This document shows, piece after piece, positions 1-64,000 of a stretch of DNA of 64,000 bases (positions are counted from its first letter, which is position 1; every line of letters starts with the position of its first letter). The translations under genes were made by a program, and so were the position numbers. Under the pieces are notes generated by a model. The model had not been told where the DNA came from. It saw nothing but the letters and a program-made list of their open reading frames with translations, and ran no database searches. The stretch spans positions 43,429,082 through 43,493,081 of the forward strand of contig OX344751.2 of assembly GCA_947034885.2 (NCBI GenBank), read 5' to 3'. The stretch is from Thuidium tamariscinum (lineage: Eukaryota; Streptophyta; Bryopsida; Hypnales; Thuidiaceae).

Positions 1-170
1 GCTCAAAACCTTACAACCGCAATCGGAAATAACCATGATAAATCAATCATAGCATGGACGGATCAACTACCAGCATGTACAAAGTAAATAGGAAACAAAC
101 AAGACCAACAATTAGTAGCAATGTAATAGCAGGAAGTTCCAATTAGACGACTGACAAAGAAGTAACTTAC

Positions 171-1328
171 CCGCATCTTATTTAAATTATCCTGCAGAGA
201 TTTCCAAGCTCCCTCCGCTTGATGTGGAATGGACATGGCTTCCACGGGACCCCTTCCGTAAGCATAACCGAAATTAGCTACTGGCAATCCAGGAGTTAAA
301 CCAACAGCAGGAGCTCCTCCAGACACCACTACCCGCGAAACATCCTCCACTCTCTTTCCGAATCCTTTCCGCAGCTGCTCTTCCTCCCAAGTCCTCTCCT
401 CATCCGCTTCATCGTCCTCCTGATGAGCCAACTCAACATCTTTCGCCATCGCCTCAAAAACAGCTCCCGTGTTTTTGTACTTGGTCTCCCCTAGAAACGA
501 CATCCTACCCTGCACTTCACCCTCATCTCCACTGGAATCTGCATCGCCTTCACCCTCACGCACACTGCCCCTAACATCTCCATCATTCACAGGTATGTAA
601 TCCGGCGCTGCCTGCGCCTGCCGCAATCGATTCCTTCGTGCCTTCGCAGCCGCGATCATCGCAGCATCAGGAATGTGCGTAACCCCTCCACTATCCGCCC
701 CTGTTCCAATTCCCATCAACCCTAACCTCTTCTCCGCATCATATTCAACTCTCGCAGTCTCCTCCACTTTCCTCTCCTTCAATTCACTCTGCCCTCGAAT
801 TTTCACTTCGGCTTTCGACTCTTCCATAGGCTTCAACAAACCCTTGAGAATCACAACCGGCTCAGCGGGCATACTATCAACGATGGCTTTCGGTGCTCCC
901 ACCGTCTTCGTATTCCGTTGAAGCTCAAGTAATTTCTCTTTCGTATACTCTCCAGCTTGCGCCTGGACATTCGTCGCCACTTTCAATCCAGGCTTGTCCT
1001 TACCTAGCTCCATTTTGTGTCCAACACCGTATCCACCCTTCCGGTCTTCCCCAAACCTAAATCCACCTGTCTTCGACATCGCCTTCTCCTTCTTTTTCGC
1101 CTTCGAGGCCAATCTACGATCGCCATCGCCTTCTCCATCCTCCTCATCTCCGACGAAGCTCAGCAACGTCGGCCCCGCAGAGACTTTTGCAACCACGGTC
1201 GACACCGTCGTCTTCTTCTCCTTCCGCTTCCCCACGCTGTTCGACGCCTCTCGCTCAGGGTGCACCACCTTCGCCTCCTCTTCGTCGTCGTCGTCCGCTC
1301 GACGACGCCAGTTCTTCACCTTCGACAT
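171..1328 (-). CDS. ILP1: ILP1 / PAXBP1 (GCFC family) spliceosome-associated factor, first coding exon (partial)
   Basis: First coding exon, 386 codons, phase 0. It ends at CGG followed by the donor GTAAGT (170 downward); the rest of the gene lies outside the window to the left. The ATG at 1328 is the first in-frame ATG: the frame stays open upstream but only with non-ATG codons. Motifs seen: an RRRADDDDEEE start (res. 8-18), LLSF (55-58), YTKEKLLELQRNTK (129-141), PVVILKGLLKP (158-168), RLGLMGIG (201-208), IPDAAMIAAAKARRNRLRQ (219-237), DYIPV (243-247), RMSFLGE (275-281) and WEEEQLRKGFGKR (314-326), with acidic low-complexity stretches between. These match the N-terminal half of plant ILP1; the C-terminal GCFC domain would be in later exons. 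In Arabidopsis ILP1 acts in the nucleus with the NTR1 splicing/disassembly factor, influences splicing and miRNA gene transcription, and was first described as a repressor of CYCA2 and regulator of endoreduplication. Assignment is by recalled motifs. Confidence 0.88.
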
Positions 1329-1556
1329 GGTGCAATTGCTGCATGCGAGCTCCGCGAGACACAATCACTTAGGGTTTCAATCTCGATACCATTACTACAG
1401 ACTCCATGATCACGAGGTAGTAGTCTTGAGAGATCAGAATTAGGGCTAGACAACCAGTTCATCCGCTTCGGAATGGGCAACGTTCATCTGTAAATGGATG
1501 AAGCAGTGTCTCATGGATGATAAATATCGACAAGGCGAAGTTGAAATTATTATATG
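1329..1556 (-). promoter_or_regulatory. ILP1 5' leader and proximal promoter with telo-box-like motif
   Basis: Region upstream of the ILP1 start, ending where the first TTAA element begins at 1557. It contains TTAGGGTTT at 1369-1377, which reads AAACCCTAA on the gene strand: a telo-box core common in promoters and leaders of plant housekeeping genes. No convincing TATA box was seen. The transposon lies only about 230 bp from the start codon, so the proximal promoter is short or overlaps the element. Confidence 0.5.
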
Positions 1557-2505
1557 TTAACCCTTCTAAGGACACAAAAGTGTCCTCATAGTTCAATTCA
1601 AAGTGCTATAATTTTTGCATCCAATGTTCAAATTCAATAAAACTTGCCGAGAAGGCTGTGCATACCAATCTAGTTTGCGTGGTAAAGTTTTCAAATTAAT
1701 CCAAGATGCAATGATTTTTTGGGAGCCAATTAAAGTTCATGGGTTCAATTTGAATTCACCAAATTCTTGTTGATGGCTACAACTTTGGGGGCTTGTATCC
1801 CCTTCATCCAATGTTTGTTTTCAATAAAATTTGTTGGATTATGTTCTTCTTGAAATCTAGTTATTATGGTCAAACTTTCATAGCAATCCAAGTTGTTTTG
1901 GATGTTTGGGTGCAATTCAAAGTTCAAAACAAAACATTTTTGGATTATAGTGAACTTTGATGGCTTATTTCTTTGTCATACAATGTTTGTTTCTAGTATT
2001 TTCTTAGAAAAGTTGTGCCCTCTTCTAGTCTAGTTTCTGTGGATATAATTTCATATCAATTCAAGAAGTTATAAGTGACTAAGAGACATATTAGTAGAAA
2101 GAAGTGCAATTATAGATGTATTTTTTACACCCTTTTTTGCTATTTTTTTGACATTTCGAAGTCATTTTGCAAAACGTTCAAAGCATTTGAATGAAAGTTT
2201 TTCACCAATGACTTTATATGTTGATTTTGAAGCACTTTCAAGTTTAAAGTTTTTTTCATTTGAGTAGGTATAGAAATCAAATTTCACCTCTAAATGTGTT
2301 TTTAGGAAAATTTCAGCACTAAGACATTACAATCTTGCAATCTATGCAGCCAAATGACTCCAAATTTGATCCATGTCATTTACAACATACACACTACAAG
2401 ATTGTATGGTTGAGATTTTCATAGCCTAGTGACATTTAGACTTGTAAGGCTTGAAAAGTAATTATGCTTTTAGGCTTATTTGGATCTTAGGCGATGAAAG
2501 GTTAA
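1557..2505. mobile_element. TTAA-flanked MITE, family 3 (piggyBac-like)
   Basis: Starts TTAACCCTTCTAAGG and ends with a T-rich tail and GGTTAA at 2502-2505, so both borders are TTAA. The interior is homologous to the element at 48813-49730 (shared runs such as 'attcaaagtgctataa' against 'atttgaagtgctacaa'). About 950 bp, no coding frame of note. TTAA duplications with ends starting CCC are the hallmark of the piggyBac superfamily. Confidence 0.6.
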
Positions 2506-3198
2506 CTAAACATTTATTTATTTCTAAAATACCAATTTCTTACACAATTACAATCTAGAAAAATAGAAATTGAGGTTCTAAGTTTTTATTGTGGGCAATT
2601 TTGCTAGTTTTATTAAGGATGCAAATTCTAAGTATTAGCATTTGTGTTCAAATAACTATTATTTTGGTCATTTTGAAGATCAACAAGAATTGAACTAATA
2701 TTGGTATAAGGTAACAACACCTAATAACTTCTATTGACAAGAGTCTTAGGTTGCATTTGAGTACATAGCTAGCTAATTTAAGCACTTCAAAGATCTTCTT
2801 TTGAACACCAATAAGACTTCACTAAAAAACTTTAAGTGTGATGTAATTAAGAACTATGTACGTTTGCTTTTTTGGATGCATTTAGTTGTACTTACCTCAT
2901 CAATGGCTGCTCTTAAAGTTTCAAATTTAGATTTCATATTCAAATCCCAATCAAATCTTTTGAATAGTATCACAATTATAAAAAGGCTAATAGAAATGTA
3001 CTTTTAATAAACTACTTTATATAATACAAGCTATATGCTAATGGAAAATGTATCTTGGAGCACCAAGCTCAGACAATGTAGCTTGAGGCTTATGGACATT
3101 CATTTCTACTATAGTGGTCCCTTTCAAATGTTCTACTAACTCTAAACCACCATCATAGTTGAGTACTTTGGACACTTTTTTTACTAAAAGTGGCATAA
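2506..3198. other. AT-rich intergenic DNA, nothing recognised
   Basis: No conserved frame, RNA gene or paired repeat ends seen. Short open frames here look like chance in AT-rich sequence. Confidence 0.5.
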
Positions 3199-3434
3199 AA
3201 TGTTTTTTCAGGGATTAGAAGACTATTTTAGTCCCATTCCCAATGCTAGGAACAATCAGCATAATAAAAAATAATAAAATAATTTTTTATTAAATTTATT
3301 CAAATTTTGTTTAATTATAAATTTGATGTCGCAGTCTCTCGGCTATGTCAGATCGGAGACGTGGCAAAGTTCCCCAACGTTCCCATAGTCAGGAACTCAC
3401 AATCTTCTAACTAGCAGAAAAAACATCTAATGGC
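3199..3434. mobile_element. MITE, family G (unclassified)
   Basis: Inverted ends: ATGTTTTTTCAGGGATTAGAAG at the left answers CTTCTAACTAGCAGAAAAAACAT at the right. Just inside, both ends carry the motif 'gttcc...aggaac' seen in other family G copies. Target duplication not resolved. Confidence 0.4.
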
Positions 3435-5327
3435 TCCTTCAAATGCACCACTAATCCTAAGCCACCATCTTGACTTTGTGTATATCTCCAAAACCAATTA
3501 TGTACCTATATAGAAGAAACTATTTTAGGGCAAAACTTTGTTTCTTCACAACTTATGAATACAGTATTCAAATGTTGTTCTCTTCAATATATTAAAACCT
3601 CTATTCACTTGTCAACAAGAAAATAAGAAAATTTAACAAATCTAATAATAGTAAAATAGTCAAAGTAGCAAAAAATGGCCGATTAGAGGGTCCCATTTTA
3701 GTGTTAATTTAAAATTTTGAGATTGTAAACAAGAATTCTAAGATGAAGAATAAAAATAAAAGCAAACTAAAGAATGGTTAATATATAAAGATTGGGGCAA
3801 TTTGTTCGGTAAAAGGCCCAAAATGATTAGTTGTGATTGGAAAATTGGATGCAACAAAAATCGGTGACTAATTGGCTTCAATTTTAATGTTGTCTTTCAA
3901 TTAAAACTATTTTTTTATATAATAGAATTTTTTTCAATAAATCATATTTCTTGGCTTTTAGACAATCAAACTTAGGGAGAATTGATCCAACCTCTAAGTC
4001 TAAAACAACCCTAAAAGAAAGAAAAAGGACCTAAAATTTTATGGGCTATATTGCATTGGTTGGGCTTCTTGGCCTTAGGGCTTTTGTTTATAGGAGAATT
4101 GATCCAAATTATAAATTTATTATAATGATGAATAGTTGAGGACAACCTTGAGTCTAAGAAGGGCTAAAATTTTATACAATCAGTCAATCTCAAAGGGAAT
4201 TGCATGAAACTCTATACCTAAAGTGGCCTTAAGCTTACTTTACATTGAAAGCTAGTTAGTAATAAGAGAAAGGACATGGAAGCTATGATAGGGCAATATA
4301 ATATACACTCACTAATATTGAAAATAATGATAAGGTATTCTACTTTGAAAATAATTGTCTTCTTTGAATTGCCCCTATAATTAGCTCTACAATGGATAAG
4401 AGGTGGTTCTTCAATCAACCTCTTTTAGCCACTAACTAGAATGGGAAAAAAATAGTATTTATACAAGAGCCACTCATTTTCCTTGGTTCTTGACATCTCT
4501 TTTACAAATTGCAAGTGGATGGATTTTAAGAATCTTGTGGTCACAAATAGGTCCCTACAACACAAATCTTTGAAAACTCATTCGTAATTCAATAATGCTT
4601 CAAAAATATATAAAACTAGTTGTGCTAGATTTTTCATCTATTTTTCATCTTCTAAAAATAGATATTAGTCATTCCATCCACACAAAAAAATGGAAAAGGT
4701 GGACCAACCTTTAAATGGTCACTTCAAGAGCATACTATTGTAAACAAAATTAATGTTGAAATGCCATGGTACAATAAGATTACCCACATACGTTTTACAG
4801 TACTATTGATACATTCAATTTTTTACCATAAATTTATTTACAACAAAACTTTAGAATTCAAAATTTTTATAGAAGAGAAATTCAAGTTTTAAAAATTATT
4901 CTAATATTTTGCTAAGGTTCCAAAAAATGGGTAATTTTTTTACTTTTAATGTTATTATCTTAGATTTTATTTGTTCAAGGTTTTGAAAAAAACAAACATT
5001 CTTATGCATGTCTTATACAAAAATCAAACAATTGAATTTGACAAAATTGCTAATGTTTACACTAGATATGGTGGTTTGGGAGAGATTTTGGAAGAAATGT
5101 AGTCAAAGAATATAGAATGAATTGTTATATAATATTTAAGGTGAGGTGATAGGGGACTAAAACTAAAAACTTCCATCATTTTAAAAAGCTCCCATTGGTT
5201 GAAAATTTATTCTCAAAGCCTCTACAATAGAATTTCTATGAAGTCAATAACTTTTCTAAAGTAATATTATTCTTTTGGCCCTAACTTGCATACATGAAAA
5301 ATGTTTAAGAAAATAAAACAAACCATT
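3435..5327. other. AT-rich intergenic DNA, nothing recognised
   Basis: No gene or clear repeat boundary seen. A phrase 'gagaattgatccaa' occurs twice (about 3978 and 4094), a small local duplication of no evident meaning. Confidence 0.45.
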
Positions 5328-5568
5328 AGAATGGATTTGAGATCTCTAAAAGACTAGTTTCTAGAATGTGGAAATGTTGGAAACATTGGGAATATTGCCA
5401 TATAAACAATCTGACATAGTTGAGCAATTGTTGCATTTGATAATATTAATTTTGGAATTTTTTTAATTCATATATTCAAAAACAATAGTAGTTGGTTTGC
5501 ACTATAGGGAAAAATTGTAAAGAGCAACCCTGAAACAATCTTCTAGAGGCTTCAAATCCCTTCTAGTA
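5328..5568. mobile_element. MITE, family G
   Basis: Left end ATTAGAATGGATTTGAGATC and right end GAGGCTTCAAATCCCTTCTA are inverted repeats. The same end motif recurs at 15473, 23934, 24520, 50396 and 62074. About 240 bp, non-coding. Superfamily not assignable from what I can see. Confidence 0.45.
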
Positions 5569-5575
5569 CTTTCAT

Positions 5576-5783
5576 CACTACAAGAAAAAGGGGTATTTTG
5601 AGTATAGTCTTTGAGATAAGATATTAAGTAATGACCTTTTTAAGAGATTTTAAGTACAAAATACGTGTCTTTCTAATAAAATTTACTAGAAAGACATATA
5701 TTTTTTACTTAAAATATCTTTAAAGGTCATTACTTAAAATCTTATCTCTAGAACTATACTTAAAACATCCCTTTCTTCTAGTG
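5576..5783. mobile_element. CACTA-type MITE (208 bp)
   Basis: Begins CACTACAAGAAAAAGGG and ends CCCTTTCTTCTAGTG. It is flanked on both sides by CAT (5573-5575 and 5784-5786), an exact 3-bp target duplication. The arms pair over most of the length (for example 'aagtaatgacctttttaa' with its partner near 5720). CACTA ends plus 3-bp duplications are diagnostic of the En/Spm (CACTA) superfamily. Non-coding, so mobilised by an element elsewhere. Confidence 0.85.
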
Positions 5784-7119
5784 CATTGGAATTGGAATTT
5801 CAATGACATTAAGGTGAAATGTGACTTTAATTTAAGGAGACCATTGAATTGCAACCTACTAAAAATATCTTCAAATTTCATAAATGCTATTGTCCTTCTT
5901 GAAAGCAACGACCTCTCTCATTTAGTATTCTCCCTCAATACCAGAGTTATCAAGGTAGAAATACTATAAGTGATTAAAATAAGCATTTAAAATAAAACTA
6001 TAGAATTTGAAAATTTTATTGAGAAATTGAATTTAGTGAGTGCAAAAATAAAGATGTAGAAAAATATAAGAAAATGATTTTTTCCTTCAAGAATAAATAT
6101 ATTATTCAATATATACAAAGATTCCTCATATCATTCCATTTCCATCTTATAGCTTCATCTAAAATGGCTATGTTTAGAACTTATTTCTAATTAATCAAAT
6201 GTGATTCAATGAACTTTAACCAAATCAATTTTTTTAAATCAATATAAAGCTAGCTATTATTGATTTTTGAACACCATACTAAAGCATTAACTTAGAGGGG
6301 CATTGTTAATGATATTCTTCCTAGAATTTGTTCAAATTCTTAATAAAGGTAGTGACACTTTTTCATTGTACATATATTCTTTGCAAAATGGAGATGTATT
6401 GATTTAGGATTGGCTTATCAATGGTAGAACATATTTTTGCTGTGAAGTTTTTTCAACATTCATTGTTCTCCTCTCAACCAAAAGAATGGGTGCATAGAAG
6501 ATTTCACAAGCTAGTATATTCTCTTGTGTTCTATAGTTTCACCCCTTCATTGCAGTTGTTTAAAAAAATCTAGGAATTCTAACTTTTCTAATTAGATTTT
6601 TGAATCAAACAAATTCATTCCATCTAATCTTGTAAGTAAACATTATCTACAATTTCTATTTTCCATGCTCACACACCAACTAATCAAGTGAGGGCACCCC
6701 CTCTTCACCCAAAATTGTAGTTGTTTTCCATTGGCTCTTCTTTTCTTTCACCAACTTTTCATTCTTCATAACTAATTGTTGACTTCTCCAATGCTATTAT
6801 GGCATTGCCCTGTTGGCAATCTATCACTACTTTTTTTACATGTTGCAAGTCATGACCTTTTAGAACAAAATTTAACAAAGAAGTTTGCTCACTGAGGAAG
6901 ATGTGACTATCCCTAGTGGAATTTGTAGAAAGCAATGAAACCAATATTCCTAATAGACTCTTCATAAATGTTGGTCATATGATAAAAGTTACTCTTCTTC
7001 TTCTCCTACACTAAATAGAATTAGTAAGGGGACCAAAAAAGTTAATGGGACCTATTAATGAAAATTGAAGATGTTTGAAACATCATATACACCCCAACAC
7101 TTTAGTAACTATTGATGTA
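5784..7119. other. AT-rich intergenic DNA, nothing recognised
   Basis: No conserved frame or repeat boundary recognised between the CACTA MITE and the foldback element. Confidence 0.45.
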
Positions 7120-8513
7120 CAGTGGGGTACCAATCAAAATGTCATTTTCGAATTTGTAGTGAGAAAAATTTCAATACTGCCACCTTTGAAAGCCTCTTGA
7201 GAGGTCAAAAATTGGTATTTTACCACGAAATGTTTACCACAACATTATCTTTAAGTTAATTATATGTATGCAAAATTTCAAGGCCAAAAGATTCACAAAA
7301 AAAAAGTTATTCAAAATCTACCAACATGGGTAGTGGTGAGAAACATTTCACTACTTTCAACTTTGACACCTTCCTAAGGATTGAGTTTTTTTCTTTTGCC
7401 ATGAAATTTTTGTCATGAGAAAATCTCTATGTTTTCAATATGTATAAAAAATTTCAAGGTAAAAAGAATTTTTTTTAAGAAGATATATGAAATCTCCCAA
7501 CAGGTGTAGTTGTGAGAAAATTTTCACAATTGCCAACTTTGACACCCTTCCAAGGACTGAAAAATTGGTTTCTTACCATGAATTGTCTTTGGTGTAGTCA
7601 AATATATGTTGATAATATGTTCTCCAAATTTCAAGTTCAAATGAATTACCAAAAAAAAGATATACAAAATCTCCCAACATTTGTAGTTGTGAAAATTTTT
7701 TCACTATTGCCAACTTTGACACCCTCCCAAGGGCTGAAAATTTATCTATTTAACATGAAACCTTTTGAATAAGATCAACTTTATGTTGATAATATAAGTT
7801 CTAAATTTCAAGTTCAAAACACTTACCCAAAAAAAGATATTCAAAATCTCTCAACATGTGTAGTTGTAAGGTTGAGTTTTTACATTCGTGTCAAACTTTG
7901 CTCCACAAAATAACACTATACTAAGGGCTCAAAAACTCCTCCTCACAACTACACATGTTGGGAGATTTTGTATATCTTTTTTTTGGTAGTTGATTTGAAC
8001 TTGAAATTTGTATCACATATTATCAACATAGAGATGACTTCACAAAAAGAAATTCATGGTAAGAAACCAATTTTTCAGCCTTTGGGAGGGTGTCAAAGTT
8101 GGCAATTGTGAAAATTTTCTCAAAACTACACCTGTTGGGAGATTTCATATATCTTCTTAAAAAAAATTCTTTTTACCTTGAAATTTTATACATATTGAAA
8201 ACATAGAGATTTTCTCATGACAAAAATTTCATGGCAAAAGAAAAAAAATCAATCTTTAGGAAGGTGTCAAAGTTGAAAGTAGTGAAATGTTTCTCACCAC
8301 TACTCATGTTGGTAGATTTTGAATAACTTTTTTTTTGTGAATCTTTTGGCCTTGAAATTTTTCATACATATAATTAACTTAAACTTTATGTTGTGGTAAA
8401 CATTTCGTGGTAAAATACCAATTTTTGAGCTCTCGGGAGGCTTTCAAAGGTGGCAGTATTGAAATGTTTTTCACTGCAAACTCGAAAACAACATTTTGAT
8501 TGGTACCCCACTG
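7120..8513 (+). mobile_element. Long foldback element 1 (1394 bp), TA-flanked
   Basis: Starts CAGTGGGGTACCAATCAAAA and ends with its reverse complement, between TA at 7118-7119 and TA at 8514-8515. The whole element is an inverted repeat around a loop at about 7864-7950. The left arm contains a repeated unit: the phrase 'caactttga' or a close variant falls at about 7182, 7358, 7534, 7711 and 7892, a period near 177 bp. The right arm is shorter by about one unit. TA target and CAGT start suggest a Tc1/mariner-type non-autonomous element; no transposase frame is present. Its transcripts would fold into a long hairpin. Confidence 0.8.
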
Positions 8514-8828
8514 TACAATGAAGATAGATATAGAGAGAGAAATGCAGATTAAATGATATTGGTTCCTTTACAAAATCCATTCAATGTAATCTAATATTTG
8601 AGATCAATGACCAAAGTCAAAAATTTGAATGGAATGGCCAAATTGATGGATAAGGTAGACGAGCCTAATTCCGTTTGCAACCCATTTTCGTCATCCTATA
8701 TTTGGCCCCATTTCCACCCATTCCACCATCTAAATTTGTCCAAAAATGATTCAATTCTGTATAGAAATGTGATAAAATCAATGCATTTATGTCAATTAGG
8801 GTAACGTGGCAATAACTGATTGGTGAAT

Positions 8829-9083
8829 GCACAACGTTAAATCCTACCATCGAAGGTAGACCCACATGCCGGATTTACCCCAATAGAAAACATTGAAAGG
8901 TTTGTTTGTTTTCTAGAATTTTGAATTCATATTTGTAATCAAAGACCCGAAATTATCTAGGAAGGGTCAAAATAAATAAATAAATCCAACACAAAAATTA
9001 ACCCTAAATCCTTGTCAACCCCTAGTAAAACAGGTTTTACCCCGTTGGACCTATCTTTGATGGTAAGATTTAATGTTTTGCAT
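8829..9083. mobile_element. MITE, family F (TTAAATCCTACCATC ends)
   Basis: Left end GTTAAATCCTACCATCGAAGG pairs with TATCTTTGATGGTAAGATTTAAT at the right. The interior ('gaattcatatttgtaatcaaagaccc') recurs at about 18420, 26980, 28655, 35700 and 43090, marking a dispersed family. Boundaries approximate; target duplication not resolved. Confidence 0.45.
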
Positions 9084-9272
9084 TGGTGAATGTTTAGATG
9101 CTTACAAGGACACATGAAGGTAGTTATGGGTTGTTATTAGGGCATTCATGATTCTAGTCCTAGGCACTTTTGTAATTTAGGAATGAATTCTTCAAAAGTT
9201 CATAGAAATTACAATTTTGATTAGAAAATTATAACCCCAATTGGGTTTGATTCATGAAACATGCACACACCT

Positions 9273-9468
9273 CACTATAAGAAACTCATGTTTTAGGTGA
9301 TGGATTTTAGATGACATCCAATGTAACAACTCATGTTTTTATGTCAACAATGATGTCTGCCATAACATCTTGATGTTATGGCGGACATCATTGTTGACAT
9401 AAAAACATGAGTTGTTACATTGGATGTCATCTAAAATCCATCACCTAAAACATGAGTTTCTTATAGTA
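9273..9468. mobile_element. CACTA-type MITE, near-perfect hairpin (196 bp)
   Basis: CACTATAAGAAACTCATG at the left, CATGAGTTTCTTATAGTA at the right, flanked by CCT on both sides (9270-9272 and 9469-9471). The arms of about 95 bp are almost exact reverse complements with only one or two differences, so this copy is young or kept uniform. The terminal G has become A (GTA instead of GTG). Confidence 0.85.
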
Positions 9469-10420
9469 CCTCTGACAAATATACGTGCCTCTTGAAATTG
9501 GTCCGAAGATAGTCACATTGCAAATCAAGGGGATAACAGGTTGGTCTACCCTATATTTGCTCCTCAAGAGCAACACTTAGTGGCAGCATGCACATGCCAG
9601 TTTTCTCACCCGCCACCCACCATCTACTTAGCCAAGTGGTAGGCGGTGACTGGTTATTTTGGAAATCTCGGGTGGCACTGAGGCGCTTGCTTCCTCCCCC
9701 ACACACATGAGTCCTCTGCCACGCCGTGCCAAAGGAGGTGAAAATCAGTGTTTTTTTTGTTTTTTTTGTTTTTTTTTTAAAATTGATGATAGCAAATGGT
9801 GAATACTTTTCTTTGTAGTTGTTGTGTTTCAACCTTTGAAAATTCAAAACCAATTCCACAAAGGTCTAAAAAAATATGAAATGACTTTTGATAAGATGTC
9901 TATTCTATTTTACTATCTCCAAAAAAATATTGAGAATTTTTTGAAGAAGACTAGCAACCCCCAAAAGGCAATTAGTTCTTAAATAGTGTCTTCAAGAATA
10001 AACTATAGTTCTCTTTAGAAATGAAGTTCATTTGCTTAATCCTTAAAGGACATTGCAAATTGAAGTGACATTTTGAAAATCAAAACCTGAATTTTGACAT
10101 AGTTCTTAATTTTGAATGTTTTAAAGTTTAAGTAATAAAATGTAACTCCAATAATCTTCTTTTTATTTCATTTCAATTTCTTTCAAAATTAATAAAATCA
10201 TATTTTTTTGTCACACTTGAAAAATAGCATCTTCAAAGCTCAAAATACATCACTTTCAAACTTTTTTTTGTCAAATTTCTCTTCATGAGAGCTCAAAGAG
10301 TAAATCAATTATACATGATGTTTTTCAATATTATTTAAAAATAATTGTAATTACTATAATTTTTACAAATATTATTTTCAAATCATATAAAATTCATCAT
10401 CAATTGTTATCGTACTTCAA
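9469..10420. other. Intergenic DNA with T-tract and diverged repeat relic
   Basis: 9490-9740 is less AT-rich but has no recognised gene. 9750-9778 is a T-rich tract with interspersed G. From about 9860 to 10020 the sequence resembles the interior of the repeat at 12172-12500 (shared 'aaatatgaaatgacttt' and 'ttagttcttaaatagt'), so it is probably an old copy. Confidence 0.4.
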
Positions 10421-11316
10421 TTAACCCCTAAAGGATTGTCTGTCACCTTAGGAGACAATTTGGGTCCAAATTTACACAATATGGTTTCAATTTGTAATAA
10501 ATTTCTTTTCAAATTTTTTTGAGCATGTGTCATTTTGAATCAATGCGTGGGAGAAAAATTTATGGAACAATAAATAAAATGGTTTATTGTTAATAACATA
10601 CAAAAAATCATTAAAAGTCAAAATATATATTTTTTTAAATTTCCCCTAACACTATGTATTTTTATATGTGAAGCTTTGATTCATTCTATTTGGATTAATA
10701 ATGAGAAAGTTATGGATAATCTTAATTTTTGGGGCAATTTAAACATACACTTGAAAAAATAATTTATAGAATTCATTTTTGAATGTAATTTCTGCAATTT
10801 TTATAAAAAATTATTGGAAAGGATTAAGCTTGCTTGCTAGAACAATCTCATCATTGGGATTATTGTAATTTAATTCCATCTCAAAGCTAATAACATTTAG
10901 GTTTCAATTCAATCTTGAACCTACATCTACTTAAAAAAAAATTTAATGAATGATAATTAAATGTTTTTTTGTTGCATTTTCTTTTAGATTTTCAATTTGA
11001 TTTTCAAATATAAAATAGTAAAAAATAAAAATCATTAGTGCAAAAATTTGAAGTTAAAAAGATTCAAAGCCAAAAAATTTAGTCAAACAAGGTGCAAAAA
11101 AACTTGTTTTCTTTCCTTTAAATGTAATATTTTGCATTCTACAGTCAAAGTTTTTGAAATTTCTTCCACATATTCTTATACTAGTCTAATATAAGATACT
11201 ACAATTAGATATTACAAAGTAAAGAATTTTTTTTAAAGTTTTTTTCTCTATGCAACAAAAATGACATTTTTGAGTGGTTTTTGATAGGATTACTACCTTG
11301 GTCTTCTAGAGGATAA
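10421..11316 (+). mobile_element. TTAA-flanked MITE, family 1
   Basis: Starts TTAACCCCTAAAGGATTGTC and ends GGTCTTCTAGAGGATAA. Homologous along its length to the better preserved copy at 46894-47823. The right border is TAA rather than TTAA, a sign of age. Non-coding. Confidence 0.65.
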
Positions 11317-11418
11317 TTCTTAGAATTGGAAATCATTGTAAAGTTTTTGTATTTCAATTAATTCACATTGAGAAGGTGTAATGTCTATTGTGCTATTAAA
11401 ATGTGTTCAATACATTGA

Positions 11419-11815
11419 TTAACCCCTAAAGCCCTGAACAATGTTTTTTGAGATTATAAATTTTTTAAGGCAATTCACTACAGATGGAGTTTTTGTTTTT
11501 TTTCTTTTAAATTTTGATACAATGTGTACCCGAGGAGTAGCTTTAAGGCCCAACAACTTTCATAACTTTTGACTTCACGATTAAAAAGTTATTGCATGAT
11601 ATGTTGTTTTCTTTACTTGGCGGGCAGCCTGGGCAGCTGAAAAAACTTCTTCAATAAAACTTTTTCTTAAAAAGTGAAATTTAAAATTGATTCTTTAATT
11701 AGGTTTATATAGACATGGGAAGCTTTGAATCATTCCATTTGGATTAATGAGTCAAAAGTTATGAGATTTTTTTAGTTTGTAGGTAGATATGGAGTCAAAT
11801 CATGTGAAACAACTT
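11419..11815 (+). mobile_element. TTAA MITE family 2, left-end fragment
   Basis: Starts TTAACCCCTAAAGCCCTGAA and matches the left parts of the copies at 51697 and 55085 (shared 'ggagtagctttaaggccca' and 'aagttattgcatgatatg'). Homology stops near 11815 with no right end visible, so the copy is truncated or interrupted. Confidence 0.55.
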
Positions 11816-12171
11816 GGTAGAGATGCCGATTCCATTTCTCTTCTTATGAAAATTAATAGAGTATCGATTGCAGAAGTTCAACTTCTCTCTCTAAAAAAGC
11901 AATCAGCTCTTAAATGGTCACATCAACAGTAGAGTACATTAGACTTTCTTTCATTCCCTAATTTCATCCCTTTATGCAAAATAACAAAAAAAACAAAACA
12001 TTTCTAATATTAGAGAGCAACTTGCCTTGGAAGAACACCACAAATCGACACCTACAAAGAACAAACAGTCATAAACTACTATAAAAACCTCAAAAAATTT
12101 CACCTGGCCCCACTGGAATCACCCTTGGCGGACTAGTGCAGGTACTCAACATCGCCATGCGGAACCCGCCA

Positions 12172-12500
12172 AGGTAGAAGGCTCTTAATTGGAGCAGGTT
12201 CTAAAATGATGCCCTACCTTAAATGTACAGTACTTGTACATGTTTCTTTTTCATAGCCTTCAGCAGTGTACTGACAATGTAGATTTTAGCTAGGACGCCA
12301 TTTTAGAGCCCTATGTCCTTTCAACTTCAAAATTTGATAACTAATTCAAAAATTCTCATAAAAATATGAAATGACTTGGGTTAGATGTCAATTCTACTTG
12401 TCTTTCAACAAAAAAATCTAGTGAAAAAAATTTCTAGAAGTTTTACCTCCTTGAAATTTTGTTTCAGCCCTTAGATGGTCCATTATAGGACCTCTTACCT
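12172..12500. mobile_element. MITE, family I (about 330 bp)
   Basis: Near-duplicate of 12706-13031; both carry 'ttctaaaatg(a/g)tgcccta' answered by its reverse complement about 95 bp later, so each has an internal hairpin. Ends AGGTAGAAGGCTC and roughly GGACCTCTTACCT are inverted repeats. Non-coding. Confidence 0.5.
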
Positions 12501-12576
12501 CACCCCACACCGGCACCCGCCAAAAAACCCGGCATGTGCGTGCTGCCAGTCGCTCACGTCTCCAAGGTGCGGTGTA

Positions 12577-13115
12577 AGGGGGAAGCATCCAATGGCGTCC
12601 TTGTATCTAATGCCGTCCGTTTCTAAGTCAACCATTCATTATAGAACAGAAATGTAGTGGGACTGTAGACTGCTTATTGTTTTAGGTCAAATGAAATAGG
12701 CCTATAGGAGGAGGCTCTTGAATGGAGCGGGTTCTAAAATGGTGCCCTATCTTAAATGTACAGTACTTGTACACGTTGCATTTTCATAGCCTTCAGCAGT
12801 GTACTGACAGTGTACATTTTAGCTAGGGCACCATTTTAGAGCCCTATGCTCTTTCAACTTCAGAATTTGATAACTAATTCTAGAGAGCTCCAAAAAATAT
12901 GAAACGACTTGGGTTCGATGCCTATTCAAGCTGTCTTTCAAGGATAATTCTCTGAAAAATATTTCAAGATGTTTGACCTGTCCAAAATTCTGTTCCAGCC
13001 CTTAGATGGTCGGTTTATGGACCTCCTCCCATACCTACATTTATAGCCTAAAATGATTGTGTGCTGTAGAAACAGACGGCACTGGGTACAGGAACGCCAT
13101 TGGGTGCCTCTCCAT
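12577..13115 (-). mobile_element. MITE family H, interrupted by a family I copy
   Basis: Outer element: the left end (GGAAGCATCCAATGGCGTCC) and the right end (CGCCATTGGGTGCCTCTCC) are inverted repeats, matching the intact 219-bp copy at 20879-21097 in opposite orientation. The middle is interrupted by an insert at about 12706-13031. Comparison with the intact copy shows the host sequence resuming at 'tacctacatttatagcct' after the insert. Confidence 0.6.
12706..13031. mobile_element. MITE family I copy nested in family H
   Basis: Begins about TAGGAGGAGGCTCTTGAATGG, ends GGACCTCCTCCCA, and is flanked by TA. Same family as 12172-12500. The hairpin TTCTAAAATGGTGCCCTA with its reverse complement is nearly exact here. 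Confidence 0.55.
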
Positions 13116-15472
13116 TACGTATAAAGTGTAGTTCTAACAGAGGTAAGTATGAATTAATTGCGTAATTACTATGTTGATATATGGTATTTAATTATAAGTC
13201 CGTTTTGCCCAAGCCAAGTATCTCTGCTCGGATACAAAAAACTGGCGCAACTTGACTCAAAACTTATTAAAAGATAACCGCCGAAAAGTACCGGCCTCGG
13301 GAAGGGCACCGAAACTCTATTTTAATTGGATATAAAGAGGCTCCTGGTGGTCCACTAATAATAGGTACGACATGCCCAGCAGCAGGCAGGCCAGCACTGC
13401 ACTGCCTTCAGTTTGCCGGGGAAATATCAAGTTGACCAGGAGAACGGCGGGCAGTGCAATTTGGCATGTGAATTTCGACAGTGATTAGTAAATTTGAAGA
13501 CTTTTCATTTGGCTGCCCGTAGGTGACAATACAGAGCTTTTTTGGTTTTGTCATAATGCAGAGTCTTTGGGTTTTGTCGTCAAATGTTGGTTTGGCTTCT
13601 TGACCATATTTGAGTTATTCGTAAAGTCCCCCCACTTTAGGCATGACTTTTTTTGAAGTTGAGAAGGCAACTATAGTTGAAGTGTCAAACTTTTTTGCAA
13701 GATACTTATGTCATACGACTTCAAATGTGGGGACCAAACTTTTTTAGGCACCATTTTGATGGAAAAATAAGTTTCATACCCACTTTTATTTTGACTTTTT
13801 TAACTCCACCGGCTTTTTCACAAAGCTCATGAGTTTAAATCCCAATTTAGGATACTTTATGAATAACTCAATTGTTTTGCTTTTGCTTTGTTTTCGTTTT
13901 GTTATTCCATTTAGGAACTAGCTACCAACAAAACTTCAACGGGGGAACCCTTATCATTTACATATCCATCACGCATTGTTTTTCTTTCTACCACTTCATA
14001 TGTATATAGTGACCTTTTATTCTCCATTAAAAACTCAATCCAAGTTCAAATCACTTTTAAAACTACATGTGGAAGTTCTCTAAGATTTGAAAGTTAAATT
14101 GTTCAGAGTTTATTTTTGTAGCAAAAGTAAACTTAGATTTTTTTTATTGTTGTCCTAATCCCTCTTGGTGTGCATTGTTTATTGTTTTGTTGCGGAATAG
14201 AAGATCACTACATTTTCTAGCCACATTTCAAGAAGATGCCAAACAATCCATTTTTGTACCTTTGTCATGTGCCAATTGAGAGGATGCTTTATAACCCCTA
14301 GAGGATTAAGACCATTTTTTGGGTCAAAATCACTCAAAACTACCATTTCTATTGCATTCATCCATGAAAACATTAAAAAAAATTTGGTTAGAATCTAATG
14401 TTAGGATCTTATATTTAACTTGTTTGAGATTATGTGGTAAAAATTTAATGAAGTCTTTGACTCTATAGATTGAAAGATATGAGCAATCAAAGTTCATTTT
14501 TCAAAAAGATGCTAAAATTATCTACAAAACAATATTGTCTATAATTTTCGTGTTAGTAGTCCAAATTGAATGAATGAAGCTTCAAATGTAGACAAAAATA
14601 TATACTTTGGGGGAAAAAATTTTAATTTTGTCTTTTTGCCAAAAAAAATTTGCTACCCACCAAGTTCAGTTTTGAACTTTTTGTATTATAACTTTTGCTA
14701 CAGAGAACCAATTGAAATAAAAATTATGTTTCAATAAAGCTAATTAGTTTTTCTATTTTATGAGAAAGTTTCAAAAAAATTCACCAAAAATTGTGGTAAT
14801 AGGAACTTGCCCAAAATCCATTTTGTATTTGAAAGGGACAACAATCCTTTAGGAATTAACTCAAGGTTCATTTCATTGTACTTCAAAAAACATTTTACAC
14901 TAAAATCTCACCACATATAGTCTATTTGACTTATGCATGCCCAAGTCTCCCAAAATAGTGATTTATAGAAAAACCAAGGTGGATTCTTCTCACATCTTCA
15001 TTACAAACGTGAGTTACCAACTTCATTGCATAATAAAGACAATTGAAAATAGAGTAATTGGATTGTTATCCTAGAATGTATGATTCGTTTTTCGTTTTCA
15101 ATTTATACTCTATAGTGGATACTTTTCATCGCTTTGGATAATTAGGGACCAAGGTGAAAATATCCCAAAACTATGTAGCTATAGAGTCATAGTAAATAGA
15201 CTTTTATCGAAAGCGTCCCTAAAATGCAATCAAACCATTCTATACTTAACTACAATTAGTTGACTAGTGATTCTATCGTCATTCATATCTCATCCTTTCC
15301 ACAAAAAATTAATAATTCATATTTTTCAATTGCTAGTACTTTTTAAATGTTATTTTTTAGAAAGAGAAATTCCATGTATATTGAATTGCTTATTTGGGCA
15401 TTTAGAGGGTATTTTCACTTCAATACATTCCATTAATTGTTTGGAGTAGGAGACCAAGTTAACATTGTCACT
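13116..15472. other. Intergenic DNA, nothing recognised; GC-richer patch at 13200-13500
   Basis: 13200-13500 is less AT-rich than its surroundings and contains TATAAAG at about 13331, but no conserved frame follows. The remainder is AT-rich without recognised repeats. Confidence 0.4.
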
Positions 15473-15752
15473 AACATTACATGAAATTTGAGGCCTCCAA
15501 AGGGTTGTTTTCGATTTGTTTCCAAAACTATTCCCGATATTGTTGGCTACTATCAAGCCAACAATTATCAAAAAAACAAAATAAAAATAAATTTTGGTCC
15601 TAAAATGCAAAAAATAAAATGAAAATATTTGATGACATAACACAATCATGACTACACAAGATTCCTGCATCTTTGTGTTTCCACAACAGTTTCTATATTC
15701 CTGAACTCTAGGAACTCACAATTTCTTGAAGGTCTCAAATCCCTTCTAATGC
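15473..15752. mobile_element. MITE, family G
   Basis: Left ATGAAATTTGAGGCCTCC and right GGTCTCAAATCCCTTCTAAT are inverted; the interior phrase 'ctctaggaactcacaatttct' is shared with other copies. Boundaries approximate. Confidence 0.45.
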
Positions 15753-15853
15753 GAGGCAAAATTTCCTTTTGCATTCTTGAAAAAGAGGCCCCCTGTAGTA
15801 AACAAAATTGTCTAATATCGCTCGTCAACCATAAAGTTAGTAATAGAAATCAA

Positions 15854-16025
15854 CACTAGAAGAAACCTTTGTTTTTTATGAAGCATTTTTTGTAATGTCT
15901 CCTTGTTTTTATATTATATTTGATGTTATAACTAACATCTTGAGGTTACATATGATGTCATCATTACCAAAAAAATAGGTGGATGTCATAAAAAATGCAT
16001 TAAAAAACATGGATTTATTATAGTA
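15854..16025. mobile_element. CACTA-type MITE (172 bp)
   Basis: Begins CACTAGAAGAAACC and ends TTTATTATAGTA, flanked by CAA at 15851-15853 and 16026-16028 (exact 3-bp duplication). Arms are clearly inverted but more diverged than at 9273. Like that copy it ends GTA. Confidence 0.8.
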
Positions 16026-16098
16026 CAAGTAGCACAATTTATTTTCATTGTGACTCTAATTGCAATTTAGTTCTAAGTTAACTACCAATTTGGTTCCA

Positions 16099-16823
16099 TT
16101 AACCAAGGAACACTACCAGCACCATTCCATGGCGTTTGGATGACTTCCAAGGGCCAAAAGATAGGGAGAACAATGTTTTTTTCGTCCATTTATTGTTTAG
16201 TGACCATTCATGTTGAGTTACAAAGAGTCTTCAATAGAATTTGCAATCCAACTAATGTTTTTTTTCATGTAATTTAGAAATAATTTTAGAAAACGGATGG
16301 CAAAATTTGCCATTTTAGGGTATTCTGAGATATTGAGTAAAAATGTGATTTTTCCTTGAAAATGACATTTTATGAGTTTGAGCCCAACTAATGAAATGAA
16401 GGTCTTTTCTTCTAGTTTCTACTCCTTTTGAAAAATTCCTCAAAATGAATATTTTATTGCAATATAAATTTTGGCTGCATTTTTAATGTCTATTGTATCC
16501 TAAAAATAGGTGTATATGGAAGTTGAGCTTACACCATGATGTTTGTCATTGTAATATTTACACATGGTGAATTTTTCAGATTTTTTGAGATAATTTCCTA
16601 TTTCCTATGATTTTTACTTCACTTTTTCTTCAAAAAATATCTTAAAATTCAATTTTACTCAAAAAAATCTGAAATTTTTGTGAAGTGAAAAAGACATATA
16701 CTTTCATTTCTGAAAATTAAAACAAAAAATTTCAAGCATGATTGGCTCTAGAACGGTAACAAATTGAGTGACGGGCAAGGGAGTTTCCACCTAGTGGTTA
16801 TAGGCCCATCCTTTAACGGTTAA
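16099..16823 (-). mobile_element. TTAA-flanked MITE, family 4 (725 bp)
   Basis: TTAA at 16099-16102 and 16820-16823. Homologous along its length to 44520-45256: both contain 'cattttatgagtttgagcccaactaatg' or a close variant, and 'gtgaa(a/t)tttttcagattttttgag'. The right end 'ataggcccatcctttaacggttaa' corresponds to 'ataggcccggcgtttcagggttaa' of the other copy. Taken as minus by the orientation of the better 'CCCTTGAAGG' end at 22866. Non-coding. Confidence 0.65.
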
Positions 16824-19319
16824 GCCATAAATATAGATGTCATCAGTAACAAATTGACACCTTTTGAATCTCTTACAATTGGGAACCTTGGGATTTGAGG
16901 ATTTAGAAATATGAAAACTATAAAATATAATACAAGCATTACATGCTTAGTTGCACAACTACTTGTAAATCATCCAACATAGCATGTACTAAGGGCCAAT
17001 TTTCATGTGAACCAAGCCGGTCGAACTTGCAAGGGAGAGCTAAAGTGAGAAGTGAGTGATGACACTTCTATGTGGCCCCAGTGGATGGGGAGATATTGAG
17101 TAAGAAAAGCACACGTAATGATTCCCTTGAAGTTCGCTCAATCTCCACCAATTGCCTCATCCACCAATATTGGTGAAACTTGAGCTTCTGCTTCTCCGCT
17201 CACCAAGGCCAGCAACACAATCGGTGTGAGCTGCTTGTCTTGTAGCACTTTTGCTATCAACCCCAATTCACATGGAAGCTGGGCCTAAGTCCTTGTTGTT
17301 TGAATAGTCTAAATTTTGTTTTATAAATTTTTGTAGTATTGTGAAGTTATTAAGATAAACTAGCCTTAGATACACAATCAATTGAGTTCACATCTAGAAA
17401 ATGATTCATTAGAATCTTACATCAACACCTGAGGGAATTTTTGCAATAAGTGAAATTTGAGATAATTAACTTAAGTTAGTAACCACTATCAATGCTTTTG
17501 GTGATGGTAAAGGAATTATTAGTAATTGCAATAGGAATTTCCACCTTTCTAGTGTACATTTGTTACAAGAAAAAACTTTGTTTTTACTTCATGTCATGGC
17601 CATATTAGAAAATATTGTGACTACTTCAAATGGTAAGATGACTACTACAAGTACACTTTTAGGTCATTTGTGGGAATCTAGACTATTTGGAGCCAATAGG
17701 GCAACACACTTATGAATTTATAAGAAATTCATTTTTTTGTCAAAAACAAATTGATTGTTCTTGCTAATTATCACATTTTTCTTTATCAAAATAGAGAACA
17801 AGCTTTTGGGCATGCTAATTAGTTGTGTGGAGCCAAATGTAAGTAGAGGCCTCATTGAAGACCCATAAAGACACATGTGTAAGGTGCCAACATAAGAGGA
17901 TTTCTAGTTGTTTTAGAAGATTGCAAGTTCTTGGATTTTTGGTTTCCCATAATAAAAGTAGAAAAGACCCCTATTTTGTGCCATGCCTAGGATATGTTCT
18001 AAACCTCTTCAAGCAAATATGAATTCAATTTTTTCTTAAAAATTATTTGCATAAAATTAAAAAACTCTTACATTTTTCCCCAAGGTAAATCCACCTTGTT
18101 GGGTCCACCTTTGTTGATAGGATTTAACACCTTTAGCTGAAAAGCATTCATCATGAAAATAGAAATCTATGAATTGAAGGCAATAATAGTATTTTTTTAA
18201 AACTATAGATGAACAATAAAGCCCTAGTACATGTCCTTCCACCAAACATCAATATTTGAAGGACCCAGATACAATGGTGTATCAAACTTGGAATCTATTG
18301 ACAAATTGCCCCTCCTAAAAACCCTTGAGTAGGAGAGGGCCGGGGTGAATTGATCCCTTACTCACCCCTTGGGAAAATGTTGAAATTTTTTAATTTTCCA
18401 AGCATGATCAAATTTGCAAATTTTGAATTCTTATTTGTTATCAGAGACCCTAAACTACCTAGAATGAAGGTAATAAGGTACACTACCCCCTAGGCATTCA
18501 AACTTGTCTCCAAAATTGACGATTTAAAAAAAAACTGTCATTAAGTAATATCTTTAAGAATATTTTGGAATCAAAATGCAAATAAAATTTGTAGATTTTG
18601 AGTTTTAGATTCAATCCATACAGTAAGATTCACCAATGGTATCACCAATATTTTCTATAAAATTTAAAAGGAAATTTCTAAATTCCTTCTAAATTCAATT
18701 ACAAGCAAAATATTATCATTTTTTTGAGTAAATTTTGTTGGAATGGATTTGTAACGAGGTTCTTTTAAAATGGTGACTTTAAAAAAAAAATTGTGTCCTT
18801 TTGATTCTATGACTTCATTTTTGCAATTCCAAGTTTGAACTAGGGTAAATGCAATTTTGGCTTGGTCAACCACTTTACAAACTTTCACACTAAACACTTG
18901 TAATTTTAGAAAAATATGTAGTCTAATAACATCAAATCCAACCTTTGGATAGGACAACAACTTCATGAAGTATGTCTACAAATTATGATGACTTTCGTCC
19001 AAGCTATAATTAAAAAATGATCCAATTTTCAATTTGTGTATTGTTCAAAAATTGGACATTGGCACGCTTCAGAGTTAGTCAAGCACAAAATAGGGAGCAT
19101 GTTTTTTTACTTGCACTCATGTAGTGATTTAGAGAGGTTGAGAAAGGGGCCCAATCCACTAGGGCTTTCACTAAACAATGACAGAAAATCCTAAAGTTCT
19201 TTGCTATGAAACTACTAAATGTGATATTTTCTATCAAATATATGAATGAATGTTGAAATTCAGAGCACCACTTTAACATTTTATAATGCCATATTGACAC
19301 TTCATAAAAGCTGGAAAAA
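16824..19319. other. AT-rich intergenic DNA with family F fragments
   Basis: 17950-18140 carries the 'cccctattttgtgccatg' and 'gggtccacctttgttgataggatttaac' phrases of family F, and 18350-18480 another fragment of it. 16960-17290 has somewhat higher GC without a recognisable frame. Nothing else supported. Confidence 0.4.
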
Positions 19320-19432
19320 AAAGCATTGCAATTCACCTCCGGTTTTCTCAAATCTGATTGGTGGAAATCATGGTTTCTAAAATCTGATTGGTAAAAATCC
19401 ATGGTCTCTCGACTTGGACGGCCAAGTGTAAA
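19320..19432. repeat. Fragment related to the 127-bp inverted repeat at 28493
   Basis: 'gacttggacggccaagtgt' and the two 'aatctgattggt' phrases match the right half of the element at 28493-28619. The left end is missing. Confidence 0.4.
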
Positions 19433-20256
19433 GTCGCCCTAAGTTATCACAGCCATGATGATGGGATGGTAAGGTAAGCTTTCGAAGGAGACAATACTCA
19501 TCATAAGTGAAGATGAGGCCCACAATGCCTCCCTTGGTCTGTTCTGTTCAATGAGGATGTACCCTAACTTACTTGCTGCCTGCTGTCAAGGCAGCCAAGC
19601 ACCTGGCCATTTCATGTCTGAATGAATGAATGAATCATGGTCATTATCTTTGTTGTACTCGCCTTCATTCAGGTGCGTTTTGATCTTCAAGTTGCACAGA
19701 TTTTTATAAGTTATGTGCATGCCTTTGTGCACAACACAACAACTATGTGACAATCTAAAGTATATGTGTCAGTAGGATTCATTTGTTTCAAGAAATAAAT
19801 AGAAAAAACACAAAAATGTATATATGCATCTTGGTACCATTATTTGTTTGTACATTCACCGTTGGACTAGACTACTTCAGACCAGGGCTTTTTTTTTTTC
19901 TTGCGCAATTTTGCCAGTTTGTTAGAATTCTGATCTCTCCTGGTTCATCCCTCTAAAATTTGTCCTCTGCAATGAAGTCAGCAAGGGGGACACTGGTCCA
20001 AAAAAAAGCCCTGCTTCAGACCACCAGGTAGGCAAGGCTTGCACTCTATACAAACTTAGAGCATCCCCAACAGCTTGTAAGAAATGACTCAAATTGGGTA
20101 TGTAGTCAGGTCGGGTGACATTGAGCACACAACGAAATGGAGAGGAGGAGGTTGCACTTACTTTGGTTCTCTTCCCAAAAAATTGAAGTGGACTTTGACA
20201 TCTTCATTGTTGAGATTAGTGGGATTTTTTTTTGTTTTCAAGACAAATATTTATAT
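19433..20256. other. Intergenic DNA with a short GAAT microsatellite
   Basis: 19618-19633 has about four GAAT units. 19890-20010 contains a T-run/A-run pair around 'agggc...gccct'. 20057-20075 has 'agagcatccccaacag', resembling the end of the element at 27652, but no partner end was found. Confidence 0.35.
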
Positions 20257-20540
20257 GGCCTTCCTTTCAAGAAGGTTTTAAGTTGTCTTGCTCCTTCATT
20301 TGTAGTGCTTTAATTGATGGACAACCTAATTTGAGTATATAATTTTGATTATGTAATTTCCTTATGCAATTTTTGTATATATTGGCTTTCTATAACAAAT
20401 GACATAAAGTTTTGGAAACATTGTGGCAATGGTGTACTAGGCTTTGATTACAATTTGACATTTTTTTAACACATTTACCTTCATTTTTTCCAAAGGCTTG
20501 AAGCTACCCATTTTTTTGAAAGGAAAATTGGCCCTCTAAT
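20257..20540 (+). repeat. Dispersed repeat, pair with 48433-48705
   Basis: Both copies share 'gaaggttttaagttgtct', 'tttgattgatggrcarcct' (or close variants), 'gcaatttttgtat' and 'catttrtcctcatttttt' in the same order over about 280 bp. No ends or coding frame recognised. Confidence 0.5.
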
Positions 20541-20878
20541 TGCTTTAAAAAGAACCTGGTTGGGATGAGTGTCAGCTTTGTTCCATAGTAAAATGCAATA
20601 TAAGATCAAAAATTGAACACCCGGATCAGTTTCTTACAATGTTTGATTGTGATTCCTTTTTTAGTTCACAATGGATACTTTTTGTCTCCTCATGAAACTG
20701 TAATAAAACGTAAAGAAATGTATGCATTAGGGCTAGGTTTCTTGGAAACTACACTAGTTACATTGCCTTTGCAATTACCCAAGAAAACTACTCTGCAAGC
20801 ATCAAAGTCAAAAAATATTTCTACATATTTCCATTTGTACACATGGAGGTTTATGAGTTTCAACCACACCAATAACTA

Positions 20879-21097
20879 AGGGAGAGGCATCCAATGGCGC
20901 ACATGTACCCAATGCCGTCCGTTTCTACAACACACAATCATTTTAGGCTATAAATGTAGGTAAGCATGACATGGCTATTTCTTTTGACCTAAAACAATAA
21001 ACAGTCTACAATCACGCTACATTTATGTTCTAAAATGAACGATTGACTTAGAAATGGATGGCATTGGGTGCAGGTGCGCTATTGGGTGCTTCTCCTA
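20879..21097 (+). mobile_element. MITE, family H, intact copy (219 bp)
   Basis: Ends GGGAGAGGCATCCAATGGCG and CGCTATTGGGTGCTTCTCC are inverted repeats, extended inward by 'cccaatgccgtccgtttct' and its partner. Flanked by TA. This intact copy shows that the one at 12577 is interrupted. Confidence 0.7.
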
Positions 21098-21338
21098 TAA
21101 TTCAAAAGTAGTGCGTTCGTTTTGATGTGTACTGTGTTTTTTTTAATGCAATGGGGTTTCTCCAATTGGCAAAAAAAAAGAGTAAAAAGCAAAAAGTAAA
21201 AAGTAGTGCGTTCTCATACAATTTCAATTGAATAATTATCTAGTGTGAAATATCAAAATTAGTCTAGTGAGAGGCAACCTAATTTCACTACGTAGCATAA
21301 TTGACATCAATAGCAACTTGTGTTGCTGGGTTGAATTA

Positions 21339-21995
21339 AGGTGGGTACACCCAAAAAGCCCTGTTCCTAAAAGCGCCATCTACAGTGCACATACATTTCT
21401 GAAATCAGTCATGTTCATAGACTGTAGATGGCGCTTTCAGAAACAGACATTGACTGTTAATAACTTTTGCATACAGTGGAAACACCCAAAACTGTCCAAA
21501 TAAGGAATTCAGCATAGTTGGAGGCAGAGTTTTCTAATAATTATATTTTTGTAGTATTAGCGAGTGAAAATCATGAATATTAAGAAAAATTAGATTTTTC
21601 GGACATAGTATGTAATTTCTACAAATTTTCAAAGTGTTTTCTCCCTAGACCTGCGGAACTATCCTGTAGGTGCCCCCAAAATTTAACTTTGCAAAAATCA
21701 GCTCTAAGCCAACCAGATTTTCTTATGTGTCCTTCAACTGTGTCAGCAAATTACAATCACACATGTGACAAACACATTAACTACACTCTAGGGACATATT
21801 TGGGTGAATCTATGGTCCATTGGAAGGAACATGTGCGGGAATGGGTGTTTTGCCCTTATGGTATCCAAATCCTGCATTCTTTGGTGTGTTGGAACATGCT
21901 TTCACTTGCCAACAAGACTACATAAAAATTTGAACTAATTAATAGCAGGAAGTAGGCTCAGTATGAATAAGTGGCGCTTTTGTGTGTACCTACCT
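21339..21995 (+). mobile_element. AGGT-ACC element, family B, carrying a nested 383-bp element
   Basis: Outer ends AGGTGGGTACACCCAAAAAG and the near reverse complement GCGCTTTTGTGTGTACCTACCT, flanked by TA on both sides (21337-21338, 21996-21997). Homologous to the uninterrupted copies at 30600-30872 and 44115-44386. An internal hairpin 'gcgccatctacagt...actgtagatggcgc' lies near 21375-21435. Confidence 0.85.
21474..21856 (+). mobile_element. 383-bp TA-flanked element nested in family B
   Basis: CAGTGGAAACACCCAAAAC at the left, GGGTGTTTTGCCCT at the right, flanked by TA (21472-21473 and 21857-21858). The copy at 29189-29571 has exactly the same length. Sister family B copies read straight across this point ('gcatacggtatcc' at about 30731), so the boundaries are certain. 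TA target plus CAGT start suggests a Tc1/mariner-type MITE. Confidence 0.88.
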
Positions 21996-21997
21996 TA

Positions 21998-22865
21998 GTA
22001 CAGTAAATGCCCTGTCCAGAACTAATGCACATGTTTATCCATCTTGGAAGTTGGGGCTTGGGTAGATTTTTCAAGTTGTGGTGCACCCTGCAGACACATG
22101 TCAAAGAGGGAGGGCGCTCTCCCAGCACCCTCCAGTAGCTAAGCTTAGTGTAAAGGAGGACCAAAGCCAGTCAGTGGGGATTATAATCCAGCCATTAGGA
22201 TTGAAGGATGTGCACGACTAAGTGCATGCCTGGCTGTTGTGAAGATATTACCACCACAGTACACAAGCTGCATGCATGCAACTCTCACTTTTGTATAGAG
22301 AATTGACCCAGGATGGCTGGTGACCTTAGGAATTTTTTTTTGCAATTTTTTGTTGAAGAATAGCAACTTGACATTAGGGGTATTCACAGCAACTTCAGGC
22401 TCCTGAGCTTCGCAAGAGAACGGTGCGCTCGGGACTCTGGTTGGCTTCCACAACAACCTGTGTGAACAAATATTCTTATTTTTTCCTCACTTTGCAACCT
22501 TCATTCTTTTGGTCCGGAGGTGAAGAACGGGTGTGAAGAACTCATTCACAAGTGAAAGTTTCATCTTGCGGCCTCAAGTTTTCACTCCACCGCCAAGCCT
22601 TCCTCGATTTCACCATCGTCTCCTCCTTTGCACCCGTTGCGATTGGTCCCCCCAAATAATAAACAAGTTATTGTCTTCTCAACCTTCGTGAGGTTTCTTC
22701 TCAACCATCGCTAGGGGGTCGTCACAGCTATTTCATTCTTTGGCCTTCCCGATTGGTTGCTAAAAACTTGGATTCTCTTGTGAAGTTCTAGTCCAAGGAG
22801 GCGTTGTGACTACTTGTATTGCAAATACCCTCTAGCACAAGGTAGAAGCATTAGTAGGCAAGCAT
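21998..22865. other. Moderate-GC intergenic segment, unexplained
   Basis: 22070-22470 and 22500-22830 are less AT-rich than the surroundings and not matched elsewhere in the window. A minus-strand frame of 91 codons (22181-22456) has no recognisable motif. It could be a captured gene fragment or a decayed element; neither is shown. Confidence 0.35.
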
Positions 22866-23110
22866 TTAACCCTTGAAGGACAGACCTATAACCATAGGTT
22901 TTAAGCCTTGTTGCCTATCAGTCAGTTTATTGCCATTTTGGAACTAGATATGTATGAAAAAATTTACATTTATTTGTCAAAGGTGAAATTACTTGTCTTT
23001 TGTGCTTCACAAAAAACTTAGATTTTTTTTAGGAAAATTGATTTTCAAGTGAATTTTTCGGAAAGAAAGTGAAGAAAAAAGCATATCAAATAGAAAATTG
23101 GATGAAAAGT
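22866..23110 (+). mobile_element. TTAA MITE family 4, left-end fragment
   Basis: TTAACCCTTGAAGGACAGACC, then 'cctataacca' and 'gaactagatatgtatgaaa', matching the copy at 54013. Homology fades after about 23110. TTAA also occurs at 23655 after 'aggggttaa', but I could not show it to be the same element's end. Confidence 0.5.
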
Positions 23111-23933
23111 CTATATTATAGACACCTCAATGGTTATAGTGTATTTATGTTCTAAATACCTAAATTATATATGTTTAAATTATAAACTTCTGCAATGAGT
23201 ATAGGATACTTACTTATACTTAGGCTCAAAGCTTATGTTGACAGACTAGTGTTGCTGGCCATTGTACAATCAAAAAAATATTCTTGGGAGAACATTTGTC
23301 AAGATACTAGCTTTCTACTTCACTAATTTGGATTCAAATTGACTACATAGTTGAAGGATTGTGAAATGAAATGGGTTCTTGGTGTCAACATGGGCAACTT
23401 AGAGAAGTATTTCATTTTATTATGATTTTTAATCCAATTGCAATACCATGTAGCTTATGCATTGAAGTTTATTATGTTGAAACTTCAAAATGATCATCTT
23501 CACTAATTATATGATATTTATACTTGTAAACATTAAGAAAAGTTTTTCATGACTTTGCACTTGGATAGATCCTCTTTTACAAAAGTCTAATAAGGTGCAT
23601 TTGCATATCCAGAATTGATTCAAAGAATAAAAAATGACCATCACTCAATTAGGGGTTAATATATGTTACTTTTGAATACTAAGTATACTTTAATATTGAG
23701 ACACTAATTGCCTAGTGGACCATTTCGTAATCACTACCCAACTTCGAGGGTTGCCTAAACTCCCCTCCCATTTTTTTTTAAATTTCATAATTTTCACATG
23801 TACTTTGTCAATTTTTCTTACAATAACAAAGAAAACCTTTTCATATATTTGGACAAAAACTAGGCCCTTTTTCTAAAGTCAAACACCTTTAAAAATGTTC
23901 ATCATGGGTAGTCTTAGAAAAAAAACATTGGAT
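23111..23933. other. AT-rich intergenic DNA, nothing recognised
   Basis: No conserved frame; possible continuation of a degraded TTAA element to about 23658. Confidence 0.35.
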
Positions 23934-24219
23934 CATTAGATAAGATTTGAGGCCTCTGGAAGATTGCGGGTTCCCAAACTATAGGAACACTAAAACTACC
24001 ATGCGATTGCGTGTCATCGTCATGGAAACACATAAACTACAAAGTTCGATGTGGTCAAGATTGTGCCACATCATCAAGTTTTTTTGGAATTTTTTTCACA
24101 TTCTATGATTTTATTTTATTTTATTATTATTTTATTTTATTTTTTGGATGTTGTTTTGGAAATTGTTTCGAGAACAAGCCTAAAACGGCCCTCTCGAGGC
24201 CTCAAATCTCATCTAATGT
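23934..24219. mobile_element. MITE, family G
   Basis: Left ATTAGATAAGATTTGAGGCC and right GGCCTCAAATCTCATCTAAT are near-perfect inverted repeats. Contains a tandem ATTTT tract at 24109-24143. About 285 bp. Confidence 0.55.
24109..24143 (+). repeat. Simple repeat (ATTTT)n
   Basis: About seven imperfect units of ATTTT inside the family G element. Confidence 0.8.
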
Positions 24220-24519
24220 GTTTCTTCAAGGCATCAAAAGGTGATTTTACACTCATTTTCTATGCTATAAACTGGTCATTATTGACCAATTTTCTATTTT
24301 TTTAAATCCAAAACAATCTTTTTAAATACTAAAATTTGAAAAAATACTCAAAAAATACTTAAATATTATCATTTGGCATGGACAAAGTGTTTTTTTGGAT
24401 GGTTTTTTTGGTTTTTTTAATTTGAAAAATGATAGTGCCTATTTAAAACCAAAAGGCATGGACAAAGTTTAGCTACGTCAAATTGCTAAGTTTGACATTG
24501 TTTCTACAATCTCAATCGT

Positions 24520-24866
24520 TAGATGATATCAGGGCATTTAGAAGATTGTGGGTTCTAAGCTCTAAGAACTCTGGAAATCTTATCACGTAGGTAGTCTAAT
24601 ATAGTCAAGAGATTGCTACATCAAATAATAGTAATTAATTAATTTTAAAAATAAAAAACTTAATAATACTTCTTTGGGTTATCTTTTTAAACCAATTTTC
24701 AATTATAAAATACTTTCTGAAATAATGTTTAATTTTAAAGTTCTAAAATTTTATTTTCAAAAAATCTAAACCAATAGTTATTGGTTCATTGCCCAAGGAA
24801 TAGTTTCAGAGAACAACTCTTAAATAGTCTCTAGGGCTAAAAAAAATCTAATGAGTTTAGGAATTT
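24520..24866. mobile_element. MITE, family G, diverged
   Basis: Left 'cgttagatgatatcagggc' and right 'gtctctagggctaaaaaaaatctaatgag' are recognisable but imperfect inverted ends; internal 'gaagattgtgggttctaag' matches other copies. Old copy. Confidence 0.4.
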
Positions 24867-27258
24867 ACAAACCTTTACAATCCCAAGATCTTATCTAATC
24901 CTAACCAATAATATGCCATCCTAAGACTAGAAAAATTGTTTAACTCATATAGGATGAATGCCTTTTGTGAAAAAACACTTAACATTTGCCATTTCTATAG
25001 CAAAGAGTAAAAGATTTGAAAATTGTTTTTGTTGGCACATCTAACTATATGATCTTATAACTAACCGGTATGAAGATGTGTGGAAAAGATTTTAGAAATT
25101 TTGAGTGCACAAATTGCAAGATATCTACTTTTAAAGTGAAAAGAACAAATTTTTAGCACATTGTGCCCTAACTAAATTAATTGACTTTGAACCTTCTTAA
25201 CTTAAATTTTTTGCACTACAAAGTTTTGAGATTTAAACATTTATCGTTTAGAAATGAGTTGAAAGTCTAGAGAAAAAAAAATACAAAAAAAACTTAATTT
25301 TTATTCTTTAAAAAACTGTTATATAGAAATAGTTACAAAATAGAAGGAAAAGTTAAGTAAATAAATTCTCTAACTAAAGGTGGAATTGTATTACAATTAA
25401 TCTCAATAGTGAGATTCTAGAAAGCAAGATAAACCTTGTAGAACTTTTGTTTTTGAAAAATTGAAAAATTTGCATTTAGAAATGAATTCTACAACTTATT
25501 TTTTTAAGGAAAAAATCAAATTACCAAAAAATCAAGATTGTCTATAACTTTCTAAATGGAATTAATCAAAGTTGTACACGTACACAATCAAATCCTAATA
25601 CACATAGACAATAATATAATCTATGAAAAGAAATTTCATTTTTTTTCAAAACTCAAATTTTAAATTTTTTTTGGAGGGTGCCTTCTCTCCTATGCTTTGA
25701 GCTTACTTATATACAATTTTTGTTCTTAGACTTCAATTGAGAAAGAATTGTATCTCCACAAAGCTAATTAATTTTTCTATATTCAATTTTTCTTTTAAAA
25801 CAAGAGAAAAAATCAGCATGTAGATACCTATCCAAAATCCCAATTAATTTACTAAGAGATATGATAGTAGTCCCTTAGAGCTTAAGTATGCAAGCATCCA
25901 ATAATTTCAATAATTTCAGGACTGAATATATAGTGAATAGACATGGTCAACTAAAATTCTTGTTTTTCCACTATACCTCACTTGATTGCATGGCCTTGGA
26001 TACAATGTTCCATTGTTTCAATCTTTGTAAAAATTAGTATGCATGTTTTTGAACTTTTCAAAATTGCATTGATCAAAATTTTAACAAAAACATTCATCTA
26101 AATTTAGATATGGGACCTCAAAATCCTTTAACTCATGAAAAAATTAATGTTTAAAAATAAATAAAGCTTTGATTAAAGATATTTCAAATTATATTTAGTC
26201 AAAGTCTTTAAAAATTAGAGAGTAGAGATGAACAAAAGGTTATGGGTTTAGGTTGAGAATGATAGCATCCACTATTTGGATAATGAATGTTTTCAAGAAC
26301 TTACTATCTAAACTATATTGAATAGATGAATTGCATTGAAGTATGTTAAAAACCAAAAACTTGTCTCTTTTATGTAATCTAATATCTAGATTCTACTCAC
26401 ATTGTAGTTAATTTTGCCAAATTCATTTAAAATCTACATTTCTTTTATCTACTTTGTACCTTTAGGGGTTATATATTAAGCCCCTTTAGTTGGATTGTAA
26501 TTATTATTAAACTCAAGGAGGACGCCATGGATATTAAGTGTCAAATGGATGACAAAGAATCCTTCTATAGTATACACAACACATAAGCGCAAATGTCATG
26601 GTCTTTAGAATTTTGTGTGACTAAAGTACAAGGCTTGCCAATTGAAGAAGTTTGACCTCCAATTAGTACTCTTGGTTATATAAAGCAAATGATTCACACA
26701 GTATTTTTAAAAATTGGTTTCTAGAATGCCCAATTTGTCTTTCCAGTTGTTGTGAACCACCTCCCTTTCTCAAGCCCTCTTAGTCATTTCAAGGGTGCAA
26801 GTAAAACAAAAAGCCCCCTATTTTGTGCTTGATTAATACACATGGTAAGTTGAATCTCTTGAAGTGCAACAAGCTTTTTACAGAGGTCCAACCTAAGGTG
26901 AATGTAAGAAATAAGCCCCCGTATTTTGTGGTTCATTGATCTACTTCTCTATATCTCTCTTAGCTAACTTTGAACCTCTGATTGCAAATATGAATTCAAA
27001 AATTACCAATTTTATTATACATAGCAAATTAAAATTCTTGCATTTTTCCTAGGGATAAAATAGGGGTCAAAATGGCCTCTACAAGAAGCTCGTTGAATTA
27101 CTATAGATTTGACCAACCCAATATACCCATCTTAGCTAATTTGGGGCCTCTAATCTCAAAATTTGCAAATTTTATCATGTGTGGAAAATTTAAAAATTTA
27201 GCATTTTTATGAGAGGCCACGCCAAGGGGCGTCAATTCACCTTAGTTGTATTTCAAGG
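24867..27258. other. AT-rich intergenic DNA with repeat fragments
   Basis: 'gtacctttaggggttat' near 26457-26473 looks like the right end of a TTAA element whose left end I could not place. 26800-27200 holds two family F-like stretches ('gccccctattttgtg', 'tgcaaatatgaattcaaaa'). No gene recognised. Confidence 0.4.
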
Positions 27259-27487
27259 TTAACCCTAGAAGGATAGACTAGTGGTTGTGAAAATCATGCA
27301 TTTTGATGTCATATGACATCATCTCCTTTGAATAAGCCAAATATACTTATTGGAGGTCAAAAATTGTAGGAGATGTTTCCTTTCTACCTCTAATACCAAA
27401 GATGAAAAGTTGCACTTTTGTCCTATAAGGAAAAATTCTTTGTCACTCATAAGACACCAAACGTCCGTTGCAGTGTTCAAGGGTTAA
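27259..27487 (+). mobile_element. TTAA-flanked MITE, family 5 (229 bp), piggyBac-like end
   Basis: TTAA at both ends (27259-27262, 27484-27487). The left end reads TTAACCCTAGAAGGATAGAC, strikingly close to the published piggyBac terminus as I remember it. Homologous, in reverse orientation, to 46319-46548 (shared 'aaatcatgcattttgat' and 'gacatcatct'). Confidence 0.75.
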
Positions 27488-27540
27488 CCCTTAAGCACCT
27501 AAAGGACAAAAATATCGCCTCTCAATTTTGAAAAACTATT
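27484..27540 (+). mobile_element. Left end of a further TTAA element sharing the border TTAA
   Basis: Immediately after the family 5 element the sequence continues TTAACCCTTAAGCACCTAAAGG, a typical left end. No matching right end was located, so only the start is supported. Confidence 0.4.
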
Positions 27541-27651
27541 ATAATCTTGTCACTGGGCACAGTCAAAGCATGTGTCCCTTCTTATGTACCTCTGGGCATG
27601 TCTCTACTACCAGTCAGAATGGTCGATTAAGTTAGTATGAATCTTTTCTTA

Positions 27652-28124
27652 GAGCATCCCCACGCCTGGCACGGTGAAGAAGCCCGGCCAGGTGGGGATT
27701 GTAAAGCCGGCCCGCGCTTGTATTGTCAGGCTGCCCCACAGGAACTCAACTAAACTCACACACGAGAGGAGAAAAATACGGAATCCCAGAAAATATTTTG
27801 GGCTACCATGAATGTGTATCCACATTCTTGTCAGACCTGAGGTCGGACCTCATGTGGTCAACTGGTTACGCCCTATCATCGTGGTGAACAAGAGCTTCTT
27901 GGAAGCCAGCATGGTGGGCCTCTTTCAAGTTTGAACCTCGAAAGCAACGCCAGACCACATACTGAGTCAGCCCGGCCACACTGCATTTGGCCGTCTCCCC
28001 GGGAAATTTGGCCGTGGCCGGTTGTTTGCTGAGTCCCCATTTGCGTGCCGTGGGGAAGTAATTCCATCCCAGCCCGGCCAGACACCCAGTTTGCGTCTCA
28101 AACTGGGCAGGCGTGGGGATGCTC
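27652..28124. mobile_element. TTA-flanked inverted-repeat element (473 bp), PIF/Harbinger-like
   Basis: Ends GAGCATCCCCACGCCTG and CAGGCGTGGGGATGCTC are exact inverted repeats, flanked by TTA at 27649-27651 and 28125-28127. A 3-bp TTA duplication is typical of PIF/Harbinger. The interior is GC-rich compared with everything around it, with several 'cccggcca' phrases; the open frames inside have no recognisable domain. Confidence 0.65.
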
Positions 28125-28492
28125 TTAGGTGATAGTTTAATTGGAATGAGTGTAAAAAGATTTGGATTTCAGTCAACGTGGTCTGGGCACTCGGGATTAA
28201 AATTGCATAAACAGATTCTACTTGCCTGATTGCGACATGATGACATGACTGGGCAATCTGGGGACAAAAACCCTGAAATTACACTAGGCTGCCAGGGGCC
28301 CTGCATTTCGCCTCGACCATGTCAGTGGCTAATTCGCTATGATCTTGTATCAGATAATTGGCTTTTTGCCAGTTTTGTCTAAAGTAGTGCAATGAGCCGA
28401 TCGCAGAGCCACAGGCAAAGGTGAAAGTAAAAAAAACACCTAGTTTGTGTCGTGTTAATGTGGATGTTAGTACCTCCCAGAACTAAGGGGTG

Positions 28493-28619
28493 TTTCACAC
28501 TATGGCCGTCTAAGTCGAGAGGCTCTCAATTCCACCAATCAGGTTTTCAAAACCATGATTTTCACCAATCAGACTTGAGAAAACCATGGCTTCTTAACTT
28601 GGACGGCCATAGTGTGAAA
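28493..28619. mobile_element. 127-bp MITE with perfect ends
   Basis: TTTCACACTATGGCCGTC at the left and GACGGCCATAGTGTGAAA at the right are exact inverted repeats. The interior 'ccaatcag' phrases also recur at 19320-19432. Target duplication not resolved. Confidence 0.65.
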
Positions 28620-29188
28620 TATTTCTAACTAGGAGACATTAGTTGCAAATATGAATTCAGAATTTGCAAATTTTATTTTGTGTAGGAAAGAAAAGGTTCT
28701 AACATTTTTACCAGGATAAAAGGGAGGGGGGCAAAATGGCCTCCACAATTGGCTTGTTGCACTACTATAGACACAATCCTTTTTGCCATGTAACTTAGGC
28801 CTAGAGCCATCCAGGACAACACCTAGATTTTGCCTATTTGCCAGGGGGCTCCTACTTGCTTGGGCCTTGGGGTCCAATGCCAGTGGAGGCATACACTATT
28901 ACACTGCACACATGCGCCATGAAGAACACCAATTAAAGACTGTTATTATTGTCATCCCAGTCAAGGGGCTAAAATTAACAAAATCAGAGAAGTTTTGTTT
29001 TGCTGTTTTTAGTTAATTTACTGAACTTAATAGGGAGGACCCAAAGTATCATTCCCTGCTTGCTTTTCAGTAGGCCTGAAACCAGTGGGATCAGACACCA
29101 GTGTTCAGGAAGCTTTATTTAGTTTTTTTTGGCTAATTTCTTCACATTCCCAATTTGAACCCGTTCTCCAAAGCACAGTATCTGGTTA
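28620..29188. other. Intergenic DNA with family F fragment
   Basis: 28640-28770 matches family F ('tgcaaatatgaattcagaatttgcaaa', split by small changes). The rest is unassigned. Confidence 0.4.
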
Positions 29189-29571
29189 CAGTGGAAACAC
29201 CCAAAACTGTCCAAATAAGGAATTCAGTATAGTTGGAGGCAGAGTTTTCTAATAATGATATTTTGTAGTATTAGCGAGTGAAAAATCAGGAATATTAAAA
29301 AAAAATAGATTTTTCAAACATAGTATGTAATTTCTACAAATTTTCAAAGTATTGGTTCCCTAGACCTGCGGAACCGTCCTGTAGGTGCCCCCCAAACTGA
29401 ACCCTGCGAAAATCAGCGCTGAGCCAACCAGATTTTCTAATGTGTTCTTCAATTGTGTCAGCAAATTACAATCACACACGTGGCAAACACATTAACTACA
29501 CTTTAGGAACATATTTGGGTGAATATATGGTCCACTACAAGGAACAGGTGGAGGAATGGGTGTTTTGCCCT
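29189..29571 (+). mobile_element. 383-bp TA-flanked element, second copy
   Basis: Same ends and exactly the same length as 21474-21856, flanked by TA (29187-29188, 29572-29573). The two copies are highly similar throughout ('ggagg cagagttttctaataa', 'attagcgagtgaaaa'), indicating recent activity. Non-coding. Confidence 0.85.
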
Positions 29572-29573
29572 TA

Positions 29574-30157
29574 TAACAATGTCTAGGAAGAACCAACGGT
29601 CAGAAACTGGTGAAAAAATCTATAAATTTTTTATTTTGCATACAAAATAGAGATAATAACTAGATATTGTACTAGAAAAAGCAGTTCAATTTGGGAATTG
29701 AATGAAAATAGCTAGTAGAACTCAAAATACTTCTCTAACAATGGGTTATTCCTCATATTTTTTACTCAAAATAGATTTTTCCACTAGTTTTTTCTGATGT
29801 TTTCATATTACAATGGATTTTTTTCCCAAATCCTCTCGCTAACTTTGAACTAACAGCTGTTTTTTTCACATCATTGAGTGGGATTTATTGAGAAAAGGAT
29901 ATGCAATATCAATGTAACCCAGCCAAGGAGGATTGACCCCTTTAGTGCCGTGTTTTTTACCCCTAGAAAGAACATTGTTTGTTTTTTCATTTGCAACACA
30001 TGGGGTGAAACATGGGACAATAAGAAGTCAATTCTCCATGGCCCTTGCAACAGTGAGGGTGAACTGACCCCTTGTTCAACCCCTCAAGCAAATTGCTTAG
30101 GAAGGGTGTACAAGGTAAATAAATCAAGCACAAAATTGGGGACCTTTTTATTTACTT
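29574..30157. other. Intergenic DNA, nothing firm
   Basis: 30020-30150 has the 'gaactgacccctt' and 'aggtaaataaatcaagcacaaaa' phrases of family F-type repeats. No gene. Confidence 0.35.
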
Positions 30158-30496
30158 CACTAGAAGAAAATTGCGTTGCATTTGACAAAAATTGCGTTGT
30201 AGTGAACGGGAACTTGTGGGGTGGATTGTGTTGAAGTTTTGCTTTGTTAAACGGAATTTTTCATTCTAACATGAAATTTTGCATTGTACTTGTTGAATTC
30301 TACGTTTTACTTGTTCAATTTTATGTTCAAACGTGGAAACGCAAAATTTTGTGTTATGGAAGGAGAACTCAACACAATCCACCCTACATGTTATGTTAAA
30401 TCCAACGCACTTTCAACACAGTCTCTGTTGAATAAAACACAGATTTCACAAGTTCAACACAGTTTTGGAAATGAATAGTACAGTTTTCTTCTAGTG
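30158..30496. mobile_element. CACTA-type MITE (339 bp)
   Basis: CACTAGAAGAAAATTG at the left, CAGTTTTCTTCTAGTG at the right, flanked by CTT at 30155-30157 and 30497-30499. Internal arms also pair ('gtggattgtgttgaa' with 'caacacaatccac'). Largest of five CACTA MITEs here. Confidence 0.85.
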
Positions 30497-30599
30497 CTTG
30501 CACCCTTGAAGGGACTTGGAGGGGCCGAACAGGAGGGACAATTCACCCTAACCATTGTGAGTAGTTGGGGTGAACTGGCCCCCTTACTCGGACACTCTA

Positions 30600-30872
30600 A
30601 GGTAGATACACCTAAAAGTGCCACATTCCTACAAGCACCATTTATAATGCGCATATATTTTCAAAATTAGTCATGTTCACAAACCGTAGATAGCACTTTC
30701 AGAAATAGACTTTGATTATTAATAACTTTTGCATACGGTATCCAAATCTTGTGTTCTTTGGTGCATTGGAATATGCTTTCACTTGCCAAGAAGACTACAT
30801 GAAAATCTCTACAAATTAATAACAATGACTAGGCACAGTATGAATAAGTGGCGTTTTTAGGTGTACCCACCT
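30600..30872 (+). mobile_element. AGGT-ACC element, family B, uninterrupted (273 bp)
   Basis: AGGTAGATACACCTAAAAGTG at the left, TTTTTAGGTGTACCCACCT at the right, flanked by TA on both sides. Provides the empty site for the nested 383-bp element at 21474. Non-coding. Confidence 0.8.
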
Positions 30873-31639
30873 TAGGTCATTCTCGAGGTTCAAGTAAAAA
30901 CCAGAAGCCCCCTAAATTACTACAGACAGTGTACGAGTGGATTTTCTGTCCTTCCAAGCTGTACAGCACAACCACACATTTCACACATGGAGATCAAGGA
31001 TTCATGCCTATTGTGGAAGTGCAAGCTGAGCATCCAGAAGCTCTGAAAGGTAGGCTCACTTCTGTCTTTGCATTGGATTTCTCTTCGTTGTTTCCAAAAA
31101 CAAAAACTAAAAGGTACCCTCGCTCAGGTGTGTGACCGTTTCTCAGATTTCGACAAAAGCGAGGCTGCAAGGACCACACGATGCTCACTTGGACAACACA
31201 AAGTGAATACAAAGTCAAATAAGAAAAGTATGAGTACATGAGGTGCACACAAATACATGAGCCACCTACTCAGAAAGTCCAAATTGGTGGGGGTGGGATC
31301 TAACTTACTCGCAGATTCTTTGGTCTCACGAGGGCTGGGCTGCCTGCAAATAAGAATGAAAACTAATGGAAACTGAATGGAATGAGATAATAAATGTTGT
31401 TATCAAAAAGTGAAAGAAAACGTAAAATGTATATGGGATGCATATAAGGTAAGTCTTCCCATTACGGACCAAATGGGAGTAGATCCATTGTGGGTCAAAT
31501 TGTACTGGTTGTGTACATTTAAGAACTTGAATGTACATCAGCACTAAAATCTGATCTGCAATAGGTCTGCTCCCATTTATTCGATAATAGGATAGTTCAC
31601 CCTACCTTGTTAATATCATAGTCTCAATATGCAAATGTA
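30873..31639. other. Intergenic DNA with an unexplained 96-codon frame
   Basis: A plus-strand frame ending at 31135 encodes a stretch containing HGDQGFMPIVEVQAEHPEAL, with less AT-biased codons than the surroundings. It lacks an ATG at the expected place and I do not recognise it. It might be an exon fragment carried here by an element. Confidence 0.25.
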
Positions 31640-32858
31640 CAATGGGGTACCAATCAAAATGTCGTTTTCAAATTCGAAGTGAGAAAAATTTCAGTATTGC
31701 TAACTTTGAAAGCCTCCTGAGAGCTCAAAAATTGGTATTTTACCACAAAATTTTTACCATAGCATCATCTTTAAGTTAATTATATGTATGCCAAATTTCA
31801 AGGCCAAAAGATTCATTGAAAAAAAGTTATTCAAAATCTACCAACATGGGTAGTGGTGAGAAACATTTCACTACTTTCAACTTTGACACCTTCCTAAGGA
31901 TTGAGTTTTTGTTTTCTTTTGCATGAAAATTTTTAAATAAAATAAAATCTATGTTGTTAATATGTGTGAAAAAATTCAAGGTAAAAAATTTGTTTTTTAA
32001 GAAGATATTTGAAATCTCCCAACATGTGTAGTTTTGAGAAAATTTTCACAATTGCCAACTTTGACACCTTCCCAAGGGCTGAAAATTTGTCTACTTAACA
32101 TGAATTTTTTTGAATAAGATCAAATTTATGTTGATAATATATTTTCCAAATTTTAAGTTCAAAACAATTACCCAAAAAAAGATATTCAAATTCTCTCAAC
32201 ATGTGTAGTTGTGAGGTTGAGTTTTTACATTCGTGTCAAACTTTGCTCCACAAAATAACACTATACTAAGGGCTCAAAAACTCCTCCTCAAAACTACACA
32301 TGTTGAGAGAATTTGAATATCTTTTTTTGGGTAATTGTTTTGAACTTGAAATTTGGAAGATATATTATAAACATAAATCTGATTTTATTCAAAAAAAATC
32401 ATGTTAAATAGACAAATTTTCAGCCCAGGGTGTCAAAGTTGGCAATTGTGAAAATTTTCTCAAAACTACACCTATTGGGAGATTTCAAATATCTTCTTAA
32501 AAAACAAATTTTTTACCTTGAAATTTTTTATACATATTAACAACATAGATTTTATTTTATTTAAAAAATTTCATGCAAAAACAAAACAAAAACTCAATCC
32601 TTAAGAAGGTGTCAAAGTTGAAAGTAGTGAAATGTTTCTCACTACTATCCATGTTGGTAGATTTTATATAACTTTTTTTCAGTGAATCTTTTGGCCTTGA
32701 AATTTGGCATACATATAATTAAGTTAAAGATGATGATGTGGTAAAAATTTCGTGGTAAAATACCAATTTTTGAGCTCTCGAGAGGCTTTCAAAGTTGGCA
32801 ATACTGAAATTTTTCTCATTGCGAATTTGAAAACGACATTTTGATTGGTACCCCATTG
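31640..32858 (+). mobile_element. Long foldback element 2 (1219 bp), TA-flanked
   Basis: CAATGGGGTACCAATCAAAATG at the left and its reverse complement at the right, between TA at 31638-31639 and 32859-32860. Same family and orientation as 7120-8513 (loop with 'tttgctccacaaaataacac'), but about 175 bp shorter: the left arm has one fewer of the 177-bp units, which makes the two arms equal. Confidence 0.8.
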
Positions 32859-33366
32859 TACATGAGAAATATGGAGTTTTTGCAATGCTGTAAGTTTACC
32901 ACACATAGTATTGTTTATATATGGGTGCAATCATTACAAGAAAAATGTTTTCAATCTTAAGAGGAACGAGGAGTGAAAGATTTAATTTCAACTTTTACTT
33001 CATTGTCATACTTAGCCTTCATTTTCATTGAAGAAGTGATTGAGGTTGCAAGATTTAGAAAGCAAATATTGGGTCTTGTCATTTTTATCATTATTTGTTC
33101 TTATTACATTTGATTGTAATTTTAGTAACAAAATAACATTCTTGAACATGAATACTAGGGATGCTAAGCTTACCATGAGTAAGTTGTATTCTTTTCATCA
33201 TAAAGAATCTTGCATTCAAACTTGTCAAAGAATTGTTTTCAATTCGGAACGGAATAAGTCATTGTACAATTATACTATATGACTATATGAAGCCCACATG
33301 CATCTCTATTCTATCACTAGTAGAATAGTGGTTTGTTCTAAGCAAACCTTTGATTTGGCAAACAAC
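32859..33366. other. AT-rich intergenic DNA, nothing recognised
   Basis: No repeat ends or conserved frame between the foldback and the next CACTA MITE. Confidence 0.4.
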
Positions 33367-33584
33367 CACTAGAAGAAAAACATTGAAATCCCTGTTAATT
33401 TCAACACAGTACGTCAGGTAGATTGTGTTGAGACTGCGTTGCTAAAAACGCCTGAAAACGCTGAAAAAACGCTGAAAAACACAGAAAACGCGTTTTTTGT
33501 GTTTTTTCCGCGTTTTCAGCAACGCGGCCTCAATACAATCTACCTGACGTGCTGCGCTAAAATTAACAGGGATTTCTTCTAGTG
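33367..33584. mobile_element. CACTA-type MITE (218 bp)
   Basis: CACTAGAAGAAAAACATTG at the left, GGGATTTCTTCTAGTG at the right, flanked by AAC at 33364-33366 and 33585-33587. Strong internal pairing ('acgtcaggtagattgtgttga' with its partner near 33528-33550), and 'cgctgaaaa' repeats near the apex. Confidence 0.87.
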
Positions 33585-35780
33585 AACCTTGTCTAAGTCT
33601 TCATGGACAAGTTTAACAATTGAATTCTTTTTGTCAAATTTGTTCACAAGCTCTAAAAGATAGAATTGAGGAAAGTCTTCTTTTGGGAACCCTAACATCT
33701 TGTGGCCATTCAAATGATGGAGTTTATTTTTATTTAGAATAGAATGTTTGATATTGGTCATACTATGCTATTTACTGGGTTTCATTTGAATTTGTCCACC
33801 AACTAATTTTCACTCTAGTAAGGATGCCGACTTCTTTACTTCTATTGATCTATGTTGTTTAGAAACATTCCCATCAAACTTCCTACTTTTTGACTCGTAA
33901 CATTAGAAAACAATTAAATGATCACCTTTTCTCTACAACTAGCAATTCACATCAAAAACTCATTACATACAAAGTCTAAGAATGACAATGACAATTTATT
34001 TTATTTTATCATAAGTCCCTTTTTGGATCTACTATTTAGCTTTGCATCAATCAATGTAATTATTCATTGGATAGTGTAAAAATTATAACCTATCTCTTCT
34101 TAGTTTTGCGCAATTTTCTTGCTTACAAATTTATGAATGATGGATTGTCACAACCCTCGCTAAATCCTCACTTGTGACACTTTATTGTACAAGAGGGACT
34201 TTAGGAGTGACTTTCTAAGCCTTGCTAAAGACTAAGTGGAAACAATAATAAGTCTTGAGTAAAGAAAGTGTTGTAGCACTTGGGTTGAGATGAAGCAAGT
34301 GCTAAGTTGTACATGCTTAGAAAGTTGTTAAGAGTACATGTTTAAGAATCAAATGGAAGCAAATATCCAAGTCACCAATCAAATGATATGATTTTTCAGA
34401 GTTAACAATGTTGTAGTCATGAATCTTAACTATAACCCTAACTCAAAGGTTTGGGATGTGAAATGGGGGCTCAAATAGGAATTCTTTGTCAAAATAAGGT
34501 ATGCCACATATTGTTGGAAAGCTAGAGAGGGAAGAATTTAAGAAATTCTAAGGTTCATGAAAAGAGTATTTAGGAAGTAAGAGTTATAAATAAGCGAAAG
34601 TCTTGGAGAACTCTACCTCTTGGACATTCAAACCTTGGGAGGGCCATAGTTTGATTGATAATCTTTGCATTTGAAAAAAATAAATTGTCTGCATTCATTT
34701 ACAAAATGAGTAGATTATGAAAATAGACTTGCATTCTTGATTAGGAGTTTAGAGCTTATAAATATGTTGATGAGAGGATTAGGAAGCTCATAGCCATTGA
34801 TTCTGAGACAAGATATTTTCAATAATTCTATATAGGAGTGTACAATATTTTTAGCAAGAATTTAAGAATTATTGGTGCACCAGCATTAACCCTTGAACAA
34901 TTTATCCGAGAGTATGAGCCTATGGTTGGTCGGGACCTATGATTGTGTTGCTTGTATAATTCATCATGGAAGAAAAAATGGTGGCGAAATGAGGTAGAAA
35001 GTAGTGGTTTAGGATGTAGATTCCAATATCTAAACGAAGGCAATAAGAGTTTGGGAAATTAGCACGCTAGAAAACAAGAACTAGCTGTAAAACATGTTAT
35101 TTGTTGTTTGTCTTTTGAAAAGTCAATTATTGGACAATTTTGTCCCTAGTATTGTTTCAAAGTGAAACAAAATATTCAGTCTTGATAATATTATTGAAGC
35201 CCAAAAATATTGTTATAAAAAATATGGAATTATCCCTAATGTAGGCTACAAAGGATTGAAAACTTCATTATATTCTTTTTTAAATACCTAACTCTTCTTC
35301 AAGTTAAAATGAAATAATACTTATTAGTAAACTATATTCTATGACTTACAGAACTATCTTTTTGACTTCTGATAAACTAATTTTGTCATTGGACTTGAAT
35401 TTTTTGATTGGTTTTAGTTTGACAACCAAATAAAGCTATTCTTCTCATGTAAGATAGTTCTCCTTGCTCCCATAAAAATGTGAACAAGACCTTTGATGAA
35501 AGCAATTCAGATTCCATCAACCTCGAAAACTGTTTTCCGATTCCACCTCTACATGAAAGTCGATCCGTGTGGATTGGCCCCTTCGCTCGGCCTTACCATG
35601 TTTTACCAGAGGTGCAATCAAAACAAAAAGCCCCCTAGTTTGGGCCGTGATCACCCCTACTTTCATCAGCCTCCAGCTAATTTGCGGTCTCTGATCGCAA
35701 ATATGAATTCAAAATTTGCAAAAGAAAATTTGTGTGAAAAATAAAAAATTACAGCGTTTTACCCAAGTGGCCGAGGGAGG
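33585..35780. other. AT-rich intergenic DNA upstream of the second gene
   Basis: A TTAA followed by CCCTTGAAC at 34885 may be a worn TTAA element end. 35600-35760 is a family F-type stretch ('aaaaagccccctagtttggg', 'gcaaatatgaattcaaaatt'). No gene recognised. Confidence 0.4.
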
Positions 35781-37466
35781 GGGTCAGTCTCCCTGCCCAT
35801 GAAAGTCCGTCGGCCTCAAGTGACTCGGGAGCCCGGTGATATTAAAGAGGTTGCGATATTTTATTTTGAAAGTTCCCCAGGTCGAAGACCCGGCCTTTCC
35901 CACGTCGTTGTAATTAATTTCGTAGCCCCGCCAGCCGATGTCCGTCGAAACTTCAAACCAAGGAAACTGAAGGAAGGGAGTTTTCTGTTGGTCCCCGCCG
36001 CGGTCCCGCCATTCACTTTTCTCCTGGGTGGTCGTTCTCCCGCCCATGCCTCTGCGCCTCTCCTCTGTCACCCCGGATTTTCTGCCGATCCTCTCTGCAC
36101 CAGCACTGGGCTTGCAGTAGCAGCGCTACAGTCGCACTTGCAGCAGCAGTGAGCGGCGCGACCATTCACTCATTCATTTCATCGTCGTATAGCATGGCTC
36201 TTGCGGAAGGGAGTTCTTTTCAGTTTTCCACATCCGCGGGAAGACTCGGTTTCGGCGGTGGAGAGTAAATTTTTTTTTGCGGCGATTGCTATGATTGCTC
36301 GCGATGTAACTGCGGCGTGATCAACTACAGTGGCCGCACTTTCACCTTCTTGCGGGGGAGAGTGAGATCGGGAGTGTTTGCCCTTTGCACGGGCTTACCT
36401 TGGCGCGGAGTGGCTGGGCTTTAGGGCGTGTTGGCCATGGCGGCGGAGTGGCCTCGGCGTGGTCAGGCGCCGGCTTGTTGCTGAATCGTTGTTTGTCGTG
36501 GTTCGAGTGCGGCGCACTGGTGACTAGTGTGTTCGCACTTCGCAGGTAATGGTTGCGCCTGATCTATTGCTGTCTGACACGTTTTCTGTTTTCTGTTTTC
36601 TGGTTCCTCACTTTTGTGGTGACTAAGGTAGTACGTTGATGTTGTGTGGATTTAATGGAGCTGACCTGCATTCTGTCCCTCGCCATGGACCGGCAAGTCC
36701 TTTGAATGCGACTTGCACGGACTGTGTAATTGATTGCCAATGCGGAGTAACAGTTGTCTTGTACGAGTGTTTAGGCGTCGTGTTGAACTGTTCATTTGAG
36801 TGAGTTGTTTTAACTCCTGCGGTTTGGAGTTCCTTCATTTCATTGTGGAAAGAACGTAGAGTTGGATATCTCCGTATCAGTTTTGTGCTCTCGAACGCTG
36901 CTTCCGATTTTTTTTCGGATCGGATCAGTTGCCGTCTGCATGGCCTAACTCGGCTTAGTCGTGTGTATCATCTGGCGAAGGTAAATGTCGATTGGTTACG
37001 TCGGGTAATGATGTTGTGAGGACGATGAGATGAGTGGTGGACTTTGAGTTGCTTTCTGTCTAACTTTCGGGTGACCCGATTTTTCTCTAGTTGAGAGAGA
37101 GGAACCTTTTTTACTTATATTTTTTCTGGAGAACTGAACATCGTTTCTGTTTACTGTTCCTGGCATTTAAAGAGAACTTGCAAGTTTTGTCGATCGCTTG
37201 TTTTCATACTTGTATCTCGAAGGCTGTCTTCTTTGTCTGATTACCTGCTGCTGAATATATCTTCTCAGGAACCATATTTCGAAAGTTTCCTACAGGCGAC
37301 CATCGAAGTATTGCGAACGGCGGATAATGTTATTCGGGAAGAGTAGACACAGCCTCTCTGTTTCTTCAACGCAAGAGATTATTTGCCGAGAAGAGTTTTC
37401 CTCACTGCGTCTATTGGAGTGATACTGAATATATTTTCTCTACAACCGTTTTGAAACGGTATCAGT
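35781..37466 (+). promoter_or_regulatory. Promoter and long 5' leader of the GTGVFLPR gene, with probable leader intron
   Basis: GC content and CpG rise sharply from about 35780, as expected for a plant gene 5' region. The transcription start is not fixed; 36050-36200 is plausible. A donor CAG|GTAATG at 36545/36546 and acceptor TTCTCAG|GA at 37268/37269 would define a leader intron of 723 nt, leaving the second leader exon to run to the ATG at 37467. Open frames in this region are short and show no protein motif. Confidence 0.5.
36546..37268 (+). other. Predicted 5' leader intron
   Basis: GT at 36546 after CAG, AG at 37267-37268 after a pyrimidine-rich stretch (cttctcag). The enclosed sequence is T-rich, as plant introns are. 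Predicted from splice sites only. Confidence 0.45.
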
Positions 37467-39429
37467 ATGGCATTCGAGGTGGCCAGAGTCCATCAGTTGA
37501 TATGCTCAAGAGTCGAAGACGAAGGTGTGTTTGATGCCTTCAAGACTGCAAGTCACTCCGTCGAAGCGGACCAGAGCTTCCCACGGTTTTGCAGTTCCGA
37601 GGGCTCGGATTTACGCATGTACTGTCCAGCGAGTTCAGTGTACGGTAGTCGCGGTTTTGATGAAGGTCATGAAGCTAGTAATGTACTTACAGAGGCATCT
37701 TCTTGCTCCACCGAGACAGAAAGTGATGAAGAAGACGGTCTTCTTGAGAGCTTGGCTCAACAAATTGCGCAGTCTATGCTTGATGAGGAAGAGTCAAAAG
37801 CTGAAATATGTACCGGTGTTCTCGATGGAAATCGATATATTGGAGCTCAGGATGTACCGAATGTGGATGTTAATGAGGTGAGCATGTTTTATTGGTCTCT
37901 ATGATTTCATGTTCGATTCTTGTGGTTCCACTCGCGTACACAGCCTGCTCAATTGATTTTTTTGTTTGCTGTAAAACGTGATTACCAAAGCTCGTGCATC
38001 TGTCCGGTGTCCTGCTTCCTGTTAATTCTCAATCCTGAAGTTTTGTGATTCACTCTTTTCCCAGTCACGTTGTAGCCTGCATAATCTTCCCTGTTCAGAC
38101 GGTGTATGTGTTCACATTCTCAGGCGCTGTTTTTTCGTGATGAGATTTAAGTAGTGCAGGATTGCTGTTACGGTTGCTTTCTCAATCAGAATCTGACAGT
38201 AGTAGTATTTGTAGGGCCGAGTGTCCCCATCTAGTTGGTCGAGCGGCAGCTGGTTATCCGGCCCTCAGCTATCAGGCAGTCAAAGTAGCTCTAAGGGCTC
38301 TTCCAGAGTTTCATCCCAAGTCTCGTCTCCCTCGTCAGCACCTTCGTCTGGTTATCAAAATGCCTGGGACACTCTCTATGCCGCAGCCGGAGAGGTTGTG
38401 AGATTGAAAATGAACGACGAGAAAAAAGCCTCAATGATCTCCGGTGAGAGACCCTCCCCAGCAAAAGTCTTGAATCAAGCCGTGCGAGGTAATTTGCCTC
38501 AGCAGACTCGACCGTCTGGACAAGGGACAGGACGAAGTGCCACCCACGCTGCAAAGAGGAAAGAAGAGATGACTTTCATGGCTTGTAATCAGGTACTTAA
38601 ACCTGATCTCGCTTTTGGTGACTTTTGCACTTCTGCTGTCCATCAACGATGTGAGGAGGAAAATGTGCACGTTAGGTGCTATTTGGAAACGGGCTTTGTT
38701 CATTTCATGCGGTATCGTATGTCATCATCTGGGCAGTGTACGGAGCACTGCACGATATTCAGATTAATGTGAATTTCTTGTTTGAGTTTTTGTCAATTAT
38801 GTCATTAGCTCTGCCTAGCGTTAACAGAATGTGGGATTTCTCATGTCAGGCGCAACAGAACTGGGCTATGAAATGTGCGGCCTTGAATGCAATGGCTAGT
38901 CAAGGTCGATCTCCATATCCAATGTATCAGCATCAGCAACAAGCGTATAGTCTAGATGGTCATCAAGGGTTCAATAACTATCGTCAGCCAGGAAAATCGG
39001 TCGATAGCAAATCAATACAGAGAAATCGGCAGGCTGTTTCGAATGGGGGTTCGGGTGTGAGGGTTGTTTTTCTAGGCGGACCATCTGGTCGAGAGTCTGG
39101 TGGTACAGGAGTTTTCTTACCGCGTACCTTCGCGACTGCCCCTGAACATAAGAAGAGAAATGGTGGGTTTCTCATCACTACATTTTTGTCAAATGACGTT
39201 TTCCTCAACAGCTCTCCAATATTCTGATCAAACATACAATCAGTTTTTAATTACTCGATTGCATCTTGTTCATACAGATGTTCCTTCGATACACTCTTCT
39301 GGTGTGCCGACTCATTCCAAGAATCCAAGAGACGCTGTTTGGCCCACGTTGCAGCAAAGCATGATCAGATCAAGTTTTCGTCAGCCAGCAGTTCATGAGC
39401 CTTGCCTTCCCACAGAATGGACTTACTAG
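37467..39429 (+). CDS. Plant-specific protein with GTGVFLPR motif, function unknown (four coding exons, 417 aa)
   Basis: Exons read as 37467-37877, 38215-38592, 38850-39162 and 39278-39429; donors GTGAGC, GTACTT, GTGGGT and acceptors TTGTAG, TGTCAG, ATACAG join them in frame (phases 0, 0, 1) to 417 residues. Seen: acidic serine-rich stretch (res. 76-90), LLESLAQQIAQSMLDEEE (92-109), serine-rich linker (140-182), AWDTLYAAAGEVVRLKM (187-203), basic AAKRKEEM (249-256), Q/Y-rich stretch (288-296), GVRVVFLGG (332-340), GTGVFLPR (348-355) and DAVWPTLQQ near the C-terminus. The AWD..YAAAG..., VFLG and GTGVFLPR blocks are characteristic of a plant family of several members in flowering plants, to my knowledge without assigned biochemistry. 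No signal peptide or membrane segment; the charged, low-complexity make-up suggests a soluble, perhaps nuclear protein. No frame damage seen. Confidence 0.78.
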
Positions 39430-39804
39430 AAGCGGTTATGATAGGAAATGTTTGAGCAGCTCGCATTCGAGTTTTAGAATATCTGACCTACTCAGATATG
39501 AGTTTCCAGCTCGCCTGATTCTTTATGCTGCGACTTCATCTGATTTTCAAGGTAGCAGGGGCAGTAGTTTTTGCGCTGATCACCTATTTTGTAAGAAGAC
39601 TCAACGAATTGCAGAAAGAACTTAGCATTGTAAAGTAGTAGAAATGGGCAGACTTGGACTCTGCTGTACAGAAGTCATCAAAACTTTTAAGGAACTTTGG
39701 TTCCTTCACGGGCAGACATTTTTCTCGAGACGGACTCCGGAACTACACAAATAACGTGCACCTTTTTCAAGGGTACTCTGTCAATTTCTAATAATTGCCC
39801 TATC

Positions 39805-39810
39805 AATAAA
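39805..39810 (+). terminator. Poly(A) signal AATAAA of the GTGVFLPR gene
   Basis: AATAAA about 380 nt after the stop codon at 39427-39429, in a T-rich 3' region. It gives a plausible transcript end near 39830. The sequence stays gene-like in composition to about 40330, so a longer 3' end is possible. Confidence 0.5.
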
Positions 39811-40081
39811 CAGAACTGCCATACTCTCTAAAGGTCCGTTCATTTTTTCTGTTCATGAATTTTATGTATTTTCCATTCCTTGTTGCCAGATGCCGTGATC
39901 GTTGAGTTGACACCTCTTCTTCTTACACTCGCAATCTTGAAGGCGACAGTAAGATCGAGGTGGGGTTTATCACAGTAACCTCTAATGACCAGAGATTATA
40001 TTTGCTCTGGCTCTTCTACGCCTTCTTCAATTTCTGTGTCGATTCTTTATGTGTCCATGAGTAGTGTAACGTTAGCTGTAG

Positions 40082-40333
40082 ATGAAGTTAGGTGAGGTAT
40101 GTCAGGAGTTGTATCTTACTAAGTGCGACGAGTGTCAGGAGTTGTCATGCGCCGCCTTTAATAAGATTGAAGAGGAGATCCGGGTTTACTTCTGTGGATT
40201 CTGCTCTCAAATGCTCCATATTATTGAATCCCAACTTCGGAATCACTTGCATACTGAATCATTTGCAATCACTGAGCATTTCATCAAAACTGGTTCATAC
40301 CTGCGTTTCAAGTATAAATACGTACGTACGTAA
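40082..40333 (+). CDS. Small open frame with CxxC pairs, uncertain
   Basis: 83 codons with an ATG start. Contains CDEC (res. 15-18) and CGFC (38-41), a spacing reminiscent of a zinc-binding pair, but the sequence is not recognised. It lies about 650 nt downstream of the GTGVFLPR stop codon on the same strand, in DNA with gene-like composition, so it may be part of an extended 3' transcript or of no significance. Confidence 0.2.
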   Translation: MKLGEVCQELYLTKCDECQELSCAAFNKIEEEIRVYFCGFCSQMLHIIESQLRNHLHTESFAITEHFIKTGSYLRFKYKYVRT

Positions 40334-40446
40334 TGTACAGTACAGGATGCACCCTGCCCCTCCGTCAATGCCTGCTATTAACACTTACAGTTCATGGTGA
40401 GGTCGTGGGGTCACATTAATTTGTGGGCAGTGGAATACATTAATTA

Positions 40447-40538
40447 GCACCCCCTTGTCCCCAAATAAGACCTGTGTTTGTGTTTCCTTTGTACAGGTGA
40501 TTGAAGGATACATTAGTCTCATTTTGAGATGGAGGGAG
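40447..40538. mobile_element. Stowaway-like MITE (92 bp)
   Basis: The right end, read inward, is CTCCCTCCATCTCAAAATGA, almost the canonical Stowaway terminus. The left end CACCCCCTTGTCCCCAAATA is a worn match. TA lies at both borders (40445-40446 and 40539-40540). Stowaway belongs to the Tc1/mariner superfamily. Confidence 0.6.
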
Positions 40539-40549
40539 TATACATATTA

Positions 40550-40795
40550 TAGAGAGACCTTTTCTTTCTTTTTCTTTTTTTCTCTTTAAAATTTAAAAAG
40601 AAAAGAAAAGGAGGTGACCATTAAAAAACCAAAGAAGAAAACAATCAATCTGGCTCACGTAGGAAAGTCAGCCTGGGGGGAGGTTGAGAGAGAGGTGCCA
40701 TTGAGGCTTGTGGAGATTACCAGAGCAAAAAAAAATTTGTACCAAGTATTCAAAAATTGTACCAAGTATTCACAAACTCCTGGCTTATAGAGAGA
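40550..40795. repeat. Pyrimidine/purine-rich inverted stretch
   Basis: A run of CT-rich sequence (40557-40588) followed by an AG-rich run (40593-40612) that can pair with it. 'tatagagagacct' occurs at both 40548 and 40787, a direct repeat bracketing the segment. Confidence 0.4.
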
Positions 40796-41190
40796 CCTAT
40801 TACTAACTAGCATTCCAGAGGCAACCAATAGGGTATGATATTTCCAACTAGGGTTCAAATGGATTTCCATTTTCTCCTTGGAATACATGTTTTGTATTTT
40901 TCAAGGTTTAAACCAATAAGTTCATGACATATATGTGAGCTAGAAAATGAGTAGCAATGAGTAGGAAATTAGTTCTTAAATTATCTAAATTGGATGACTT
41001 TAGGTGTTGATCTTAGGTCAAGTCTAACTTCTGCCTTCCAAAATTCATATTAATTTCAATTCAAGAGATAAAATTACCAATTTTTTTTGCAATCCCCATC
41101 ATTTCTATCTATATACCTTTGAAAATATTTTTTTTTGTCTTGTACTACCCTCTAGATGTGCTTATTTGATTAGTTATAGGTCCCTCTACC
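40796..41190. mobile_element. Family C (AGGTAGAACCACC type) fragment
   Basis: The interior matches other family C copies ('ttggaatacatgttt...tttcaaggtt', 'aaaatatttttttttgtcttgtactac', 'ttgattagttatagg'). The right end is worn and the left end not clear. Confidence 0.45.
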
Positions 41191-41460
41191 ATACTAGTGC
41201 ATTGCAAGAATAATGGATTGATGATTTTATTTATATAGGGCTCAACCTTGGAACTATGCAAGGTTGTTTTTTTGAAAAAATCGTCCTTTCTAAAACCATC
41301 AAAATCATTTGTATAAGAAAACTCAAAAAGAACTAATTTGAAGTCAAAGTGTTGTAAAAGATCTCCATTTCCCACCACTTATTATGTAGATAAATATTTG
41401 TGTTTCTATCCTATACAAGAGAATGCCTTGTCATTCATCAAACGCTAAATATCTATAATG

Positions 41461-42325
41461 TCCTTCCCTTAAAGTCCCATTGATCCTACGGGAACAAGAA
41501 TGCAACTTTGGGTAGGTTTGTATAGTCTCAATATTCAATATAATTTCTTGAAATTTCTTATAAAGGTAGGAAATTACGTAAGCTTTGGGAAAATATAATT
41601 TTTATTTCAATTAAAGATTGGGAACAAAAATTATGGCACAATAAGCTAAAAATAGAGGTAAGTAGGAAGCCCCAGAGAATTACAGAAAGGCAAAATAATA
41701 TTAATTTTTTTCCCTAAAATATCACATTTTTGCATATTGCATGTGAAGCTTTGATTCATTCTATTTGGATGAGTGATGAGAAAATTATGAACAATCTTGT
41801 TTTTTAGGCAATCTAAGCTACTTCTTTGAAAAATAACTTATAGGATTCAATTTTAAATGCAATTTTTTCAGTGTAGCAAAGTTAAGTACAATTTCTAGAA
41901 CAATCTCATTGTTTGGATTTATGTGTTTCAATTCCATCTTAGAGCTATTTAAAATTTATTTATTTAATCAATTTTAGACCTACTTCTATTTAATAAATTT
42001 TTAAAGGATAAAGATCAAGTGATTTATTTTAAATTTACATTTTTGACTCAATTCTTCGAAATAAAAAACTTTAAATTCAAAGTCTATAGTGCATAAGCTT
42101 TTCACAAGTAGCACTCAAAGTCATCTAAAATATTAATATGTTGTTCAAGAAACCTTTTTTTCCAACTTTGAATGCTAATATCTTTTAATCTGTATGGTCA
42201 AACTTCATGAAATTTTTACCACATAATCTAAAACAAGTAGAATAAAAAATTATGGTTAGACTTTAGGGTGAATGCAATAAAAATGGCAATTTTGAGTGGT
42301 CTTTGGCAGAAAAATGGCCTTGGAA
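41461..42325 (+). mobile_element. TTAA MITE family 1, worn copy
   Basis: Homologous over its whole length to 46894-47823 ('acgtgaagctttgattca' type phrases, 'tttaggcaatctaagc', 'cttataggattca'). Both TTAA borders and ends are degraded, so this is an old insertion. Confidence 0.55.
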
Positions 42326-42744
42326 TGTGACGGTTTGAAGTGAATGCTCTCCAAATTGCCATTTTTGCTACTATGCCTAATTACTATTATTAATTGGTGA
42401 AAATTTCATGTTTCCAATGCACCAAAAAGTGTGACATTTGGTTACTTGTATGCATATGTTGTATAAAGTTATGAAGAGTCAAATTTTTATTTCTATAGAT
42501 GTTCTAAAATTGTTTCCTCAATATGTGAATGTATTGATTTTAGAGATGTAGACAAACTAATAATGGTGATTTAATAGGGTGTAAATTTGGTTGTACCCAC
42601 TTTATTAGCAAGTGTTGTAATTATGACTTGATGAAATGTCCTTGGACAATGATCTTTCTATATGATCTTTGTATGAGTTTCTTTTGTCTCATGCAATGTT
42701 CTTCAACTTTGTACTTTGAAATTGCTTCAAAATTTTATATGGAT

Positions 42745-43130
42745 TAAGGTCGAGGAACCAATTGCCAACGATGCCCAATTACAAATGTATAGGGTGTTCT
42801 ATCTCCAACCTTAGGTTAGAGTTGAAGTTTGGAATGTGTTTATTTGTCCATTTCAAGATTGGAACCAATTAGGTTATGATACATATTTTAAAGTAGTAAG
42901 AAAGAATATAGGAAGTAGTGAGGAAGAAAGTAATTTTTGAATGATGAAAACTAGAAGATTTAGACATTGGCTATGCAAGATGTTACATCCTACCATCAAA
43001 GGTGGGACTAGCAAGGTAAATTTTGGATTCTTAGAGTGCCCCTATTTTGTACCATGACAAAGGCATGTTCTAGATCTCTTCCAACTAATTTGGGGTTTGT
43101 AATTGGGACCCCTTTTAGAGAGAAAAGGCA
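42745..43130. mobile_element. Family C fragment joined to a family F fragment
   Basis: 42745-42972 matches family C interior ('gtttatttgtccatttcaag'). At about 42975 a family F left end begins ('tgttacatcctaccatcaaagg') and runs to about 43130. Junction suggests F inserted into C; right ends not found. Confidence 0.4.
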
Positions 43131-43334
43131 AATTTTTTGCTAAATTTTGCTTTGGTAATTGTTAATAGTAAATTTTTTAGTCTTTTATCTTGCTTTTGAA
43201 GTACTTGTTCAACAAATAATTTTGATTTTTTAGTATCTTCTCCAAATTCTTTCCAATGTGCTTCCAATGAAACAATTTTCAAGTTCAAATTGTTTACCAT
43301 TCAAAAGTTTGTTTTACTGATACCAGGCCACATA

Positions 43335-43764
43335 AGGTAGAGGTACCTATAGTCATTCACTTTTACAATTTTTAGGTAGATCGTGAGCAATATGAGGCAA
43401 GTGAAATATTTGCCAATTAGAAAGATAAGAAATATAGGAAGTTAGGGATTGCAAATTTTTCAAAATTTTATCTTCAAAATTAAAATTATTTTGAATTTGG
43501 AAAGCCAAAAAGTTTTCCAGACTAATAGCCAATGTCTAGACTCTTCCAATTTAAATCATAGACTAAAACCTTTCCCGCTCACTACTTCCTACTTTCTTGC
43601 TCACTACTTTGGGACATGTGTCATGATCTTATTGGGCCCAACCTTGAAATGTAGAAAAAATACATTCCAAGCTTGGGTTCAAAATATGTTTTAGCCTTAG
43701 TTGGAAATAGCTACACTCTACAAGTTAGATATGAGTCCTTGGTAGAGAATATGTACCTCTACCT
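43335..43764. mobile_element. AGGT-ACC element, family C (430 bp)
   Basis: AGGTAGAGGTACCTATAGTC at the left, ATATGTACCTCTACCT at the right, flanked by TA (43333-43334, 43765-43766). Interior shared with the copies at 52644, 57424 and 60761. Non-coding. Confidence 0.75.
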
Positions 43765-43826
43765 TACCTCTGCTCCATTGCAAATGCCTTTAGATGATAG
43801 CTAGAAGCCTAGAACATAGTGCAGTG

Positions 43827-44494
43827 CATGATATTCTCAAGAAGATGGCAATCCATTTCTAATCAGCCCCTATTTCCAATCAATAGGCTATTTTCTTTCC
43901 ATGAAGTTATGGTGTAGTTCCCAAAGCAATTGTAGCACATTATGATTGATTGCAAGGCTCTTATAAATGCAACTAGTCTTAGGTTGGTTTTGCAGTCAGT
44001 CTATATCACCATTATAGGTCAGAAAAAATCTTCTACTAAAAAATTCATAATAATTATAAATTATATAATAAAAATCCAAAAAATATGGCATCCTTCCAAA
44101 ATTCTATTTTTGTAAGGTGAGTACATCTAAAATTGCACCTCACCTAAAAGTGCCATCTATAGTTGTTGTACATTTCTGAATTCCATTATGTACCTATTTG
44201 GCTGGAGCGCTTTTAAAAACAAACTTTGAACCTTAATAACTTTTGTATATTGTATCCAAATGCTGCGTTTTTTGGTGCATTGGAACGTGCTTTCACTTGC
44301 CAAGAAGACTATATGAAAATTTGATCAGACCGATAATAGTTATTAGGCACAGTACCAAAAAGTGGCACTTTTAGGTGTACCCACCTTGCATGAAAAAAAT
44401 TGCACTCAAAAAATGGCATTCAAAAAGATGCACTCTACATATGTGTAATTGCTTAAGTGGCTAGGAATGGGTGAAATACTCTAAATAGTGTTTC
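43827..44494 (+). repeat. About 370-bp repeat interrupted by a family B element
   Basis: 'agatggcaatccattt' through 'catccttccaaaattctatttttg' and, after the insert, 'catgaaaaaa...catatgtgtaattgcttaagtgg' match 61115-61480 in order. The insert is the family B copy at 44115-44386. Confidence 0.6.
44115..44386 (+). mobile_element. AGGT-ACC element, family B (272 bp), nested
   Basis: AGGTGAGTACATCTAAAATTG at the left, TTTTAGGTGTACCCACCT at the right. Left flank TA; right flank TG, presumably a mutated TA. The uninterrupted host at 61372-61390 reads 'tttttgtacatgaaaaa', which fixes the boundaries. Confidence 0.82.
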
Positions 44495-44519
44495 TGCCGG
44501 CATGTCCGCCAGAAAGTTA

Positions 44520-45256
44520 TTAACCCCTAAGCGCCGCCGGCGCCAATTTTTGGCGTTCGGCAAGCTTCACAGGGGCCCAAAGAGGACATGAACAATAGTT
44601 TTTTTCCTTCATTTTATTTTAGTGACCTTTCATGTTGAGTTGTAAAGAGTCTCCAATTGAGTTTTTAGTCTAACTAATGTTTGTTTTTATGTAGTTGAGA
44701 AGTAATTAGAGAAAACGGATGACAAAATTTGCCATTTTAGTGTATTTTGAGAAATTGACAAAATCTGAAATTTCTCCTTGAAAATGACATTTTCTGAGTT
44801 AGAGCCCAACTAATGAAATGAAGGTCCTCTCCTCCAATTTCTACTCCAATTGAAATTTTGTAAAAATTTGTAAAAATGATTATTTTATTGCAGTTTGCAC
44901 TTTGACTATATTTTTAATGTCCATTACTTTCTAATTATAGATGTACACGGGTAAATTAGTTTACACCATGATGATTTTCACTGTAATGTTCGCACATGGT
45001 GAAATTTTCAGATTTTTTGAGGTTATTTTCTATTTGATATGATTTTTCCTTCATTTTTCCTTCATAAATTTTCAGAAAATACAATTTTCCACAAAAAAAT
45101 CTGAAATTCCTGTGAAGTACAGAGGACATGCAGTTTCATCTCTGAAAAATAAAAATAAAAATTTTCATATGCATCTGATTACAAAATGGCAACAAACTGA
45201 GTGGCAGAGAGTGCGGCCTGAAACCAGTGGTCATAGGCCCGGCGTTTCAGGGTTAA
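44520..45256 (-). mobile_element. TTAA-flanked MITE, family 4 (737 bp)
   Basis: TTAA at 44520-44523 and 45253-45256. Left TTAACCCCTAAGCGCCGCC, right GGCGTTTCAGGGTTAA. The left subterminal 'gcgccgccggcgcc' is a strong GC-rich palindrome. Homologous to 16099-16823 and 54013-54732. Confidence 0.72.
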
Positions 45257-46318
45257 CCAACAATTTGGCGGTTCAGGCCTGCAACTTAGTGGGAATATAA
45301 TCACAAATCCACGACCAGCATTCCCCGCTCCATCCTATCATATCCTGGTCTGCAGTTGACCAATGGATTACTGATTGGTGGATACAGTTCACCTCTGATA
45401 AATGAAAATAACCAGGATATCAATTTCATTTGTGTCAAAAAAAACAAAACAATAAGGACAATGATGTAGGAAGCTTGAAGCAATGGGACTGTTATCAGCC
45501 CAGCACTTATTATTAAATACCCGAGCATAATGACCTTGAGTACATTCCACCGATGATGATGGATGGGTAGTAAGTTTAAGTTTATTTTGACTGCTCCTTG
45601 TCACGTCCTCCACCTCCACCTCATGAGTTCCGAGTGTGTGTGACATAACTCAACTGGGCTGTTGCTGTTATGGTACTTCAATCATAGCTTGGGAATTGAC
45701 AGAAGTTGACTAGTCAATCCGGGTGTGTCAAGTTGAAGAGCAAATGAATGAATTACCCGTCCTGATGAGTTCAATGTCTTTTGAGTGGATAGTGAGGGAC
45801 ATGTTCCCAGGACACGTCCAGAGCCTCAAACTCGGTATTTGGTCGTGTGGAGTCAAAGAAACTTTCCCGTGGCACGTAAGAAGAAGCTCAAAATATACTC
45901 GGGCCCGGACAAAATTGAAGAAGAGACGGCCAAATGGTGAACACTGGTCGTGGCTCTTTGTGTGATTTGGCACAATTCTCAAGCTATGGTTCCATTAATT
46001 CTACATAATTCTCCCCAAAAGGCACACTTTTATATTCAAAAAATAAATGTTCCCGGACTTTATTGATGGGAAGATACTTGAATTTGGGGGGAGATTCCTT
46101 GTGTTGCGATAAAATAAGAAAAAGTGCCCGGGCCGTGTCTTCCCATTCCGTGTTGCCCGTGGGGTTTTGTCTCCAAACACATCCTGGGGTCTCTGGATGA
46201 GGGCTGAAATGCTCACAGTGCACCCCCCAAGTAGTGGGGATGCTCCCACCTACTCCAAAGACAATGTGTCAAGAAAACATTTGCATTTTAAAATTCCCCT
46301 AGACCCTCCTAGGATTTA
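45257..46318. other. Intergenic DNA of mixed composition, unexplained
   Basis: 45290-45720 and 45780-46250 are less AT-rich than the average. 'gtggggatgctccca' near 46236 resembles the end of the element at 27652, but no partner end was found. No conserved protein recognised. Confidence 0.35.
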
Positions 46319-46548
46319 TTAACCCTTAAACGTCGAAGATGACGTTTTGCGTCCGCAGAATGAGAGAGAATCTTCCCTTGTAGAATCGAAGTGCAACTAT
46401 TGGTCCTCGGTTTTAGGGGTAGAAAGGGGAAATCTTCTACGGGGCTTTGACTTCCAATGAATATAATTGGCTTTTCCAAAGTAGATGATGTCACACGGAA
46501 TCAAAATGCATGATTTCCACGGTCACTAGTCCGTCGTTCAACGGTTAA
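46319..46548 (-). mobile_element. TTAA-flanked MITE, family 5 (230 bp)
   Basis: TTAA at 46319-46322 and 46545-46548; ends TTAACCCTTAAACGTCG and CGTCGTTCAACGGTTAA. Reverse-oriented homologue of 27259-27487, nearly the same length. Confidence 0.78.
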
Positions 46549-46893
46549 TTAATTTAAATTTTATATTTCAAATTTAGTACATCCCATCCCCTCTTTATAA
46601 TTTTGACAAGCAGTTGAGAAGACAAACAATATGGACAATATCTACTCTCGTATTTGTAACCATATTTGGTATTATGTATTAACACTATATTTGCTTCCAT
46701 ATTCATATTTGATCCTATATTTGTAATTGTAATTGGTATTTGGTATTCGTATTGTATCCATGTCTATACTTTATTCCTTAAGATCGACAGTTGTGGACGT
46801 TGACCACCTACTGCATCAACGGCCCTCCCTTTTTCTCTTTGGAAAGATCAATGGAAAGAAAGGGGCTTCCTCCTAATCAATGGCTATGCTTAT

Positions 46894-47823
46894 TTAACCC
46901 CTAAAGGACCATTGTCCCCTCGGGGGACAATTTGGAGTTCGGGCAGGTTCCATAGACCTCAATTTTTAATGAATCTTTTTGAAAATTTCTCATAAAATAG
47001 AAAACTGATTAGCTTCATGGGAATGTAATTTTTATTTCAATTGGTGACCGGGAGCAAAAGTTATACCACAAAAAGCCCAAATTTTCATTCGGCGGGCAGA
47101 AATTTTTTTTGCAAAAATTAAAAAAAATTAAAAAAAATTAAAATATCTAAAATAATATATTTTTGCCTACACGTGAAGCTTTGATTCACTCTATTTGGAC
47201 TTATAATGAGAAAGTTATGGACAATCTTGTTTTTCGGGCAATCTAAACAATTTCTTGAAAAAATAACTTATAGGATTCATTTTTGAATGCAATTTTCACA
47301 ATTTTTCAAAAAAAATTGTTGGACAAGGTTATGTTTACTTTCTAGAACAATCTCACCATTGGGATTATTGTATTTCAATCCCATCTTAGAGTTATTAACC
47401 ATTTAGTTTTTCTTTCAATCTTGGACCTACATCTACTTAACAATTTTTTAAAGAATGAAAATCAAGTGTTTTTTGTGTGAAATTTTTTTCCTAGACTCTC
47501 AACTCAATTTCTTAACACAAAAAATTATAAATTCAAAGTCTATAGTGCAATTTTTTAATACAAATTCCAGTCAAAGTCATCTGAAATTGCAAACCACAGT
47601 TCAAAAAAACTTGTATTTCCAACTTTGAATGCTCATATCTTCCAATCTGTACGGTCAAACTTCATGAAATTTTTACCACTTGATTTCAATCAAGTTAAGT
47701 ACAAGATCCTACGGTTAGATTCTTAAAAAATATATATTTTTTGTTTTCTTGGATGAATGCAACAGAAATGGCAGTTTTAAGAGGTTTTTGACAGAAAAAA
47801 AGCCTTGGTCCTTTAGGGGTTAA
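46894..47823 (+). mobile_element. TTAA-flanked MITE, family 1, best copy (930 bp)
   Basis: TTAA at both borders (46894-46897, 47820-47823) with inverted ends TTAACCCCTAAAGGACCA and GGTCCTTTAGGGGTTAA. Subterminal GC-rich palindrome 'gtcccctcgggggac'. Homologues at 10421 and 41461. No transposase frame. Confidence 0.8.
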
Positions 47824-48432
47824 GGAGAGGGGGTTTTAGGCCAAGAATACCCGCATCTTTTGCAAGGATTGTGTGAGCCCTATGCAATGGCCACCCATTT
47901 CCAACCACTTGGGGATTAACATAGCACATCTACTAATGTGTGTTGAAAGAAGAATTCCCCTTGGCAAGAAAATTGAATTAAGAAATATTTTTAATTTCTT
48001 TGCATTTTTTCTGTCAAAAATGAAATTATAATGAATCGTTTTTAATAAAGATTCTATTAAACCTATTTTCGTCATATAGGTCATTCTTATTTCAATCATA
48101 GGCTAGTTTCAAAATCGATGAAGGTGATAATTGTGGCTTTGAGTATGCATATTGTGATCATTGTTTTGCTTTCAATGAACACTTCTTGAACATTTTTGTT
48201 GTTTTAGGTTATGTGAATTGTAATGTAATCTACAACTTATTGAAAATAGAACAAATTTTACTAAAAAAATGGGAAGTGGTCGAGAATAGGTTCCCTATTA
48301 CCCAATGAATTCTCACTCCTTGGCTAAGGGAAACAAATTGCATATATGATGATAGCAACAACTTTAAATTGTTTTATTCAAAGCACCCAATCAATGAATT
48401 TTTTTGGTTTTCAAACTAATGGTTATATGGTT
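47824..48432. other. AT-rich intergenic DNA, nothing recognised
   Basis: No repeat end or conserved frame. Confidence 0.4.
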
Positions 48433-48705
48433 TTCTTTTTAAGAAGGTTTTAAGTTGTCTAGCTTTTTTAGTCAAAGAGCTTTGATTGATGGGCAGCCTA
48501 TTTTGAGTATGCATATTGACTATGTAATCTTTGTATGCAATTTTTGTATGTGTTGCCTTTGTATGACATATAAAATGAGGATTTGGAAGGATTGTGTCTA
48601 TAGTGTGCAAGGCCATGAGTATAGTCTGGCATTTTTTAAGGCATTTGTCCTCATTTTTTTCTATAGAGGCTTGAAGTTGACCATTTTTAAAAAAGAACTT
48701 TAGGC
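48433..48705 (+). repeat. Dispersed repeat, pair with 20257-20540
   Basis: Collinear with 20257-20540 as described there; unclassified. Confidence 0.5.
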
Positions 48706-48812
48706 ATTTAATTGTGTAGAAAACCTTGCATCTAGCTACTCGAGACATTGATTATCTCTAAAGGTAACCTAGGAAATGATTTGAACATAATATAGAGTTG
48801 TGTGGTGTAGGC

Positions 48813-49730
48813 TTAACCCTTAAACACCTTAGGGGACCAAAAGTATTCTTACAATCTAGAAGTCTAATTTGAAGTGCTACAACTTTTGCATCTAGTGTCC
48901 AAATTCAATACAACTTGTTGGGAAATTTGCACTCTCTTTTACTTTGAGTGGTGAGATTTTCAAATTAATCCAAGATGACCTGAGTTTTTGGAAGGCAAAC
49001 GAAGTTCATAGGTTCAATTTGAGTTCACCAAATTGCATTTGATGGCTACAACTTTGGGGCTTGTATCCCCTTTATCCAATGTTTGTTTTCAAAAAAATTA
49101 GTTGAATTATAATCCTCTTGAAGTTTAGTTATTGAATTCAAGTAAATCCAAATTGTCTTGAATGTTTAAGAGCAATTTGAAGTTCAAAAACCAGATATTA
49201 TTATGAACTTTGGGAACTTGTTTCTTCTTCATATAATATATGTTTTGAATATTTTTTAGGAAGAGTTGCACATACTAGTCTTATTTGTGGGGCTACAAGT
49301 TCATCTCAATCCAAAAAGTTATGAATGATTGGAAAGCATTTTAATAGACGGAGGTTCTACTCTAGATGTATTTTGACATTTCAAAGCCATATTGTAGACA
49401 CAATGAGTCAATTGAGTGATGTTTTTTTCATCAATGTGTTTAAATGTTGGTTTTGAAGCACTTTGTAGTGCAAAGTTTTTTAATTGAATAGGTTTAGAAA
49501 TCAAATTTGATCCCAATTAGGTTTCCAGGAAAAATTTGGCATCCTTTTCAACACTAAAATATTATGATATCTCAATCTATGACACCAAATGACTCCAAAT
49601 TTAGTCTCATCATCTACAACATGTGCAATATTATACAATTGAGATTTGCATACCTTCATAATGTCTGCACCTATAACACTTCAAAAACAATGACATTTTT
49701 ACCCCCCAAAAGGTCTTGGGCCTTTAGTAA
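48813..49730 (+). mobile_element. TTAA MITE family 3, second copy
   Basis: TTAACCCTTAAACACCTTAGG at the left; right end 'cttgggcctttagtaa' is worn. Interior collinear with 1557-2505 ('tttggggcttgtatcccc', 'ccaatgtttgttttca'). Confidence 0.6.
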
Positions 49731-50395
49731 TTATAATAAATATGATGAATTGATGAAAAGAATGAACACTAAGATGGAGTAGATGATCAAAGAAAAATAA
49801 CACAATGATGAAAATTTCAAAAGCATTTGAAATTTTCAAAATTGATCTTATTGTAGAACCAACTCTTTCTCCTTCTTGCCACAATATACATTATTTGAAC
49901 ATGAAAAATCTATAATCAATCCTCAATATTTCTAGAAATAGTACCTTAAAAATTCACAAAGTTTATAGAATATATATACTAAAAGGATATAGAATATTTT
50001 CCTTAAATACTTAACCTCTAAATTTTTTTTACTACACTTTCATTAGAAATGCTCTACAACCATCTTTTTTAGGACAAGTACCAAATTTTATAAAAGAATA
50101 TTTTTGGACACATATAATTATATGATCTTGTAGTAAGCTAGTTCAAAAAGATGGGAAAAGAATTTCAAAAATATCTACTATAAAGTTTTTAAGATATTAG
50201 TGTTTGAATTGGCAAATATCTTTTTTCTAATCATATAAATAAATGCATAGCTGCACTTTAGATGCTCATATTTGTATGAAAAAATGTTCAAAATGGTGGT
50301 TACCCTTTGGATTTGTTCTTGAAAGCAAGTTGATTATGTACTTGGAAATTTTCAAATCATTAGGAATTGCACAACGTATAGGAAAAAAATCATTT
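49731..50395. other. AT-rich intergenic DNA, nothing recognised
   Basis: No supported feature. Confidence 0.4.
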
Positions 50396-50685
50396 GAATG
50401 GATTTGAAGGCTCCCAAGGGCCATTTTAGGGTCTATTCGATTGAAATTGTTCAAAATCTGCTAGCTATTTTCAACCATCAAAACAATTACCAAAAAGAAA
50501 TTACCAAAAAAAATTTAGGGTTGTGAAATGTGAATTTTTTTTAAAAAAAAGTCAAAAAATATTAATGACGTGGTATGGTCTTGACCACGTTGAAATCCTA
50601 CATTTTTGGGTTTCCTCGGCAATTTTTGCGTTCCCAAATTGTGGGGACTCGCAGTCTTCTAGAGCCCTCAAATCCATTCTAACGA
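50396..50685. mobile_element. MITE, family G
   Basis: Left GAATGGATTTGAAGGCTCCC and right TAGAGCCCTCAAATCCATTC are good inverted repeats. Contains 'gtggtatggtcttgaccac', an internal palindrome. Confidence 0.5.
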
Positions 50686-50859
50686 GTAAGTAGAAAGAAG
50701 TAGAGAATGAATCAAAATACTAAATTGTTAATGCTTTGTTTATGGAATTGATAAATGTCAATCCCAATTGTTGTATGTTTTAAGAAATAGCCTATACCAA
50801 ATGTTTTTATTTTTTCCAAAATATTAAGAATTGAATAAAATAAAGGACTTCAAAGTTTA

Positions 50860-51239
50860 TCATAGAATGAAGATTCTATAATCACCTACAAACTATCTAC
50901 AAATTGAAATTCCTTATAACTTTCATTTCATTGATCAAAATCAAATGATTCTAAGATTTAAATCATATTTGTACAAATTTAATAAAGCAATTCAAATCTT
51001 ATTTTAAAAGAAGGTTTTTGAGTTGCCTAGATTGCCTGTTGAACAGTGAAAAACAATTATCATACAATAATTTTTTAATGGTAAAGTCAAAAGTTATGAA
51101 AATTGTTGGGCCTTAAAGTTATTCCTTAAGCACATGTTGTGTTTAAATTTTAAAGAAAAAAAAATGAAACTCCATCCGTAATGAGTTGCCTAAGGTTGCT
51201 ATGTTGCCAAGAAATGAAGTTTAGAGCTTTAGAGGTTAA
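50860..51239 (-). mobile_element. TTAA MITE family 2, reverse-oriented end
   Basis: Read on the minus strand from 51239 it starts TTAACCTCTAAAGCTCTAAA and follows the same order of motifs as 51697 and 55085 ('actcattacggatggagttt', 'gggccttaaagttattcc' on the plus strand). The far end was not located; 50860 is only where similarity seems to stop. Confidence 0.45.
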
Positions 51240-51696
51240 GAACATTGAACAAACCTCAAGATACTTCAATTTTTGTACCATGCTCAAATGTGAAGTCCAA
51301 ATTTCTAATAGATTCTAGTCTAATTTCTTTTTACTTCATGGAAGCTTTTCTAAAAGGAAGTTGCTTTAGAAGGGAATTGAAATCAAATTATTTTGTGCTA
51401 TTGCAGTGAATTGTAAAATTGTCTATCTCCTTGAAATCATCCCTATAAGTAGAATGGATATGAAGTGATTTTTTATCCTTCAACATCGCAATCCTTTCTT
51501 GAATTTTTGCATACTTTTGCTTACATCTTTGTATAGAAGTATTATTCATTAAGATGTCATGGAATTGGTCTTCTAGGAAGATTGTCTTTATGCAATTCAA
51601 GTATTACATTAGATAAACAAAAAATTACTTAGACTGAATAGCTCTTGCAAGTCCTTTGTTCATCGTCTAGAGTATGAACGTCAAAGTGCCTAAGGA

Positions 51697-52100
51697 TTAA
51701 CCCCTAAAGCCCTGAGGTGCGTTTTTTGGCATTCTAAATTTTTTGGGCAGCTCACTACGAATGGAGTTTTTATTTTTTTTGCTGAAATTTTTACACAAGA
51801 TGTACTTGAGGAGTAGCTTTAAGGCCCAATAATTTTCATAACTTTTGACTTTGTGGTTAAAAAGTTATGGCATGATATGTCGTTTTCTATACTCGAAGGG
51901 CGGCCTAAGTAGCTGAAAAAACTTCTTAAATTTTTTTTTTCAAAAGTGAAATTTCAAATTGTTTCTTTAGGTTTTTACACGCATGGAAAGCTTTGTTTCA
52001 TCCCATTTGAATTAAGGAGTCAAAAGTTATAAGCAATTTTAGTTTGCGAGTAGGTATGAAATTTTTGAATTTCTATCTATGAAAATCTATGCGCCATAAC
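51697..52100 (+). mobile_element. TTAA MITE family 2, left part
   Basis: TTAACCCCTAAAGCCCTGAGG, then 'ggagtagctttaaggccca' and 'aaaagttatggcatgatatg'. Similarity ends near 52100; no right end seen. Confidence 0.5.
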
Positions 52101-52643
52101 TTTAAATGGTTTTTATTGTAATGTTTAAGTGTGTGTTCTTTGTTACATGGTACTTGGTTATTTTTCTAATAATCTTCGGGTTAATTTGATACCTCAATCC
52201 TCAATCCAGCCCATGTACTTTGACATTGAATCACTATATTCTGGGTCTATTTGGAATGTCTTGAAGTTAATGGGATGGTTGCAGTTTATTGTGGCTCATC
52301 ATGCGGACATCATCACAAACTGTACTTCAGTTGCCAAAATGACAACTTCTATTTGTGAAGAAGCTCAACTACTTGAATTGAGCTGAGTGTTCATGATTCG
52401 TTAATTAACCCTTAATCCCTAAATGTCCAAGGCCTTTTTTTTTGAGCTTCAAGGAATTTACTCTAAAGTGAACAAAAAGTCAATTTTATGATGAGTTTTA
52501 TCATTTTGAAAAAAGCTGTAACCATACGAATTCAAACCAGACATGTTAGAGATTATTTAAAAAAACATAAAAACACAACAATATCACTTATGGATTGAAA
52601 GATTATAATGTTTGATCATGAAGGTGTTAAAATTGCAAAAGTA

Positions 52644-53043
52644 AGGTAGAACCACCCGTAACCAATCATTTAAGGTATTTTAGGCATGATCTAGTGTAGT
52701 GCAAAGCAAAACAAATATTTTCAGAGGTGTAAAGATAAAAATGATTGGGATTCCAAAAACTTTCGTAATTTTATCACATGAATTGAAATTACTATGAATT
52801 TTAGAAGGCATAAAGTGTGCTTGACCAAATACCAATCTGTGGAGTCTTCTAATTTCGATCACGCAAAAAACTACATTTTTACTCACTCTTTTCTACTTTC
52901 TTGCACACTACATTGGAACATATGCCATGAACTTTTAGTCCCAACTTTTAAAATGAGAAAAAAACTCATTCTAGCCTTGGTTGGAAATACGTCCATTGAA
53001 AGGTTGATTATGGGGAGCCTATTGGTTATAGGTGGTTCTACCT
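52644..53043. mobile_element. AGGT-ACC element, family C (400 bp)
   Basis: AGGTAGAACCACCCGTAACCA at the left, TTGGTTATAGGTGGTTCTACCT at the right (near-perfect inverted repeats), flanked by TA (52642-52643, 53044-53045). Confidence 0.82.
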
Positions 53044-53180
53044 TAATGTGAAGCCTTTCAATCCTCTTTTCACAAATCAAATCTTGTAAAGTTGGTGACT
53101 AAAAAATTATAAGGTGAAAGGGCCTAATATGCATAACCCCAATCAATTTATGGCTTCTTAAAATCTACCCTACAATTGTT

Positions 53181-53725
53181 TTAACCCCTAAAAGCCCAAG
53201 GGGATAACACAAAACACAAATGCGTTATAAAATACAAGCTCTATAACTTTTTTTGAAGTTAGCATCAAAGAAAATAATATAAAGCACAAAAAACAGAAAG
53301 TATTTGTATGGTCAAAATTAAAAAATTATTTTTAGATTCTCTTCAAATGAATTTTGAAGATATAACTTCAAAAATTCACTAAAAATATAATCTCTATTTT
53401 GGGGATTTGAAATTTTTATTGATTGGTCAAAATTATGATTTTTATTGATTTGTAAAAAAATGCAAAATATTTAGTAATGAGAGCATCAATGCTTTCCCCA
53501 AATAGTATATTTTTCAACACTAAGCAATATTAAACACTTTGTGCTATTTTTCTTATATATTTTGTTTGACCGTACCGAGTTTAGTTTAGAATATAATTGT
53601 TGAAAGATAATCCAATATTTTCAAAATTTGAAAAAATAAAGTTTTGATAATTTTTTTTTGCCTGAAAATGCTGCTCAACTTTAGGCAATGACCAAAAAAT
53701 GGTTGCTTAGGCACTTAGAGGTTAA
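53181..53725 (+). mobile_element. TTAA-flanked MITE, family 6, inner copy (545 bp)
   Basis: TTAACCCCTAAAAGCCCAAGG at the left and CTTAGGCACTTAGAGGTTAA at the right; TTAA on both borders. Its ends resemble those of the outer element it appears to sit in. Confidence 0.6.
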
Positions 53726-54012
53726 ATGAATTTATAATGTGATTTTTTCTCTAAAATCCGATGAATTTGAGGGTCATTTTTAAGAGCCCTCGATACTAAA
53801 GAAGGTCAAAATTGCAATGAGTACCCATGCACAAAATCTTGATTAGAAAAATCATAGTCAATCATTTTTAAGGTTGAGTTTTTGATGCTTGAAGTAGACT
53901 TCAAAAAGAATTCTCTGAAAATACAATCTACTAAAAATAACAACTTGGTTAAGTTTTTTTTAACTTCAAAGTTTTGCAAGCACCAGATTTTGGTGCCTTA
54001 GGCATTTAGAGG

Positions 54013-54732
54013 TTAAAAGACAAGCCTATAACCACTGATTTTAAGCCTCAATGCCATTACTAAGTTTGTTCCTATTTATGAACTAGATATGTATGAAATT
54101 TATTATTGTTATTTTTTAGAGATGAAGCTACATGTCTTCTTTACTTCACGAAATTTTTAGATTTTTTTGACAAAAATTGATTTTCACAAGATTTTTTTGA
54201 AGAAAATCATATAAAATGAAATATTATTTCAAAAAAATTTAAAAATTACAACACGGGTGTAAATGATAGGGACAAAGATCATGGTGTAAACTCTAATCCT
54301 GTTTCATTCCATAATTAGAGTATAGAAGACATCAAAAATATATTTGAAGTTCAAATTGCAATAAAATATTCAATATTACAAATTTTTCCAAAATTACAAA
54401 TGGAGTTGAAACTAGAATAGATGACCTTCATTTTGTTAGTTAGACTCAAATTCAAAAAGTATCTTTTTTGTGAAGAAATTTTGAATTTAGAGCAAGTAGT
54501 GACAACTTCCCAAAATACATTGAAAATAGAATATGTTGGATCCGTTTTCTTAACCAATTTCTTATTCACATTAAAACAAACACTCACAAGACTAAAAAGT
54601 GAATTAGGTACTCTTCATAATTCTTTGTGAAAGGTCAAGAAAAAAGAAACGGATCAAAATTGCTTTCAATGTCCCTCTACACTAGTGCAGAGTCATCCAA
54701 ATGCCGCAAACGGCGTCGTAGGCACTAATTGT
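54013..54732 (+). mobile_element. TTAA MITE family 4, third copy
   Basis: Begins at the same TTAA that closes the preceding element, then 'gacaagcctataaccact' and 'gaactagatatgtatgaaa', matching 22866, and ends with 'aaacggcgtcgtaggcacta', the counterpart of the GC-rich end at 44520. Both terminal CCC motifs are eroded. Confidence 0.5.
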
Positions 54733-56038
54733 TGATCATGTCTAGTAGCCAACTTCTAGGGATGCAATTTTTCCAACTAAAATTTGAATTTTATATTTTT
54801 TGTCCTTTTCAAGGTTGAGACCAATAAGACAATGACACATGTCCCAAATTAGTGAGTGGAAGAAGTGAGCGGAAAGTAGTTATAGAATGATCAAAATTGG
54901 AAGACTCTAAACTTTGGCTACTAGTGAATTGCAGTTTTTGCTTCCCAAAATTCACTCTAAATACAATTTTGGGAATAAAAACTTTAAAATTTTGCTATCC
55001 CCATATTTCTTATCTTCCAAAATGGGAATGGGAAAAATTTATCCACCACCTCATACTACTATGCACCATCTACTCCGTGATTGCTTAACCCCTAAAGGAC
55101 CAGAGTGCCTTTTTTGGCAACATAGCGATTTTGAGTAGGTAGTGTGACTAGAGATTTTGATGTTTTGGAACCAAACTTTAATAGAAGGTGTGGATGAGGA
55201 GTATCCTCAAAGACCAACAATTTTCGTGACTTTTGACTACATGGTTGAAAAGTTATTGCATGATATGTTGTTTGTTTCTCAACTCGAGTAGTTTGGGTAG
55301 ATAAGAAAAAATCACTTTTGGGGGAAATAAAAGTTTGAAATTAATTTTATAGATTTATATATACGTGAAAAGCTTTGAATCATTCCATTTGGATTAATGA
55401 GTCAAAAGTTGTGAAGAATTTTAGTTTCTGGACAGTTATGGATTCTCTACTCTAAAAAAAACTTTGAAGTCCTTTATTTTACTCAATTCTCAATATTTTT
55501 GAAAATTAATTAAAAGATTGGGTGTAGATAGTTTATTACAACATTTGAACCATTGGGATTGGCATTTTTCAATTCAACAAATAAATTGTTAACATTTTAG
55601 TATTTTGAATCATTCTCTCCTTTTTTCTACTTTCTAATTTTTTTGTACATGTTGTACAATTCCGAATGATTTGAAAATTTTCAAGCATGTAGCCAACTTG
55701 AATTGAAGAATGAAACCAAAAAGTAACAACTATTTTAAAAAGAAATTCATACAAATGTGGCCTTTTGAATTGCAACTGCTTGGATTTTTGTAGTGGTAAA
55801 AAAAGGACTTTTGCAACTTCAAATACTTATATCTTGCAATCTACACGACGAAAATTTTTGAAAATTTTTCTACATATTTTCAAGTTAGTGCACTAAAATA
55901 TACTATGATTGCATTATTCCAAAAATGTTTTTTTCCTAAAATTTGATAGTTGTCCTAGAAATGATAGTTTTGAAGCAGTTTTGGTGAAAACATAGTCAAA
56001 AACCTTTAGGGGTTAAATGATTGGATACTAGTGCCTCT
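54733..56038. mobile_element. Family C element interrupted by a TTAA element
   Basis: Left part 54733-55084 matches family C interior ('tttttgtccttttcaaggttgag', 'gacacatgtcccaaattagtgag', each with small changes). After the insert the right end 'tagtgcctctacctta' completes it. The left terminus is not clear. Confidence 0.55.
55085..56016 (+). mobile_element. TTAA-flanked MITE, family 2, complete (932 bp)
   Basis: TTAA at 55085-55088 and 56013-56016 with ends TTAACCCCTAAAGGACC and AACCTTTAGGGGTTAA. The host family C copy at 57424 carries a single TTAA (57817-57820) at the equivalent place, giving a direct empty-site comparison. Confidence 0.85.
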
Positions 56039-56546
56039 ACCTTATTCTTTACTAGATTTGGAATGTAGGAACTAAGCTTAGTTGTTTACATTATTGCATT
56101 GATTGTTGAAGTGTAGAAGAGGGTCAATGGCTCAACAAAGAGAGTGAATTTGCCATCCTAGGGCTTCATTTGCTAAGCCTGCAAAGGTCATGAGTGAATA
56201 ATGACTTCAATGGTGCATCATTTGTATTGAACAATGGCAATATATTGTTCTTGAGTGTGAGAATGTATTGGATTAAGGATGCGTGCTATAACAAATCTTT
56301 AAATGTCATTATTCAACTTAAGTGCTAAGGTACATTTTTTTTCCCCATTTCTTATGAAGTGCCAAAGCAGCAATATTAAATGTTGAAGTGAAGCGTCAAC
56401 ATTCTTCATCCAAGATTCTTTTTAAGATTGAAGTTCTTTGTCGATTTCATCCAAAATTTTACTATTTATATTTTAAGGGCTTGTTGTAGGTTCCATTATT
56501 TTGGTGCAAAATGATGGCCAATTGCTAGAAAAAAAAATGAGTCCTA

Positions 56547-56692
56547 AGGTATTTGCACCTAAAAGAGACATTGTCCTAATTGTACCACCTTTCTACAAGT
56601 ACTAAAGATTTCAAGTTGAAGATCTTGAAATCATTGCTAGTTGTAGATAGGTGGTACAATTAGGACAATGTCTATTTTAGGTGCAAATACCT
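56547..56692. mobile_element. AGGT-ACC hairpin MITE (146 bp)
   Basis: AGGTATTTGCACCTAAAA at the left, TTTTAGGTGCAAATACCT at the right, flanked by TA (56545-56546, 56693-56694). Arms of about 46 bp are nearly exact reverse complements, with a loop of about 55 bp. Ends share the AGGT....CACC pattern of families B and C. Confidence 0.8.
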
Positions 56693-56989
56693 TATAATAT
56701 CAAAACCTTTATATTGCTACTTCCTTGAATTTTTGTAGATAACCTTAGTTCTTGTACATCCTTCATTTTCATTTCTTTTCTTACTTTTCAAAAGAACATT
56801 TCATGTTTTTTATCATGTGAAAATAGAGAGAAATAATTTAATATGAGTAATAAATAACAATAGTTGAGAACGGTGAAAATGATGGAAAATTCTTTTGCAA
56901 ACAACACTAAGATAGAAGCACCCTTCCTCAAATTGTTAATATAAGCAAATCAATATAGTTGGTGACACCTTTTTCAAAAAATAATATCT

Positions 56990-57250
56990 GGGTAGTATTA
57001 GTGGGTGAAAATCATGATCATTAAAAAAATTAAAATTTTCAAATGTCATATGTAATTTCTATGATTTTTCAGAGTGTTAGATCCTAGCCTAGTGAAAGTG
57101 TCACATAGGTGGAATTACATTTGAAATGCGCAAAAATAGTTGTTAGTTAATCAAAATTAAGTATATCCTTAAAATGCATTAACAAATCAGAATTAAGTAG
57201 TTGGAGGACACATTAACTCAAAGTCTAGGGACACAATTAAGTGTAGACTA
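56990..57250 (+). mobile_element. Worn copy of the 383-bp element
   Basis: Phrases 'gtagtattagtgggtgaaaatcatga' and 'tatgtaatttcta' (with small changes) follow the order in 21474-21856 and 29189-29571, ending with 'aaagtctagggacacaatt'. Both termini are lost. Confidence 0.55.
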
Positions 57251-57423
57251 AAGTAGTATACAAGAATAAAAACAAGTGTGCTAATGCATGTTTCTACCTT
57301 AATTTGCATTTGAATTATACATTTTTTTTGGCATAAGCTTAGTAACTAATTTAATTAACATTTAACAAGTAAGCTAGCAATATATTTGCACCCTCACAAT
57401 TCTTTTAAGTGTAATGTCAGTTA

Positions 57424-57846
57424 AGGTAAAACCACCTCGAAGTAACCAACACTCCATTTCCAACTTGTAGACTTCATTTATTTCCAATAAAGCTAGGACA
57501 AATTTCCAACTAGAGCTTGGAATGCATGTCTTATTCCTTTTCAAGGTTGGACTACTAAGTTCATAATACATGTCCAAAACTAGTGAGCAAGAAAGTAGGA
57601 AGAAATGAACAAGAAAGCAGTTCTCCAATGATTGTGATTGAAAGAGTCTCAATGTTGACTATGGGTTTGCATCACTTTGGATCTTTCAAAATTTGTAGTA
57701 ATTTTAGTTCATGCCATCAAATTACCAAACGTTTTGCTATCCCTGTTATTTTCATCATTGCACCTTTAAAAATATTGACGTTGTCTTACACTACACTGGA
57801 TCATGTCTAGAATACCTTAATTGATTAGTTATAGGTGGTTCTACCT
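57424..57846. mobile_element. AGGT-ACC element, family C (423 bp)
   Basis: AGGTAAAACCACCTCGAAGTA at the left, TTATAGGTGGTTCTACCT at the right, flanked by TA (57422-57423, 57847-57848). Contains the uninterrupted TTAA site at 57817-57820. Confidence 0.8.
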
Positions 57847-57921
57847 TATTTCATCTCTTCTTGGAATTATATCATTCAATGATAAGGTTTTGTAAGGCTA
57901 GGTCTTATTGGATATACTATA

Positions 57922-59312
57922 CAATGGAGTACCAATCAAAATGTCGTTTTTGAATTCGCAGTGAGAAAAATTTCGATACTGTCAACTCTGAAAGCCTCCC
58001 GAGAGCTTAAAAATTGGTATTTTACCACAAAATTTTTACCACATCATTATCTTTAAGTTAATTATATGTGTATTAAATTTCAAGGCCAAAAGATTTACCA
58101 AAAAAGATTTATTAAAAATCTTCCAATATGGGTAGTGGTGATAAATATTTTACTACTTTCATCTTTGACACCTTCCTAAGGATAGAGTTTTTTTTTCTTT
58201 TGTTGTGAAATTTTTGTCATGAAAAAATCTCTGTGTTTTTAATATGTGTAAAATATTTCAAGGTAAATTTTTTTTAAGAAGATAACTGAAATCTCCCAAC
58301 AGGAGTAGTTTTGAGAAACTTTTCACAATTGCCAACTTTGACACCCTCCCAAGGGCTAAAAAATTGGTTTCTTACCATGAATTGTTTTTGGTGCAGTCAA
58401 ATATATGTTGATAATATGTTCTCCAAATTTCAAGTTCAAATGAATTACCAAAAAAAAGATATACAAAATCTCCCAACATGTGTAGTTGTGAGGAGGAGTT
58501 TTTGAGCCCCTAGTATAATGTTATTTTGTGGAGCAAAATTTGACATGAATGTAAAAACTCAACCTTACAACTACACATGTTGAGAGATTTTGAATAACTT
58601 TTTTTGGGTAAGTGTTTTGAACTTCAAATTTGGAACATATATTATCAGCATAAATTTGATCTTATTCAAAAAAGTTCATGTTAAATAGACAAATTTTCAG
58701 CCCTCGGGAGGGTGTCAAAGTTGGCAATAGTGAAAATTTTCTCACAACTACACATGTTGGGAGATTTGGTATATCTTTTCTTTGGTAATTCATTTGAATT
58801 TGAAATTTCAAGAACATATCATTAACATATATGTGACTACACCCAAAAAAATTCATGGTAAGAAAACAATCTTTTAATCCTTGGAGGAGGTGTCAAAGTT
58901 GGCAATTGTGAAAATTCTGTCAAAACTACACCTGTTGGGAGATTTCAAATATCTTCTTAAAAAAAAATTTACCTTGAAATTTTTTATACATATTAAAAAA
59001 CATAGAGACTGTCTTATGACAAAAATTTCAAGGCAAAAGAAAAAAACTTAATACTTAGAAAGGTGTTAAAGTTGAAAGTAGTGAAATGTTTTTCACCACT
59101 ATCCATGTTGGTAAATTTTGAATAACTTTTTTTGGGTGAATCTTTTGGCCTTGAAATTTTTCATACATATAATTAACTTAAAGATGATGATGTGGTAAAA
59201 ATGTTGTGGTAAAATATCAATTTTTGAGCTCTCAAGAGGCTTTCAAAGTTGGAAATACTGAAATTTTTCTCACTGCAAATTTGAAAACAACATTTTGATT
59301 GGTACACCATTG
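57922..59312 (-). mobile_element. Long foldback element 3 (1391 bp), TA-flanked, reverse orientation
   Basis: CAATGGAGTACCAATCAAAA at the left and its near reverse complement at the right. The loop (58500-58565) is the reverse complement of the loops at about 7900 and 32250, and here the longer arm is on the right, so the element is inserted in the opposite direction to the other two. Length within 3 bp of element 1. Confidence 0.8.
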
Positions 59313-59314
59313 TA

Positions 59315-60299
59315 CAATCGGATACCAGAAACTTACAAACAAAATGCCAGTACAGTGAAGAAACTGCATTCTTGCCCAACTTTGACGACCTCTTGAGGGC
59401 TGAAATTTTCTTTTTTCTTTTTGAATTTTTTTCACAAGATCCTCTATATGTTATTAAGATATTTTACAATTTTCAAGTCCAAAAGATTTATAGAAAAAAA
59501 GATATGAAGTTTTGAAACAACATGTGTAGTGCAGAAAAAAATTCCACTACTCCCAACTTTGACGCCCTTGCAAAAATTGAAAAAAAAGTTTTGGTCATGA
59601 AATTTTTAGCATGAGATATCGTCTATGTCATTAACATATGTGCCAAATTTCAATTACAAAAGATTTTCCCACCAAGTGTGTCACCAAGTTTTATCAACAT
59701 GTGTAGTGCGAAATTGTCGTTTGCAAAACTACACATGTTGGTAGATTTTGAATTTCTTTCTGTGTATAAATTGTTTGAGCTTGAAATTTGGGGCATATGC
59801 TATCAACATAGAGTTGATCTTATGACAAAAATTTCAAGCTCAAAAGATTTACACACAAAAAGATATTCAAAATCTACCAACATGTGTAGTTTTGCAAAAG
59901 AAAATTTGGTACTACACATGATAAAACTTGGTGACACACTTGGTAGGAAAATCTTTTGAAATTGAAATTTGGCACATATGTTAATAAGATAGAAGAGATC
60001 TTATGCTAAAAATTTCATGACCAAAACTTTTTTTCAGTTTTTGCAAGGGCGTCAAAGTTGGGTGTAGTGGAACTTTTTTCTGCACTACACATGTTGTTTC
60101 AAAACTTTATATCTTTTTTTCTATAAATTTTTTGGACTAGAAATTTGTAAAATATCTTAATAACATATAGAGGATCTTTTGAATTTTTTTTCAAAAAAGA
60201 ATAAAAATTTTCAGCCCTCAGGTGGTCGTCAAAATTGGACAGGAATGCATTTTTTTCATTGTGCGAGCATTTTGTTCGTAAGTTTTTGGTATCCAACTG
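59315..60299. mobile_element. Long foldback element 4 (985 bp), related subfamily
   Basis: CAATCGGATACCAGAAACTT at the left and AAGTTTTTGGTATCCAACTG at the right, flanked by TA (59313-59314, 60300-60301). Arms contain 'acatgtgtagt' and 'caactttgacg' phrases related to the other foldbacks but clearly diverged. The left TA is shared with the end of element 3. Confidence 0.78.
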
Positions 60300-60760
60300 T
60301 ACAACCAAGGCTTTTGGTGTGGATTGACATCAAGACCCCCCTATGAAGATATGTTGTTTGTTTGTTTGGATGTTTGTTACGTTAAGATCTCCCGGACCGT
60401 CAGTCCCCCGGGTGCGTGTTTGGTACCGTCGGAAAGCCCTCGGCGAGGAGGGGTGCACGAGCTTTGATTCATGGTGTTCCAACCTACACCATGAAAGTTA
60501 TTGAATTTTGAAGTTTCTACACATTAAAAAAATTAGACCGTGGCAACAGCAAGGGTCACTCTAGTCCAACATGAAAATATAATGTACTATGCCTAATTTA
60601 AATGTGATAATTTTTTTTGGATTTTTTATGGCCATTTATCTTTGAAGAGTCGAAGTAGATTTGGCATTTTTGTTCATTAAATACCTATTTCTAGTAACCT
60701 GTCTTATAAAGCTCTTCCAAGAGCTCATCATGTGATGATGATTTCATGTATTATTTATTA
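60300..60760. other. Intergenic DNA with short GC-rich patch
   Basis: 60385-60465 is GC-rich ('ctcccggaccgtcagtcccc', 'gccctcggcgaggagg') within AT-rich surroundings; no match elsewhere in the window and no recognised function. Confidence 0.35.
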
Positions 60761-61536
60761 AGGTATATAGAACCACCTATGTGCAATCCTTTAAGCAATT
60801 TGGAAACAAATCATGAAAAATATGAGGCTATACAATTTTTTCCTATCTAGAAAGATAGGAAGTATGGAGAACGAATTGTTTTGATAATTTTATTCCCAAA
60901 TCTGAAATTACTGTGATTTTTGGAAGCCAAAAAGTGCTTTGTACGCATAGCAATGTCTAAAATCTTCCAATTTGGATCATAGCCAAGACTACTTTCCTAT
61001 TAGGTACTTCCTGCTTACTTTATGACACTTTGGGACATGTCTCATGATCTTATTAGTCCCAACCTTGAAAATGGGAGAAAAGTACATTCTAATTTTTGAT
61101 TGGAAAACTCTTTTAGAAGATGGCAATCCATTTATGATCAACCTCCATTTCCAATCAATAAGTTGTTTTCTTTCTGTATGGTATATTTTGCGGAGCAATT
61201 GTGGCACATTATGATTGGTTGCAAGGTTTTCGTAAGTGCAACTAGCCCTTGGTTGGTTTTGCAATTAGCTTATATTACCATTATAGGTTGAAGAGAATCT
61301 TTTGCTAAAAAATTCATAGTAATTACAATTTGTGTAATAAAATTTGAAATATATGGCATCCTTCCAAATTCTATTTTTGTACATGAAAAAATGCTTGCAT
61401 TCAAAAAAGCTATAGTTTACATATGTGTAATTACTTAAGTGGTTGGAAATGGGTGAAATATCTTAGCCTTGGTTAGAAATAGCTACATCCTACATGTTCA
61501 GTATGCATTCTTGGTCGATAATAGGTGGTTCTAGAT
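60761..61536. mobile_element. AGGT-ACC element, family C, with an inserted repeat
   Basis: Left 'aggtatatagaaccacctat', right 'ataggtggttctaga', flanked by TA. About 370 bp longer than other copies: 61089-61482 is extra relative to 52644-53043, and the extra part is the repeat also found at 43827-44494. The join 'cattcta|...|tagccttgg' matches an insertion at TA. Confidence 0.65.
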
Positions 61537-62467
61537 TAGATTAGATCTTGTTTTTTCATTGAATCAAGGTTGTTTTTTACTAGTAAATGAATTAAGATAA
61601 GTAAATGAGCCCTTTTCACTAGTGTATATAATATAAAATTATGCAAATATTCCACAAGTAAGGTAACTAAAGTTGCATTCAATCCTTAAGAAATTTGCCT
61701 TCTCATCTAGAGTTATAGTTGATTCATTTGTTGTAACTTGCTTGTTGGAAAAAAACTTATAGAGTTTTTAATCTTAAGTTAAAAAGAAACATTGAATATT
61801 TGAAGTGAGAGTGTAATAAGTATCCATTAGATTCTTAAAAATATACTAAAATCATTCTTGAAAACTATAAGAATTCAAAAGATGAGAGTTCATTAACATC
61901 TCAACATACAAGGTAATTTTCTTGGAATTGAATTATGAACGTATTGGTTTCAGAGTAAAAGAATTAGGGCTTTAGAATGGAGGCATTGCTAGTTGATAGG
62001 AGCTAGTAGTACCTTGAACAGTTTCGGGAACAAACCTTGAAATGGCCCTCGGAAGCCTTCAAATTCATTCTAATGGTGTTCTACAAGATGAGTTTTCTTC
62101 CTATGAGATTCTAGATGAATAAACTTTTAATGCTTTAATGGCCAAGGCATAGTTTAGATTTTCAAAATTATAAATTTGCATTGATGTATAATATGTTATA
62201 GCTTAGAATCATAATTTTCTAATGATTCTCAAATAATATTTGTAAGATATTCTATACACATCACATCTAAAAAGGTAGATTAGAAATTGCACAAATCAAT
62301 ATTTTTCAATCAAATTTGAAGCTAAAAATTAAAAATTCTTTCTATAATGAGTTGCAAATTAAGTATTTATGATTTTTATAATTTTTTTAAAATTAAGAAT
62401 TCATAAGCTATAATTATAGTGATTTTTTAATATTTTGTTTTTTAACTTATTTATTTAGTCAGCACCA
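61537..62467. other. AT-rich intergenic DNA with a family G end
   Basis: 62030-62075 has 'ggaagccttcaaattcattcta', a family G right end; the left end was not placed. Confidence 0.35.
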
Positions 62468-62812
62468 AACGATTTTTGAGGGCTTTAAAAGATTGTAAAT
62501 TTTTCATTGTGAGAATCCTATAAGAACTATAAGAATTGTACCACATACACAATTTGACATAGTCGAGAGACTACTACATCAAATATAATTAATTTAAAAA
62601 GTGAATCATCAATTATTTTCAAAATATTTAACTTGAAAAAATCATACTTCTTAAAATTTTAAAAAATTTAAAAAATAAAAATAAAACTTTTTTGAAAATT
62701 TTAATTTTTAATTAAAAAATATTTAGACAAAAAGTGGCTAGTTCATAAAATAGAGAATAGGTTTTGGGAACAACCCCGAAACACTCTTTTAAAAAACATC
62801 TAATGTTCTATA
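62468..62812. mobile_element. MITE, family G, diverged
   Basis: 'gatttttgagggctttaaaag' at the left and 'ctcttttaaaaaacatctaa' at the right as worn inverted ends; 'gaagattgtaaatttt'-type interior. Resembles 24520-24866 more than the others. Confidence 0.35.
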
Positions 62813-62999
62813 AGAGTCATTTTTTCAATTCAAAAAATTACTTTTTTTGGTTAGTTCTACTCATACCTTTTGAATTACAAAATTTAGCAAAGCAAATTAT
62901 GCAAGTGCTACATAACTAACACAAGAATTCTAAATAAAACTGATGGATGAAAACATGCATTTTTGAGTGCTTATGATGTGTTTGCATTCATCCATTGTT

Positions 63000-63140
63000 C
63001 AAGATTTGAACCCCAAACTTGCCGTGTCTCCCTCGTTAGTTTCAAACAAAAATTTCCCCTAAAATCACTGTAGCTAGCTGACGCATCCGTTGCCCTTCCC
63101 CCAGGGTTTAGGGTTTAAAGAGCATCCGCTCTCCCAATTG
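63000..63140 (+). promoter_or_regulatory. Putative promoter with telo-box
   Basis: GGGTTTAGGGTTTA at 63104-63117 is a double telo-box motif (AAACCCTAAACCC), typical near the starts of plant genes for translation and cell-growth functions. Composition shifts from AT-rich to gene-like at about 63060. No TATA box seen. Confidence 0.55.
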
Positions 63141-63312
63141 ATGCACCAAGCTTCTCTCGGAGGTTCCACGTCTGTGAAGGAGGTCCGCACCGCACCGCAC
63201 CGCAATGAACCTCCTTCACCGCATTCGGTGTCCCACCTTCCCCGACTTCGTCACGTTCTGGTTAAACAAGACCGGCGTCTCTTGTGTCTGAATCAATCCA
63301 CATTGCCACCAG
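63141..63312 (+). CDS. Possible first exon of a third gene (partial, unrecognised)
   Basis: ATG at 63141 opens a frame of 57 codons plus one base up to a good donor CAG|GTACGT at 63312/63313. The predicted peptide is rich in arginine, histidine, serine and proline, with few acidic residues. It could be an organelle-targeting leader, or this may be an untranslated first exon. A second ATG in another frame (about 63204) gives only 28 codons. The remaining 690 nt of the window (T-rich, no long frame) could be the first intron. Confidence 0.35.
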
Positions 63313-64000
63313 GTACGTGGCTTCCCAGATTTGATATTGCGATTCTCAACTCCATTGGTGCCGTTACTCGAAGCTCGCGTTTGGATCTGGACCGTAAGAC
63401 AGAATGTAGGGATACTCGTTTGCATAATTGTAGGTTTACGTATGCGCTTAATTTTCTTGAATTTTGAAATTCATTGATTTTATTAGCTCTGGAGCGAAGG
63501 AGAGGAGGCCTTGCATTGAGCGAACCTTCATCACATTGAATGTGAGTAATTTACAGGGACGGAGCGCTTGAAGCGTGTCTGCTTGGTTCTTGCAAGCTGT
63601 ATTGTCGTAGACTTGATCCATTGGCGATTCCCTGTGTAAATGCGCTCGGACTCTTGTGTCACAGATCTCTGCGGCGGAGTTTTTAGTTGAATTTGCTGTG
63701 AATTTGTTAATTGAAGATGTTGTGGTTTAAGTTTGCATCGAGTCGTGAAGGATGTTGGTTTTGAAAAGTAGTGTCGCCAGGAATCGGAGTGTTCTTCAGA
63801 TCAAATTTTTCTTTTCTCAATTTAAAAAAAAATTGGTTTTGACTGCGTTTTTTGCGATTCTGTTTGGGGCACTTCGTTCTCGAGGTGTAGTTTACGTACA
63901 AAGATTGGAAAAGTTTTCGACATTGTGTTACAGGTCTCTGACTTTGTGGGGTTTCTTTAGTCGATCTGAGGATTGTCGAGTATAAATGCTCGGATTTAGT

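Follow-up and report, generated by a model that had tools for sequence, protein, structure and literature searches.

Small elements bounded by TTAA

The 64-kb stretch of DNA analysed here (the window) comes from a host that is most likely a moss. It carries small elements that begin with TTAACCC and finish with GGTTAA or GGGTTAA, along with truncated and decayed relatives (Table 1). Such elements had been proposed in a sequence-only reading and they are real: both ends are credible in seven of them (229, 230, 545, 725, 737, 930 and 932 bp), the 725-bp element having a decayed left end. The number of at least twelve elements or fragments given by that reading proved to be a fair count, whereas not every TTAACCC in the span marks an element end. 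The motifs at positions 1557, 8998, 27484, 34886, 48813 and 52405 could be tied to no element; the others belong to elements or to truncated or decayed relatives.

In the ORF list of the window, no reading frame of at least 110 aa was found for the complete elements. Some elements, at 725-932 bp, are long for MITEs. Both ends of the 229-bp element carry GGTTAACC. At the right terminus of the decayed family A relative, GGTTAA was looked for and was absent. Position 52184, considered as a right end, was rejected since it bears no resemblance to a terminus.

Table 1. Elements and fragments of the window (positions within the 64-kb stretch)
Feature	Position	Strand	Remarks
930-bp non-autonomous, putative piggyBac element (family A), complete	46894..47823	+	TTAA on either side; the terminal 18 bp of each end form a perfect inverted repeat
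932-bp element related to family A but diverged	55085..56016	+	66.5% over the last 209 bp; first 18 bp identical
737-bp non-autonomous element	44520..45256	+	ends nearest to those of the 5,096-bp autonomous element
725-bp member of the 737-bp family with a decayed 5' terminus	16099..16823	+	77% over 712 bp to 44520-45256
230-bp non-autonomous element	46319..46548	+	copies genome-wide at 95-96%
229-bp element, related to the 230-bp one in inverted orientation	27259..27487	-	74% over 230 bp, reversed
545-bp element	53181..53725	-	ends pair with those of autonomous L048el; alternative end possible at 54016
Decayed relative of family A	10421..11316	+	74% over 688 bp to 46894-47823
5' fragment of 932 type	11419..11791	+	80% over 373 bp to 51697-52058
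Reverse-oriented relative of the 932-bp element, decayed	50203..51239	-	71-72% over two stretches; low boundary approximate
5' fragment of 932 type	51697..52045	+	70% over 355 bp
Terminal fragment like the 3' end of the 737-bp family	22866..23099	-	74% over 235 bp, reversed

Copies, TTAA targets and empty sites in the genome

Three window elements (930, 737 and 230 bp) were searched across the 363-Mb host genome. This revealed at least 39 other full-length copies of the 930-bp element (96-97%). Among the matches listed, there were at least 40 others for the 737-bp element, nearly all of full length (93-99%), plus two partial ones, and at least 39 others for the 230-bp element (95-96%), with a further one at 80%. 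In these matches, the copies of the window elements were spread over contigs C1 to C10. Most of the listed copies differ from the respective window copy by several percent.

The exact 5' terminus of the 930-bp element occurs 576 times in the genome, with TTAA immediately outside in 539 cases, and 29 of the 30 fetched copies whose flanks were read had TTAA at both ends. At the insertion point of this element in the window, 38 of 44 related matches run straight through and represent empty sites. In a set of 30 empty-site matches spanning a junction, 5 had an exact single TTAA, and the TTAA was altered in the other 25. The TTAA target postulated from the window is borne out by the flank test proposed in the sequence-only reading, run here on the 30 fetched copies and on the genome-wide termini, and by related empty sites.

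These data also bear on chance, i.e. on TTAACCC being no more than a short word frequent in any AT-rich sequence. In the window the word is indeed only about twofold enriched (22 occurrences against a mean of 10.9 and a largest value of 20 in shuffles), but the longer terminus TTAACCCCTAAA was found 8 times where 0.01 are expected. Together with the full-length copies and the TTAA outside the 930-bp termini, this refutes chance for the multi-copy families. It may hold for some single TTAACCC sites; as an explanation of the whole set its probability is practically nil.

Transposase-bearing elements and their relation to the window

A profile search of the genome for the piggyBac-type transposase domain PF13843 (DDE_Tnp_1_7) gave 116 scored matches of 658 candidates (best E 5.7e-80), compared with none in 14 control genomes, which are apparently prokaryotes and hence a weak control. 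Among the loci with a known 3' end or whole extent, which were traced upstream, 16 of 18 (the 5,096-bp element EL5096, 3 of 4 and 12 of 13 loci) lie in an element of about 4.9-6.4 kb with the structure TTAA-CCC ... GGG-TTAA, the CCC having been used in finding most ends. The boundaries of EL5096 were set by where its copies cease to match, without a search for TTAA. Two flanks (L047 3', L005 5') offered alternative candidate ends, of which one was picked by eye. Five of 20 loci had no GGGTTAA in the downstream flank and were left out of the tracing, as was the upstream side of L003, which has a 3' end. No end was seen within 1.5 kb at L004, L006, L007 and L008, the 3' end was absent at L002, and TTAACC was absent in the 3.8 kb upstream of L060, which has a 3' end like that of family A. 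The two ends of one element agree at 12.1 of 14 positions on average, compared with 8.9 for the ends of other elements, a difference reached in none of 20,000 permutations; agreement was poor in L061el (8/14) and L062el (9/14). By this own-end agreement, the elements have short inverted terminal repeats starting with CCC.

The 1,023-aa frame of EL5096 matches PF13843 over positions 4-349 of 349 (E 5.9e-79), and its alignment with piggyBat (9c0f) and piggyBac (6x67) extends across the catalytic motifs. The closest solved chain by sequence is that of piggyBat, from a bat (E 3.4e-27), at low identity. The D-D-D motifs, with the aspartates that we take to be the catalytic ones of piggyBac, were kept in all nine aligned transposase domains (about seven distinct, three near-identical). 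A Cys/His-rich C-terminal tail, a candidate for the zinc-binding cysteine-rich domain of piggyBac, was recognised by eye in all nine as well; the tail of EL5096 gave no Pfam match.

Eleven full-length copies of EL5096 were detected at eleven different TTAA sites on five chromosomes, all TTAA-flanked and each with its own flanks. Eight of them score as an identical copy, and two aligned pairs differ by 2 bases. Judging from these copies, at least this one lineage appears to have moved very recently. The elements might instead be immobile piggyBac fossils with nothing moving now, as the decayed or truncated state of several window copies and the distance of several percent between most 930-, 737- and 230-bp copies and the window copy would suggest. 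Against the dispersed, largely identical EL5096 copies at unrelated sites, we regard this as improbable.

piggyBac has been reported mainly from animals, and the transposases could accordingly be animal contamination, or the genome might not be that of a land plant. Yet genes for PsaD and PsaF are located on C1, C2 and C7, large contigs that also bear transposases, and both proteins match well to chains 7ksq, 8htu and 6l35, presumably those of the photosystem of the moss Physcomitrium. With the copies of the window elements distributed over C1 to C10 among the matches listed, both readings are very unlikely.

A palindrome centred at 24-25.5 bp was present in all four 5' ends obtained first and in none of 18 3' ends. 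A rule for it was fixed in advance, and 8 of 13 new loci but none of four TTAACC motifs on the other strand conformed to it; several of the conforming loci are relatives and so are not independent. The five misses comprise three CCC ends one step below the rule, L051el with no palindrome and L064 with no TTAACCC end. The counts omit the nearest upstream TTAACC of L002, a palindrome-free site 437 bases before the domain, which is too near to the transposase domain. In Trichoplusia ni piggyBac, one end has a palindrome with its centre near bp 25, according to the available part of PMC7351741; this is a feature of that element and is not established as defining the superfamily.

When the ends of the window elements were compared with those of the autonomous elements, the 930-, 737- and 545-bp elements each had a different best partner, and none of 300 shuffles reached the partner score of the 930-, 932-, 737-, 725- or 545-bp element. 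The 930-bp ends pair with L047el, a partner invisible among the first 3' ends that emerged once 5' ends were fetched; L047el was also best for the 932-bp element (score 25). For the 737-bp element EL5096 scored 42 and L062el nearly the same (40). It shares 38 bp at 89% with the 5' end of EL5096 and 20 bp at 100% with the 3' end and nothing more, and is therefore not a simple internal deletion of it. The 545-bp element pairs best with L048el (37, next best 29), and its alternative reading as 53181-54016 scores 29, likewise with no shuffle out of 300 reaching it. Support was modest for the 230-bp element (L001el 24, L005el 23; 1 of 300 shuffles) and weak for the 229-bp element (5 of 300). Thus, short, non-coding, high-copy elements with the ends of autonomous partners, i.e. 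MITEs, are found here, with weak partners for the 229- and 230-bp elements.

A TTAA target by itself does not distinguish piggyBac from Sola3 or other TTAA-targeting superfamilies, and the elements could in principle be moved by a transposase of another kind. The available text of PMC10741241 counts Sola as a plant TIR superfamily. The PF13843 transposase, however, sits in elements with similar ends, as the sequence-only reading had suggested searching for, and the palindrome near bp 25 agrees with piggyBac. On the basis of the search with the PF13843 profile, an origin from Sola3 or another such superfamily is contradicted for the families of 930, 737 and 545 bp; it is not needed, and we consider it extremely unlikely. 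The assignment to piggyBac made from the window is supported for several of its families.

Proposed transposition and significance for mosses

Taken together, the window elements are almost certainly non-autonomous piggyBac derivatives that would be mobilised by full-length piggyBac elements of the same genome. The small elements would retain little beyond the ends that a transposase recognises, and the source of the enzyme, a putative DDD transposase with a C-terminal cysteine-rich domain, would be the roughly 5-kb elements at other places in the genome. The mode is most likely as in T. ni piggyBac: the cysteine-rich domains would hold one end by its palindrome near bp 25, the catalytic domains would cut at CCC/GGG, and the element would join a new TTAA, which would then flank it on either side. 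The genome contains several transposase lineages with distinct ends, and several of them have small derivatives. The structure of the elements, their common ends, the TTAA and empty sites and the scattered, almost identical copies are seen directly; binding, cutting, mobilisation in trans and present activity we infer from sequence comparisons.

MITEs related to piggyBac reportedly exist in animals, e.g. in corals. Those described in the available part of PMC2872659 are likewise small and non-autonomous, whereas here the host is a land plant and transposase-bearing lineages are present in the same genome. With T. ni piggyBac (6x67; available part of PMC7351741), the moss elements share the D-D-D domain, TTAA, the CCC ends and the bp-25 palindrome, and their Cys/His-rich tails are candidates for its C-terminal cysteine-rich domain. 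Differences lie in the host, most likely a moss, in the 1,023-aa frame with its long N-terminal part, in the element size of about 5 kb and in the sequence past CCC, which varies by lineage. In T. ni, this palindromic repeat recurs further in at the other end, according to the same source text; in the 3' ends from the moss, no counterpart could be recognised.

The elements had initially been set against the cut-and-paste superfamilies of flowering plants, a comparison that is apt but indirect, given a host that most likely belongs to the mosses. Like the elements described here, the plant TIR superfamilies are cut-and-paste transposons with inverted ends and MITE derivatives; a 2023 plant transposon annotation review names seven of them, with no occurrence of piggyBac in its available text (PMC10741241). 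Other sources, as far as their text is available, state that piggyBac-like elements occur in plants (PMC8086355, PMC10813416), call piggyBac occasional in plant genomes, e.g. in red algae (PMC12732532), list it among superfamilies within a sentence on plants (PMC10794571), or tabulate 1,230 PiggyBac entries (122 kb) for the fern Ceratopteris (PMC6890710). In a Niphotrichum paper retrieved for piggyBac in bryophytes, the word was 'piggybacking'. For the moss Ptychostomum knowltonii, the accessible part of PMC11704416 gives TIR elements as 29% of the genome, with CACTA as the largest TIR class. piggyBac is a known kind of transposon in an unexpected host, and priority of the plant finding is not established (literature searched outside subscription journals and Repbase).

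One land plant here combines numerous piggyBac lineages that carry a transposase with matching ends by the thousand and with dispersed copies that are almost identical. Tentatively, and with some doubt, piggyBac might be a major and currently moving class of DNA transposons in this moss, perhaps across mosses, that may have been overlooked. To our knowledge, a piggyBac class is absent from the usual plant annotation pipelines, and such pipelines would file its TTAA elements under other TIR superfamilies, e.g. under CACTA, which is why an oversight is conceivable; rechecking of moss TIR annotations is suggested. The palindrome position common to moss and moth elements suggests an ancient asymmetric recognition of the ends. 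It becomes possible to test directly which plants host piggyBac and how it is inherited in them, and a plant-adapted piggyBac may serve as a genetic tool.

Termini and copies of the small elements

The sequence-only reading had claimed elements of several lengths, beginning TTAACCC and ending GGGTTAA, across 1557-56016, and the longer end, TTAACCCCTAAA, bears this out with eight occurrences in the window where 0.01 are expected. Taken alone, the TTAACCC count in the window (22 seen, 10.9 expected, largest shuffle 20) is weak evidence of element ends. Genome-wide, TTAACCCCTAAANG occurs 14,247 times and the pattern read backwards 16 times; at two ends per element this would correspond to about 7,100 elements of this terminus type, even assuming both ends perfect in each.

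In searches of the moss's own genome the 930-bp element found itself and at least 39 other full-length copies at 96-97% identity, plus one partial match at 72% (best 40 of 6,467 first-look candidates scored; copy counts are lower bounds). The 737-bp element has at least 40 other scored copies (93-99%), almost every one spanning its full length, besides two partial matches; the 230-bp element has at least 39 at 95-96% and one more at 80%. The TTAA duplication proposed from the window holds on the flanks: it is present at both ends in 29 of 30 fetched 930-bp copies (L009-L038, the window's own among them), L012 having lost one, and immediately outside 539 of the 576 genome occurrences of the 21 bases that adjoin the 5' TTAA on its inner side.

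Empty sites were sought with 41 entries, 33 of them loci and 8 window elements (the 930-bp copy of the window is counted twice): their flanks were joined over a single TTAA and compared among the sequences collected. Eight entries gave 30 junction-spanning matches, with an exact TTAA at five (L012 twice, L014, L020, L022) and base changes or gaps in it at 25 (identity 66-85%). When the joined flank of the window's 930-bp copy was searched against the whole genome (best 40 of 78 candidates scored), 38 of 44 matches crossed the junction in alignment at 73-89% identity; the other six were its own two halves, one match ending exactly at the TTAA and three short pieces. The crossing matches stop about 50 bases past the junction, which places the window's element close to the border of a copy of some other repeat. 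Elements also seem to use the TTAA at the ends of elements already in place as insertion sites, since AGGGTTAACCCYTWA has 297 genome matches versus 7 for the pattern read backwards, a few sites being counted on both strands.

Features of the window and pairing of its elements with autonomous elements bounded at fetched loci (L numbers with el); 45 bases of both ends per element, 300 shuffles
Feature	Position	Closest autonomous element	Score (next)	Shuffles	Observation
930-bp element	46894-47823	L047el	48 (23)	0/300	
737-bp element	44520-45256	5,096-bp element	42 (L062el, 40)	0/300	
545-bp element	53181-53725	L048el	37 (29)	0/300	
545-bp element, alternative extent	53181-54016		29	0/300	
932-bp element	55085-56016	L047el	25 (20)	0/300	
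725-bp element	16099-16823	L059el and L001el, tied	25	0/300	
230-bp element	46319-46548		24	1/300	
229-bp element	27259-27487		20	5/300	
Abutting candidate ends	27257-27264, 27482-27489, 45251-45258				one TTAA common to both
Dispersed repeat	30598-30875, 44112-44387, 21337-21473				contains insertion point of 930-bp copies L014, L022
Inverted-repeat elements, ~1-1.4 kb	7115-8517, 31628-32863, 57920-59324, 59310-60304				arms 82-95% complementary; internal period ~177 bases, similar across sites
Direct repeat	12176-12408, 12709-12941				233 bases, 87% identical, 533 apart
433-aa frame, probably host gene	63-1364 (-)				NTR2 match (PF15458, E 2e-6)
GC-rich stretch, probably host gene	35799-39227				several open frames; GC 0.46 in 36001-40000

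Transposase-bearing elements

An autonomous partner had been sought with the piggyBac transposase profile PF13843, and the genome supplied at least 116 matches (best 116 of 658 candidates scored). Three fetched copies of one group (L039, L040, L041) are the same 5,096-bp element, which starts TTAACCCCTAAACGCCGGC and at its other end, read inwards, TTAACCCTGAAACGCCGGG; L039 is 99.96% identical to each of the others, and the similarity ends at the TTAA. Among the matches listed for this element (best 40 of 119 candidates scored) are 11 full-length copies, eight with the query's own score and three slightly lower, and below them none exceeds 71%. The ends of the remaining eight copies carry TTAA on both sides in all cases, in differing flanks whose longest common word is 12 bases. 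On sequence grounds, recent movement is well supported. One of these eight, L080, is inserted right at a TTAA; the sequence ahead of this TTAA, CCTTTAGGG, resembles the terminus of an older element.

GGGTTAA was found 1.0-1.6 kb downstream of the transposase domain in 15 of 20 further loci, same-strand TTAACCC in none of the 20. Upstream regions were fetched for 17 loci with a known 3' end, and TTAACCC was present in 15 (3/4 in the first set, 12/13 in the second). Altogether, both ends were found at 16 of 18 transposase loci including the 5,096-bp element, with lengths of about 4.9-6.4 kb. An element's own two ends match at 12.06 of 14 positions versus 8.88 with the ends of other elements (0/20,000 permutations), L061el and L062el being weak cases. 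As the 737-bp element and the 5,096-bp element have only 38 + 20 bases in common, it is more apt to describe the former as a family that uses similar ends than to derive it from the latter by deletion.

Transposase domain and end recognition

The 1,023-aa frame of the 5,096-bp element matches PF13843 over 4-349 of 349 and aligns with both piggyBat and Trichoplusia ni piggyBac through the catalytic motifs. The three aspartates are kept in all nine aligned moss domains (mutual identity 37-100%), and a Cys/His-rich tail, judged by eye, is likewise present in 9/9.

According to the relevant passages of PMC7351741, one end of T. ni piggyBac carries a palindrome at bp 17-33, centred at about bp 25 and bound by a dimer of cysteine-rich domains, and the same repeat is present in the other end too. 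Palindromes at that distance occur in four of four moss 5' ends, where shuffles average 0.04 across the four, and in 0 of 18 moss 3' ends. Because the palindrome had first been found by looking, the rule was fixed in writing and then applied to 13 new loci, of which eight passed and a further three, each with a CCC end, fell one step below; not all of the loci are independent, since some are related to each other. On opposite-strand TTAACC none of four passed. Among window ends 3 of 27 pass, a number reached by 6 of 2,000 shuffles. End recognition would then be asymmetric, working as in the moth element. In the 3' ends of CGCCGG-like autonomous elements, ACCGTG or ACCGCG lies 54-59 bases inside the TTAA in six of six inspected by eye (L001, L005, L040, L050, L059, L062), and may be the counterpart of piggyBac's second internal binding site.

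Host and class

The ten largest contigs of the assembly are 24-54 Mb each. For PsaF (locus L100) three chains lead with 310-293 bits, 8htu, 6l35 and 7ksq; 9lut follows with 277, and others score 260 or lower. For PsaD (L043) the top score belongs to 9vfj, a long chain matched in three stretches, followed by 7ksq, 8htu and 6l35 (188-185 bits), 9lut (180) and others at or below 170. We take 7ksq, 8htu and 6l35 to be Physcomitrium chains.

In the part of a 2023 review naming the TIR superfamilies found in plants, piggyBac is absent from the names (PMC10741241). Passages elsewhere mention it in plants without detail (PMC8086355, PMC10813416, PMC10794571) and in red algae (PMC12732532), and a fern repeat table has it as small entries (PMC6890710). 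A search of an open-access library found no description of piggyBac from a moss. Every feature of the superfamily that gives a clear test was found here, and the elements are nearly certainly piggyBac. The host is unusual, and so is the vigour of piggyBac in it; the novelty concerns where the elements occur and how abundant they are, rather than their kind.
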